Part shown: positions 1 to 64,000 of the stretch, piece by piece | How the letters are laid out: every line of letters begins with the position of its first letter | How positions within the stretch are numbered: the first letter of the stretch is position 1 | DNA from: Bryopsis sp. KO-2023 | Taxonomy: Eukaryota > Chlorophyta > Ulvophyceae > Bryopsidales > Bryopsidaceae | Assembly: GCA_030272585.1 (NCBI GenBank) | Contig: BSYQ01000011.1 | Coordinates: forward strand, 3,658,001-3,722,000 | Direction of reading: 5' to 3' | DNA length: 64,000 nucleotides | Translations under genes and position numbers: made by a program | The notes under the pieces: generated by a model | Seen by the model: only the letters and a program-made list of their open reading frames with translations | What the model was told of the DNA's origin: nothing | The model's database searches: none

Positions 1-1691
1 GGGGAGAGAAAAATATATTCAACCTGTATCGGAAGCGCAACACTGACCTTGATTTTTTTCTGTTTGGGAATTTCTTCCTCGATAATTTCCCAACCACTGC
101 ACATGGCGGTGCAATGCGTACGCGAGCATCGCGGTCTGCCTTCGCACAAAAAAACAAACAAACAATAAGAATTGAAATAGGGGGCAGAGAGCTGGATATG
201 GACATTGTGATGATACGTTTTTTTTTTCTTTTCTGAGTCAGCCTATAACACATTTTCGTGAATGGGCTGCACTCGGCCGTTTGGCCTTGTGTGAAGTACT
301 TTCATTTCAATTCAATGATTGGAATAACTGGACGTTTTGATTTCCACTTTTGCATGGATTCGCTAAGATCAGCATTATATGACATTCTTGCTCTCTATTT
401 TTTTTCCTGGGATCTTACCATTGACTCATTTCTATTGATTCATTTATCTAAATCACTGCAAATTAGTCACAGCATATTTTCTCACACCAGGGCTGTACAG
501 TATCCTCATAAAATTGTTCATTTTCGAATAGAAATACATTTTTTGATATTTGGAAAAAATATTTTCAAAGATGAAGTCACACATTGGGTTACTCACGCGG
601 AAACGCGATTTTTTCTGAGGGTGGGTATGGCGCGCTGGTCCAATGGTCGTTTGCGCTGCGATAAGGCCGCTTTGAAACATCGACACCGGCAATTCCCCAG
701 CACAACCATTTTCTCCTCTCCACACCTCAACGAATCACTGCCCACCAAAAATACTGTTTTTTTTTTTAAATGGCTGCGCGAAATGACGTGGAGTGTGTGT
801 CAATCACGATGACGTAAAAACACAGCCGCCTTTTTCGTTCTTGAAAATTTGGCGTTTTTCGTTTCTGGTGCAGGCGTTGGTGGCGTGCTGGTGGCATTCT
901 GGCGGTGGCGTTCCATCTTCAGTGGTGATATGTCTTTCTTAAATTCACAAACATGTTTGTGAATTTAAGAAAGACATATCGGAGAACATATGTTGTCTTT
1001 ACAGCGTTCTTCCAGGAGTTTATCGTCCCCTTTTCTTCTTTTTTTATATTTTTTTTTTCAAATGTGTTCCATCGAGGCTGGAATCCCCATGTCGCCCGTC
1101 CATTGTGCAGAAGAAGAGTGATGCGGGCCCTTTTGTTGAAATCGCCAAGCAACCAACTGGACGTCTTTCTGTATTTTTTTTTTCCTCCTGAGGATTTTCC
1201 ATACTGTTTGGATCCACCACCAACTTCAGCGCCGTTCGTTTGAAAGCTGGACCTCTCGATTTTCAACCCCCCCTTGCCCACCCATGAACACTCCCAACCT
1301 GTTGCAGAATTTTGGAAGGGGGATGAGGGGTGTCAATTCGCGCTTACGTCGATATCTCGTGAGGCCGCGTCATCGACTCGTGGAAAACGAAAGGTCGCCA
1401 CCCCCACACACGTTTTCCCCACCACCACTCAAACACCAACCAGCCTACTCGTTCGGGAAGCGCACGTCACTCGGTCCGAACGGAAAAAAAACCCGAAAAA
1501 AAGGGGATTCGACGGAAAAAAAAAAGTTTGGAAACCCTTGTCAGAAGGAGGGAGGAATTAAAAGCGACGCACAGGAAGGAAAGAAAGAAGCCGGCTGCCG
1601 GTTTTGCGCGACAGGCAAAGCACGTACGGTGTCGAAAGGTGTATATCGTCGCTGAAAAGAAAGCAACGACAGCTTGGACTGGAATTTGAAC
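1..1691. other. upstream region without a recognised gene
   Basis: Only low-complexity open frames occur here, with many T and A runs and short basic or Pro-rich frames that match no family I know. The one clear structure is a perfect 54-bp palindrome at 927-980. The last few hundred bases lead into the ferrochelatase start and presumably hold its promoter, but I see no recognisable core element. Confidence 0.5.
927..980. repeat. perfect 54-bp palindrome
   Basis: Two 27-base arms are exact reverse complements with no spacer, centred on ACATGT at 951-956. The outer ends read GATATGTCTTTC and GAAAGACATATC. The structure could extrude a cruciform or form a hairpin as RNA. No target duplication or transposon terminal sequence is visible around it. 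Confidence 0.95.
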
Positions 1692-4126
1692 ATGAGCGGG
1701 GCGACTTTTTCGACCATCTGTGGAGTACCGTCGACTTCGAACAGAGTCGAGACTGGGGCCGGAAGCCTCGTTTGTAGGTTGCCGACCTGCGTCAGGTATT
1801 GTCCAGAAACCGGGCGGTTGGGAAACGACGAAAATACAACATACGACGTTTGGTCGCCAGTTTCTGTCCTCCCCAGTCGCCGAAGCAGCCAAAAAAAAGG
1901 TCAAAAAAAGAGAGAGAGAAAGTCTTCGACTTGTTTTTTGGGGGAAGCTGGGTGCTTGCAAACGAGATGGGATGGATTCTTTTCCGACACGGCTAGTTGA
2001 CACGAATAGATTTGTTTTTTTTCCTGTCTTTTTTCGCCAACGTTATTTCCTCCCCCGTACGATAAGATGGGTGGCTTGCTGGTGGTTTGGTTTTGTTGGG
2101 AGAAAAAACTCGTTCTCTTTCGAAGCCCTAAGGGGTCTTTCGATGCAGTGGTTAATTCTTTCTGGAGCCTTGGGAATGCACTGAAGTCGAAATTTGATAG
2201 AGCTTATGTGTTCGCAGGTCTCGCCGGGTTCCACAAAACAACCCTGTTTCGCGTCGCGCGGTCGCGACCTCCGACGCCGGCCCGATTGGCGAATTGCCTC
2301 TCGATGGAAACCGCTCGCAAACGCCGAGAGACAATCCCGGCGCTCAGCGCGACAAAGTGGGAATTCTGCTTTTGAATCTGGGCGGGCCAGACAGCCTCGA
2401 CGACGTGCAGCCCTTCTTGTACAATCTTTTTGCGGACCCCGATATCCTCCGACTTCCGCAGGGCCTGAGATTCTTGCAACCACTCCTAGCGCAGGTGATT
2501 TCCACTCTGCGCGCTCCTCAATCATCCGAGGGGTACAAAGCCATCGGAGGACGGTCTCCTCTCAGGGAAATCACCGAAGCTCAGGGTTCGGCGCTGGAGA
2601 GCGCGTTAAGATCCAAGGGACAGGATGCAAGCGTATACGTGGCGATGCGCTACTGGCATCCCTACACGGAGGAGGCGATGGAGGCGGTGAAACGAGACGG
2701 GGTGACTCGGTTGGTCGTGTTGCCGCTGTACCCCCAATTCTCGATCTCTACCAGCGGCTCCAGCCTGCGCTTGCTCCAATACCTGTTCGAAACCGACCCG
2801 AATCTCAAACACCTCCAGCACACCGTGATCCCTTCTTGGTATCAACGCCCCGGGTACGTCAAGGCCATGACGGACTTGATAATGAGCGAACTGGCGCAGT
2901 TCGAGAGCCCAAAAGATGCCGAGATCTTTTTCTCGGCACACGGGGTGCCGAAGTCGTACGTGGAGGAAGCGGGGGACCCATACAAGGAGGAAATGGAGGA
3001 GTGCGTGAACCTGATAATGAAAGAGCTGGGCAAGCGTGGGGTGGAAAACTCTTTCACTTTGGCCTATCAGAGCAGGGTGGGGCCTGTGGAGTGGTTGAGA
3101 CCATACACTGACGAATCCATCAGGTGGGGTCGGAGATCACTTAATATTCTGGCATCCAACAGAAAGCACAACCAGTATGGAAACTAGACGGAAAAAGAAA
3201 ACAGGAAAAGAACGTCCCTCTTTACTGATAGATAGATAGATAAACTGATTGTATGTGTGTGTGCATTTTTTTTCCCGACCAGAACGCTTGGTCGAGCCGG
3301 CGTGAAGGGGCTCCTTGCGGTTCCCATCAGTTTCGTGAGCGAGCATATCGAAACGCTGGAGGAAATCGACATGGAGTACAGAGAATTGGCCGAAGAGAGC
3401 GGAATTCACAACTGGAGGAGAGTGCCCGCTCTCAATACAAACGCTGCTTTCATCAATGACCTGGCTGATGCTGTGCTCGAATCGTTGCCTTACGTGGGCT
3501 CCATGGTCGGGGCATCCGATTCGTTGGTGCCAATCGGTACGTTTTCGGGGTTTTTTCTGAATCGCGTCATCGTTCTGTCAGAATTTTGGTTGGTCCTCTA
3601 GTTGAAAGGAGAGCATCAAGTTAAAGACTGGTAAAGAATAGTTTACTAGCCTTCTTTTTAGTTGAACACTAGGAAGAGAAAAGCTTCTGAAAACCTCGGA
3701 ACAGCTCCAGTCTTTGCAGAACCTTTTCACATGGGGTGAAAAACAGGGTGAAATCACCTCGCTCCAAAAAAAATAATATTAAATGAAGAGGAAGAAAGAG
3801 ATATTGATGAGTGAGGGGATATCACCCTGTTTAACACTCATATATATATATATATATGCGTAAGTGCATGTTTCGGTAAGAAAACATTCTTTTTTTTTCC
3901 CTAAGATGTTCATTGGCTTTTAGGTGGGATCGACTCCTTATTGGAAGCCTACGATCGAGAGCGGCGAACTGTACCTCCTCCAGTCGGCCTATGGCAATGG
4001 GGCTGGACTTCGAGTGCGGAAATCTGGAATGGGAGGTTGGCGATGGTGGCTATTTTCCTCATACTGCTGCTCGAGGTTTCTACTGGACAAGGAATTATTT
4101 CAACTTTTGAGGTCCCCTCTATGTAG
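1692..4126 (+). CDS. plastid ferrochelatase with C-terminal LHC/CAB-like helix
   Basis: Ferrochelatase inserts Fe2+ into protoporphyrin IX, the last step of heme synthesis. Predicted exons are 1692-1795, 2218-3123, 3283-3536 and 3924-4126; phases join exactly to give 488 aa, close to plant plastid enzymes. Residues 1-80 are Ser/Arg/Thr-rich, like a transit peptide. The catalytic core starts near residue 81 ([11 protein letters not shown]) and has the family signatures [10 protein letters not shown] (His near 276), [10 protein letters not shown] and [14 protein letters not shown]. After a Pro-rich hinge the C-terminus carries WGWT, then EIWNGRLAM followed by a hydrophobic helix. That is the chlorophyll-binding ExxNGRxAM motif of type-2 ferrochelatases and LHC proteins, and it implies a thylakoid location. 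Exon 1 is the least certain part, chosen for phase, a CAG|gtatt donor and transit-peptide composition. The rest is secure. Confidence 0.93.
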
Positions 4127-7100
4127 GGAGGAAACAAAAAAGAGGAAAAAAAAGCACCTCCTTTTTTGCTCCCTTATTTTCTTTTTTTATGGTATTTCCT
4201 GTTATTTGACTTTCTGGGGGATTGTTTGGCCTTCTCTGGAACCTCCCTTTTTTTTTCTTGGGAGTAACGAGAGGTGGGAAAAAAAAATTGGGGGGGAAAA
4301 TTAAAGGGGAAAAAAAAGCAATACGAAAGACAAAAAAGTGCAAGATGCAAAAACCATACCCGAAATGGTGGGCTCAATTCTAAGGGGAAAAAGAACAAAG
4401 AGGGGGGATGTCCTGTTCGCATGTCTTCCATGAAGAAGAAAAAGTGTGACATCACCCTTTCTTGTGCCAATTAAGTGGTTTTTTGGAGTGTGAGAGTACA
4501 CAATTGAAAGAAAAAGAAAAAAAGAGTGAGAGAGAATTGGTAAGAAGGGAAATCAACTCACTGCAGATGCAGCTATCCAGCGACAATCTTTTTTCTGCTT
4601 TTTTTTCCCCTCTAGGGGAAAAATATGGTAGAAAAAGGACAGGGGGAAGAAGGGTGTTGCACGAATTTGTCAATGAAGAAAAGGAGCAAGAATTTAGAGC
4701 AGATATTTTTCGAAAGAAAATGCAAATTCCAAAAACACGGGGTGAAAAGAAAAAGAAAATTTGGGGGTGGAGGATTTTGGGCAGGTCCCCCCCCCCCCCC
4801 CCTCTCCTTTTTTTTGTTGGAAGGAAAACCAAAAGAAACTGACTGCCGATGTATATCATGATTATTAACGGGGATGGAAGAAAAAAAAAAAAGAAAAAAA
4901 AGAGAGAGAGAGGACATGTGCACTCTTTGGTGAATGGATTCATGCATTTTTATACGTTCATTTGAAAATGTACCTTTCAGTGACCTTCGATTTCAACTTT
5001 TTTTTTTTTTTGCATCGACTTTTTTTTTTGCACCCCTTTGTAGACAGAATTTGGGGATTGGGTTATATTACTGGGAGAGAGGAAAAAACAGAAAATCTGG
5101 GCCTGTGGTGTATTCGATTTTTTTTTCTTTTCGCTCTATATATGTACGTGTGTGTGTCAAATACCTTGTTAAACCAACAAGAAAAAAAAAAAGAGGAAAA
5201 ACAAAAGGGTAAGAGGGGGGAAGCAGTTGAAAAAGAGGAAAGAGAAATGCCGGCTATCATTTTTAAAACCCCCCGTGGGGGGAAAGGGGGGGGAGGGGCG
5301 ATTTCTGTTGGGGGGGGAGACGAGATTTTTAAATTTCGCCATGTCTTTTTTCTTTTTTTTTCTCAAATATTGTCCCATAGATCCATCACTTTTTGAATCA
5401 ACATCCACCAAAGAGTAAAAAAGAGAGAATCCAAGTTTAAGAAGAAAAAAAAAAACGGGGTTTTTTTGCCTGTTTTCTTGATATTCCCTGGCAAGATATC
5501 ATTGTATCTTCAACCCTCCCCCCCCCCCGGGAAAAAAAAGTGTGTAAGAAAGCTTTTGTGAATAGAAACCTTTGGTTTTCAGAAAGCGTGAGAAAAAGAC
5601 GATTGATGGTGTCCCATCAATTCGCTCGAAGGATATATTTTCTTTGGAGGGCGATTTCTTTTTCCTTTTTCTTGCGTTGATATCGGAAAGCTGAACCAGA
5701 GAATATGCTTTCAGCAGAATGGTTTTTTTTGGGCATATCGTGATGGGTTTGGTTTTCCACTGACGGGTTGACTACTATGTGTGGTTTCTTTGTTTTTATT
5801 ATTTCGCAGGTGGGGGGGTGTTTTGATAGTTGGTTATTTTTGATGCAATATGTTTCGGAGTACTGGGATTGACCCGTTGGGTATCGAACAAACAACACGG
5901 GTGTATTTTTTTTTTGTTTTTTTCTTTTTTTTTCTCCTTGTTTCTACGACGTTTTTAAAAGATCTTGATGATATTCGGAGAGCAGTGGGGCAATTGCCAC
6001 CAATTTCCAAAAGAAAAAAAAAGAAAACAGAAAAAAACAGCATCATTAAAAGAAAGGAAGGAAAGGTAATGAGAATCCATGCTGAAATCTGTTTTAGTCG
6101 AACAATGCGCTTTCCCCCTTCTCCCTGTTCCGAAAACTGTTCCAACTATGATGTGTGTGTTTGTTTCGTTTCAATTTTGAGGTTTTTTGGAGGAGAGGGA
6201 TGTTGATTATTGTGTCAAAATGAAATGGAGGAAGGGTCGATTGCATATTCCTGAGCAGTTCTCATTTCCATTTTCAAAAAAAAATTTGGGGGGGGGGGGA
6301 ATTCTTTCCCAATATTACATTTTCCCTGCTTGTGCAGGGTGTGCGTACTCACGAACATAACAATGGATAGGTCAATGTTGGAAATATGTCGAAGGGGGAA
6401 GAGGATTGAGTTCAAGAGATGCCTGGGAAATTGTGCGTTTTTGGTGGGGGGGTTTCTGTTTTTTTTTGGGGGGGGGGGGATTCCATGTACAGGGAAAAAA
6501 GTGAAAGAGGGGGGAAGAAGCTGCAAGGATATTCTGAGAAAGTCTGCAAGGGCTACTGAAAAATATGCATCTGTGAGGTCGATTTTTTGTTCTTTTTAAT
6601 CGTTCTTGGTGAGGAGAAGAGATTCCTGGAAAAAACAGGGCTACCTGTGTGCAAACAGAGAATTTCAAGGATTTGAAAAAAAAAACATCAGGAAATCCAA
6701 ATTCGAATTTGACTTCTCATTCATTTGTTCTTTTTTTTTTTTTTTGATTTATCTATGTATTTTTTGGAAGGGCATAAACTATTCGAACGCATGATTGCCG
6801 CTGCTGTTTGTTGGGAAGGAGACAATGGACAGCATTTTAGAACTGTAGGTGTATTGTTTGTGTCTTGTGTATGAGTAATAAGAGAATGGAAGAAGAAAAC
6901 GAAGGAAAGTAAAAGAAAATAGGGGGCTTTTAAAGAGGAAGGGGAGGGGGGGGGGGTGATGGCAAAATACTATTTTTGATTTTGTTATTTTTATTCTTGG
7001 TCTGTTGTGGTCTATGGACATGGCTGAAGTTGATGGTTGTATTTTGGGATGTTATTTTTAATTCTTTTCTCACTTATTTGGTCCCTTTGGACATGTGGAT

Positions 7101-8406
7101 ATTGCCTATCGATTTAAAAAAATGTCTTGCATCGAATTACATGTACATGCTCCCGGTTATTTCAGGAAGTGTGGATCTCTTGTTTTTTGATGCATGTTTT
7201 TTTTCAGCACACACAACCAAAATTATAGCACCAGGGTGAGAAAAACAGAGATGCTCCTTGAAAACAAGAATTAGGATGAAGGATAGATATATCTGTACTT
7301 GCTGTAACCCCTTCGGAAGGTAGGGGGGTTTATCGACTCCACACTATACAACGTTTCTGGGACCTTTCTTACGACCAACAGATAGAGTCGTTTTCATAAC
7401 AACAACAATAATTACATATTGCCTACATATTGTCGTTTTCATGAACCTGCCAAATCGGACGGAACGAAAGTGCACCCAACCCAGCCGCCACCACTCCCAC
7501 CCAAGACACTACTTTCCACACATGCCAAAAATTGTTTGTCACACACATATGAACCATGTTTTGTTGTACACAACCAAAAAAAGTCTTTCATATCGACAGA
7601 AAATGTAAAAGCTGATCGATCGATCGATTAGAGTAAAGGTCTAACCGTGCAACCAAGCTTTTGATATTTTCTTAATATAAAACGTAGTTTGAACAAGATC
7701 AATACTTTATAAATACTGTAACATTTTTGGATTCCATAGACCTTTTGCCTTCACCGGGCTGGAGTCCTTCTGGCTGACACCAGTGTCTGACATATTTTGG
7801 GAACTGATCCCAGTGACAAAAACATCAGGGACAACAAAAAAACTCGTCAATCAATCAATGATTACATGTTGCCTGAGGAGCCAAAAACAAACAAACAAAC
7901 AAACGAACATCAATTACATTGTGTAGGAGAGCTATTCTCCTATTACAATGATCAGTAAAAAAATCAAATGTGACCATGTGTATTTTAATGTTGATTTGTT
8001 TGTGTGCATTTTTTTTTTTCACGTTAGGAAGAATCTTGATGGCAATTCAATTATGGTCAATGGGAAATATGTCAATATGTTTCTTTGGAAGCTCAAGGTC
8101 TTGATCCAAAAAATAGGCAGAATTTCTTTTGTCAGATTCGGAACGATGAAGGAACGACCAAGATGTGAAAGGGAAATTCTGGTGGTGGATCATTCTAGAC
8201 ATTCCAGAGGTGTCTGTTTCGGATCAGTCTACTTTGATGTTGGAAGAAATTAAAATGGCTGGAATGCCTGATGGACAAACTTTCCACCATGTACAGGTCT
8301 TTGCACAACCCCCTTTGTCAAACCCACTATACCATTCCCAACAGCAGCACCCAGGAAGTTCACTATGCTTGCCCAGCAAAAACCTAACACAAAATCAAGA
8401 AGGGGG
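4127..8406. other. low-complexity intergenic DNA, two doubtful exons
   Basis: A 4.3-kb stretch of A/T homopolymers with G or C runs (16 C at 4787-4802, G runs near 6288 and 6468), a short (AT)n at 3840-3857 just upstream, (CAAA)n near 7884 and GATC repeats near 7617. I recognise no gene. The only coding-looking piece is 8206-8296 on the plus strand, flanked by AG and GT, with a frame reading LEEIKMAGMPDGQTFHHVQ. It could be an exon or a decayed remnant. Confidence 0.4.
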
Positions 8407-11165
8407 CTCCTTGTGACCTCCAGAAAGAGCCGAAACCATCAAGATTCCAAGTTCGTGGGCAGGAACCCAGTAAAGAATTTAGACAGCACCACACTTCATC
8501 CCTCCCTGCCTTTGCAGATATAATGCACCCTTAACGGCACCTACAACCCCCCCCCCCTTTTTTTTAATATAGAGTTTTTATATTCCCTTCAGGCAGATTT
8601 CCGAGTTTTTGATTTTACACAGGTTTCTATTTTCCTCCTCCTCGGTCCAAGGGTGTTGACGAAATCGTTCCAAGAGCAGTCCATTCCGCATCCGGGTATC
8701 TCCACCGGAACCCCATCGTAGTTCAGATTGACATAAAACAAATTAACGTCGCCACTTTCGTGAGCCCTCAATTCCAGTACCACCCTGGACACGAAATCCG
8801 GAAAGTGCCAATTGACCACCCCCAGAACAGACAGGAGCGCTGCCACCGTTGAGTCATGGGCGGAATAAAGCACCATGAAGTCTGCGTTGTTAATCAAACA
8901 CATGAGCGAATGCTGAGTTTTCCCACAGGGAGCGATTTTAATACTGGAGCATGCCATATAATCTTGTGAAAGTCTTATTTTTTCTTTGTCGACTTGAAGA
9001 AAATATCTAATTTGTGTTTGGGGAGAGCAAGGGTCAAAAAAAGGACGTGTTTTGACAGCCGGAGCCATGCAGCGAATCCAGACCTTGTGTTTTTGATTCT
9101 GTTGATGGTTGTGGAAGGTGAGCTTGCATTCGTTCCATTATCTCATCCAATAACATGCCAGCAGCGAGGGGGCCTCTATCCACGCTGTATCTGAAAAACA
9201 AAAGCTTCTGGAGTGAGTAAGATTCTGGAATCTGATCGAACATTAAAGTTCAGCAAATCCCTTTTTGATAAAAATTGAACGTTTTTCGTAAAACCTTACT
9301 CTTGGTGCCAAATCCAAGTTGCAACCTCCGTCAATTTCGGGACGAATTCGCCTTTGTATCGCTTGTCAGAGGGGTACTCCATTCCTTCTGTTTTAACACA
9401 TACAGCATTGTTCCAGACACGCTCCATCCACTGAAAATAAAAGGAAAGAATCAAAGTTTATTAAATAACAAAGCAAAAATCGGCCAACCGATATCAAAAT
9501 CTGTTTAATTTTTACCTTCAGATCAATTTTTGAGCATTCTGGAGGGTCTATTTCTTCTCGCAATGTTGTTCCATCCACATCTGAAATCAGACATACCTCA
9601 TTCCCCCCAACCACCTGTGACATGCACGGGAAAAAAAATAAAAAAAAAATCTTATGCCATACATTTATCGCACTTTTTCAAAACAAGTTTTATAATTTCT
9701 TGTTATTATTAAATACCGTGGTGTGGTCAAAGAAACCTTGTCGAAAAAGATATAAAAACGCCACTTACATCCTCGATCATGTCCAATTCCCTTTTGAATA
9801 GGGTTTGCGGAGCGTTTAAAAACTGGCTCGAGTTTTTCAGCCTTGCGACTTGGTCCAGCCATCCTTCGCACTCTTCAAATTGAAGCAGCAACGGCCTCTG
9901 AAAAAAATAATAAAAAACTGGAGAAGTCTGCTTTCGAGTAACTGACAAAGAAACAAAAAACAATTCCTATGGGTGTGTATCACCTGTGACGATTGCACTT
10001 TGGGGATTCCATTTGGGACGGTTTGGATGCCCATGCATGCGGCTGCGCATTTCATAGAGGATTTGAGGCCTTTTTCAGGCCTGCATTCACAATTTCCAAC
10101 CTCCAGGTTTGGCTCCACCCCGTTGTCTGAGAAGAGGCCTAACAGCACACCGTGTGCCGTGTCGACTGTTCTGTCAATGTGAGTCGAGAATATGGAAATC
10201 GGAGTTGAAGTCATTGGGGGTGCCCCCTGGGTTAAATCTGGCCAGTAGATTTTGCGCAATTTCTGGCCGAGGGAAAATGCCTAGGGCAACAAACAGAAAA
10301 GGTGAATTAATTAATTCTCAGATAAAAGGGGAAAAAAGCAAAAATATTTTTCAAAGAAACACCTCCCACAAAAAAGTCACACCTGTTCCATACCCTTGGG
10401 TGTCAATGCTCCCAATCGAACATCCCAATCCACAACGTCATTCTCAAAACCAAACTTCCACAAGCCGCTTCTTGCCCCTGCAACCCCACTTCAGAGATAC
10501 AGACATTTTCTTAAGACAATTATATTTCCAGGAGGCGTTATTCACAGGGGGGGACGACTTTGGGCCAACAGAAAAAGACGTCAAAATGGAACCCCAGTGG
10601 CAATACGATTTTCCACGACGTGGGTTTCTCCAAGAGAGGTCCAAGGTTGGAAAACCACACCTCACCGTGCCTGTGCACAATGGCCGCGAATTTCACAACC
10701 CCAGCATCCCTGCGTCCCGTGCGAAGAGTGGAAACGATGCCGCCCTTCGCCAAGTTGAACAGCACCAGCACGACGCATGCAGCGATCACGTACTTCGCGA
10801 CCTTCGCCCTGTCTTCCACGCAACTCAGCGCCTGTTTCCACGCAGGGAGGACGCCTTTTTCCGATCGGTCCCTGCTCGCTGCGGACATGCTGGTTCCTGT
10901 GAGGAAAACTGCCCTGCGGAGGTCCAACAGAGTGCGGCGTATGGTGAATCCCAGAGAAAGCGAGTAGGCGGCGTCTTCGCCCCCCAATACCGCTTGTCGA
11001 TCCTGCATGTGCTGCTTTCGTTTCACGCCCGCGTTTCTTGGCAGAATTCTAGAAAAGGAAGACACAACAGAAAACACTCATCCCCCGTACCCAAACCATC
11101 GTAACGCTCCCAATAACGCTCGATTGGCGTTACCAGGGAAGGGCCAAACAGGAGAAACGCCAGTG
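8407..11165. repeat. left arm of a 2.76-kb inverted duplication
   Basis: This segment is the near-identical reverse complement of 31271-34025. The match starts at the base after a G run (8407) and ends near CCAGTG at 11165. Over the gene the two copies differ in length by only a few bases, all in introns. The arm holds one complete acid phosphatase gene, its 3' flank and about 160 bp of its 5' flank. I found no terminal inverted repeats or target duplications at the borders. Confidence 0.95.
8589..11008 (-). CDS. membrane-anchored histidine acid phosphatase, left copy
   Basis: A clade-2 histidine phosphatase, predicted to hydrolyse phosphomonoesters through a phospho-histidine intermediate. 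Exons in transcription order: 11008-10666, 10477-10383, 10280-9984, 9897-9769, 9614-9516, 9430-9300, 9190-9084 and 8992-8589; phases join to give 534 aa. Residues about 69-90 form one hydrophobic helix after a basic N-terminus, a type II signal anchor, so the catalytic domain should face a secretory lumen or the outside. The catalytic RHGAR (113-117) is split by intron 1, and the proton-donor HD pair lies in YSAHDSTV (446-447). The architecture resembles PXYLP1-type Golgi phosphatases, but the substrate cannot be told. It differs from the right copy at only a few residues (for example Ile/Val next to HRHG, Leu/Met in exon 4), with no stop or frameshift. An in-frame extension upstream of Met1 stays open. 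Confidence 0.9.
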
Positions 11166-13008
11166 GCAGCTGCAGCCCCGCCAGGGAGAGAATTTGGCGG
11201 ACCTGGGCTCCTCGTGCAACTCGTCGAGGTCAAGGTTGTCCTGTTTCGTGTCTTTGAGCCGCCCCTTGATCACCATCGTCACTTTTCTTCTAGCCCATCT
11301 CCAGATTGATACCCCTCTTGCAAACTTTGAAGAATTCCATTCCTGCTCAAATTGGAGCCGTCGCCACCTCTGGACCATCATGATATTTTTTTATTTTTTT
11401 CTGATATTCCTGTAGAGATCTGTTGCTGTTTTCCAACTTTCTTTTCGATGGAACCATGATGCTTCTCCAGTTGGACCAATATGTAAGAAACAAACTGTTA
11501 CTTCAGCCATACAACAAACAGCATATCGAAGCATACAGAAAGACCTAGATACAACCAAGAAGAAGACTATCCTTGCTGCCAAGATCCGATCTGTACTATA
11601 AATAATCTCATTCAATTGGGTCTGACACAACAAAACTTAAAATGAATGTGGAGGATCCCATCTCTTCCAGGGGGATCAAAAAAACACATCTTTTTTTTTC
11701 TCTTTGCAGGAACCCTTGCACCGGCTGTCAGTGGAGGAAATGGGCAATCCAAGCCCAGTGGTGGATATTGGAGTGTTTGAAACAGATATGTTAATCTTGG
11801 ATGCTCCTATGATGCATCAAGGGAGCGGCCGCCACAAATAGAAAATTATTTCATTATTTTTGTTTCTGGGTTCACAGTTTGACTCATTTTTCGTTTCTTT
11901 CAGAATGCATTGCTGCATGTGGAGTCCACATTGTGGACTCCCTGGAAAAAACCCACCACCACCACCTAATTCGACATGGGAAAGAAAAGCCAAAATAGTT
12001 TCACGGCATTATTACCATCTGTCATATCAAAGTTAGGAATAACTCCAGTCAAGATTGTTGATTTTTAAGTCCATTGTTGGATCAACACAATACAGCCCCA
12101 GCTCATGAGGAAGAAATTTTGTACGAGAATATTACATTATTATGGCTTGGGATTGGGTTCCATATTCTTTTTTCTTACAAAAAGGACTTTGATACTCCAA
12201 CATTTTGATGGAAAATTGCAAATCAAATAACACGAATTACATCACTACATATTCCTTAAAAGAAAAAAAGAAAAAAAGACGAGGGAAAAAAAAATCGAAC
12301 AAAAAAAAAACACGATTGTTTTTTTTCTTCTCTATTTTTTGGTTTTTTCCCTGACATTCTATACACACCATGCAAACCTGACAAAAAAAATCCTATCATC
12401 ACCTCATCTCTTTTTCTTTCCATGGTTTTCTTTTCTTTTTTCTTGCTCCTTTTTTGAAACGAAACGAAACCAGATCCACCCTAGAAACATATCAAAAGCA
12501 AAAAAAAAAAAAAAAATTCAGATCTCCCTCTATTACTAATCTTCTCTGGCGATTCTTTTCTTTTTTTGTCTCTTTCGCTTTTTTTGGAAAGCTATTTTAA
12601 CAAATGGGCAAACAAAATCAGACAAAAAAAATCCAGAAGAAAGAATACTAGCGTGATTTCCTGTCTTCTCTTCTTTGCCTGCGAACTGACCGAGGGCTGA
12701 GAGGGAATTCATAAGCCCCTTGGTAAGAATTTCTTACAGGAGTTTTCTGCAGAGAAAACGAACAAGCAAGAAAATTGTTTAGTCAATCGTCCACTTGGAT
12801 TTGTTTGTGTGAGAACAAGGGACGATCAATTTCCTCCCAAGCTTTCTTTTTCTTTTTCTCAACAGGAATTTTTCTGAATCAACACAGCAAAAAGAAGTGG
12901 AAGGTTTCAAATCCACCTCCTCCCTTTAAAAAAAAAAAAGACAATGGTTTGCATGAATTGCACGACTAATTTTCTTTCAGCTAAAAAACGTAAAGTCAGT
13001 CTTTCCTT
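11166..13008. other. repeat fragments and a possible orphan exon
   Basis: 11252-11376 is an inverted copy of 42674-42799, and 11756-11800 is a direct copy of 42867-42912. A possible plus-strand terminal exon at 11710-11841 follows a good ctttgcag acceptor and reads EPLHRLSVEEMGNPSPVVDI, continuing to a stop. Its middle, VVDIGVFETDMLIL, recurs as VVDIGMFNADMLIL at the second site. I do not recognise the product. From 11842 to 13008 I see only T- and A-rich DNA. Confidence 0.5.
11252..11376 (-). repeat. dispersed 125-bp repeat, copy 1
   Basis: The reverse complement matches 42674-42799 at high identity, with small indels. In one frame both copies read GGD(G/V)SNLSRNGILQ, so it may be an exon remnant of a Gly/Ser/Asp-rich protein that was copied and rearranged. 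Confidence 0.85.
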
Positions 13009-14930
13009 TCAGCCCTCGGCCTGAGCTGCTTTCTTGGTTAAAGGTGGATAGAGAGACATCAAACCAAAAAAGGTGAAAAAAACAAAAGGAAAGGAAAGGA
13101 TGGGGGAATGACTCACCTCCTCCATGTTTTGGTTTTCGTTTTGATCATTTCCTTCCCCCAATTCGCTTCCTGAAGTTTCGTCCGATTCGCTGTATTCGAC
13201 TTTCACGTCTTTTCTCGCCTTCTTGGCCCCTTTTCTCTTTGCACGGAGCGGGGTGGTTCTTTTTCTCGAAACTGCTTTTTTTCGCTCCAGATTTTTTCTA
13301 CGCAGTTGAGTTTCGTATTCGGGATGCCGTGTCTTGTATTCTTCCATTTCTCGATCGAAGCGTTCCACATCATCTTAGAAAGGGAAAAAAAAAACGAGTG
13401 TGAAGAATGGAGACTTTGGCTCCAAGGATCTTGCTGTTTCACTGTTAATGCTGGGCCGGTAGTAGGTCCACATGAGGCTTCCAGCCACAATAATGCAATA
13501 AAATAACCCCCCCCCCAAAAAAAAAATAAAGAAAGAAAGAATTCAACAATAATTGTGGATTGCTGAATTTCTTTTCTTTTTTCAAAAAAAACATTCCACC
13601 AAACAATCGAGTGAAGTCTGACATGCTGCGCTGCGCTGAGCGACAGAAGTGTGACCTCCATTGAAAGTGTGAGAAGGTTCCGTACATAATTTCTTCAACA
13701 TTCTTCACAAAACTCTTGCAACCCTCAAATACGAACTCTGCTTTTGTTTTGATTTTTATATTTTCCTGGTTTCATTGCAGGAGGAGAAATTTAAAAAAGT
13801 TAAGAAACTATATACGTATATATATCTATCCATAGCAAGAGTTTATTTACCTTTGTGCAGAGCTTCAAATTTTGTCTTTTCTTCCAGAGATATCCCTTCC
13901 CAATATTCCATGAGGTCAGGTTTCATAGCCAAGAATTCCTCCCTGCAGAAAATAAACAGCAAAACCCTTGTAAGTGCATAAACATATTGACATAGTGGAT
14001 GGCTCACATACACCTTTCCGCCTCAATCCAACACATTTCCAAAATAAATAAATGAAATATAAAAAAAATAAAGTAAAGAAAATCTGCACATATAATCTCT
14101 GGGGCCCTCTCACCTGGTGGGCTCCATCGCCAGATCTTTAATTCTTTCTTCAAAACAAAAGTCTTTGGCTGTTTTGGAAGGTTTGGGCAGGGGTTCTTTT
14201 TGTGGGCCTTTGCCTCGATGTCCAGCCAGGCCGCCTTGCTTCCAATGTGCTTTTTCTGCCCATTCTGCCCCATACCCAGTTGTTATTGTTATTCTTTCAG
14301 AAAAAAACACAACCTCTGTCCAATTCTCCTAAAACGAAGGAGCTAGCTACAGTTTTTAAATTTGCGTTTGAAGTGATGGGCCCTTGAGCCTCTACGCAGG
14401 ATAAAAACTCAAGAAAAATGGGGTGGAAAATGATGTCTTTACTAAAAATGAGTGGGGTTCATTACTGTTCAGAAATGGGGAGGAGACATTTTGAGAGGTT
14501 CGGGGTTGAAAGACTTTCGCATCGGACATAGGCTGGAAAAGAAAACTGGCCACAGAAAAACGATGCTATGGTTTCTCCTTCAAGTCTTATTATTCTTTCT
14601 TTCTAATCTTCCGGGTTTTTTTTATTTTTTTCAGTGCCACTGTGTTTGACAGGGGGGGGGGGGGTCAATCTATAGGAGCAACAGAGCAGCATTCTGAAAG
14701 GAAATAAAATTTTCCTTTCCAGCGAGGAAAAAGGCATGGAAAAGCTGGAAGAACAGAAAGAAAAAAGATACGCACGGATGTTGCGACGGTCTCCCTCTTT
14801 CTCTCTCACCCATGAGAGGTTCGATGACTTGCTTGGGGTCTTTCGAAATTTTCCGGGGGGCGTCTTCTCCATAGAATTTGAATGGAGTGAGCGGTTTCAT
14901 TTTCGTAGCTTCCCCTTCGCCAGGCTCCAT
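13009..14930 (-). CDS. HMG-box-like protein
   Basis: Predicted exons: 14930-14810, 14264-14114, 13942-13851, 13373-13117 and 13032-13009; all phases agree, giving 214 aa. The clearest region runs from KPSKTAKDFCFEER through EYWEGISLEEKTKFEAL to DDVERFDREMEEYK. It has the HMG-box layout: an aromatic helix 1, a W-x-x-(I/L)-(S)-x-E-E-K helix 2, and a D-x-x-R-(F/Y)-x-x-E-M-x-x-Y helix 3. An earlier segment, KPLTPFKFYGEDAPRK, looks like the start of a second, degenerate box. The tail is Lys/Arg-rich then Ser/Glu-rich (EYSESDETSGSELGEG), as in HMGB proteins. A nuclear DNA-binding or chromatin role is likely. The exon 1/exon 2 junction uses a weak pyrimidine tract. The start lies 275 bp from the divergent NDUFB7 start. 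Confidence 0.78.
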
Positions 14931-15205
14931 TTTATTTTTTTTCTTGCGACAAAAGTGAGCGTCGGAAAAAAAAAAAGAAAGTGAACGCCCTTCAGTCTTC
15001 CCCCACCAGCTCTCGGGGCAGATTTTGTGTTTGGCTGCAAAATGCCAGAAACTGAAGAAAAAAATTGTACAGGCTGTACAATTGATCGATTCGAATGGAC
15101 TCAAATCGGAGTTTGAAAAAAAAAAAGCCACAGGGAAGTAGTCGTCAGAGACGCTCTGCAAATTTTCGGTCGTCGAGAAAGCGAGGGCACAAAAAACGAG
15201 AAAGG

Positions 15206-16003
15206 ATGTCGCAGCACTACACACCGCCGCCAATGAAAGCTACCCAGGTTTGGCGTCGATCAAGAATATGTTTCGTTTGGGAAAGAGACGAGCAGAAGTC
15301 TGGACAAATCCCTCCCCCTCCTCTTAAAAAAAACATCCATTTGTTGGAAATTATCGCTTTTAGGGAAGGCTGCGCTGTTGCCTCGTTGGAAAGCCAATAA
15401 CTGAAGGAATGCAGGTGTAGGTGCATTATTTTTTTCGATAAAAAAAAAAGCTGAAAAAAAAACAACACTTGGCCAAAGAGCAAAGGAAAGAAAGAGAACT
15501 GCATTTTGTTGTTACTTTTTCTTAGGATGCACTGTGCTTCTTAGAATCCTTTATATGTCATTTTTTTCCCTCTTTTTCAAACGGGCTTTATTGAAGCTGT
15601 AAACCTCAATATAGCGCACCCACACCAGATGCATTCTGCATCCACCTTTTGTCTCAATTCTCGAGAAAAAAAAGAAGAAGATAGAATCTCTCTAAAAACA
15701 ATAACCCCAAAGTCCTGTATTTTTCTTCTTCACTTCGTTTTTTTCTTTTCTATACTAGTGGCAATTTTTTTTTTCTTTTTTTTTTTTTCTCTCTTCCAGG
15801 AGGAAATGAATGCAGCGAAGCTGCAGATGGGTTGGCGTGATTTTTGCGCGCACATGCTGATTCCCTTAAACGAGTGTCGGCAAAAGAACCTCTATTTGCC
15901 CTGGACGTGCAAGCATGAAAAGCACGTGTACGAAAAATGCCAATACAAAGAATACAAAAAGAGGGTGATCGCCATGCAAAAACAAAAGGCAGAATCCCTG
16001 TAA
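15206..16003 (+). CDS. NDUFB7: mitochondrial complex I subunit NDUFB7 (B18)
   Basis: A small accessory subunit of NADH:ubiquinone oxidoreductase, on the intermembrane-space side of the membrane arm. Exon 1 is 15206-15247 and exon 2 is 15800-16003, joined in phase to give 81 aa. The twin CX9C motif of the CHCH fold is complete: CAHMLIPLNEC and CKHEKHVYEKC, the substrate pattern of the Mia40 import pathway. The stretch LIPLNECRQKNLYLPWTC matches plant-type NDUFB7 closely. It is shorter than the human protein (137 aa), which has longer ends. The intron is 552 bp and ends in a long pyrimidine tract. A larger open frame starting at 15629 reads through the intron and is not the gene. Confidence 0.93.
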
Positions 16004-17415
16004 CTGAAATCTAAACGATTTCTCTCTCTCTCTTTCTTTCTGTTTTTTTTTTTTTTTTTTGAAAGAGGAAAGCAATCAAGGGAGAAGAAAGAAAAAAAAA
16101 AAAAACGAGGGAAGAAAAAGATGATAACCTTTTGGTGGGTGGGTGTGTTTTTCGCTTTTTCGAGCAGAGGCTGGATAAATGTCTGCTTAAGTTCCATGAA
16201 AAAAAAAAAACAGCGAAAAATATGCCAGCCTTATGGGAAAAAAAGAAACAGAGAAAGAAATCCTTGGTATGTAACAAATTTGCCGATTTTTTTTTTCTTC
16301 CCCTCCCACCAGGAAAGTGATGCCCTGGTGATTTTGGAGTGTCTTGTTGAATATGGGTTGTTTGTACAAGAGCGTTTACAGAGGAGCAATAATTTCGGTC
16401 GTAGATTTTTACTTTCCCTTGTCTGGCACGCTGCGTGCGTTTTTTTTTTTTTTCAAATCACAGTTTCTGGCCGAGATTTTCTTCTTCGATTGATATTGAA
16501 AATAGAGGGGGGTGTTCTGGGTTAGGTTGTAACGTATTCGGCTTGGGAATCAACCATTTTTTGTTGGGTGCGCCTCCCCTTGTTTTCTGCCCGGCCATCC
16601 CTTGGGGATTAGCAAGCAAAAGGCTACGGCACCGTAAAAATACTGGCTCAGATTTGATGAGAGACATGTTGGGTTGCTCATCTTATCTTAAAAGAGATCT
16701 CTGGGCTGACCCTCCCAGGTTATGTCTAGCCTGGCTCGCGTTTTCCTGTTCAGAGCGTTTTCTCTTTTACTCCTGTACAGGTCAGTGCAAAACGGCCAGT
16801 CAAAAAGCTTCTTGCATTATGTATGATGCTTGACTGGAGGGTGTGGTTTTCCCCCATGATGGACCTCTTTCTCGTTGGGAGTTCTTCTGACTGACTTCAG
16901 TAACACGATCCAGATATCTTCATGGGTTCGAAATATGCAACCATGGGGGCAAACGAAGTCCCCCCTCCATCCAGCCAATGCACCGCCAAGGCCCTTTTCA
17001 GAAGGGCAGCTTTTCCCTTCTATCGCAACTTGTAATCCTTCTTTCCCTTTTCTGAAATGCATGTGCATTCATAGCAACGAATCTGCTGTTCGGGATTTCT
17101 TGGGCAATCACCATCCACACAATGAATTCGGTCATGAATCTCTTAGTACTATTAAACCATCCGTGCTCATACATGTCATACACACAAGGTCAACTCTGTG
17201 CAGACAGCTTCCCCAGTATTCCCCGCATTGTTGGGGTCGACAAGCTCCTCCACAGATATAGACCTTCGTTCTTTCCACCCTCCCCACCCCCCCCACCCCC
17301 CCAAAAAAAACAGAACTGCACTCGCTTACTAATACACATGCATACGCCCCACCCTCCCTTCCTTTTTACACACACTTTCATTCACACACTTTCGTTGGAA
17401 AAATTGAAAAACGTA
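16004..17415. other. intergenic region, no gene recognised
   Basis: T-rich and G/C-run DNA between NDUFB7 and the kinase. A short plus-strand frame at 16313-16405 (ESDALVILECLVEYG) follows a good acceptor and might be a stray exon, but nothing supports linking it to a gene. Confidence 0.4.
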
Positions 17416-19073
17416 TTATGCCCTTCTGCTGCATTTATTGTTTGGTTGCGTTGGGCCGGCGGCTATTTCCTCGTTGCTGGTGGGATCCCCACAGTCGTAA
17501 GCTTGATCAACACCTCTTTTCTTTTTCAGTCTATCCAAGGCCAACATAGCACCCTGTTGCACCACCAAAAATAAAAGAATAAGCAGCAAAAAATTCCAGG
17601 AAATAAGCATCAGCGAGGGCACCTCGTTGGGGCGAGAAGAAAAAAAAAACTAACTAAAAGATGTCAAATAAACAGGCAAGGATTCCGAATTCTGCTGTTG
17701 AAATACCTCCAGAGCATCGGCTGCCGATGGTCTGTCATTCGGATCCTGGTTCAGGAACATGTCGATCAATTCTTTGTAGGGTGAGGGTGGCAGACTTTTC
17801 CAAAACACTCGACACATCAACAGGCCCAGGTTGAAAATATCCAGGGCAGGCTCCACCGACATTCCTTCGACATACTCCGGTGGCCTGCACTGATCAACCG
17901 CCAACCAACCAAAACTATTTTTAGAAAACCTGACCCCAGGGGGCAGGGGTGGGGCGAACTTCGACCCCAGTGACAAGGAGCTCAGTTTATTCCAGATTTC
18001 AACAGGCTGATGTAAGGATTCGATGTCTTACATTCGGGAAAAAAAATGAAAATAAAAAAAAAATAAAACAGAATAGACAAGATGCTTTGCGAGAACCCGA
18101 TGACATTTCTTATCAAAAGCATTGCTCGCCTTTGTTCGGCCGCTGTAATAGGACAAGGATTGCCGAATTCCGTCGCCACATCGAAATCGATCAGCACCAA
18201 TTTTTGTCCCTTAAACACGACATTCCTTGCGACCAAATCGCAGTGTGCGATTCGGGCAGCATGCAGGGCAGTCAATCCTTTCAGAATGTCACGCATCATT
18301 TCGAATGCCCTCACGAGCGAAGGCTGGTCGTTTTTCGTCAAAAAATACTCCAAATTATCACCTAATCGCTCCGTCACCAAAATATGCTCTTCCTCTGCAG
18401 CCGACCCCCCCAAAAAAAAAACAAATAAGCAAAACCACCAGCCCACATTACTCGCTTGCATACAGGAGGAGCTGCACAGTGCCCCAGCCAAGATGGATTC
18501 CCATATGAATGAATGAATGATTAATTTACATTAGGCAAATTTGCCCAACGAAGGCCGCCCACAACGAGGTGATTTAGCCCTGCCCTTAGTAAAAATCCAG
18601 CTCAACACAGTTGGGCTCCCATAATATAACATATTATATAAACAAAAAACATATTTGGTAATATATTCGTTTCGTAACCAAATACGATGCACACCACAGA
18701 AGAAGTAAACAAAAAAACTTTTTTGAGCGCTCCTCAAAAACTACAAAAGCGGACCAGAAAAAAAATAAAATAATAAAATAAAGTAAATCAAATTGCTTGA
18801 AATAAAAAACCACCCACCTACAAAATCAACAACTGAGACAATATTGGGATGCTGGACCGCAGAAAGGATTCTGGCTTCGTGACGAATTGCCTGGATGCTC
18901 CGGGATGGCGCCACAGGAAGTGGAACTTTCAACACAACTGGCCCTTCACTGCATCGGGCTGCTTTCAACACAGCTATTGAGCCTCCCAGTTCCGTCGAAT
19001 CATCTACTACATACTCTTCTGGAATGGTTGCTGTGAAATGATCTCTGACGACGAGTTTTCTAGGAGTTTCCAT
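17416..19073 (-). CDS. protein kinase with DFD in place of DFG
   Basis: An eukaryotic-type protein kinase. Exon 1 (19073-18818) carries the N-lobe, with VVLKV (Lys 49) and a helix-C Glu in AIRHEARIL (Glu 66). The next exon starts at 18394 and has HCDLVARNVVF (catalytic loop, tyrosine-kinase-like spacing) and LIDFDVATEFG (metal-binding DFD). After an intron the C-lobe gives CRPPEYVEG (APE-like), DIFNLGLL and NQDPNDRPSA; a donor follows at 17706. A final exon, 17553-17416, begins GAMLALDRLKKKRG. The acidic residues for Mg-ATP are present, so activity is plausible despite DFD for DFG and a weak glycine loop. The intron between about 18160 and 17990 is not resolved, so the activation segment and exact length are uncertain. 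The family is unassigned; it looks TKL- or TK-like. Confidence 0.75.
18503..18582 (+). repeat. 80-bp dispersed element, copy 1
   Basis: Matches the reverse complement of 53898-53977 at high identity. The core contains the perfect palindrome GGCAAATTTGCC, and one end reads GGGCTAAATCACC on the opposite strand. It may be a short non-autonomous element. It lies in the intron between kinase exons 1 and 2. Confidence 0.8.
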
Positions 19074-20244
19074 GATATGCAGATCTGTGGAGGGGGAAAA
19101 AAGCAAAAAATAAAGAAAATAACAAGAATTCACTTGCGATAAAACACATTTTTTTTTTGAGAAGCGGAAAATCCAAGGAAAAAAAATCGGATTGATTCTG
19201 GTTTGAATATGGTTTTTCCTCCTTATCATAGTAATGCCCTACAAAGAACATGCCTTGTTTTAATTTAAAAAAAATTGAAAACTATAATAGATCTATGCAT
19301 ATCTATAAATAGATGTATGTTTATAAACGTTCATAAACATGTATGGAATGTGCTAGGCGATTTTTCTTTTTTTTTTGTCTTGATGCTTTGCATAATGGAA
19401 ACTAAAAATAAGAACGAAAGAAGATTTTGTGAAAAAAAAGGGTTAAAAAAAATAGAGTGAAATACAATAGAATGCTAAAACAGAGTATGTCTAATGGCTG
19501 TGCTCGGTCCATACATTATGAAAAATCCTGCAGGCATGGATAAAAATCATGTGTGGAATGGTGTTGGTGCCTTTTAGTTCAGCGGAGAAAGTTTAATTTG
19601 CCAAACGCTTCGGACGGCAATACCCTTTAGAAACTGACGCAATGAGGTCGCTGCTCATTTCGGCTTGTACAAATAGGCTGCGCTGTTGAGAGGTTTCACG
19701 AGACAGACGAAATCCCTTGAACACGACACAGACAACGTTTTCAGCGCTCGATTTCAGACCGTCAGTAAGTCAAGAAGGAACTAAGTAAGCTCGGTAGTGC
19801 CACTAGAAAGGGAACCCTTTCGTTCAACCTCGGCATTACATACATAGAGGGCATATGACCCAACGACCCGCTCGTTCAGCGCTTTCGTCCGCGCTCACCC
19901 CTGCTGTTGGCAATGGGAGGCCGCCGTCGCGCAAGCCTTGAGGAATGGTTTATATGGCGGTGGTGTTTTGGACTTTTGAAAACCGGGGTGCGGAAGCGGA
20001 AGCGGAAGAGTCAGGCCATGACGCTTTTTGAGTTGCTGGAATTCTGAACCGCATCGAAAAAACATGATTGCATCATTCACGCCTTTGCCGTACGTTTCAC
20101 GACACCGTTTGACGGCGTTTTCTTGTGCTTGATCATAATCATAATTACAACCCACAGCAAAAGAGAGCCATCACCCTCTATGATGCTGGAACAAAGACAA
20201 AAAGGAAAGAAAAGAAAGAGAAAAACAAAAACAAAACAAAAACC
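19074..20244. other. spacer between kinase and retroelement, one small frame
   Basis: 19100-19560 is AT-rich with nothing recognisable. 19560-19890 is more GC-balanced but its open frames are short and broken. The small minus-strand frame at 19895-20155 is listed separately. Confidence 0.4.
19895..20155 (-). CDS. hypothetical small Cys-containing protein, partial
   Basis: An open frame of about 86 codons without its own ATG; it reads in after an AG at about 20180. The segment GCNYDYDQAQENAVKRC, followed by GVNDAIMFFRC, has a loose resemblance to the DUF4189-type pattern (a repeat of small, aromatic and Ala residues leading to a Cys). That resemblance is too weak to name it. The C-terminal half is Pro/Lys-rich. 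It could be a terminal exon, or part of sequence carried by the adjacent retroelement on the same strand. Confidence 0.3.
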   Translation of the reverse strand: MGCNYDYDQAQENAVKRCRETYGKGVNDAIMFFRCGSEFQQLKKRHGLTLPLPLPHPGFQKSKTPPPYKPFLKACATAASHCQQQG

Positions 20245-21335
20245 TTAGGATTGTAAACCTGCTGAACGTATTGAAGCCATTTTGCTGATAACTAAAGCTA
20301 ATTTGCCCGATGGCACCCTACTAAAAAGATCCTTGGGATTAGCCCATCGAAAAACATCTGAATGCAAAGAACGAAAGGAAGAATAAAAAGGACATTCAAA
20401 AAGAAAATGCCGTTCATCTTCCACCGCGGACCGACACAACCGACAAATCCTGTTTTCCCTTGGTACACCATTATATCGTCCCACTTCCACTTCCAAGAAA
20501 TGAATACCACAACGAAAACGAGTAAAGAAAACCCGAAGAGAAGTTGGTTTTAAAGTTGTCAAATACCGTTCAAATCTGAGGGAAAACTTAATATGCCGAT
20601 ACCAAGATATAACTCGAGATGCAGATGAACCGAAAACATGTTCAGCATGCATAGCTTTATAACGACGCTGAAATTCCGAAATGTCCACCAAAGTCGTAGA
20701 AGAAAATATCTTCTCCGGCCAAAACCGTCTGAAAAAACCCAAAATACGCCCAAACCAAGAAGATCGAGATGCGTGATATTGATCAAAACCCCAACAAAAC
20801 AATCTTCCATGCAATCGATCAACTGATAACCCAACCAACTTGTTCCAATATCGGCACAATTGCGACCAAAGTGCTAATTCTAATGGATAACACCCTAATT
20901 CCCCGTACAGAACCTCCTTTGGCGTATATCGAGGCAAACGGAGGATACTTCTCATAAACTGGAGATGAATTGCTTCCAACAAACGCCACTGAGAAACTGT
21001 TAGGAATGGACCCCAAATAGGAAACCCATATCCTATACTGCCCAAAACATACACCTTAAAAAGATTGTATGCTACTTTTGGATCCTCAATTTTCAGAGCA
21101 AAAAGACGCGACAAAACAAACCCCATTGCTTTCCGACACTGTGCTAAAACATAATCAATATGCGACAAAAAAGGATGATGAGAACTTGATGATAACCGAA
21201 TTCCTAAATATGTATGGTCCTCTGAAATTGGTATAGAATGCTCATGAAAATGAAAAGAAGAAGACATAAGCTGCTGAAAAAAAACCATCAGAATCGTTTT
21301 GGAAAAATTTAAACCAATTCCCGAATATTTCTTGT
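20245..21335 (-). mobile_element. 5'-truncated non-LTR retrotransposon (LINE) fragment
   Basis: An uninterrupted frame encodes the C-terminal part of a non-LTR reverse transcriptase. It begins inside the thumb side (GLNFSKTILMVF, then TYLGIRL), runs through the connection region (AYNLFKVYVLGSIGYG...P.W) and ends in a zinc-knuckle-like C-x2-C...H-x4-C motif (RICRLCRSAVEDERHFLFEC), as in zf-RVT domains. The catalytic palm with the YADD-type motif and the endonuclease are missing. Sequence beyond about 21335 is unrelated, which is typical of 5' truncation. No A tail follows the stop at 20245; the downstream strand is instead T-rich. It cannot encode an active element. About 350 intact codons imply a recent insertion or co-opted use. 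Confidence 0.82.
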
Positions 21336-22636
21336 GCTTGGGTTCTACTTTTTGTTGCTGAGATGAGGAATCGTTGAGAGTGGACAGAAACGGACGTCGA
21401 TCACGGTGCCATGCGCCAGAAGAGCTAATACAATCGTTTGTTGTAATCGGGTGTTGTGCCTTTTTAAAAAGTAATGAATTAAATTTAATTCATTACTTTC
21501 CCCTCCAGAGTCCTGTTCTTGGCACGAAAAGTTTTGCGCTTTTGATATCGTTTGATTCAAAAGTGCTCAGTTTGAAAATTTGCCCTAGTAGGCCACCCAG
21601 GATAGGGCTGGATGTCAGTATAGTTTTGGTGCTGAGGGTGAAAAGGGAAGCAGGAAAAATCTGTCGAGGAAAATCAAAGATTGACGAGCTGAAAGGATGG
21701 CACAAAAATATTCCTGGTGCACTCAAGATTTGCAGGAGAAGGCTTCATCGCCTGCATATTGATCTGATTCTTACAAAAGAGCCAAGAAACACAATTGCTG
21801 AAAGAGATTTCATACCTGGGCCACTTCCTTCCCACAAAAAAGACTTTGAATGGCGACTGGGCTACCTGAAATGAATGTCGATTTCACTGAACGAAGAGAG
21901 CGACAACATTGGCTTTCTTCCTCTCTAAATTCTGTCAAAGGCTGTGAAACATTAGTGGACTCAAATCCTGGTCAATCCCGGGTCCAAGATGAAAACCCGG
22001 CCACTTGTCCGCACCTCCATATATCTCGAAACAAAGCGTGCAGTGCACCAGCACTTGGGAATAGCAACTGCAAGCCCTTTTCTTCCTGGATTTTGTCACG
22101 GAAAACTAAAGTAGAAATACGTTTGGTGTTCTGCCCACCATACCTCCCTCCACCTCGAAAAGATATGACCCCCAAGGTCGCGTGAAACTATCACTGACAC
22201 GGGTGGCGGCTATTGACTCGCTCCAGGAGCGAGCCTTCCACGTTTGTGGGCTGTGCTTTGAAGCAGATTTTTCGAATATAGATTGGCGGAAGGTGCGGAC
22301 CAGAAAACCCTAGGCGACTTTTTCTCCGCGCACCAGGTTTCGGTCTTGTACCGATAACATGGGCGGTGATGAGATCCAAGTTCCTTTGTGCATGTGGGAG
22401 TGCTTTAAAAATACCAGTCAGGACTTTAATTTGTGGGTTGCGCACAATGCGAACAAAGCAGCCTATACCCCCCCCCCTGCTTGTGTCGTCTGAGTCCTAG
22501 TTTCACAAGACCACAGTCGCATAATAAGCGAAGTCGATATCAGGACTGGGGATCCCTTTGTGAATCCAAGATTATGGATATCTGAAACTGTATTGTTCAC
22601 GCACGCAGACGTGTGTGACGTTCACACCGAGCGGCG
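21336..22636. other. spacer before the TOG gene
   Basis: Contains a perfect 32-bp palindrome at 21468-21499. A plus-strand frame from about 21508 to 21874 (Lys/Arg/Ile-rich, containing LKICRRRLHRLHIDLIL) follows a pyrimidine-rich acceptor and looks mildly coding, but it resembles no family I know. The last 400 bp should hold the TOG-gene promoter. Confidence 0.4.
21468..21499. repeat. perfect 32-bp palindrome
   Basis: Sixteen-base arms, AAAGTAATGAATTAAA and its exact reverse complement, with no spacer. AT-rich, so a cruciform is possible. Confidence 0.95.
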
Positions 22637-22774
22637 ATGTCGAGTAGGGAAACGGCTTTTGGATTCGTCCCACGCCAAGTGGTGACCGACTTGAAAGATA
22701 TTGGCAATTGGAAGGTAAGTGCATTCGTAGGAGCTTCAACGCTCTCCACTATGAAAAAAAATAAAAAAATAATA

Positions 22775-22805
<31 letters not shown>

Positions 22806-25800
22806 TAATATTTTTTCCTCTGCGCAAGACGAAGTGATTCCAGCGCGGACATTCAGGTGCGAGCATGTGCTATCGATGCACTCCACAAGTCACTTCTCGA
22901 TGTGAGCCACAAGAAAAGTATATTGGATTCGCTTCCCAACTTTTTGAGTTTCCTGATGACGCTGGTGGCGGATCCCAACTTCAAGATATCCTTGTCAAGC
23001 ATGCAAATAATTGGAGATCTCGTCCTTAAGGTTGGGAAATATGTCGAGCAGCACATCGGGTATGATCCTATTCCATCCCAGGAATGATTTTTCTTTTCGC
23101 ACACGATTGAACAACTCGTCCACAAAAATCAGTGCACCCTGTTCCCTCCCATTAGAGAACTTGACCAATTTTTTCTTTTGTCGGCAGCTGATAACTAGTG
23201 GGCGGCGTTGTCTAGGGTCGTCATTCCCAAGCTCATTGAAAAACTCGGTGACAACAAGATCATGGTCCGACAGGCTAGTATTCAAGTTCTGAGGAACATG
23301 CTGAAAGTCACCAGCCCCCGCCCTGTTCTCGAAATGCTAGTAGAGGGACTCAAACACAGTAGCTGGAGAATAAGAGAGGAAGTTGTGACTATACACATCA
23401 TGGTGGGTACATATTTTCTCGCTTGGAGGAATTATAATCAAAACATGGCACATCACTCTAGCCTGAACACAGAACACAGAAGGAGTTAAGCAACTTTCTT
23501 TAGGTTTTTCAGGGTATCTTTTTTTGACGAACGTATGAGCGCTATGTACTTGTTGTCTTGAATCACGTCCGCACAGCATGTCGATTTTCCAGGTGATGCT
23601 TACGGCTGACAAGGATCGCATCAATTTCGTAGACATGGCTGCTGTCTTTGTGGAGAGCTTTAATGATCCCAAGGACAGGGTGCGCACGATCGCCCTTGGT
23701 GGTCTTGGTGTTATCGATTCAAAGCTGGGTCGAGCCGACTGTCTCGACTTGATGAATCTCGCTGGTGGTACCCCAGAGATGAGAAAGGCATTGGATGAAC
23801 TCTGTAAGACAGCAAGACTTCCTTTCATCAGCCGAGAAGGATTTGTGGAATATGAGGTGAGGAATAGCCGACTTTTTTTGAACAAATCCAGCTTTGAATA
23901 TGAATTCAGTTTGCATTTTTCTTTTTTTGTGGCACGACGGAAACCAAACATCGCCCCACGTTCAGTTCAAACTGTTGGCGTTTCTGATTAGGCCTTGTCG
24001 TCAGGGAAGGAGTCGTTCGCTGAATCCCCCAGCAGAAGTGGTAGCATGCACTCGAAAGGAAAGATTCCTTGGGAAATACCTGCGCCCAGGGGTCACAGTA
24101 GAAATGGTCCCACTGCTCAGAGTCGGGGGCAAGTGACGGGTGACTTTGGAATTGCCAAACACCTGCTGTCAGCCCCAAAGATTGAAGGCCATAAATCACC
24201 CAACAGATCAAATAAAGGAAACACGATGTGTGAGGATCTGCTCCAGGTTCCTACAACCCAAAAACCAGTGCAAGGTGAGCAAACATCCCAATCTTTCACA
24301 GTGAAAGTGTGTGGTGGTTACGTTTTTCCTGAACGAAGGCATGGTTTTTTATCACAGGCCAATCGAAAATTGCCAAGCAAGGAACAGAAACGGGACTCAA
24401 TCTGGTAGAAAGGTTGAATCGAATGCTACAATTTGAGGACAGTCTCGACGCCCACACAAAATATAACCACCCACGCTCGATTCAAGGGAACGTGAATCAA
24501 TGGATGCCAGGTGATGTTCGGTGCAAGTGACAAAAACGCCAAGAGTTGGTGAATTTGGACATTCAATTGAAAGATTGTCCCTATTCGGTTGGCTGTAGAG
24601 GGAACACCAAGCCCCACATCTCCCAGCGGCAAAGGACAGCGTAGCGCTATCCAACAGCTCGATCGCTTGCTTAAGGCAAGGGAATCGGGAAGTATTGACA
24701 GTTGCTGCTCCCTGGACAGCATACTTGACGAAAGGTATTTCAAAGTGTGCAGAGCATCTTGTACATCTTCTTGGAGTTGCTTCCATTTTGATCGTCAATC
24801 GATCCAAACTATTTGCACTTGACCGAAAATTGAAGGAGGAGCGTCTCAATTAACCTTCAAGGAGAACATTGGCACTATCTTTGCAAGTGGCTTTGTGGTA
24901 TTTTTAGTTCTGTAACTGTTACTATCTCAGCGTGATAGTGTCTGGCTTCCCCAGGGACGAATCGAGCAACAGTAGACTCGCGACATGGAGCCCCAGCAAG
25001 GAAGAGAGGCTGGAAAAGCTAAAGCGGCGTCAACAAGAGTCTCGACGGGTGCATAGCGCCAGCGCCGTTCTGCAAAGACCAAATCTACTGGATAGTGAAA
25101 TTGGAGGCCCAGGGGCTTCGCCCAGCGCAAGGGTATCTCAGACACAGCAACAGTCTCGTGACTCGATTTCGGGAGCACCAACAGTGAATATACTCGCAGG
25201 GGCCAGGTGGTCTCAAAATGGATATACGGACGACTTGGACAGCACCCCAGAACATTCCAACTCCCGCATAACTCATTCAAAAGCCAGGCACAGACGATCC
25301 GGCAGTCCTTTATCACTGGACGTGAACTGGAACGAAGGGAGCTCAATGCATGGACGAGTTTGCCGTCAAGATACTGTTTGCAGCGGGAGTGACAGTTTCG
25401 AACAATCCCCAACTACTCCGTTCGGCAGCCGAGGTGGAAGCAGGACGACTTCATTCTTTATGGATAAAGGAAAAGGGGTGGAGGAATTGTCTTTTGAGGA
25501 GCTCACACCTTGCATTGATCCGGAAGCAACAATGCGGTCCGTTCTGCAACGTCTGTCATGCGCTAACCATGCGAAGCGGAAAGAATTGAACTGGCAGGAC
25601 CAGAATGATGCTTTGAATGATGCTCGACGGCTTATTGGCCATCACCCTGATGTCGTGAGATGTTTTCTTCACGAGTTTGTCCTATCAGCACTTCCCGCGG
25701 TGGATCAGTTGCGGAGCTCGACATCCAAAAATGCTCTCATTCTATTCCAGGAGATGTTTCGATCCCTCGGTAGACTTCTCGATAGAGAATTAGAAGAAAT

Positions 25801-27691
25801 CATTCCCACACTGTTAAAAAAATCTGCCGAGGTCTCAAATGCAGGTAAAAAACCCCAACGAGCCACTGCCTCGCGTCTTCATTATTTGTTGTGCAGGACA
25901 TTGACGAGATCCTTTTCCAAACCCCGCATTTTGAGCTGAGAATACTGTTGATGTCCATCGATCTGTCACGCAGGACGGGATAGTTTTCTTGCATCTGAAG
26001 CCGACAAAGCGTTGAATCTCATGGTGCAGCACGTCTCTGAGCTTAAAGCGATCAGTACGCTGGTATCTTTGGCGAACCACAAATCCCCCCACTTTCGAGC
26101 AAGAGTTGCAGCTAATCTGGATGACTGTCTCGAAACTGTCAGCAGCAGGCTGAGTGCCTCCGGTCACGTTGGGCTCATCGAGAAAGTTTTCAAGGCTGCG
26201 GTTGGATTCCTTGAAGAGGGGTCGTTAGAAACAAGGACTCGGGGGAAAAGAATTATATGGGATATTAAACATTGGCTCAATAGCCGCAGCTCCTTCGGCC
26301 GACTCGTCGAGCAGCTGGGATCTGAAACGAAGAAACGAAAAGTCTCAGAGGTCGTCGAAAGCAGCAATGGGCCACCTCCTCCTCCTGTTAAACCCGTGGC
26401 CCGATCGCAAGTAAGTTGCAATCCAAGTAGCATCCGCTGCTCACGAGTGAAGAATATCGACTTCCTTAAATACAAACGTGACAACAGGCGCTGAGCACTT
26501 TGAACTAAAAGTTGGAATGACTTAGGGCTCCAGACAACTCGCCAGCCAAGGGAGCTTCTCACCTTTGACACCATCCATTACCCCTCCCTCGCGCACATCA
26601 CTCTGCAGCAGCGGCGTGGAGAGCTATGACCAGCGCAGCCCAGGACAATCCTCCACCAGCGAGACTCGCCATCATAGGCTCCTGAGGAAAGGAAGCTCGG
26701 AAAGCTCAGAAACCGGTTCTCACCGATCATCTTGTCGCCCCCCCCCTCGTCCGCCTATTGCACCAAATTGCTCTCGAACGGTGTCACAAGATATCGAAGA
26801 TGTTGAAGCATCAGGAAAGCTCCAGGATGCCTTGAACTTAATATCATCCAAGGATTGGAGAGAGAGGATGGTGTGCTTGAAAACCATTGGCTCGATCACA
26901 TCCCGCCTGACCAACGTCCCTGAAATAATGCTCCTCTCATGCATGGATCAGATCACACATCGCCTCAGTGACGGAAACTCAAAAGTCATTGTTAGTGCGC
27001 TCGAGGTATGCCGCGTTTTGATAGCTTGGATCGCGAAGAATAAAGGCATAATACGTTGGGGCGAGTACTAAGAATGTGCTGATGTCTCGCAGACTTTGAC
27101 GTCCCTTTTTGGCGGTCTGGGAGATCGGCTTGCTTTTTCCCTGAACACACTTGTGCCGGCACTTGCTTCAAACCTTGGCTCCACAAATGAAAAAATCCGG
27201 TTCAGCGCCTCAAACGCAATCGATCAGCTCATGTCTGCGGTTGATCACGTCTTACTTATTCAGGTGCTTTGGGTCGACTCTAATTGAGCTGTTCGTCTGT
27301 CCTGAATTCCTGGCCATACTAACTCGGTTATATTTCTCAAACGATGCAAATGTGTCTGTTTCAGAATTTCAGCCACTGTGTTGGCCACGGAAATTTGAGA
27401 GGGAAGGCGGTCCTACTCGACAAGTTGCAAGACATTGTCGTGAGTGTATACCCTCGGAAGCCGCAACTAGTGATTAAGCATACCCTCCCTGTCGCGTTTG
27501 CAATGCTTAATGAAAGGGGAGCTGATGTTCGGGCTGCCAACATGCAAATGGTCGAGACTTTGGCTGGTCTCATGGGCGAGGGGCTTTTGCAATATGCTGG
27601 GAACCTATCCAAACCTAACAAGGAACGTCTGAAGGAAATTCTTAGGGACAGCGGGGTAGCGTTAGGGTATCGAATGAGTCAGCAGCGATAA
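22637..27691 (+). CDS. TOG-array protein of the TOGARAM/crescerin type
   Basis: Predicted to bind tubulin and regulate axonemal microtubules. Twelve exons: 22637-22714, 22857-23059, 23216-23402, 23593-23856, 23992-24274, 24358-24510, 24599-24734, 24955-25844, 25974-26410, 26526-27005, 27093-27263 and 27365-27691; all phases agree, giving 1202 aa. Three HEAT/TOG-like regions are visible: residues about 1-240 (including VVIPKLIEKLGDNKIMVRQA), about 600-870 (including ALPAVDQLRSSTSKNALILF) and about 965-1202 (including HRLSDGNSKVIVSALE). They are separated by Ser/Pro/Arg-rich linkers, with PPPPPVKPVARS after the second. The N-terminal and paired C-terminal arrangement is that of crescerin/TOGARAM1, although metazoan members have four TOGs; CLASP is the alternative. 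The next gene downstream is another cilium-linked family. Confidence 0.88.
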
Positions 27692-28394
27692 AGTTTGGGA
27701 AAGCGCCAGGCATGTGCGCTTTGTATTTTTTGCCTTCGGAAAATTCTGTTTTGGGAGCTTCTTAGTCAGCTGAATGAGCTTGATGTTTTTTTCGGTTTTG
27801 TTTTTTAAAGTTCTTTTACAACGTACAAATGGATTTTCTGGGCAGGTGTTGAATATCTCGAGTGGGAGCATCGACCATCTCATCTAGGTTCAATTTTTTT
27901 CACTGATTTGGTAGAAAAATCCGGTGGTCCAAATCTGACAGCACTTTTTCTATTCTTTAAAAAGTACTTTCGTCTGGAGGCAATTTCGGCACAATCTCTG
28001 AACTATCTTTGTGTGCCAGTCCTGATACAACAAACATTTTCGGCCAGCTCTTTCAACCCACCAAAACAATTTGAATAATCTCAAGAGGGGTGGCGATTAT
28101 GCATCGCCTCCACAATATAAGAACAAGTTTGCTTGTTTTATTATGCGATACATCCACAAGCGTAAAGAGTTCAATGTCGATGCTCCATTGTAGTTATATG
28201 ATGGATGCTCATTGACCTTCCCAATTCGGTCGAAACTTTTTTTCCTAATTGGGTCCCTAAAAAGCAAAACGATGACGGTTAGTTCTGCATGGAATCCAAT
28301 GACGGGGAAAATCCGACGGTTAGTTTTGGGTAGTATCTGGTCGTTTAATTAATAGCGCTTTTGAGTGACAATATTTGTGCTTGACTTGAGAGCA
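27692..28394. other. spacer between TOG gene and CYB5D1
   Basis: AT-rich 3' flank of the TOG-array gene followed by the presumed promoter of CYB5D1. No exon or RNA gene recognised. Confidence 0.4.
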
Positions 28395-29701
28395 ATGGCA
28401 CCGGTAAGATCCGCGAACAAGGAAGTGCTTCTGTTTGATTGGCTGTCATTTGTGGTCGCAAATCTCATCATTTTCATGAAATGAACTCGGACGAATGGCA
28501 AAACCTTCATAAACTTGCACAAACCCTAGTTCTTTTGCGCCACCTTTCAACAATTTTTGGTTTAAAACCTTAATGGAGTAATTGTCTTGCTACATTGGTT
28601 GCGATAGGGGCAACTGGCCCCTCAGGCGATATGTGATTCTGCTTGTTCTTGTTCTTGTTCATGTTTGATTTTCCTTGTGTTGCTGACACCCATTTTGGGG
28701 CTGCTAGGTGTTAACACAAAAGCGGCGGTTCTACACTCCCTACGAAGTCGCCATCCACAATTCGCCAACAGACTGTTGGGTCTCATTTCTTGACAAAGTT
28801 GTAGACGTCACGGACTTGATTCAGGCAAGAACAAACACCATGCAGTTTTGTTCTTTCTCGACTTTGACGTCTCAGCTTCGATCGAACGTCAACAAGAACT
28901 CCACACCCATAGCATGACGCACAAATGTTACAGGCCAACGAGGGTGCGCTCGCGAAACCTCTGCTGGAGGCGGCCGGCACTGATGTTTCACATTGGTGAG
29001 GCTTGTTTGTGTAGAGCGTTTTTCGTGAGCATACAGGCTGTATGCATTTTCATGTTTGGCTGACCTGGGCGGAACTTTAGGTTCGACGCTGAAACTGGAG
29101 ACGTGAGGACATATATCAATCCCGAGAACAATATCGAAACTCCTTATTGCCCACAGGTAGCTATTGGGCGTGCCCGCACAAAACCCATGTCGATTCCCCA
29201 ATTAAAGACCATTTGCTTCCTGTGAGAACAAGCTAACCAGGCATCCAACTCTGATGTTACAAATCCTCTGTGCTCAAGGGGCGCTTCATACATGTGGGGC
29301 CCTCATACCCTGCATCCGACTGGGACGCCTGCTACACGGTGCCGTGGTGGAAAGATGTGAAGTATAAGGTTGGAAATTTGTCTAAAAAAACTCGGGTCAT
29401 CCGCGTAAAGAACGTACTGACCGGCCAAGAAGATAAAATGGAGGTCCCCAGCGAAGAGACCGTGGAGGAAATCCAAGAGAGGTATCTGGAGCTGAACTGG
29501 CACGCTCGGAGTTACACGATCAAAGGCCTCTCCCAGGACCACGACGGGAAGCTTAAGTTCAAGGAACTGGACCTGAAGAAGACACTCGATCAAAACAATG
29601 TTATTGATGAAGCATCAGTTTTTGAAGATCACAACCTTCCAGCCGACCACTATCTACCCGTCCTCCAAATGTATTGGGCTGACGATCTCACAGTGGCTTG
29701 A
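28395..29701 (+). CDS. CYB5D1: cytochrome b5 domain-containing protein 1
   Basis: A cilium/flagellum-associated protein in the animals and algae where it has been studied. Exons: 28395-28403 (encoding only Met-Ala-Pro), 28708-28824, 28934-28995, 29081-29156 and 29279-29701. The total is 228 aa, the same length as human CYB5D1. The b5-like region runs from RRFYTPYEVAIHN and CWVSFLDKVVDVTDL to GTDVSHWFDAETGDVR. The second heme-ligand His is in SHWF, while the usual HPGG first-ligand motif is absent (ALAKPLLEAAG), as typical for this family. The conserved C-terminal part has GRFIHVGP, PWWKD and the final MYWADDLT. Intron 2 has a GC donor (CAG|gcaag at 28825). The nine-base first exon is inferred from the ATGGCACCG|gtaag context and could be wrong. 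Confidence 0.92.
28825..28933 (+). other. GC-AG intron in CYB5D1
   Basis: The exon ends CAG and the intron begins gcaagaac, the classic GC-donor consensus. The acceptor is atgttacag. Both flanking frames are fixed by family homology (DLIQ then ANEGALAKPL), so the boundary is firm and no nearby GT donor keeps the frame. Confidence 0.85.
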
Positions 29702-30932
29702 GAGTGTGAAGCAGCGGTCACCCACACATCTTCCTACTCTTTTTTTGGGACCGTAAAAAATTAGGTTTCAGGAATTATTTTCCAATCCGGGAGTGGCAAG
29801 CAAAAAGAGGAGATTTGTATCTCTGTGAGGGACCGTTTTACTTTTCGTTTTGATTCTGCGAACATTTTTTGAAACGGGACTGTAATCGCACTTTTGCGCC
29901 CTTCAATGGCGAAAGAAACACTTCAGAAATTTCTGAACAGAACGCGCAACTGAACAAAACTTGCATAGTAAGTTTCAAGTACACACGAAAAAAATCAAGG
30001 CTTATTGTTTATGTTTGAATGATAGTGTCCACATAACTTAGCCGTCGCCAGAGGGGCGTGATACTCGTTAGAGTCAAGACCCCCTCTTTAATTCATCAAC
30101 AGTGGCTCCTTCGCTTGCAAAACGATCAAATCCACTTGACAGACATATGCTGTGGGTAGACCCTTGAACTCACGTTCCAACGCCCATCAGAGAATTAATT
30201 CAATCTTCATGTACTCTGGCAAGAGAGGATCCTCTTGGGCTTTGACTCAGCCGAATTTTACACATTCGACTGAGTGATAATTCACAAAGAGCTCAAACAT
30301 GAAACCAAAGCACACACGATTCTGCAGCAGAGGAACCTCCCCACCACCCTCTTTTGGTCGGACAAAAGAGTGTCCACACAAAGATCTAAAGAATTTGAGA
30401 TTGGAATAAATTGGATCAATTTTGTTGATGAAATCGAAAGGAACAACTTGTTGAATTGAATTGAATTGAACTTCCACGAGGGTGTTTTTGACTCGAATAG
30501 AGTGCAATGCGGCTTCTGTTCATGTTGATTCATTTTCTTTTGATAGGGGCTAGACAGTTGTATGTACCTGGGATTTATATTTGTGAATAAAAACGGACAT
30601 GTGTAATCAGCTTCTGTTCTGTTGTATGTACCTGGGATTTATATTTGTGAATAAAAACGGACATGTGTAATCAGCTTCTGTTCGGATTAAATTTTGTTGG
30701 TCATCGAACCGAATTTTTTTTTCTGACCAAAGTTGAAACTGAGAGCGCAAGCGATAGGAAGGCAATCTTGGAAGGTATGTTCATGTCCTTTGGGAAGAAA
30801 CTTGTCGAAACACCTTAGGGGCCAGTGGATCGAAAATGGGACTTAAACAAAAAAACACACAGAATTTCGAGCGGCAATGGACTCGGAGCGATTGGCGGCG
30901 CCATGTTCGTCACGTTGCTGAACGGGGAATGA
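29702..30932. other. 3' flank of CYB5D1 with a tandem duplication
   Basis: AT-rich, with a 64-bp tandem duplication at 30557-30683 and an imperfect hairpin near 30246-30275. No coding sequence recognised. Confidence 0.45.
30557..30683 (+). repeat. two tandem copies of a 64-bp unit
   Basis: The unit starts GTTGTATGTACCTGGG. Copy 1 is 30557-30620 and copy 2 is 30621-30683, identical until the last base. This is a recent slippage or unequal-exchange event, or a collapsed read artefact. Confidence 0.95.
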
Positions 30933-31208
30933 CCCGAGGATCGCGCGATATATTGTGATATAGAGGATACCGCGGAATCGAGGCAAGCAAATAGACGTGA
31001 CGGAGTTCAAGAAAACATCGAATCCCGCGTTGAGGATTGGAAGAAATACACAACGGAAGAATTGAAGCGATTCCGCAGGAAGAGGAGCATCGAGCATGTC
31101 GTTTGCGCCGTGCGTCAAGGAATTGCCAAGCGTTGGAGATGTTTATGCAAGAGGACATCTGCGTATTTGAGAGTTGAGCTTAAAAAAAGTTCGTTGGAAA
31201 AGGAGTGA
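30933..31208 (+). CDS. uncharacterised basic open frame, possible exon
   Basis: A stop-free run of 92 codons without an initiating ATG, ending at TGA 31206-31208. It reads as a charged, helical protein (VEDWKKYTTEELKRFRRKR, then VVCAVRQGIAKRWRCLCKR). The GC content is higher than in the flanks. The minus strand is also open here, so coding status is unproven. It could be the last exon of an unseen gene. It ends 62 bp before the right arm of the inverted duplication. Confidence 0.3.
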   Translation, partial: PEDRAIYCDIEDTAESRQANRRDGVQENIESRVEDWKKYTTEELKRFRRKRSIEHVVCAVRQGIAKRWRCLCKRTSAYLRVELKKSSLEKE

Positions 31209-31270
31209 ATTCGACTTGAGTGTGCGAAATTTGAAGGTGGAAATTTGAAATTTGTCTGAGAAGCCCATGT

Positions 31271-34025
31271 CACTGGCGTTTCTCCTGTTTGGCCCTTCCC
31301 TGGTAACGCCAATCGAGCGTTATTGGGAGCGTTACGATGGTTTGGGTACGGGGGATGACTGTTTTCTGTTCTGTCTTCCTTCCCCAGAATTCTGCCAAGA
31401 AACGCGGGCGTGAGACGAAGGCAGCACATGCAGGATCGACAAGCGGTATTGGGGGGCGAAGACGCCGCCTACTCGCTTTCTCTAGGATTCACCATACGCC
31501 GCACTCTGTTGGAGCTCCGCAGGGCAGTTTTCCTCACAGGAACCAGCATGTCCGCAGCGAGCAGGGACCGATCGGAAAAAGGCGTCCTCCCTGCGTGGAA
31601 ACAGGCGCTGAGTTGCGTGGAAGACAGGGCGAAGGTCGCGAAGTACGTGATCGCTGCATGCGTCGTGCTGGTGCTGTTCAACTTGGCGAAGGGCGGCATC
31701 GTTTCCACTCTTCGCACGGGACGCAGGGATGCTGGGGTTGTGAAATTCGCGGCCGTTGTGCACAGGCACGGTGAGGTGTGGTTTTCCAACCTTGGACCTC
31801 TCTTGGAGAAACCCACGTCGTGGAAAATCGTATTGCCACTGGGATTCCATTTTGACGTCTTTGTCTGTTGGCCCAAAGTCGTCCCCCCCTGTGAATAACG
31901 CCTCCTGGAAATATAATTGTCTTAAGAAAATGTCTGTATCTCTGAAGTGGGGTTGCAGGGGCAAGAAGCGGCTTGTGGAAGTTTGGTTTTGAGAATGACG
32001 TTGTGGATTGGGATGTTCGATTGGGAGCATTGACACCCAAGGGTATGGAACAGGTGTGACTTTTTTGTGGGAGGTGTTTCTTTGAAAAATATTTTTGCTT
32101 TTTTCCCCTTTTATCTGAGAATTAATTAATTCACCTTTTCTGTTTGGTGCCCTAGGCATTTTCCCTCGGCCAGAAATTGCGCAAAATCTACTGGCCGGAT
32201 TTAACCCAGGGGGCACCCCCCATGACTTCCACTCCGATTTCCATATTCTCGACTCACATTGACAGAACAGTCGACACGGCACACGGTGTGCTGTTAGGCC
32301 TCTTCTCAGACAACGGGGTGGAGCCAAACCTGGAGGTTGGAAATTGTGAATGCAGGCCTGAAAAAGGCCTCAAATCCTCTATGAAATGCGCAGCCGCATG
32401 CATGGGCATCCAAACCGTCCCAAATGGAATCCCCAAAGTGCAATCGTCACAGGTGATACACACCTATAGGAATTGTTTTTTGTTTCTTTGTCAGTTACTC
32501 GAAAGCAGACTTCTCCAGTTTTTTATTATTTTTTCAGAGGCCGTTGCTGCTTCAATTTGAAGAGTGCGAAGGATGGATGGACCAAGTCGCAAGGCTGAAA
32601 AACTCGAGCCAGTTTTTAAACGCTCCGCAAACTCTGTTCAAAAGGGAATTGGACATGATCGAGGATGTAAGTGGCGTTTTTATATCTTTTTCGACAAGGT
32701 TTCTTTGACCACACCACGGTATTTAATAATAACAAGAAATTATAAAACTTGTTTTGAAAAAGTGCGATAAATGTATGGCATAAGATTGTTTTATTTTTTT
32801 TTCCGTGCATGTCACAGGTGGTTGGGGGGAATGAGGTATGTCTGATTTCAGATGTGGATGGTACGACATTGCGAGAAGAAATAGACCCTCCAGAATGCTC
32901 AAAAATTGATCTGAAGGTAAACATAAAACAGATGTTAATATCGGTTGGCCGATTTTTGCTTTGTTATTTAATAAACTTTGATTCTTTCCTTTTATTTTCA
33001 GTGGATGGAGCGTGTCTGGAACAATGCTGTATGTGTGAAAACAGAAGGAATGGAGTACCCCTCTGACAAGCAATACAAAGGCGAATTCGTCCCGAAATTG
33101 ACGGAGGTTGCAACTTGGATTTGGCACCAAGAGTAAGGTTTTACGAAAAACGTTCAATTTTTATCAAAAAGGGATTTGCTGAACTTTAATGTTCGATCAG
33201 ATTCCAGAATCTTACTCACTCCAGAAGCTTTTGTTTTTCAGATACAGCGTGGATAGAGGCCCCCTCGCTGCTGGCATGTTATTGGATGAGATAATGGAAC
33301 GAATGCAAGCTCACCTTCCACAACCATCAACAGAATCAAAAACACAAGGTCTGGATTCGCTGCATGGCTCCGGCTGTCAAAACACGTCCTTTTTTTGACC
33401 CTTGCTCTCCCCAAACACAAATTAGATATTTTCTTCAAGTCGACAAAGAAAAAATAAGACTTTCACAAGATTATATGGCATGCTCCAGTATTAAAATCGC
33501 TCCCTGTGGGAAAACTCAGCATTCGCTCATGTGTTTGGTTAACAACGCAGACTTCATGGTGCTTTATTCCGCCCATGACTCAACGGTGGCAGCGCTCCTG
33601 TCTGTTCTGGGGGTGGTCAATTGGCACTTTCCGGATTTCGTGTCCAGGGTGGTACTGGAATTGAGGGCTCACGAAAGCGGCGACGTTAATTTGTTTTATG
33701 TCAATCTGAACTACGATGGGGTTCCGGTGGAGATACCCGGATGCGGAATGGACTGCTCTTGGAACGATTTCGTCAACACCCTTGGACCTCGGAGGAGGAA
33801 AATAGAAACCTGTGTAAAATCAAAAACTCGGAAATCTGCCTGAAGGGAATATAAAAACTCTATATTAAAAAAAAGGGGGGGGGTTGTAGGTGCCTGGTTA
33901 AGGGTGCATTCTATTTGCAAAGGCAGGGAGGGATGAAGTGTGGTGCTGTCTAAATTCTTTACTGGGTTGCTGCCCAAGCACTTGGAATCTTGATGGTTTC
34001 GGCTCTTTCTGGAGGTCACAAGGAG
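31271..34025. repeat. right arm of the 2.76-kb inverted duplication
   Basis: Near-identical reverse complement of 8407-11165. It contains about 157 bp upstream of the phosphatase start, all eight exons and seven introns, and about 180 bp of 3' flank. Exon lengths are the same in both copies and splice sites are kept in both; indels are confined to introns and flanks. Confidence 0.95.
31428..33843 (+). CDS. membrane-anchored histidine acid phosphatase, right copy
   Basis: Paralogue of the gene at 8589-11008. Exons: 31428-31770, 31959-32053, 32156-32452, 32538-32666, 32818-32916, 33002-33132, 33242-33348 and 33440-33843, giving 534 aa with matching phases. A single anchor helix (AKYVIAACVVLVLF) precedes the catalytic RHGAR, completed across intron 1. 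The LGALTPKGMEQ and DRTVDTAHGVLLGLF segments fit the histidine acid phosphatase fold, and YSAHDSTVAALL supplies the second catalytic His-Asp. All splice sites are intact and the frame is open, so both copies appear functional. The few replacements against the left copy are conservative. Upstream, the in-frame extension RILPRNAG is also shared by the two copies, so an earlier start or a 5' exon is possible. Confidence 0.9.
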
Positions 34026-34767
34026 TTGGCACATTTAAAATTATATCAGTGCTGGAGATCTGATGTCAAAATAACCCTGATCCTGTGTGAAGTTAGCAGT
34101 CAGCAAACTGTGTGTGTTTTTTTTGCTGGAAATAACAATGAGTTGCTTTTCATTCCTTCCAAAATGAAGAGCTATCTGAAAAGTCAACTGTTACATAGCA
34201 TACGAAACCACAAAAATGAACTCTCAGTAACAAATGTATATTCGAATGCCTGCGTTCAGTTTTGGGAGGGACTGTTGAGGTAGTGTTCGAGGCAGGTGGG
34301 GATCTTTCTTGAAGCACCCTGTTCATGACGTCTGCTTTGAGTACTGCCAATAATAAGCACAAGCACAATCGAAAGAGGCCACCCCTCCTGATGTTAGAAC
34401 CAATACAACTCAACTCTCCAAAGTATTGATTTTAGCTAATGGGTGAAATACTTCCATTTCGGCCAGGATAATTTCTATACGCTCTATCTCTGCCTTTCGA
34501 GGCTGTGAGGGCTTAAACCTCCTGGCTGGGTAAAAAGGTTCTAACGTTCCTGGCTGGGTTTGCCTGGCAAACTTAACATACCTTGCAGGCGAGCAGTCAC
34601 TCGACCATTTTTCTGGTTCCAATTCCTTTGTCATGAGACGGGAGGTGACGCCGGCACATCGTATACGACATCTTCAAGATATTGCTGTCGCCTCATTGTA
34701 GGGATCCAAAAATGTGTAACTCCTTACGAGCAGGACACGAGATAGTGTTGTGTTTTTGTGGTGATTA
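33844..34767. other. 3' flank of the right phosphatase copy, no gene seen
   Basis: The first 180 bp belong to the duplicated arm. The rest (34026-34767) holds only short open frames without recognisable content, up to the first MITE-like element. Confidence 0.45.
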
Positions 34768-35209
34768 GGGCCTGTTCAGATTGAACGAACGAACGCGCAA
34801 AACCGCCCACGTGCGGCGACACGTCGGAAATTTTACGTGTTTTCGAACGAACGCGCAAACGAATCTGCATCCCGTTCGTTCGTGTTTTTTGAACGAACGA
34901 ACGCGCAAATCTTACGTAATTTGGAACGAACGTGCAAACTCGCAGCCAAACCAAAACAGGGCCCCGTTCGCGCCGCCGCAGACGTTCGTCGCGTCTGAAA
35001 GAGCGTCACGCGGCGGCAAGACCCATCCCGCGCGACCAGCGCGAACTTTCGAGTTGACTCACTTGCTCGTTAATCACGAAAATGATCGCACAGCACCAAA
35101 ATTAGCGTCATCACCCGTTCGTTCGTGTGGTGTCGTTATTCGATCTGAACACGAACGCGCGTTCGTTCGTTCGTTAGTAAGCGCGCGTTCGTTCAATCTG
35201 AACAGCCCC
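34768..35209. mobile_element. MITE-like element A, 442 bp
   Basis: Terminal inverted repeats begin GGGCCTGTTCAGATTGAACG on the left; the reverse complement of the right end begins GGGGCTGTTCAGATTGAACG. The element is flanked by TTA on both sides (34765-34767 and 35210-35212). TTA target duplication and G-rich ends fit a PIF/Harbinger-derived (Tourist-type) MITE. The interior is rich in the unit GAACGAAC and its complement GTTCGTTC. No transposase is encoded. Confidence 0.9.
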
Positions 35210-35212
35210 TTA

Positions 35213-35466
35213 GAGCATCCCCACCGCGGAACTCATCCTCATCTCAACTCGCCCACGTGCGAGCGAATCGCGACTATCGTTACGAATTCGTAGCGAAGTT
35301 ACGTGATTTTCGAGCTGAGAAAGTGAGGCCGACCTCATTTCGGTAACTCGAAATTAGGCCGGCCTCATTTCCTCAGCTCGAAATCACGTAAATTCGTAAC
35401 GATAGTCGCGATTCGCTCGCACGTGCGCGAGTTGAGATGAGGATGAGTTCCGCGGTGGGGATGCTC
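35213..35466. mobile_element. MITE-like element B, 254 bp
   Basis: An almost full-length foldback: the left end GAGCATCCCCACCGCGGAAC is exactly repeated, inverted, at the right end, and complementarity continues for about 90 bp with small gaps. It is flanked by TTA at 35210-35212 and 35467-35469, again fitting Tourist/Harbinger target choice. It shares each flanking TTA with a neighbouring element, so it sits directly against A and C. Confidence 0.92.
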
Positions 35467-35469
35467 TTA

Positions 35470-35626
35470 GGGATGTTCAGCAATTCAACGATAGCACTAT
35501 TTCGACGTTATTACTAATCGAAATAGCGTCGTTGGGGCGAGTCGTGGGCGAAAACGATAGCAAAACACGCTATTTCGCTTAGTAATAACGTCGAAATAGT
35601 GCTATCGTCGAATTGCTGAACATCCC
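35470..35626. mobile_element. MITE-like element C, 157 bp
   Basis: Foldback with roughly 48-bp arms: GGGATGTTCAGCAATTC on the left matches the inverted right end GAATTGCTGAACATCCC. The arms continue through a GATAGCACTATTTCGACG block. The left flank is TTA and the right flank is TAA, so the duplicated target may be TA (Stowaway-like) rather than TTA, or one base has mutated. Its tip resembles that of element A (GGG..TGTTCAG). Confidence 0.9.
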
Positions 35627-35629
35627 TAA

Positions 35630-37211
35630 TAGATTATTTTCCCCAAGTGGCGCCCCCTGTGGCTTGCAGAAAGCCGTGTTTGTCAACTGTCGAACTAGAG
35701 CACACGAGCAACCGGTCCCTCCGCATGGCTGCTTGTACTCCTTGCGGTTAACCCCAACCCTTTCTTCACCGGTCGCCTTGATTTCGGTCGATCGCATCTC
35801 GACGGTGGCTCAGGAGAAGTGAGAAAGACAAGGAACACAAGTTGAACAACACTTATTCTGTGACCCTCTGTACCTTTGCGGAACAATCTGTGGGGATCAG
35901 CAAAGCCTGCGAAAACATGACAACGCCGTTTCCCAGAGAGGGAGAGAGGTTAGTTCTGTTGTGGCGCGTGGCGCTGTACGTTCACGCTTGGGGTCGAGAT
36001 TCCAACAGGGTACAAACTGTTGACTTCTGAACCTTCAAGAAATGGGTCTTCCAAACGCTTTCCACAGAACACCCATTCGTGGGAATCCTTCGCAGCCCCA
36101 CGCTGGGCAACACACTGTGTTGTCACACAACGAAAATTCGAGTTGCTTCGACCACCTCCTCACGATAAGACTCCCTGCATGTGAGCGAGGGCTTTAAGAA
36201 TGCACACTCCAGAGTCGGACATGTACCGTCCAAAGCTGATCAAAGGCCACGCACAGCACGAGCTGTCAAGAATCTTTTGGCTCGTTCTGTATTCGCGACC
36301 ATTGTCCGTTTTATGGGTATTTGGAGACCTGGTCGCGCCTTGGACGCCCCGCCGTTGCAGGAAGAAACGTCAGATGGTGAGCTCAGATCCTGAGACTGTG
36401 GTCCAGTTAATTTTCCACCCGAAGGCGCGACATGCACGCAATGGGTTAGGAATGCAACCGGTACCATTGTTGTACCAGTGTGATGTATGTGAGGATGCCC
36501 ATGTGCGGCGTCTTTTTTTAAGGAACAAGTTTCCCGTAAGTCGTCGACTGATGTCCCGGTGGGTAGAGGCTAAATCATGTCGCGGTGTGTTTGGGTCGTC
36601 GAGAAGCACCTTCGCGCCCCCACCATTTCGTCGCCGATCTGATAATAGATTTACAGCGAACAAGGTTTAGGGGGGAGTGCAGGCATTGTGGTTGGTTGGT
36701 GCTTTCGCTCGTCCGTTGGGGTTGCAACTGATGGGACATCTGTACCTTGAGATGAAAATTATCAGAAGAGAGAACATGTGTGAGCGAAAGCGCAGAAACC
36801 TCAGCGCCATTCAATGAATGGCGCATGCGCTGCTGTGGGTTATTACTGTCTCCGCGGTGTGCGCGCGAGGCCCAAATGGCTGCCGATCTCTCACAAAAAT
36901 AAGTGATGTTGGTGTTCTTTGTTTTTGACCTGGACTTCGTTGACACGCCGGTGCAGCCCCACTGCGAAGTTGGCATTCACTAGAAATCCAGTTGCGTTCC
37001 AGTACATCATTTTTCCAGGGGCCTCCACCCTGCTCGCTGGTTTTTTTTTAAATATGGATCGATTTGTTGCCATCCCCTCCTGCGCGCCGTCGTTGAACAG
37101 CGCGGCCAAATCACTCACCGCGACGACACCACGAAGGGCGGCTATTGCTCAAGGGACTCACCTACTGTGTTGACGCCGCAGCAGGGGGAAGAGCGCACCA
37201 GTGGCGAGTCG
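35630..37211. other. region upstream of the F-box gene, no confident gene
   Basis: A fairly GC-balanced stretch with several open frames of 60-160 codons on both strands, including a plus-strand frame at 36200-36670. None matches a family I know and none shows a clear exon chain. The part nearest 37211 is presumably the promoter and 5' UTR of the F-box/WD40 gene. A short upstream frame at 37053-37173, starting MDRFVAIPSCAPSLNSAAKS, could be an alternative 5' exon. Confidence 0.4.
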
Positions 37212-38324
37212 ATGGCCAGCGGGTTCTGCGGGCCCAACCCAAGTCGCGAGGTATCCACCGAGTTTCCTTCGAACGTGTTGGTTCGTCTGTTCGCGAAATT
37301 GCCTGGACATATCATCGCACGGTGCGCGTGCGTTTCGAAACGCTGGAACGAAGCTGCGAACGGGGAGGTGGTGTGGTTGCAAGCGTTCAGACGTGACTTC
37401 GGTCCCCTTCCCCACAGCCGCGCTGGAAACGTCGTGCACTGGAAGAAGGAATATCAACTGGAATATGCATGGAGGTATGACACTACCGTGGAGCCAACGA
37501 TCCTTTTGGACGTGGACGAATACGCCTGGTGCGCGCTGAGGAGAGGGAATTCCGTGGGGGTGGGGGGCCCTCAATACTTCAAAATCTGGGATCTGGAGAA
37601 TCAAGTGGTTGCATGCAGATGTGATGTGGGGAACAGTGACATTTGCTCGATTTGTTTCTGTGGTGAATTGTTGCTGGGGGGGGATGATAAAGGAAACCTG
37701 AGAGGGTGGGATTTGGGCACTCTGGATCTGGTTTTCAATGAGGAAGCGCATGAGGGGACAGTGCAAGCCATGGCCAACATCGGGGGGTTCATCGTGAGCG
37801 GAGGGGGGGACGGACTGATCAAACTGTGGGACAAGACTGTCTGGGAGTGTAGGAGATGCCTGTCTGGCCATGAGAGGAGTGTGAGCAGTTTGTGTGGGAC
37901 CAGCGAGGGTTTCGTTGTCAGCGGGTCGATGGATTGCACCATACGGCTGTGGGATCCGGACAGCGGGATGTGTTCGCAGGTCTTGCAGGGGCACGAAGGG
38001 GGTGTGCTATGCTTGGCAAGTTTTGAAGGGGTGTTGGTGAGCGGATCTGAGGATACGACCATACGTGTCTGGAACATCGACCAAGGGGAGTGTTTCAGAA
38101 TTTTGAATGGTCACGATGCGGAGGTCTGGGCAATATCTTTTGATGGGAAGAGAATAGGTAGTGGATCCGGAGACGAGACCGTCAAGTTGTGGGATGTCGA
38201 AGATGGGGTGTGTTATCGTACCTTTGAAGTGGGTGAGTGGGTGAGGGGGGTTTGGTGGGAAGGCGACCTGCTGGCCACATTTGGAAGCATCGTGCATGTG
38301 TGGAAGTTTGGACAAGGTCAGTGA
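37212..38324 (+). CDS. F-box/WD40-repeat protein, intronless
   Basis: Substrate-receptor type protein of SCF ubiquitin ligases. One exon encodes 370 aa from the first in-frame ATG; the frame is open further upstream to 37167. Residues about 16-62 form an F-box (EFPSNVLVRLFAKLPGHIIA, then CVSKRWNEAANGEVVW). Seven WD-like units follow, with tips such as YFKIWDL, LRGWDL, IKLWDK, IRLWDP, IRVWNI, VKLWDV and VHVWKF, enough to close a seven-blade propeller. The target is unknown. It is the only sizeable gene here without an intron, although a large antisense frame (37158-37994) mirrors it. Composition is G-rich on the coding strand. Confidence 0.9.
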   Translation: MASGFCGPNPSREVSTEFPSNVLVRLFAKLPGHIIARCACVSKRWNEAANGEVVWLQAFRRDFGPLPHSRAGNVVHWKKEYQLEYAWRYDTTVEPTILLDVDEYAWCALRRGNSVGVGGPQYFKIWDLENQVVACRCDVGNSDICSICFCGELLLGGDDKGNLRGWDLGTLDLVFNEEAHEGTVQAMANIGGFIVSGGGDGLIKLWDKTVWECRRCLSGHERSVSSLCGTSEGFVVSGSMDCTIRLWDPDSGMCSQVLQGHEGGVLCLASFEGVLVSGSEDTTIRVWNIDQGECFRILNGHDAEVWAISFDGKRIGSGSGDETVKLWDVEDGVCYRTFEVGEWVRGVWWEGDLLATFGSIVHVWKFGQGQ

Positions 38325-39207
38325 GCAGCATTAGCTGAGAGATTAACAAGAAGCCTGCAGAGCAACCCACCTGACAACACCTTATCGTGAGAAATCAGGT
38401 GCATACGTAGAGGGGGAACAGATCGGAAAAGACCAGGGGGTCAGAACCATTCAAAAGCTAGCCGGAGAGGTGCAGTTGACTGAGCTCAACTGGGTGGAGA
38501 TCCACAATATTAGGCTGCACATTCGGCCGATGCCAATACTGTGAGCCATCCCTCTGGGACGTGCCAAAAGTGGTTCTGGTCTGACGCGGCCTTTTTTTGA
38601 ATCTGGTGTTGGTTGTGCTCTGCATTTCTGTTTTTGTGTCGAAAGGGTGGGTGGGGGCGTTCTTGAGGAGCTTGGTTTTTGGAAGTTTATGGTCTTATGG
38701 GAATTGTTTCAGAGATTTTGGGTGCAGTGGACGCAGTGTCATTATGTGTGTGAAACCTGATAGAACTCAAAAATGATCAATCTTTTGTAAATAGAGCAGC
38801 CAAAGCTTTTTTTTGTCGATATCAAGATGTTGTGGAATTGGCCTGCTGTCAGTGTCCATGTGGACTTAATAAGAACAAAGGAGGGTAAAAACGAATAAAA
38901 ATAAGTCTGAGAAATCAAAATTCGCACACACGCGCACAAGGAATTTTGTGCAGACTCCCCAAACCTTTTTCTTCCAGCGATTTTCTAGGGATGTTTCCGA
39001 TCCAGTCATTCATGGACCTGATAATTTGGCGGAAAAAACGCGCACACGATGCTGCTGGATTACAGTTATCAATTTCTGTCAAACTTGCAAGACTATTTTT
39101 GCGCTTTCGTCCCAATTTTCGGAGACTCTTTGCAAACTTTCCTTTCGGGCCAAGGCACGTTATCAAAAAAGACGAGACTTTTCTTTTCGTCGGACCTTGG
39201 TGAAAGA
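38325..39207. other. spacer, no gene recognised
   Basis: The 3' flank of the F-box gene and the 5' flank of the next gene. No structured element seen apart from T and A runs. Confidence 0.45.
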
Positions 39208-40907
39208 ATGGCAGGGGGTAACGCGCGACGAGCGTCGCAAGCAAAACGTCGGATGGAAGAGACCCCAGAGTCATCTTCCGGGAGCCGCCCAGCGAAGATA
39301 CCTCGCCACACGAGGGTGGAAGAGGTCAGTTCCCAGCCGCCATATCTGATTTTGCGTTGTTTTCGTTTTGTTTTCATCTTTAGATCGATCTTTGAGCCAG
39401 GCTTCAAAAGAAAGCGGGCGAAAAGCCGTGCTGTGGTGCTTGACTCCAAGAGAGCGGTTAGGCCATGAGTACATCGACCCGCATTCCCTAGATGCGAAAC
39501 CTGGCCCGTATCAAATGTATTTAAGGATGAGTTTGCCGCGCGCGACAGGAGGAGGAGGAGGAGGAGGAGGCACACGTTGGATACCCATCCATCGGCCAAG
39601 AGGAGGAGGAGCAAAGGACTGGCTCGGAGGAGCCGGAGCACGAGACCTCCGAGGAGGTGGATAGTCCGGGATTCGACGAGGCGCGGCAAGTCGGGCTCGG
39701 ACAGGCTCAGGCTTCAGCTGAGCCATCGATTCCTGAAGCCGGGCCGTCGGGTCCTCCTACCCAGGAGGAAGACCTCTCAGCGGAGGCCAGTTTGTTGGGG
39801 CGAGCGATGGCGGAGTCCCTCCGTGAGCACGAGGAGATGCAGGCCAGAATCAGGAAGCCATTGGTTGACAAGTCCACTGAAGAGATCATCGACAAGTTCT
39901 GTGAGTCACAGGTATGTTTTTTCGGGTTTGACTTTTCTTCTTTCGAGATTCTTACACTTGTGGTGGGGTAATTGTCACAAGCAGACTTATTACTAGCCTG
40001 ATTCCTGTTGGATTTCCTTTTTCATGTCCCCTTTGGATACCGGAATTCATGACTGACCCTGTGTCTTTATTTGGTTGTGTTTTTTTCCCTACAGATTTTA
40101 TTGGGGGCTCTGTGCAAGGATTGGTTTGATTCGCTTTTCAGCGAAAAGGCTTTGAAGGAGGCACTGGTTGGATTGCTGTGGCAAGAGGAAGCTTGCAACA
40201 GATGGTTTCCTGGCACAGGTGAATATGCATGACTGAGTCCTTCAAATCAATCATGCAATTGCTGGAATTGAATGATGGATGGCCCCTGGTCGCCCTGATT
40301 CGAATTGCTTTTTGAAAAAGAATTGTATGTTTCTGGATTTTGATGTGATTTCAATTTCAATCAATTGTTATGTCACAGATGGGTACAGATTCGCCTATGT
40401 TCCATTTTGAATATATTGACAGAGGTGTCCAAAAAAAAGTCCTTCATGAGCCCATTCACAGTCTAAGTTTTTCTTCCTGTTCATACTGGGCTGCACTTCT
40501 TATAATCATCCATGGAAGCCACCAAAAATTTTGAATGCTCTGGAATCATAAATACAATAACGATAAGAAGTTCAGCATCCTTTTTTTTTTGTTTCGAGAT
40601 TTCACCTACGGTATGGTTGGCCAAACAAACGATTCTCAATGGTTTTTGACGATTCCAAACATCTGGTTTGGTTTCAGGTACCCAGCAGTACTTCAAGACC
40701 CTTACTGCAAATCTTATGGAAACTGGAGACAACCTGCTGGGTAGCAAGGAATTCGTTTCTGGGTTTAAAACCCGCATCTCCGACGAAATAAATGCTCTCA
40801 TCGGTGGCTACTCGGTGTTTCCACAAGGGGCGCCAGGAGGAGTTCCAAAAATGTTTGCTGACTTGCAGGGATCCGGAATCGAAGTCATCGATCTCCTGGA
40901 TGACTGA
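39208..40907 (+). CDS. unrecognised acidic protein, four exons
   Basis: Exons 39208-39324, 39549-39911, 40095-40218 and 40678-40907 join in phase to give 277 aa. I do not recognise the family. The N-terminus is basic (ARRASQAKRR, then SRPAKIPRH), like a nuclear localisation signal. A run of about eight Glu from a (GAG)n repeat and a long acidic Glu/Ser/Pro region (residues about 38-130) follow. The C-terminal half looks folded and helical: EEIIDKFCESQILLGALCKD, then RWFPGTGTQQYFKTL, SGFKTRISDEINALIGG and a final acidic IEVIDLLDD. Splice sites are good (gtcagt, gtatgt and gtgaat donors; cag acceptors). A nuclear or chromatin role is a guess from composition. Confidence 0.7.
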
Positions 40908-41521
40908 AATCCCTGTAAGGGGTTTCTCAGAGAAAGGAGAAATGGGGAAAAAAAAAAGGAGGAGTAAATAGGACGGCAGGCTGTGGATGTATGGGTGCCA
41001 GTTCCAAATTTTTTTTTCTGATGTGAATACGTATGCCATCAAAAGTTGGTTTTGATGTGCGCTCGAGCTGGTCGATGGGGTTGCGTTGGAAATGAGGTGA
41101 GAATAGGTGTGCCCTGAAAAAAGAAAATATGTGGAATCGAATATTTATATGTTGGTATATGGTGTGTGTGTGTGTATTTTTCCTCATTATCAATAAACGA
41201 TTCATGTTTTTCATCTTCCAGACTGAACAGAAAAAATTGGAATAAATGTTTTGGCTGCACCAGACTATTTGCTCCCTACTTCAAGAGTAACTCTCATTTT
41301 CAGTCATTGTGGTATTAATTTTTTTTTTGTGAGCTCAAATTATTTCTCTGTTTTTCTTGTAGTGGCTGGAAGAGGAAGAAAAAAGGAAACATCTGAGACC
41401 CAGGGGGGTGTGTTTTGGAGCGCCGAGGGGAAGCACATTGAGTGAATGTTTTCAAATGCAACCCCTGGGCCAGCTGCTCTAAAAACAAAGGTGGAAAGGA
41501 TATACGATCAAGAGTTCGTGA

Positions 41522-41821
41522 GTGAAAAAAGAAGAAATCGCTCAGTGGTGGGACGCAAGTAGGATTGGGGAAAAAAACTTGAAAAAAAAGAAGTTTGAAA
41601 AAAAGGGACAAAAGAAATCCAAGAAAAAAAAAGTTTGGAAAAAAGAAGAAATTGCTGAGTGGCGGGACGCAAGTAGGATTGGGAAAAAAAAACTCGAAAA
41701 AGAAGAAGTTGAAAAAAACAGGGACAAAAACTATCTCGAAAAAAAAAGAGTTCGGGAGGAAAAAATAAATCACTTAGTGACGGTATCCAACTGGGATTGG
41801 GAAATGAACTCGAAAAAATAA
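41522..41821 (+). repeat. diverged tandem repeat, about 115-bp period
   Basis: A block like GAAGAAATTGCTGAGTGG, followed by GGGACGCAAGTAGGATTGGG, recurs at 41531, 41645 and, more diverged, about 41761. A-rich spacers separate the blocks. One frame is open throughout (EEIAQWWDASRIG, then EEIAEWRDASRIG within Lys-rich sequence), but without splice or homology support I treat it as a repeat, not a gene. Confidence 0.85.
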
Positions 41822-42673
41822 GAGCTTCATGAAAAGAAAACTACAAAAAAAAACCCTTTGAAAGAGGTTCTGCAATACAATTCTTCAAAAGAGTTGTTTA
41901 ATGTTTGTTTTCTTTGTGGTCGATTTACAATGCTCATTCTTGAAGGCAGAGACATGTGTGCGAACACCTGTGGGTGTGTTTTCTCTTTGCTTTTATTGTT
42001 TCTGTCATTCTGAGCATCGGAGGGGATTGTGGGTGGTTAATTTTCTAAAATGAAAAGACGAAAATTGAGCTTGCCAGATGTTGAAACGTAAGATTGGGGA
42101 TATGCTTGCATGTGTCCATACGTCGGATGGTAGGAGTGGTTTGGTTTTCCTGTGCCATCACCACCTGAAGGTTTAGCACAGAACACTCTAGAAAAACCTG
42201 AGGAAAAGGTTGGCTCACAATAGGAATGGGTCGGCTGATGACCAAGCAACACTTGAGTCCGGGATGGGAATGCCAAGTCTTAGACTCCGGTGGTGATGGG
42301 TTTAACGGGAACCAGAAAACTGAATCCAGTGGTAGTCAGAATGGCTGTGGCAGTAGTATTGGATCTAGTGGGGAAGAGCATGAATCAAACAGTGGTGTGC
42401 AAACATGGTTCAATTATGATGAATGCTCTGGTGGTGGTGATGGGTCTGACGACAGGGGAAGTGAAGAAGGACAGTCTGAGAGCAATGGGTCCATCAGTGG
42501 CGGGTACCAGTGGAAATGCTGGATCATATGCTGGGGTGAATAGGAATGGTGTTGAGCAAGGATCTGGTTCTGGTGATGGAAGATAACTTTGGGAATGGAG
42601 ATGGCTCTGGTGAGGCTGAGAATTAATCAGATGGTGGTGGCTTGATAAAAATGAGCCAGCCACGAGGGGTCTG

Positions 42674-42799
42674 GGTCCAGAGGTGGCGACGTCTCCAATT
42701 TGAGCAGGAATGGAATTCTTCAAGTGAGCAAGAGGGGTATCAGTCTGGAGATGGGCTTGAAGGAAAGTGACGATGGTGATCAAGGGGCGGCTCAAAGAC
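42674..42799 (+). repeat. dispersed 125-bp repeat, copy 2
   Basis: Inverted relative to 11252-11376. A second, direct match (42867-42912 with 11756-11800) follows 68 bp downstream, so the two loci share two blocks in different relative orientation. Confidence 0.85.
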
Positions 42800-44456
42800 G
42801 AGAACCTGGATCCTCGAGGAGTGGCTCGGAGGAGGTTGATTGAAGGGATTGTTTGCTCAAGAGATTCAGTGGTGGATATTGGAATGTTTAATGCAGATAT
42901 GTTAATCTTGAAGATTGGGTCGATTGTCTTCTTTGCCCTTCTTCTTCCAGCAGTGATCTCTAGGGAATTTTCCTTGGAAGGCAAAATCACATTTAAAACT
43001 AAGGTTAGTTATCACATACAGTCCTTCCCTATGTGGTGCAAGTCTGTCTGTGGATAACGAAGGTTGCCAGCAATTCACCGCTTGCAAGGAGGTTGAATTA
43101 GATTGTGTTGGATGGCCCAGCACCACTCATAGGACACCCAATGCACACTTGGATAAAATCGAAAAGCGTTGGAACAGCAATGATGGACCCAGTGGCAATC
43201 TCGACTAGAAAATGGGAAAGATAATGCATGTTTAGAGCTTCTTGTTGGACAGCAGAACCAATAAGGTCGGTAAGAAGCATTAAGGCCCAACCAGGGGTGT
43301 GCAATGTGCGATGTACAATTACGCACACGTGAATCGTGCGGGCAGGACTGACAAAGTGCACGCCCACGTAAGAGTCTGCAAAAAGAAAACCATCGAAAAT
43401 CAGATTCTGTCTGGAAACATCCACAATTTGCTGGTTCGGGGAAATTTTATCTGGAAATGCCTATCGATATGGAAAAAGTTTGTTTTAGTGAATACATTGC
43501 AGTGATTACTTCAGCTTGGTCTAGAAAGGCACCCAAAACTAACATGCAGGAAGTACACAAGAAGCCCGTTCATAAACAGGCACTATCGATTGAATCGTGC
43601 ACGATACACATCGAGGAAAGTATTGTTCAAAACCAAAGCCAAATTTCTTAGGATTAGACACAGACATCTTACAGAAAAAGGCCACCTTGTGAGGGGGCGC
43701 TTGCACCACTCAGACATGCAAGTTCGAGCCACCAGGCTTTGCTGGAATTCTTGTTCTGTCCGTTGTCAGGCCTTGTCTTTCAGCGAAAAAAAACTCTCCG
43801 CTGCGAACTAAATATTAATGGTTGCATTTGCATTTGTCTTTGTTTTTTTTTTTCCACATCAAGGAAAAAAATTGCTCAGTTTAGGACTGATTTCAATCGT
43901 TGGTGCCCTCCAGGGGATGTGGTTTGATTCCCAAAGGTATCTAAAAATAGATGTATTGCAGCCCCACGGAAAAGTCACACACAAATGGCCAGCCAGCCAC
44001 CCCCAACCCAAGCCTGTTGATTTTCGTCATCAAGCATCACGTTGTGTAAAATCGGAGTGATCAGGATCAATTAGTGTGAGTTTACGCATGGTAGACTTGA
44101 GTGAGTGGTGAGAGGATGGGAAGGATTGGTCATAGCCTATGACTCATAGGATTTGGTCGAGATAACGTACGAGAAAAGTGTGCGGAAAGAGGGCGGAGTC
44201 AGACGGCAAGGGGCTCCTGCTGTTCTCGTGTCCTTGTAAAACTGGACGACAACAACAACGAAACTGGAAAAGTGGTCTATTGGCCTTCGGCCGTCGCACA
44301 CTACGGATCGTTCGGATCCATGTCACGTTAACTCTTTTCACACGTTGTGTCAGGAAGATTCCACCAGGTAATCGACCAGGGGGGAAATCCACCCCTTTTC
44401 CAAGATGATCATGAGGCGCATGCTCCCGTTCCACGCTCCACTCGTTCTTCCCAGCG

Positions 44457-46771
44457 ATGAGCTACCTTCCAACGGCAGATATCCCGGGCAAAGGCCATAA
44501 AGGCGTAATGTTATCGAAAAATGCAGGGCGCACGTTCGCCAGACTGCTCTGGCTGAACTCGACGAGAAGCGGGCTAGCTGGGAACGCGACCAAGGGCAAG
44601 CCGAGGAGCAACGAGCAGATCGTGTACGCCACGTCGCACCCGTTTTTGCCAAGCGCGAGCGTTGTCGAGGATAGGCTTCGGCGAAGTGGGGAGACTTGTT
44701 CCGCGATGTCCGGCGCGCCAGGGTGTTCGACCCGATGTTCGTCTCGCGTGTTGTCATCAGCGAGCGGGAGCACCCCTTCGACCACGGAGATTATCGTGCC
44801 AAATTCGCCGAGCCCGCTACCAGCGGATTCGCTGTCAGTGACAAATCCTCCTCCTCCACCGCGACCTGGCCCGGGGACCCCCGCGTGGACGGATCCCTCG
44901 TGGGCGAGTTCGTTGGACGTAAAGCGTCGCATATTCTGCAACCGTTCTCTGAACATGAACTCCATCACCGCAGTGGGGTTCGACATGGACTATACGCTGG
45001 TGCAATACAAATCCGAGGCGTTCGAAACCCTCGCCCACGACTTCACGGCGGAAAAGCTGGTATCGGTGTTCGGTTATCCTGACGTCGTCAAGGAATTCAA
45101 ATTCGACTGGCGGTACATGATGCGAGGGCTGATTATCGACAAGAAGCGCGGAAACATAATCAAGGTCGACCGCCACAAGTACGTGAAACTCGCGTATCAC
45201 GGGTTCCAACCGTTGACGAGGGAGGAGCGAATGGACGCGTACGCGCGGTCGGAGCTCAGGGAATCTTTCGACGAACCGGACTACGGGATGATCGACACTT
45301 TGTTCTCTTTGGCCGAGGCGCATCTGTTCATGAACCTCGTTCAATTGAAGGACGCCAACCCCGGGCTCCTCGGGAACAAGACCTACGCGGAAATCTACAA
45401 AAACGTCAGAGCGTCGGTGGACTACGCACACAGGGACGGCAGCTTGAAAAGGGCGGTGGCTGAAAACCCAGAAAAATACTTGCACATGGATCCAGGGCTG
45501 GTCCCCATGCTGGACGTCCTGAGAAAATCAGGCAAAAAAGTGTTCTTAGCGACGAATTCCTTGTGGGACTACACCGACGTGACGATGAACTACCTCCTGG
45601 GGGGAAAGGTAGGGAAAGCCAACCGTTCCCACGATTGGCTCAAGCATTTCGATGTGGTGCTCACTGGCTGCGACAAGCCGGGGTTCTTCAACACCCGAAA
45701 GCCGCTCTTTTTGGTGGACACCAAGACAGGGTTCTTGGTGAACACCGACGATGGAGCCCCCATAGCTTCGGTGGGGGATGAGGATTACCCGACAGGCTTG
45801 GCTTGGCAAAACCCCTCGGCACCCTCGCCTGACATCAATGGAGACGATGGCAAGGTGTTTCAAGGGGGAACGTATGGAGATTTGCACAAAATGCTGGGGG
45901 TGAGGTCGGGAACGGAGGTGTTGTATGTGGGGGACCACATCTATGGGGATATTCTGAGGAGCAAGAAAACGTTGGGATGGCGAACGATGCTGGTGGTGCC
46001 AGAACTGGAGCAAGAACTCTTGATTCTTTCGAGGTGGGCCAGATATTACCCTACACTGGAATTGGTTGTATTTCACATCCCTTTCTTTTAGCCCTCTCGA
46101 GCACATCGAAAGATGAATTAAATGACATTGCTGTACACAAGATCCCTTAGATTTTTTCCATTCCTCAACGTCACCCACCCACCCCCTTTTCTTTGTTCTC
46201 TTTTCTTATGTTTTGGAGTGAGCAGTTATGACCCAGATTTGTTGCTGAACCTTGTCACACCTCCATTATGTTTTTTTTTCCAGTTGCCAAGGAGAGCAAA
46301 TGGAGCTTCAGAAGCTGCGCGAACAGCGGGATGCCCTGGATGACCAGATTCATCGGATGGAGTGGTCCTTGGAGATGGACCCCTCAGTTCAGCAAAACGG
46401 AGCCTCTTCCGGAAACGTGGCCAGAGAAAACGGAGCTTCTGGGCGCTTGTCTCCGATGGAGGGTGAACCTCTGGGTGAAATTTCTGTAGATGCGATCCAG
46501 TCTTTGAAACAGCAGCGGGAAAGAATTCGCCAGGCACATCGAGAGAAGCTACGAAAGCATCACGAAACGTTCCATCCGATTTGGGGGCGACTGCTGAAAA
46601 CGGGATACCAAAACTCGAGGTTGGCGCATCAAATAGAGAGGTTTGCCTGTCTGTACACGAGCCACGTGGGAAACCTGCTCTATTACTCTCCGCACAAAAG
46701 CTACAGGTGTGTGTCGCGCCTTTTTCGTTGGTTCGTTTTTTGTCCAACCCACGCTTCTTGCTGATATAGCG

Positions 46772-46807
<36 letters not shown>

Positions 46808-46888
46808 ATATTTCATTTCATTGTGTTGTTTGGAACAAAACACTATTTTTTATTCAGTTTTCCAGTGAGGGACTTTCAGCTTCAATAG
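44457..46888 (+). CDS. HAD-type cytosolic 5'-nucleotidase (NT5C2/NT5DC family)
   Basis: Dephosphorylates nucleoside 5'-monophosphates in related enzymes. Exons 44457-46033, 46284-46706 and 46858-46888 join in phase to give 676 aa. Motif I is FDMDYTLVQY (catalytic Asp 176 and 178); later VFLATNSLWDYTDVTMNYLL (motif II) and YVGDHIYGDILRSKK (motifs III/IV) are intact, followed by WRTMLVVPELEQEL. Exon 2 supplies the C-terminal helical part ending GNLLYYSPHKSY, as in cN-II. The first 150 residues are Ser/Pro-rich with a polyproline run and look like a targeting or disordered leader; Met 84 is an alternative start. The last exon, SFPVRDFQLQ, is short and less certain, because an acceptor 8 bp downstream gives a different tail. 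A (GT)15 microsatellite lies in the last intron. Confidence 0.92.
46775..46804 (+). repeat. (GT)15 microsatellite
   Basis: Fifteen uninterrupted GT units about 70 bp into the last predicted intron of the nucleotidase gene. Likely polymorphic in length. Confidence 0.97.
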
Positions 46889-49800
46889 AATCACATTCAG
46901 CAAAAAATATGTGCATTAGTTTGGGGGAGGGGGAGCCTACTTTTCTTAGAGGTAATTTTCGGGTACTCCTGGCTACCGCAGGTACAGAATAAGATTGAGG
47001 TGATCAGTGGATCTCCGCTATTCACAGGAAACGTAGAAAACAGAATGAGGAAAACCACCAAAGAATACACTCAAAAGGTGAAAACTGGGTATTGGGGAAA
47101 TTAATGCACATATATTTATATATAGATAGATAGATTTCTTTTTACGTATGGATGTACATTCTCAGACTCCATTTTTTATTTTTGGCATTTTTGGCTACCC
47201 CCGTAAAGGATTGCAGATGTACTGGGACAAGTCTGTGAATTTTTTGCCCTGTGTGTGTTGATCTTTTTTTTTTTTTTTTTTGCCCAGTGTAATGGAACAT
47301 ATCGATAGTGCAGGATATGCGTGTGTAGGAAAACCATAGTGGTGGTGGTGTTTTTTCCTCATGCTGACAATATTCTTTGTGGGTTGGTTTTTGTGACAAC
47401 CTGAAACTTTTAACCCCCCCCCCCCCCCCCCCCCCGAGTAATGGAGTGATGTGGTTTGCATGATGTGATTTTTTGGAGTGTGTTGGATACCAGATCAAAA
47501 TAAATTGATGTGTCTTGATTTTTTTTTCTTTTTTCCCTTGGATTGCCCGGTGATTGTTAAATCTACCATGTGTTGTAATGACTGTGGGGTGATCTCGTTG
47601 TTTTTTTTGCAGGGGGCGAGTTGATTGCATGGCACACGAAGAGGACCCCGCCCTAGGTCTGACATGGGCCCAGAGTGGCGACATTCAGCAAGTGCTGGAT
47701 TTTTAGATTTCAAAAATGTTCCGAGGTGTTGTGAAAACAGCCCACCTGTAGAGATTAAAAAAGCAAAATGAAACCACAATATTGATGGTGTTCTCAGGGT
47801 TCAAAAACTGCTCTTGTTTTTATCGTACAATAAATGTGTGCTTAATTGTTGATTTTATGATAGTAGATATGTTCTTTTTTTGTGGGGGGGGGGGGAGGGG
47901 GGCAGGATTGTACCCACGATATACTATCCCCCATGAGTAGTCGTACTGTCACAAAAATGCACTCGCGAGCACATTATTTTTTTTTTGGTTTAGGGTATTT
48001 GTGCGCGAGCGTACTACACGACAGTGTCGTGCACTCGCGAACAAGTGTAGCCCACATTGAATCGTTTTTGAACTCTCGTTTAGGAGGGCCATTCTTGTTG
48101 AAGGGATGGGGGGGGGTAGATAACGATGCATTTGTTGAGAAGATTGGATTTGTGACTTTGTGTACATTCAAGGATATTCATGATTTCATTTTTTTCTTAA
48201 ATTCTCGTATTTCCTGATCAAGAAATAATCCTATATTGTATCTGTACATAAACCAGCTGTCAGCTGCTCTGATCCCAAATTGCCAGCCAGGCTCAAGAGG
48301 GCAAGAGAAGGGAGAATCATCATGGGCTTGTTACACTCGTTGAGCAAGGGAATAAATTTCATAGAGTCTAAACAGACTTACAAAACCAAATTTTAAGTGA
48401 CTCTCTATTTGCAAATTAAACAATGATTTATATAATTAATTGTATTGTAGGGGGGTGTTCTGGGTGGTGGTGCTGGAAGGTATTTGCATTGGATTAATCC
48501 AGTGCGAATAGACAAAAGTGTAACCAAGGAATTGATCAAAACTTCAAAACACAACAAGCGTTCCGTGCAAGTGGGATGTGCACTGAAGCCAAAGGGATTT
48601 TTGTCTTGTTCCCTTGTCAGGAACGCCCACACCCACACCGCCCCCAAAAAAAACTTCCAAAAACTCTTCCAAAAACTTTTCGGATGGTGCTGATCCCGTG
48701 GGCCGTTGAGGTGGCGCCACCTTGGCGCGAGGAGTTCCTCCCCAGTAAGCCCGTCACTACCGGTGAGGTACAATTAGGGACTGGCACTTGGAGGAGGGGG
48801 CGGATGCTAGGGCTACGGGGAGTCCCCGTAACCAGCGTAAAGAAGAAAATATGCCAATATAGATATACAAAAGACTCTCCAATCCAACACAATAAATAGC
48901 ACACAATTTGGTTCCACAGTAACTCCAACTCAAACGTGGACCATCCATTTGGTTAACCAGCATAACCAATCAAAGAAAGCATTTGGAAAGCCTCCGAGGA
49001 ATGGAAAAAACATTACAGACTCAAGTTATGGTGAAGTGAGTCAGCAGTTCACCGGCAACAGATTCTCGCAGTCAAGCAGGATTCTGAAACCATGGGTTTA
49101 GCATGGCATGCTATAACTCATTTTTTTTGCCAGCTCGGGGGAATTGGTGGTGGTTTTCGAGGGTGAAAATGGTGCGACAGCCATATATAGTTTGACAGTA
49201 TAAAAGGTCCAAAAAAGGGAGGAAAAGGTTCAAGGGAGAGGGGACCATTTCTAGGGGGGGGGGGGAAAGAGTGATGGGGTAGATTTTTTTATGAATGATC
49301 CACGAAAAGGAGAGAGGGAAAGAATTGTCCAAATGCAAAGAAGGAAAACCTACGCTGGCATCCCTGACGATTGCAATTAGGAAAAAGGGGGAAAAAACAT
49401 GGGAGGTAATATGGATTATGATAGGAAGGAAGAATCATGTGGTAAAATGGGGAGGGGATATTTCAGTAAAGCCGAGAATCCAGGAAGTGAAGTTAACAAA
49501 AGCTTGAAAAAAAAAAAGAAGGGGCTGAAAAATGAGGAGGGGGGGGAAGAGAGCTTTCGTCAGACTGGGAAAAAGATGTCACACAGACTTGATGAGAAAT
49601 ATTGCAATGGTTGCTGTGTTTTTTTTGGGGGGGTCAAGGTACTTGCTCCATTTTTCTCAGTCAAGTGCAAGGAATGTTGACCATTATTGTGTAGTGATTT
49701 TTCTCTTTTTGAGGAGCTCCCCATAGCTGCGAATCTTTGGTTCACGAGATTCAAGTTTCTATCTCAATTTGTTGTGGTATGGATGAAATTATCATTCCAA

Positions 49801-51521
49801 AAAACACTGAACAGTATCGTACGAATGCCAATTATAATTATGGTAGGATTGAGAGCACCATTTAATTATGACAATGATTTTGCAACCGAATAAAGATCGT
49901 TCTTCTGTATTGATGTGTGTATTTGATTTTGTTCATTTGGGATGCATGGATCAATTTTTGGTTCCAAAAAGGGGAGGGCAAGTTCCGGGGGGAGGGAAGC
50001 ATTCTTTGGAAAAGTTTATTAAAGAGAAAAATATCTGAATTGAAAAATGAGGGGTGAAAAAAGGAAGCAAAAAAAAAAAAAAAAGAGGGGGGAGGGTTGT
50101 AAAAAATGAGTAAGAGAATTCATGCAGAGACACATGGTTGGCACAAATCTATTTTGAGAGTCAGAGGTGGATACCAAGGAATAATGAGTGTCGCTCTATG
50201 GGTTTTTTGTAAGGACTTTCTGCTCGCACCAGTGTTTTTGGTCAAGTGAAAAAGGACTCGAGACTTTGATGTTCAGATCGAGAATCATAGATCAAAAAAA
50301 AATAATGCAATCAAGTGTAGCCTCAATGAACCGTCTGTGAATTTGCATTGAAATGTAGGGGCGTTAATGCATTACTGGGGAATATTCCAATGCCCAAAAG
50401 CCTTCAGAATTTTTAGCAAGTTATTGGAGCTTAGATACACATCCAGAATGATCATCCTTGTGGCATAACAATGTATAATGTATTTCAGCTGAACACAAGG
50501 AAATACTTCTTCTAAAGGACATGGATATTTTTTTTTGGGGGGGGGGGGGGGTTAGAGTGTTTTATCGTCTTCATTCGATTTTCTCATTCGTCAACACCAG
50601 CGATACTATTGTCCTTAAAATACACTGTTGGTTAGGTGAGAAATTTTAGACATTCGGAAAGATAACAGAGGCCCCGAGAACGACAGACATACAAAACCAA
50701 TCAATCACTGCTACACGATCAGTTGTCAAACAAACATTCGATGTACATTTCCCCAGTTTCTCGCAGTCCCATGTAATGGATTCACTCCGCAAACTGAAAA
50801 CCAAAAACACAACAGCAGCGTCGACTCCACATCACCGCCAGACGAAATTTGAGTTCACCGCTGATGCGAATTCCCCATGAAGGGTCTATAGATCAGATCA
50901 GATGCCAGCACGCATCCAATCATTGTTTCATAAAGATTTCCTGAAAGTGCTCTTCAATTCCACACACTCTACCTTCCTTCACACGAGCACGTCGTCTAAA
51001 GGGGGGTGAAATAGAAAACATGATTCCTCCCCCCTCATTGATAAAACTAAAACACGAGATCGATTTTTCTTTTCCTCCCTAGCAGAAAGCAGACAGAGGG
51101 TGTTGCTTCCAGTTGAATTCCTCTACCCTGGGCAAATACAAATACAAATACAAAACTGGCCTTATTCCAGAAACACAATTCCTGCCAATCATCACAGCGT
51201 TTCTTCGTACAATTTTCTAAAAAGACTTCTGGTGTTGAGCTGTCAACTTGCAATTCACCACACAGAAGCCCAGATTTCAAGGGAACATATTTTACTAGAT
51301 ACATTCGAAAATCCTCCAAAGATGACACTATGGAAACTCGGCACCTGGTGGTGACTCGGCAAAAAAAAAGTACGGCAGAAACAAACAAAGGCCATGTTTT
51401 GGTGGGAAAAAAGACTCCACAAAGAAAACAACAGATACATTGTCCCCCCCCCCCCCCCCCCCGGAAAAAAAAATTAACAAAAATTGAAAATATAAAAAAA
51501 CTGGTGGGCACATATACGTAC
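46889..51521. other. long low-complexity intergenic region
   Basis: Dominated by A/T runs and G or C runs (22 C at 47414-47435, 15 G at 50537-50551, 19 C at 51444-51462). Two short coding-looking pieces have splice-like borders: 46982-47080 plus, reading VQNKIEVISGSPLF and on to TKEYTQK, and 47614-47706 plus, with HEEDPALGLTWAQSGD before a stop. Their phases do not join and I cannot place them in a gene. The rest holds nothing I recognise. Confidence 0.4.
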
Positions 51522-53800
51522 AATTGAATGGCTTGGGCCTCCGTCGTTTCGACTCCGATTTCCACTCTCGAGCCTTGCCTCCGAGATTAATTTCGAAATC
51601 GTCTTGCTCCAGCTCTACCTGTGACACAACATTTTTCTCACCGAAAAAAAGGGTGCATCTTTACAGCCAATTGTTCTTTTTTTTTCATTTTTAGGGTGGG
51701 GGGCTTCGTCGCTGCGTAAGAGGGACACAACGAGGTTGAGAACTAACGCTGCTTCGCATGGGAGATTAATCTGCGATTAATATCAGGCTTTTGTAGCTTA
51801 GGGGGGGAACTATCGGTGTCCGTTTTAAACCGGGGAGGATGACTTGGAAGCCTTTTCTTTGTTGGCTTTATATTACCTCCTTTGGACCCTTCGCTGCAAC
51901 GAACGTTGTGGTTTCGGCGAACGTGGAATTCAGTGGATCTTCCTCAATCTCTCCGAAATTTGACCGAATCGACACACCATGCCTCTTTTTCTCCACAGCT
52001 TCATCCTCCCATTTGGCACTGTCCTAGACAACCCCAGCCCCCCCCCAAAAAAAAAAAATAAAAAAAATAAAAAAATAAAAGAGTTCAAAAAAAAATGAAT
52101 AGATGAAGCAACAAAGCCCCCTTCACTGTTTTTCCACGGTGAACGGAAAACACACTCGAGATAACACATTTCAGGAAAACCACCAATATTGTTTTCTGCC
52201 TAATCATAATCACCACAGTTGAATTCCAACTACTGTGTTCTTTGTCCGTACAGCATCGCGAATGCCAAGCCGTCCCACCATTCCAACAAGCTGTTGAGCT
52301 TTTGCTGGAGCCACTCCAGGTTGCCAGAATCCAGTCCCTGAATAACAGCCGAAAGCTAAACCATGTGTTGATATCCATTCTCTACCCACATTTCCTTAAA
52401 TAAAACTCTGAGCAAAAGTTCACCCTGAATGAAGCCCATCCATATTCCACGATTTAAGGCTATGGGGATATTAGCACAACAATCACCGGAGGTTGTGGTT
52501 AATTTGTGCCACAGTGTTTGATTTTTTTGAATTTTTTTTTTTTGGGGGGGGGGACTGGGGTTGTCTAGGACAGTGCCAAATGGGAGGATGAAGAAGCATG
52601 GTGTGCCGATTCGGATAAATTTCAGAAAGCTTGCGGAAGATCCAGCTGAGGAAATATACTAATTCTGAATTTGAATTCACCCCAGAAATGACGGAAAAAA
52701 AAAAAAAGTGAAAAGAGCTTATGGAGATTTCAGGCCCAACTAACAAACAAAAAAAAGCAAAAAAAAATTGATGAACAGATGCAGGGACAACGGGGTTTTC
52801 CAACCTGAAGCAGTGCGTGGAGCACCGCTACCTAGATGTCCGGGTGGTTGTAAATTGGATTCGCTGAATGACAAGCTTTCCCCATGCAAATTCCCCCCTC
52901 CAACAATTTTCATTGCATGGGCGGAAGGCTGAAGACCCATATTCCTCTGATCTACCGCTGGCTGGACATCATCGCTCGGCGCTGGCTTCGACCATCCTCC
53001 CCCCCCAAGCATCCCATGATGTCTATCTTGCACCACCACCATGGGCTCCACAAGCCTGCTTGCATTGCGAATTAATCCATCGTGAAAGCCACCCTGCCAG
53101 CCCACCACCTGGTCGAAATGTGGTGTCAGGGTACCACCGGTACGGGGAGGTACAGTCGAGGTACGGACATGGCTTGATGGAGGGGTGGGGAGCGGAGCAA
53201 GATGAGTGGGTCCTAAAATCGAAAAAGGAACCGGGCACCTCATCAAGAGATAAGTCAGGGCATTCGCCTGGGATGGCGTTACGCCGAGTCGAAATCGACC
53301 CTCTCCATAGTAATTGTTGGATATGTATTGGCTGAAGGAAGCTTCGTCGGCATAAAAATAGTTCGGGGTAGTGGTGGCGAAAGGAACCTGGGTTGCATAA
53401 CACAAAATTGCTTGAAAACAACAAAAAATTAAATGGCTTCTCACATGCAGAAATACATGCGGGCATGTGTTTCTATTTAGATTTAAAAATTTTGGATGAT
53501 GTTTTGAGACGTCCGTGTAACAAAAAGCGAAGGACGAAAAAAAATCGACCTGTTGAGTGGTAGAGGCTTACCCTCGCCACAGGGCCCAAGTCTGTCGATA
53601 TTTCGTATGGTTGCGATTGGACAGCGAAACATCCATACAGGTTCCTCTCTTCACACACGAAAATGAACAGCGGGAGTCCAGGTTTGATCGCATTGCTGAA
53701 TATCAGCTGGAAATGTGTATTATGCACGTCAATTTCTTTTTTCGATAGGATTTCTCCGAAAGAACCCCTCGTGATTGGCAAAATCAAGCCCCCAAGGTCA
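51522..53800 (-). CDS. DCD (development and cell death) domain protein, ends incomplete
   Basis: DCD domains occur mainly in plant proteins of stress, development and cell-death responses; no enzymatic role is known. Exons in order: 53800-53572, 53387-53239, 53172-52805, 52337-52252, 52023-51877 and 51618-51522, all phase-compatible. The domain runs from GGLILPITRGSFGEILSKKE through NAIKPGLPLFIFVCEERNLY and GCFAVQSQPY to NNYYGEGRFRLGVTPSQA, matching the DCD core (I-x-PG-x-PLF-x-F, LYG-x-F, and the terminal YY....F...). The rest is Gly/Pro/Ser-rich, then charged and basic (DSAKWEDEAVEKKRHG; KSESKRRRPKPFN). The first exon(s) upstream of 53800 and the last below 51522 are not resolved; a short exon ending CAEFP near 51338 is possible. 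The exon chain after 52805 rests on phase and splice sites only. Confidence 0.7.
52532..52655 (+). repeat. inverted partial copy of a downstream exon inside a DCD-gene intron
   Basis: This stretch repeats, in opposite orientation, the 3' splice site and most of the exon at 51877-52023. It includes the T/G tract, TTGTCTAG and GACAGTGCCAAATGGGAGGA. It lacks a 14-base segment of the exon and drifts after about 90 bp, so it no longer keeps the frame. It lies in the intron between 52338 and 52804. Confidence 0.88.
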
Positions 53801-56388
53801 CTGTCTTTTCAAAACAAAACAAACAAGAATGCAAACAAGAAAATTTTCCAGTTAAAAAAATAGGGGTGCTATATATATATATTTAAAAAAAAAATATCAG
53901 GGCTAAATCACCTTGTTGTGGACGGCCTTCGTTGGGCAAATTTGCCTAATTTAAATTGAACATTCTTTCATTCATATATATTCTGTTTTGTTTTGAACAG
54001 AACTGGGGTCAACTGGTGGGATTTCTTTGTGAAACCCATCGAACACTGAAAAAAAAAAAAAAAAAGCATACTGTCACCTTGTACTGTAGACATGCCGACA
54101 GCGAATCTGGGAAATTTTTGCCTCTCTGCAGACATCAATAATCTTGGTATTGATTTCTCAACAAAAATAAACTAAATAACTGAGTAAGACAAATCGCTTG
54201 AGCACCCAGTTCCATCAAAAATAAATAAATAAATAAAATTCCCAACCCCCTTCCCCTTCCCATTTCTTTTATTTTTTTGGTTTCTCACTTTGTAACAAAT
54301 AATTCAAATCAAACAAAAAAACAGAAACAGGAATGGATTGCAAGAAAATAAAAATAACAAGGTATTTTGCTTCTTTGTTTTCTTTTTTCTTCCACTGCTG
54401 TCTCTTTCAACGAGGAGGGCAGTGTTCAAATTGAAAAGAAATAAAATAAAAAATAAAACAAAACAAAACAATTCATGAAAAGAAATCTAGAATCTTGTGG
54501 GTTTTTTTTTTTTTAAAGCAAACAACAGAGAATCAAACGTAATTTCCACGCATGCTCCCTCTTCACTGGCATTTTCTTACCTAAATCAAACAGCCTTTCT
54601 ACTCGTCCCTCCACTTCTTCCTCTCTCTATTGGGCCCTCCGAAAAAAGACAAAAAAAACAACAGCGAGGAGCCTTTCCTCACTAGCACGTATGCGTTTTC
54701 CACCTAGTTTTTTTTTTCCGTAAAAAAAAAACAGTGTGCTGCTCGTTGACGATGCCAAGGACAATCGACGTCAAAGTACTCACACAAAGAACAGATTTAA
54801 CTGATTAAATCGGGGAATCATCTAGATTATTTCCCATGTGGGTTCGCAGCCAGCCGTCGCGGTAGACAGGTGTTTCTCTCTGAGGGAAAGCCAACTCGTG
54901 CTGCCTCCGCTTCATCCAAATCACACTTACAGGGTATTTTCAAACAAATGTGGATCCCAGCCAAGGAAACAATAGCCACACACTGGCACTCACTTCTTCC
55001 AAGTTGCACATGTCTCCCAACTCCTCAAATAATCAGACCAAGGGCACAACCCTTCAAGTCTTGGGGGCTGTGAGGGAGCATGGAGGGCCGAAATCATGAC
55101 AGCTGTTTTCTGTGTTTTCTGTGGGTCTAGATAAAAGAGCAGGTTTGTGGGCCGCCATGATAACTTGGAGAAACATGCATATGGATTGGACATGGGGATT
55201 GGCTGGAAATTGATTAATTTCTCATAAAGGTGAAGTTTTAAGCTACCATAGAGTGGCTAAATGGTGAATTATTGGATGTTGCTTGCAATAGGTCTGTGGG
55301 TCCATGACCAATTGGGTGAATTGTGAATTGTAACTATCTCTGAGGATAATGTTGCGCATGAACAGCTCATTGATTGAGACTTGAAACAGGCCCCCAGGAG
55401 CACATCCATTCAAAATCTTCCAGTTTCAGTGGTGGTAGAGAGGATGGCAACGCTTTTCGGAGCGATTTTCTTTGTCGTTTGATTCTATTGCTTTTGATCG
55501 AGGATACACATGGGTTGAACATTGGTTTGATTGATTGTGGAAATGAGTACGGACTTGTGTAACAAAAGGTGAACCTCCATAGCGGCCTGCTCAAGTGTAA
55601 ACAGATTCCAAAGATTCCCAAAACATGATTTCCTCCCTTCGCGAGGAGAAGAATTAGCTGTTGGGGGTGGCGATTGGCAAACCGTAGTTTTGTAACCTGG
55701 TGTTGCAGAACACAACTTTAAAGACTGAATTCCCGACTCGGCCACCACCAACTTATCATCGACAGAATCTCCAGAACCGACCAATCACTCCAAAATGAAA
55801 TAAAAATGGCCCCTCCACACCAATCTGAACCCCGGTTTATGTCCACTCTACATACCACCCAGCTGCGTCAAGTCAGACCCAGCGTCTGTTTCCAATGGAT
55901 CTCAATCCTCAGTTCTCCACACTGAAATTTCCGGCAAAGCACAGTGTGCTGATCATAAATACATGTTCTGACGGTTTGTATCAATCATGACAGCAGATCG
56001 ACACTTAGCGCACGTCCAAGAGGTTGTCTCAGAAAAGGCATAGCCATATTATTTTCAATCAAACCCGATCCACAGCAACACCGTTGTTCGAGCCGCTCCG
56101 ACTGTCAAACTTTGTCTATTCTGTTTTTGAAGACAGGTGAAAATTCAGTAGCAGGAGAAAGAGTTTTTGGACATGTGGGGAAATGCTGCCACTACCAGAT
56201 CAGACATTATATCTACGTGGTTGAGTCTAAGTCACCTGAATTCAATGTACAAGAAACGGGATGGGGAGCCCAAATGACAAGAGGCAAAGACACCCGACCT
56301 GGTGTTTCCCCTCCCCCCCGTTCAGTTTTGCCTTGATTTAGAGAAAGAAAAATCACCAAAAAGAGTAAAAAAAGGGTTTGGACATGCC
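53801..56388. other. intergenic region, one dispersed element
   Basis: AT-rich, with A runs and (AATA)n-like patches near 54224. The 80-bp dispersed element lies at 53898-53977. A minus-strand frame at 54827-55009 is mildly Cys-rich but unsupported. The unseen 5' exon(s) of the DCD gene should lie in the first few hundred bases. Confidence 0.4.
53898..53977 (-). repeat. 80-bp dispersed element, copy 2
   Basis: Inverted relative to 18503-18582. It holds the shared block GGGCTAAATCACC, the palindrome GGCAAATTTGCC and a trailing (ATTC)n-like run. Confidence 0.8.
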
Positions 56389-59300
56389 CTAGGTAACCAC
56401 CCTCGGCTCCCAAGTCGTGTTGAACACACGACCACGGCTGTCGGTGTGCGGAATGATGTCAGGGAAGAGATCGTAGACGACAGGGCCCTCCTTCACACAG
56501 CACCACTGCCCCATGTAATCCTTCGTCCCATTTTTGAACTCCTCAGCAGCTTCGGGGTTCTCGAAGCCGCCGAAAGCGTCCAGCATGGTGGAAAAGTGCA
56601 GGAATTTGTACTCCATCAAGTTGCCCAAGGCTTTTTTGATGCCGACCTCGGACAGGTTGGATTTGAGATGGAGTTTGTCAGGATGCCCATCCTCCCCCCT
56701 GACTGCACCCTCCTCCTCCTTACCGCAATCTGAGTCATCATCCTTGCATACGTCGACTCTCAGAACACTACTTCGAACGGAAAGTGGTAACCTGAATAAC
56801 CAAACAAAATTCAATTCACATACGATTTTGTGTAAATATATTAACAAAGGTGATCAATACCACCTGGCACGATTTCTCGTGCCCCTCCCCCCCCCCCCAA
56901 ATCTAAATAGAACCAAAAGGAGCAGCCCAAGGCACTTTTCATTTTTGCAATAAGGACGACGGAGAGGGAAGAAGGGGGGGGGGGTAGTCAAGAAAGCACA
57001 AAGATTGAGTTTCATGTTATTTGCGCGGTGAATTTTCTTTTTTCATGTCCTCTTTTTTTTCTTTTTTTTGAGGTTTTCTAGCCGCACACCTCTTGTTGCG
57101 AAGGAACGATGATTCCCTGATCTCGATAAAGGGCTCGATGACTTGATTTCCATCCTCATCAGGCATCGGGACCATGACTTCTGCATTGAAAACGTGATCC
57201 ATGGGGCATTGGAACGGGAGTGTCATGTCGACGCCTGAGGGAACGCCTGGATGCGGATAATGGATGTAGTCTTGACCGCACCATAGCTCCGGCATCACCA
57301 AAATCCTGTTCAGCACACGTGCGATGGAAAATGCTTTTCGGATCTGCACAGGACATAAAAAAAAACTTTACGACCACCACCGTCACCTGTCTTCAGATTT
57401 TTGCCCCCCCCCCCCTGTTTTCTCGTTTTTGGAAATCGAGGGAAAATGGGATCGTACAAAGCGTTGCAGAACAAAAGGGGGAATTGGAGGGAAATTGTGT
57501 TACCATCGAATGATGAGATCAGTATTGCATATACCATTTAAAAGAAGAAGAAAAAACTAGTTTCGCGATATTTTTTCTTTTCTTTTCTTTTCTTTCCTTT
57601 TTTCTCCCCCCCCCCAAAAAAAAGAAAAAACGTTTGGCAGTGGTTAAAATCGATTTCAAGCTGGGTTAAAATCGTCCATCTTTGACGCACACGAGAAAAA
57701 AAAAAAACGTCGAAATTCGAACATCCCATGAAAAAAGGTTCACCTGAATGACTTGATGGTTGACAAGCGCAAAGTGGCCCACAGTATCGTTCAGCCAAAT
57801 CTTGTCTGGGAACTTGGGCGCCGCATTCTCCAGCAAATCATCAGGGATGTCGAGGTCGAAAAGCAAGAACCCCTTAGGGCTGTCGAAATACTCTGGAGGG
57901 TCATCCCACAGGAGCCATTCACGAAACCTGTGTCTTTTCCCTGGCGTCCCAAAATTCTGGAACGTTGTGTGGATGGCGTACGGATAGATGTACGACTTCT
58001 TCGGCAACTGCTGAGCAAAGAACACGTGTCCGGGGCAGAACTGGATGATGGGAAGGTAGCCCATCGACAGCGTTCCGTTAAAAGCTTTGAAAACATGGAC
58101 GTCCCTGTCCAAGATTTCCTGGCCTTCTTCTTTCATTACATGGAACGCCTCTTGATCCCAGATTTCTTTTTCTATCAAAACCTTTTGCCACTCCCTGACG
58201 AAATACTTGGCCGAGGGTTTGAACATCAATATTCCGATGTTGGCCCCGACATGCCTGAAACCAGCAACGGAAAGAGAAAAACAATTCTTTAAACACCACG
58301 CTCCCCCCCCCTCTCAAAAAACCAGCAAAATTTGATACATAAAATCCTTCATGCTTTTCACATGAATGCCAAAATTCGAAGATGGAAAAAAGCACAGTCA
58401 CTTCGCTTCTCAACACCATATTTTGAATTCCGCATGATTTTATAGCAGTTGTTTTATGTTGAACTCTTTGAAAGTCAAATGTCGAATCGTCCCAAATGTC
58501 GCCTCCACCCGCTATAACGTTTTTCAAAACATGCTTTAAAAAAATGCAGGTTGCCCTGCCAGTAAAACAAAAAAGAGGGGTGGGGGGGGGGAAGGGGGTT
58601 CCCTGTCTGACCATCATTTCAAGATTTGCTTTCATGCTTACTTGCTGGGATCGTCCAAAAGCCCGTCAATGTACAAGTCTGAGGATAAAGCATCCGTGGA
58701 CATCAGAACATCTGCCTCCCAATTTTCCTTCCAAAACGGGATGGGGTTTCGCAACCAGATGGCATCCGCATCAGTGAATATTACATTCACCCCCATTTCC
58801 AACACCATCAGGATTTCCTTCACTTTCACGGATCCCAGTTTGTGGAAGTTTGCTGTCCCCCATCCAAAGTCTTCTGACGGTAGGGCTGACCCCAGGTCGA
58901 AGTTAGAAATGTTCAATTTGTCCAGCTTCCCCTTCAAATGCTCGTCCATGCATGCCACCACGTAGGACGAGATGTCCAGCTTCTCGACATGGTAAACCCA
59001 ATTCACGATCAACGGCAAGAAGTGACGATTTCCCATCGTCACCAGCAGAAAGCCATCGGGGGCCAGCTCCAACACTCGTTTTCTGCACGAAAGTTGTTCG
59101 CAGCACCCCCGAAGTAACAATCAAATCATCTGAATAAAAGCGAAGTCAATTTTTGAACTCATGCTTTTGGGTGGTATTGGTGCAGTTGGAACGCTATCGA
59201 AGGGGGGCAGTTTCGATTTAATACGTTTGAGGGGTCTTCCCCCCCCCCCCCCCCCCCGAAAAAAAAAAAAGTGTTGAAAGATAGAGATTTCGAAATGAAA

Positions 59301-60792
59301 AACTGAAGTTGGGAAATATTCAATTTCTTGACCAGAAAATATCGTAGAGTTGGTGGATGATGCCAAGAGTGTGGTTTATAAGACAAAGAAGTCACAGGAG
59401 CGACTTTTCAAACGAAACATATGGCCTCCTCTTACTTTGTCAGCTCGTTGTCAGTTGCTGACCCTCCTCCATTTTTTTTCGAAACCTTGACTGCCGTGCC
59501 ATCGGTGAAAAACTGAACACGTTCTGAAAGTGCACCATGCCAATTTTCAGATTTTCGATTGATTAGTGAAAAGCGGAGTCTTCGTTTTTTGTGTTCTAGC
59601 CAAGTCTTTTTTAGCAGTAATAATTAAAAAATAAATAAAAAAATGTCCACTATTTTGTTTCTTTCCTTGCAATTTTTTCTTACAAGTTCAAAAAAAATCT
59701 GAACATGTGTAGATACCTGTTGCCAATGCGTTGATTACATGGTTTTTTTTGCAATTTTTTGTATAAATAAATAATTAATTAATTTTTCTTTACTACTACT
59801 GTTTTTTTTTGTGGGCAGGGGAAGGGGGAGATATGGGGTTCCAAAAAAATTCAGTAATCCATGAAGGATGATATCAACAATCGCACTTGTTGCTTTCTTA
59901 TCAGCAATGCAATTCTATTCTTGGTTTGTTTCTCAGCACAAAAAGAGGAAGGGGGGTCGTCTGGGTTTCATTTTTCCAAACACCTCCCACCCCCCAGGCA
60001 AGAATTCTTTTCATTCTTTTTAGGTTCCTTTTCAGACAGACTCGGGGAATCCGACATTGCAGTTGAAGTCGACTGTTGTTCAGCAGTAAGAAAGTTTAGT
60101 GTTCAGAATGTTTTGTTCCTGAAAGAATATTCTTCCACATCGTCAAAAAAAGTTAGCACAGCCACTGAAAACGAAGTGGGGATTCCCATCCACGCAATCA
60201 CATCGTCGTGCAGTGGTCCGAGCGCATGCGATCGTCCTTCAGCGTGTCAAATTCTTGCAACTCCACGTCGTGATACAGAGACTTTCGTTTGGGACAACCA
60301 TAGTCCTCTGGTCCTTAAACCAACGCTAGTTCGCTATTCTCTTCAATTCAGAAGGGGTTGGGAAGGGGCTAAAAGCAGTACGAAAGAGTGTCGCAGTTTG
60401 CACCCCAGTTCTTTAATACCGTAACGTCAGGTCGGTAGTTTCCTTGCTTTGTGCGAACGCAGAATTCCAACGCGAACGGAAGCATATTGGGAGAAAACAC
60501 CGTCACAGTCCCCCACGGCGAACTTAAATATCGCTTCAGCCAAGACTTTGGCGCCGTGAGTTCAGATAATATTCCACTAGCTTTTCGGTTTCTACGGAGT
60601 GTCGGGCCCCCTACCTCTAAAGGTTCTTGCCGAGTTCTTGGCGTCGAGGTATTTCGTATCAGCTGTCCGTTGACCCGGATCCAAAGACCACCAGAAGTTT
60701 TTCTGTAGTCCAAGTACAGTGAAAACGCAAAGGAGAGCAACGACGCCTATAACAAGACGGGGGACTCTTGGTGATGTGTTTGGCGCCGGCAT
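56389..60792 (-). CDS. type II membrane glycosyltransferase, XEG113/RRA-like, paralogue 1
   Basis: A nucleotide-diphospho-sugar transferase (PF03407-type), predicted Golgi; XEG113 and RRA relatives in plants add arabinose to cell-wall glycoproteins. Exons in order: 60792-60615, 60313-60202, 59082-58642, 58254-57744, 57343-57090 and 56791-56389; phases join to give 632 aa, close to XEG113. Residues about 12-29 (RLVIGVVALLCVFTVLGL) form the signal anchor. The catalytic metal motif is DAD in VIFTDADAIWLRNP (about 201-203), followed by HVGANIGILMF, EIWDQEAFHVM, and the family-typical C-terminal block IRKAFSIARVLNRILVMPEL with CPMDHVF. Exons 1 and 2 are the least certain, chosen by phase and composition. 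It diverges from its paralogue at 61508. Confidence 0.88.
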
Positions 60793-61507
60793 TCCTCGAG
60801 CTTCGAAGTGAGGAAAAGGTGACACAGCTTAAGGCAGTGTGCTATCGAGATGGAGCCCATGTCGAGTTGGGCTGCGGCGATTTCGAATGAAATGACATGT
60901 TTTGTGGCTAAGAATGAGAGTTGCACCCTTAAAAAGCGGTGTATTGCTCTGCGACCCTGGCGACGACGGGGTCAGGTGGCATACAGGGGGGGGGAGGGGT
61001 GCATCGTCGAAACTCTGACAAGGGCGACCTTTCAAAATGCGAATAACAAACACTCCTCACCCCCTCGTCTTTTCCACCCTTGGCATCGAGTTTTGTTTGC
61101 GTGAAAATTTTTTCGCCAACAGCAGCCTCCCTATCGGATTTGCCTTTGGTGGTTTCGATCACATTTTTTGTGGCGGCTTCAGAATAGTCCTTACCACTCG
61201 AGTCAGCTTCGACATAGGTGGAGGATATGTTGTGTTGTTCATGCCAGTGGCTGGAAGGGGTCTTGCTCAATCCACAGTGGGGCACGAGTTGGATATCCTC
61301 GCACATTCACCTCAAATCATAGGGAGCACATCCCTGGCGACTTTTCATGGGATGTGCGATGTGCCAAGCAAAGACGTCAGCAATGCGACGTCGTAGTTAA
61401 TCGGTGGTTCGCGGAACGTCGCACAGACGAGTTTCCCAACTGGGTCGCTGGCAGGAAGGCTTTTTTCCAACACTTATTCCACTCCAACTCGTGTTTTGAC
61501 GGGAGAA
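60793..61507. other. shared 5' region of the divergent glycosyltransferase pair
   Basis: The 715 bp between the two predicted starts must hold both promoters unless further 5' exons exist. Both strands show open frames (60929-61306 minus is Lys/Glu-rich; 61037-61396 plus is hydrophobic), neither recognisable. I see no TATA-like element I would commit to. Confidence 0.4.
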
Positions 61508-64000
61508 ATGTCCTCGTTTGTCGAACGCCCCGCGTTGATAATCGGAATTGCTCTATCCACTCTATGTTTACTGTTGGGGAATGCTCTCCTGAGCGATAGA
61601 GCTTCGTGGACGCCACCAACACTGAAGCAGTTTCTGCGCAGAAACGCAGGTGCTAGCACAAGTCTGGAAGAGGAAGAAGAAGGACGCCCCAGAGGTGTGA
61701 TCCCGTCTCGTGCGTCACGAAAACCGAGGAAGAAGAAGGGGACTGTGTGTTGTTTCAAGAACAGCACGAACGTCAACGCGGCTGACTATATCATGACAAA
61801 GTGAGGGATGCAACGCACGAGTGGATGGCGACGACTAGAGACGTCACTCCTTCGTGATTGAAGATTTCAGTCCGCTTGAACAAGCATGACTCTTTATCTT
61901 TGGCTATTTTGGACATCTTACCGCTATGATCGTGTTTTGATAAATTCCTTTCCTTTCAAGAGTTTGAGTTTGTGTGTCATGATGCCACAGGTCCAAAATG
62001 CAAGCACTGGCGACTAATAATTACATAATGGTGACATTCGCAAATTACAATTTCTTGGACTTTGCCGAAAACTGGGTCTCTCACATCCAAGGTCTGGGAA
62101 TAACCGCGTATGTAGTCATGGCAATGGACGATGCCATTCTGAAAGCATTGGTGCCCCAAGGCATAAACGCCTTCACCACCGGAACGCACTTGAACAAGGG
62201 GAATGTTGGTTGGTTCACCCCAGGCTTTCACGAGTTACAAGTCGGGAAAACTGATCTGCTGATGGAATTGTCGAAACTGGGGCTTGACATCATTTTGTCT
62301 GATGTGGACACGGTGTGGCTGAGAAATCCCATCGACTACTGTGAAAGGTATCGTAGGGCAGACATTCTGGCAGGTGCCAACCAACTATGGAATTCCACGA
62401 ACGATGGGGGCCTCGAAGACTGGACAAGGTGAAAACTCACAGCCCTTGTGACGGGCCGTTTTTGGTTTGCTCTTGACCAGAGTGGAGGTATCCACCTCTC
62501 ACATGAAAAGGTATATGATGGATTTCGTGGCCTTTGGGTTGCTCTTTTCCCCCTGTACAGACCCCTCATTTGCACCGATGGACTCACCCACAGTTCGACG
62601 GTGAGCCCTGGTAATTGTGTTGGCATCATAACTTGGAGAACTGGCCTTGATAACAACCAGGCATTATTTCGATGGATATGTGAAACGGACCAGAACTGGA
62701 AAAAGGAAATGATGCTCTGTAGGTCTGGCTCCACCATGTTAAACATCGGCATCCTGTTGCTACGAGGCAGGAAAATTGTTGCTGAGTTTCTTAAGGAATA
62801 TCATCAAAGAGTGGTAAAAAACGAGAGCTCCTGGGACCAGCAAGTTTTCAATGACTTGCTGAACAATGGGTTGGATGATTCCAAGAAAGACCCTGACCGA
62901 CTGGTGGCAGCCTACAACGGCCAACTCCAACTTGGTGTTTTCCCCATCGCTTTGTTCACCTCGGGTCACCCCTTTTTTATACAAAGACTACATGAGAGGC
63001 TCGGATTGCAGCCGTATGTTGCCCATGCGATATATACTTTGGGTAAATTTGCGAAGAGGCATCGGTTGAGGAACCGGCTGCTTTGGCATGACAAGCCGAG
63101 TTATTTCAACCCCAGCAATGGTTTCGTTTCTTTTGATTTCGACATGCCGGAGGAAATGTTGAGAAATGCCAAACCGGTGGACGATCGAATCGACATCTCA
63201 CTGTTGGCAGGTCACTTCGATCTGGTTCACCATCAGCTTCTACAGGTATGTTTCGACATTGCAGTTTTGTTCCATCCTCTTCCTCGATGCAACACATTCG
63301 AAGCAAAAAAGACTAAATTAAAAAACAAAAAAACAGAACATCAACATGTCTATGACTTTTTCTGCATGAGCCCAGCTGCGAAATGCCTTCGCCATCGCCC
63401 AAACTTTGAATCGGACGCTCATCATCCCTCAGACATGGTGTGGGGTGGATCAATCATGGGGTCTGCCTCATTCTGGCTGTTGGCCAGGAACTCAATTTGA
63501 GCTGCCCTTCCCTTGTCCATTAGACCACCTTCTTTTACTCGACCCCATTGTTGGAGGCTTCGATGAGGCGGGGGTCTTGGATGAGGCTGAATTTGGTCCT
63601 CCTGTGGATATTAGAGAGGCCTCCTTCCTATACAACCCAAGGTAATGCTCCTTCTTTGGGTGGATTGCCCTACACAACTTTTAATCCATGTTTCATTGTT
63701 TCTTTCTTTTTTCTGGGGGGAAGGGGCTCCGGTTAATGTTGTTGAAAGAGTGAAAGAACCTAACAGTGACGCTGTGTCAGGGTTTTTGGGGCGACATTCA
63801 CAATTGGATGGCAAACTGGATCCTAATTAATGATTGATTGATTGATTGATTGAAACCGAAATATGTGCGTTACAACCAGCTCCCAGCACAGGTGCGACCT
63901 CACCTCGAATCTAACTTTTGGAGTGATCGTGTAGGTTACCCGCGGCGGTGAATGCATCTCGGCTCCTGGTTGAGGTCAGCGATTCGGGGTGTGATGGTGT
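61508..64000 (+). CDS. type II membrane glycosyltransferase, XEG113/RRA-like, paralogue 2, runs off the window
   Basis: Same family and layout as the gene at 56389-60792. Exons: 61508-61800, 61991-62428, 62723-63245, 63376-63641 and 63935 to beyond the end; phases agree. The N-terminal helix ALIIGIALSTLCLLLGNALL is the anchor, followed by an acidic and then basic stem. The metal motif is DVD in ILSDVDTVWLRNP. STMLNIGILLLRG, SSWDQQVFNDLL and LRNAFAIAQTLNRTLIIPQ with CPLDHLL mirror paralogue 1. I end exon 2 at 62428 and resume at 62723 because that junction (DWTR|SGSTMLNIGIL) aligns with the paralogue; an open read-through of 62448-62720 is the rejected alternative. The last exon begins LPAAVNASRLLVEV, matching LPLSVRSSVLRVDV of paralogue 1, so the gene continues past 64000. 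Confidence 0.87.

Follow-up and report, generated by a model that had tools for sequence, protein, structure and literature searches.

Inverted gene duplications, and inversions flanked by them, are known kinds of rearrangement (PMC9731477, PMC4965816, PMC7584159). On chromosome XIV of Saccharomyces, as described in PMC9731477, gene-bearing inverted repeats of 4.2 kb are homogenised and re-invert the 24-kb block between them. In Drosophila subobscura, inversion E12 is presented in PMC4965816 as a case in which the whole gene Ugt58Fa, together with parts of its flanks, was duplicated by staggered breaks, and the same account gives a range of a few hundred bp to 8 kb for fragments duplicated in this way. 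The staggered-break model and its caveats are laid out in PMC7584159, a paper on inversion O7 that also describes two inverted Attacin copies whose spacer changed its orientation.

Here we describe a further inverted gene duplication in the alga Bryopsis sp. KO-2023. It lies in a window of 64,000 nucleotides (contig C11, positions 3658001-3722000), and the genome compared was one assembly of one species (91.09 Mb, 28 contigs). Our literature search found no published work on this locus. As in the flip/flop region of Saccharomyces (PMC9731477), near-identical gene-bearing inverted repeats, 4.2 kb there and 2.76 kb here, surround 20-24 kb of unrelated genes. However, PMC9731477 reports both orientations and homogenisation from many strains and species, whereas the layout here comes from one assembly with arms of 98.3% identity. 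With E12 the locus shares an inverted duplication at both block ends that includes a complete gene with its flanks (PMC4965816). In the Drosophila inversions, as these papers present them, the uninverted arrangement is known and proves the inversion (PMC4965816, PMC7584159), while the arrangement here is known from one assembly; the size also differs, O7 spanning about 9.9 Mb (PMC7584159) and the block here 20 kb.

The inverted arms and their phosphatase genes

Self-BLAST of the window reproduced the near-identical inverted arms of the initial annotation at the same coordinates (Table 1). They align in minus orientation over 2,761 columns with 39 mismatches and 4 gap openings, and the statement that indels are confined to introns and flanks agrees with the alignment, in which two gaps are intronic, two lie in the 3' flank and none is exonic. 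Each arm was said to hold a complete eight-exon gene with the same exon lengths and conserved splice sites, and the models are intact in both arms: the exons measure 343, 95, 297, 129, 99, 131, 107 and 404 bases in A and B alike, all seven introns run from GT to AG in both copies, and the frames are intact over 534 codons up to one terminal stop. The few replacements expected between the copies amount to five amino acids. With this identity and two intact genes, the recent duplication of a whole gene is supported. The gene models were made by hand and without RNA data.

Table 1. Features of the locus, with positions counted in the window
Feature	Position	Strand	Remarks
Arm A, inverted repeat copy with complete phosphatase gene	8407..11165	-	98.3% identical to 31271-34025, inverted
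Arm B, inverted repeat copy with complete phosphatase gene	31271..34025	+	from self-BLAST; flanks without direct repeat of at least 9 bp
Phosphatase gene A, histidine acid phosphatase, 534 aa	8589..11008	-	hand model; exons 11008-10666, 10477-10383, 10280-9984, 9897-9769, 9614-9516, 9430-9300, 9190-9084, 8992-8589
Phosphatase gene B	31428..33843	+	hand model; exons 31428-31770, 31959-32053, 32156-32452, 32538-32666, 32818-32916, 33002-33132, 33242-33348, 33440-33843
Block between arms, 20.1 kb	11166..31270		NDUFB7 at ~15.8-16.0 kb, kinase domain at ~18.0-18.5 kb, CLASP/TOG-like domain in 24908-25936, possible CYB5D1 at ~28.7-29.7 kb
Young LINE-like repeat, 5'-truncated, microsatellite tail	20132..21329	-	target duplication of 12-13 bp (TTCTTGTGCTTG)
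Segment also on contig C6 (2794872-2797788)	5936..8855		98.0% over 2,931 columns; shares 449 bp with arm A (3' end of the phosphatase gene)

The predicted product of gene A matches PF00328 (E 2.9e-19, 70.1 bits, cut-off 23.6), and among solved structures prostatic acid phosphatases are its best sequence relatives (E 1.9e-15). RHGAR at residue 113, STHIDR at 178 and HD at 446 are kept in both copies. The profile match and the RHGxR and HD motifs assign the predicted protein to branch 2 of the histidine acid phosphatases, with which it shares the RHGxR motif, the second arginine motif and the HD motif; it differs from the prostatic type in an N-terminal extension of ~100 residues with one hydrophobic stretch. 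Since this stretch (at about 74-92) lies ahead of the phosphatase domain, the enzyme is probably a type II membrane protein, a topology that presumably resembles that of PXYLP1. A search of NCBIfam gave no match for the phosphatase, nor did the plasmid collection, which carries little weight for a eukaryotic gene. Decay of the second copy is not favoured, given the intact frames and the 5:12 ratio of replacement to synonymous changes.

Comparison of the four arm flanks gave no convincing match, the best between different flanks having E 0.26. The two 300-bp flanks of arm B share no direct repeat of at least 9 bp (one 8-bp match lies off the edges), and reading by eye revealed no poly-A tail at the arm edges. 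Genome-wide, the arm sequence is present in full twice; beyond that it occurs as a 3' fragment on contig C6 and a 51-bp intronic match on contig C7, and a protein search of the genome at E 0.001 returned no further phosphatase relatives. Self-BLAST of 274 kb of contig C11 (3458001-3732000) yielded 95 pairs at 85% identity or more, and those of at least 250 bp were inspected. Only the arms reach at least 1 kb at no less than 95% identity; the next longest pair measures 2,090 bp at 92% and belongs to a tandem cluster near 3461-3484 kb. For the rest of the window (1-8500, 11169-31267 and 34026-64000), the best 39-40 candidates scored for each part comprised the C6 copy, repeat families and diverged gene families, and repeats may hide other matches. 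Long copies of high identity in opposite orientation, with unrelated flanks and no repeat family, make the pair a recent inverted segmental duplication.

Several small features lie in or beside the arms. The 3' end of phosphatase intron 1 (10471-10521) shares 51 bp at 94% with C7:1716868-1716918, which by eye resembles an intron of an unrelated gene; the match is low-copy and introner-like. Just outside arm B, 34767-35632 is a cluster of young MITE-like elements made up of three adjoining short repeats of about 450, 262 and 164 bp. The second and third are palindromes, and some copies of each repeat occur elsewhere at 98-100%. Scrambled sequence adjoins arm A, where 11208-11376 and 11756-11799 correspond to 42674-42834 and 42867-42910, one of the two parts having inverted and the other direct orientation with respect to the copy at 42.7 kb.

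The block between the arms and the partial copy on contig C6

For the block genes named in the initial annotation, profile searches found NDUFB7 (PF05676, E 8.4e-29), a protein kinase domain (17985-18530, E 2.2e-9) and, for the TOG gene, a TOG-like CLASP_N domain (E 2.2e-6, 27.8 bits with the cut-off at 27). At 28708-28914 the proposed CYB5D1 has a Cyt-b5 match below threshold (19.9 bits where 23.7 are required, E 0.0008), and no Cyt-b5 match was obtained for the exon-like frame that follows (29255-29698). The block had also been called single-copy. This does not hold for the LINE-like repeat, of which at least 39 further copies exist at 98-100%, or for the short repeats at 11496-11632 and 30519-30686; besides the LINE-like repeat, the candidates scored include no block match of 1 kb or more. 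A comparison of ends showed that the LINE-like copies have a constant 3' end, ATTATG-like tail units and 5' truncation at many lengths, and the 414-aa open frame of the repeat matched neither Pfam nor NCBIfam. The ~137-bp repeat at 11496-11632 resembles a SINE or MITE and has dozens of copies that are 87-97% identical.

The segment that overlaps arm A recurs on contig C6, where the copy breaks off inside the last phosphatase exon. A perfect direct repeat of 103 bp (103/103) flanks it at 2794771-2794873 and 2797788-2797890, with one to three bases at its ends ambiguous and common to the joins. The sequence to the right of the insert recurs at many places on contig C11 at 94-100%, and four of these recurrences begin at the C6 join at 95% or more. 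All four paralogous sites that were fetched (4/4) run from the left flank through a single 103-bp stretch into the right flank and thus represent the insert-free target. This identifies the C6 copy as an insertion at the DNA level that duplicated a long stretch of its target, the outcome to be expected when the offset ends of a break are filled in. Long duplications of the target are a known feature of break repair; the 103 bp found here compare with 12-13 bp at the LINE-like insertion in the block.

The divergence of the C6 copy is uneven, with 28 of its 34 substitutions against the window in 5936-6849 (914 bp) and 6 in 6850-8855 (2,006 bp), and its one difference-free gap of 1,434 bp was reached in none of 20,000 shuffles. 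This pattern might reflect either later homogenisation of the last 2 kb or a donor that was another allele of the locus.

The sequence to the right of the insert (C6:2797788-2799800) forms a fragment family of many young dispersed duplications between contigs C6 and C11. More than eight places on C11 carry it at 94-100%, their ends varying, and another copy lies 8.4 kb upstream on C6 at 98%. Elsewhere in the assembly, an rDNA array with a repeat of about 12.45 kb occupies C24:7026-31992 on a 35.8-kb contig (RF01960, 1258 bits), and its 18S looks divergent by eye.

Divergence between the copies and order of events

The coding sequences of A and B differ in 17 codons, 12 synonymous and 5 replacing (dN 0.0041-0.0042, dS 0.030-0.034). 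Synonymous divergence (12 per 365 sites, JC 0.034) exceeds intron divergence (10/811 aligned sites, JC 0.012) by 2.7 times (Fisher p = 0.019, synonymous sites taken as 360). The initial annotation had named synonymous divergence far above that of introns as an argument against its view, and the result is mixed, being higher but hardly far above. The flanks (7/157 in the 5' flank, 5/180 in the 3' flank) differ more than the gene does (12/339 vs 27/2420, p = 0.0017). Perfect runs common to both arms extend to 465, 283, 240 and 234 bp. The longest stretch without an arm difference, 466 bp, was equalled in 598 of 20,000 shuffles, and a block-variance test gave no significant clustering of differences (3,021 of 20,000); the pattern allows for gene conversion between the arms.

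Had both copies been free of selection, the observed split into 5 replacement and 12 synonymous changes would arise with P 3.8e-5. With one copy free, five or fewer replacements among 17 would have P 0.002-0.005 across the four omegas tried for the constrained copy; both copies are therefore probably constrained, or else converted, for which 17 changes provide modest evidence.

In the 449 bp common to A, B and the C6 copy, private substitutions number 7 in B, 1 in A and 2 in C6, so that A and C6 are the closer pair. At face value the copying to C6 would then be the younger event, which would leave both A and B eligible as the original. We therefore dropped arm A as the proven original. Under later homogenisation of the shared stretch, the copying to C6 could date back as far as the split of A and B, and arm A, whose left flank C6 carries, would be favoured as the original. 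A plus-strand protein-coding gene ending at 8416, which would polarise the junction at 8407, could not be established.

Origin of the duplication

The explanation that we put first, with about an even chance of being right, is a young DNA-level ectopic duplication of one 2.76-kb segment by templated break repair. A chromosome break would have used the phosphatase locus as repair template, and the copied segment would have been sealed in reversed at a distance of 20 kb, through joins with little homology or none. Arm B (or arm A) might thus stem from the same kind of templated insertion as the C6 copy, with which copying by break repair is shown beside arm A. Both phosphatase genes would be active, to judge from their sequences, and the arms could afterwards exchange sequence and turn the block round. 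What speaks against a plain single duplication is the excess of synonymous over intron divergence, which it does not predict, and against frequent insertions here that the arms are the only such local pair in the 274 kb examined. A retrocopy made by LINE machinery was rejected: all seven introns are kept and the edges lack poly-A, which argues against any retrocopy, and arm B has no target duplication of at least 9 bp. Transposon capture was likewise rejected, as arm B lacks such a target duplication and no terminal inverted repeats were noticed at the edges by eye.

A different origin, tentative and somewhat unlikely in our estimate, is a single turn of the 20-kb block by breaks that were offset by 2.76 kb at one end and simple at the other; fill-in of the overhangs would then have placed the offset segment, whole gene included, at each block end as inverted copies. 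The predicted anatomy is present, in that each end of the block carries one copy of an inverted duplication and arm B has no target duplication, and, to judge from the 103-bp target duplication on C6, offset breaks undergo fill-in here; whole-gene duplication by staggered breaks also has a precedent in Drosophila as reported in PMC4965816. However, this origin needs an offset of 2.76 kb, while the sole offset inferred here is about 0.1 kb, and for the supposed inverted state of the block the present order is known from this one assembly. For arm B we favour templated insertion a little over staggered-break inversion because ectopic copying from this very locus is demonstrated by the C6 copy, although arm B, unlike C6, has no target duplication and the two events therefore need not share a mechanism. 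An assembly artefact, with one locus placed twice or the alleles of one locus joined in one contig, is highly improbable. A divergence of 1.4% is possible between alleles of some species, but the unrelated flanks, the 39 substitutions and the 4 gaps argue that the pair is not simply one locus assembled twice; the window has no Ns, and a third partial copy exists on C6 with clean joins of its own. We regard the arm pair as real.

It is plausible, by analogy, that the middle block can flip. A flip-flop region in the full sense, in which the arms exchange by gene conversion, crossovers turn the block now and then and both orientations exist in the species, seems unlikely to us; under it the duplication may predate what 1.4% divergence suggests. 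Arm length, spacing and the long perfect runs would allow exchange, the higher divergence of the flanks than of the gene and of synonymous sites than of introns is in its favour, and the layout described for Saccharomyces in PMC9731477 is closely similar. On the other hand, the arm differences show no clear clustering, selection could also explain the lower divergence of the gene, and one orientation is seen in one assembly. Quite unlikely is a further extension in which the phosphatase locus is a live exchange hub, with A and B continually converted, the block flipping as a counterpart of the yeast flip/flop region in an unrelated eukaryote, DNA donated to break repair elsewhere and the last 2 kb of the C6 copy homogenised anew with the side of arm A.

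The initial annotation did not include the staggered-break alternative, the LINE-like element inside the block, or the partial C6 copy together with its target duplication. As a clean example, the locus shows how DNA-level rearrangement has duplicated a complete gene, of which both copies apparently remain under constraint; it is accompanied by a sister event on another contig, where the target site is legible in both its occupied and its empty form. Should the orientation of the block prove polymorphic, the locus would add another independent case to the gene-bearing flip/flop regions exemplified by yeast.
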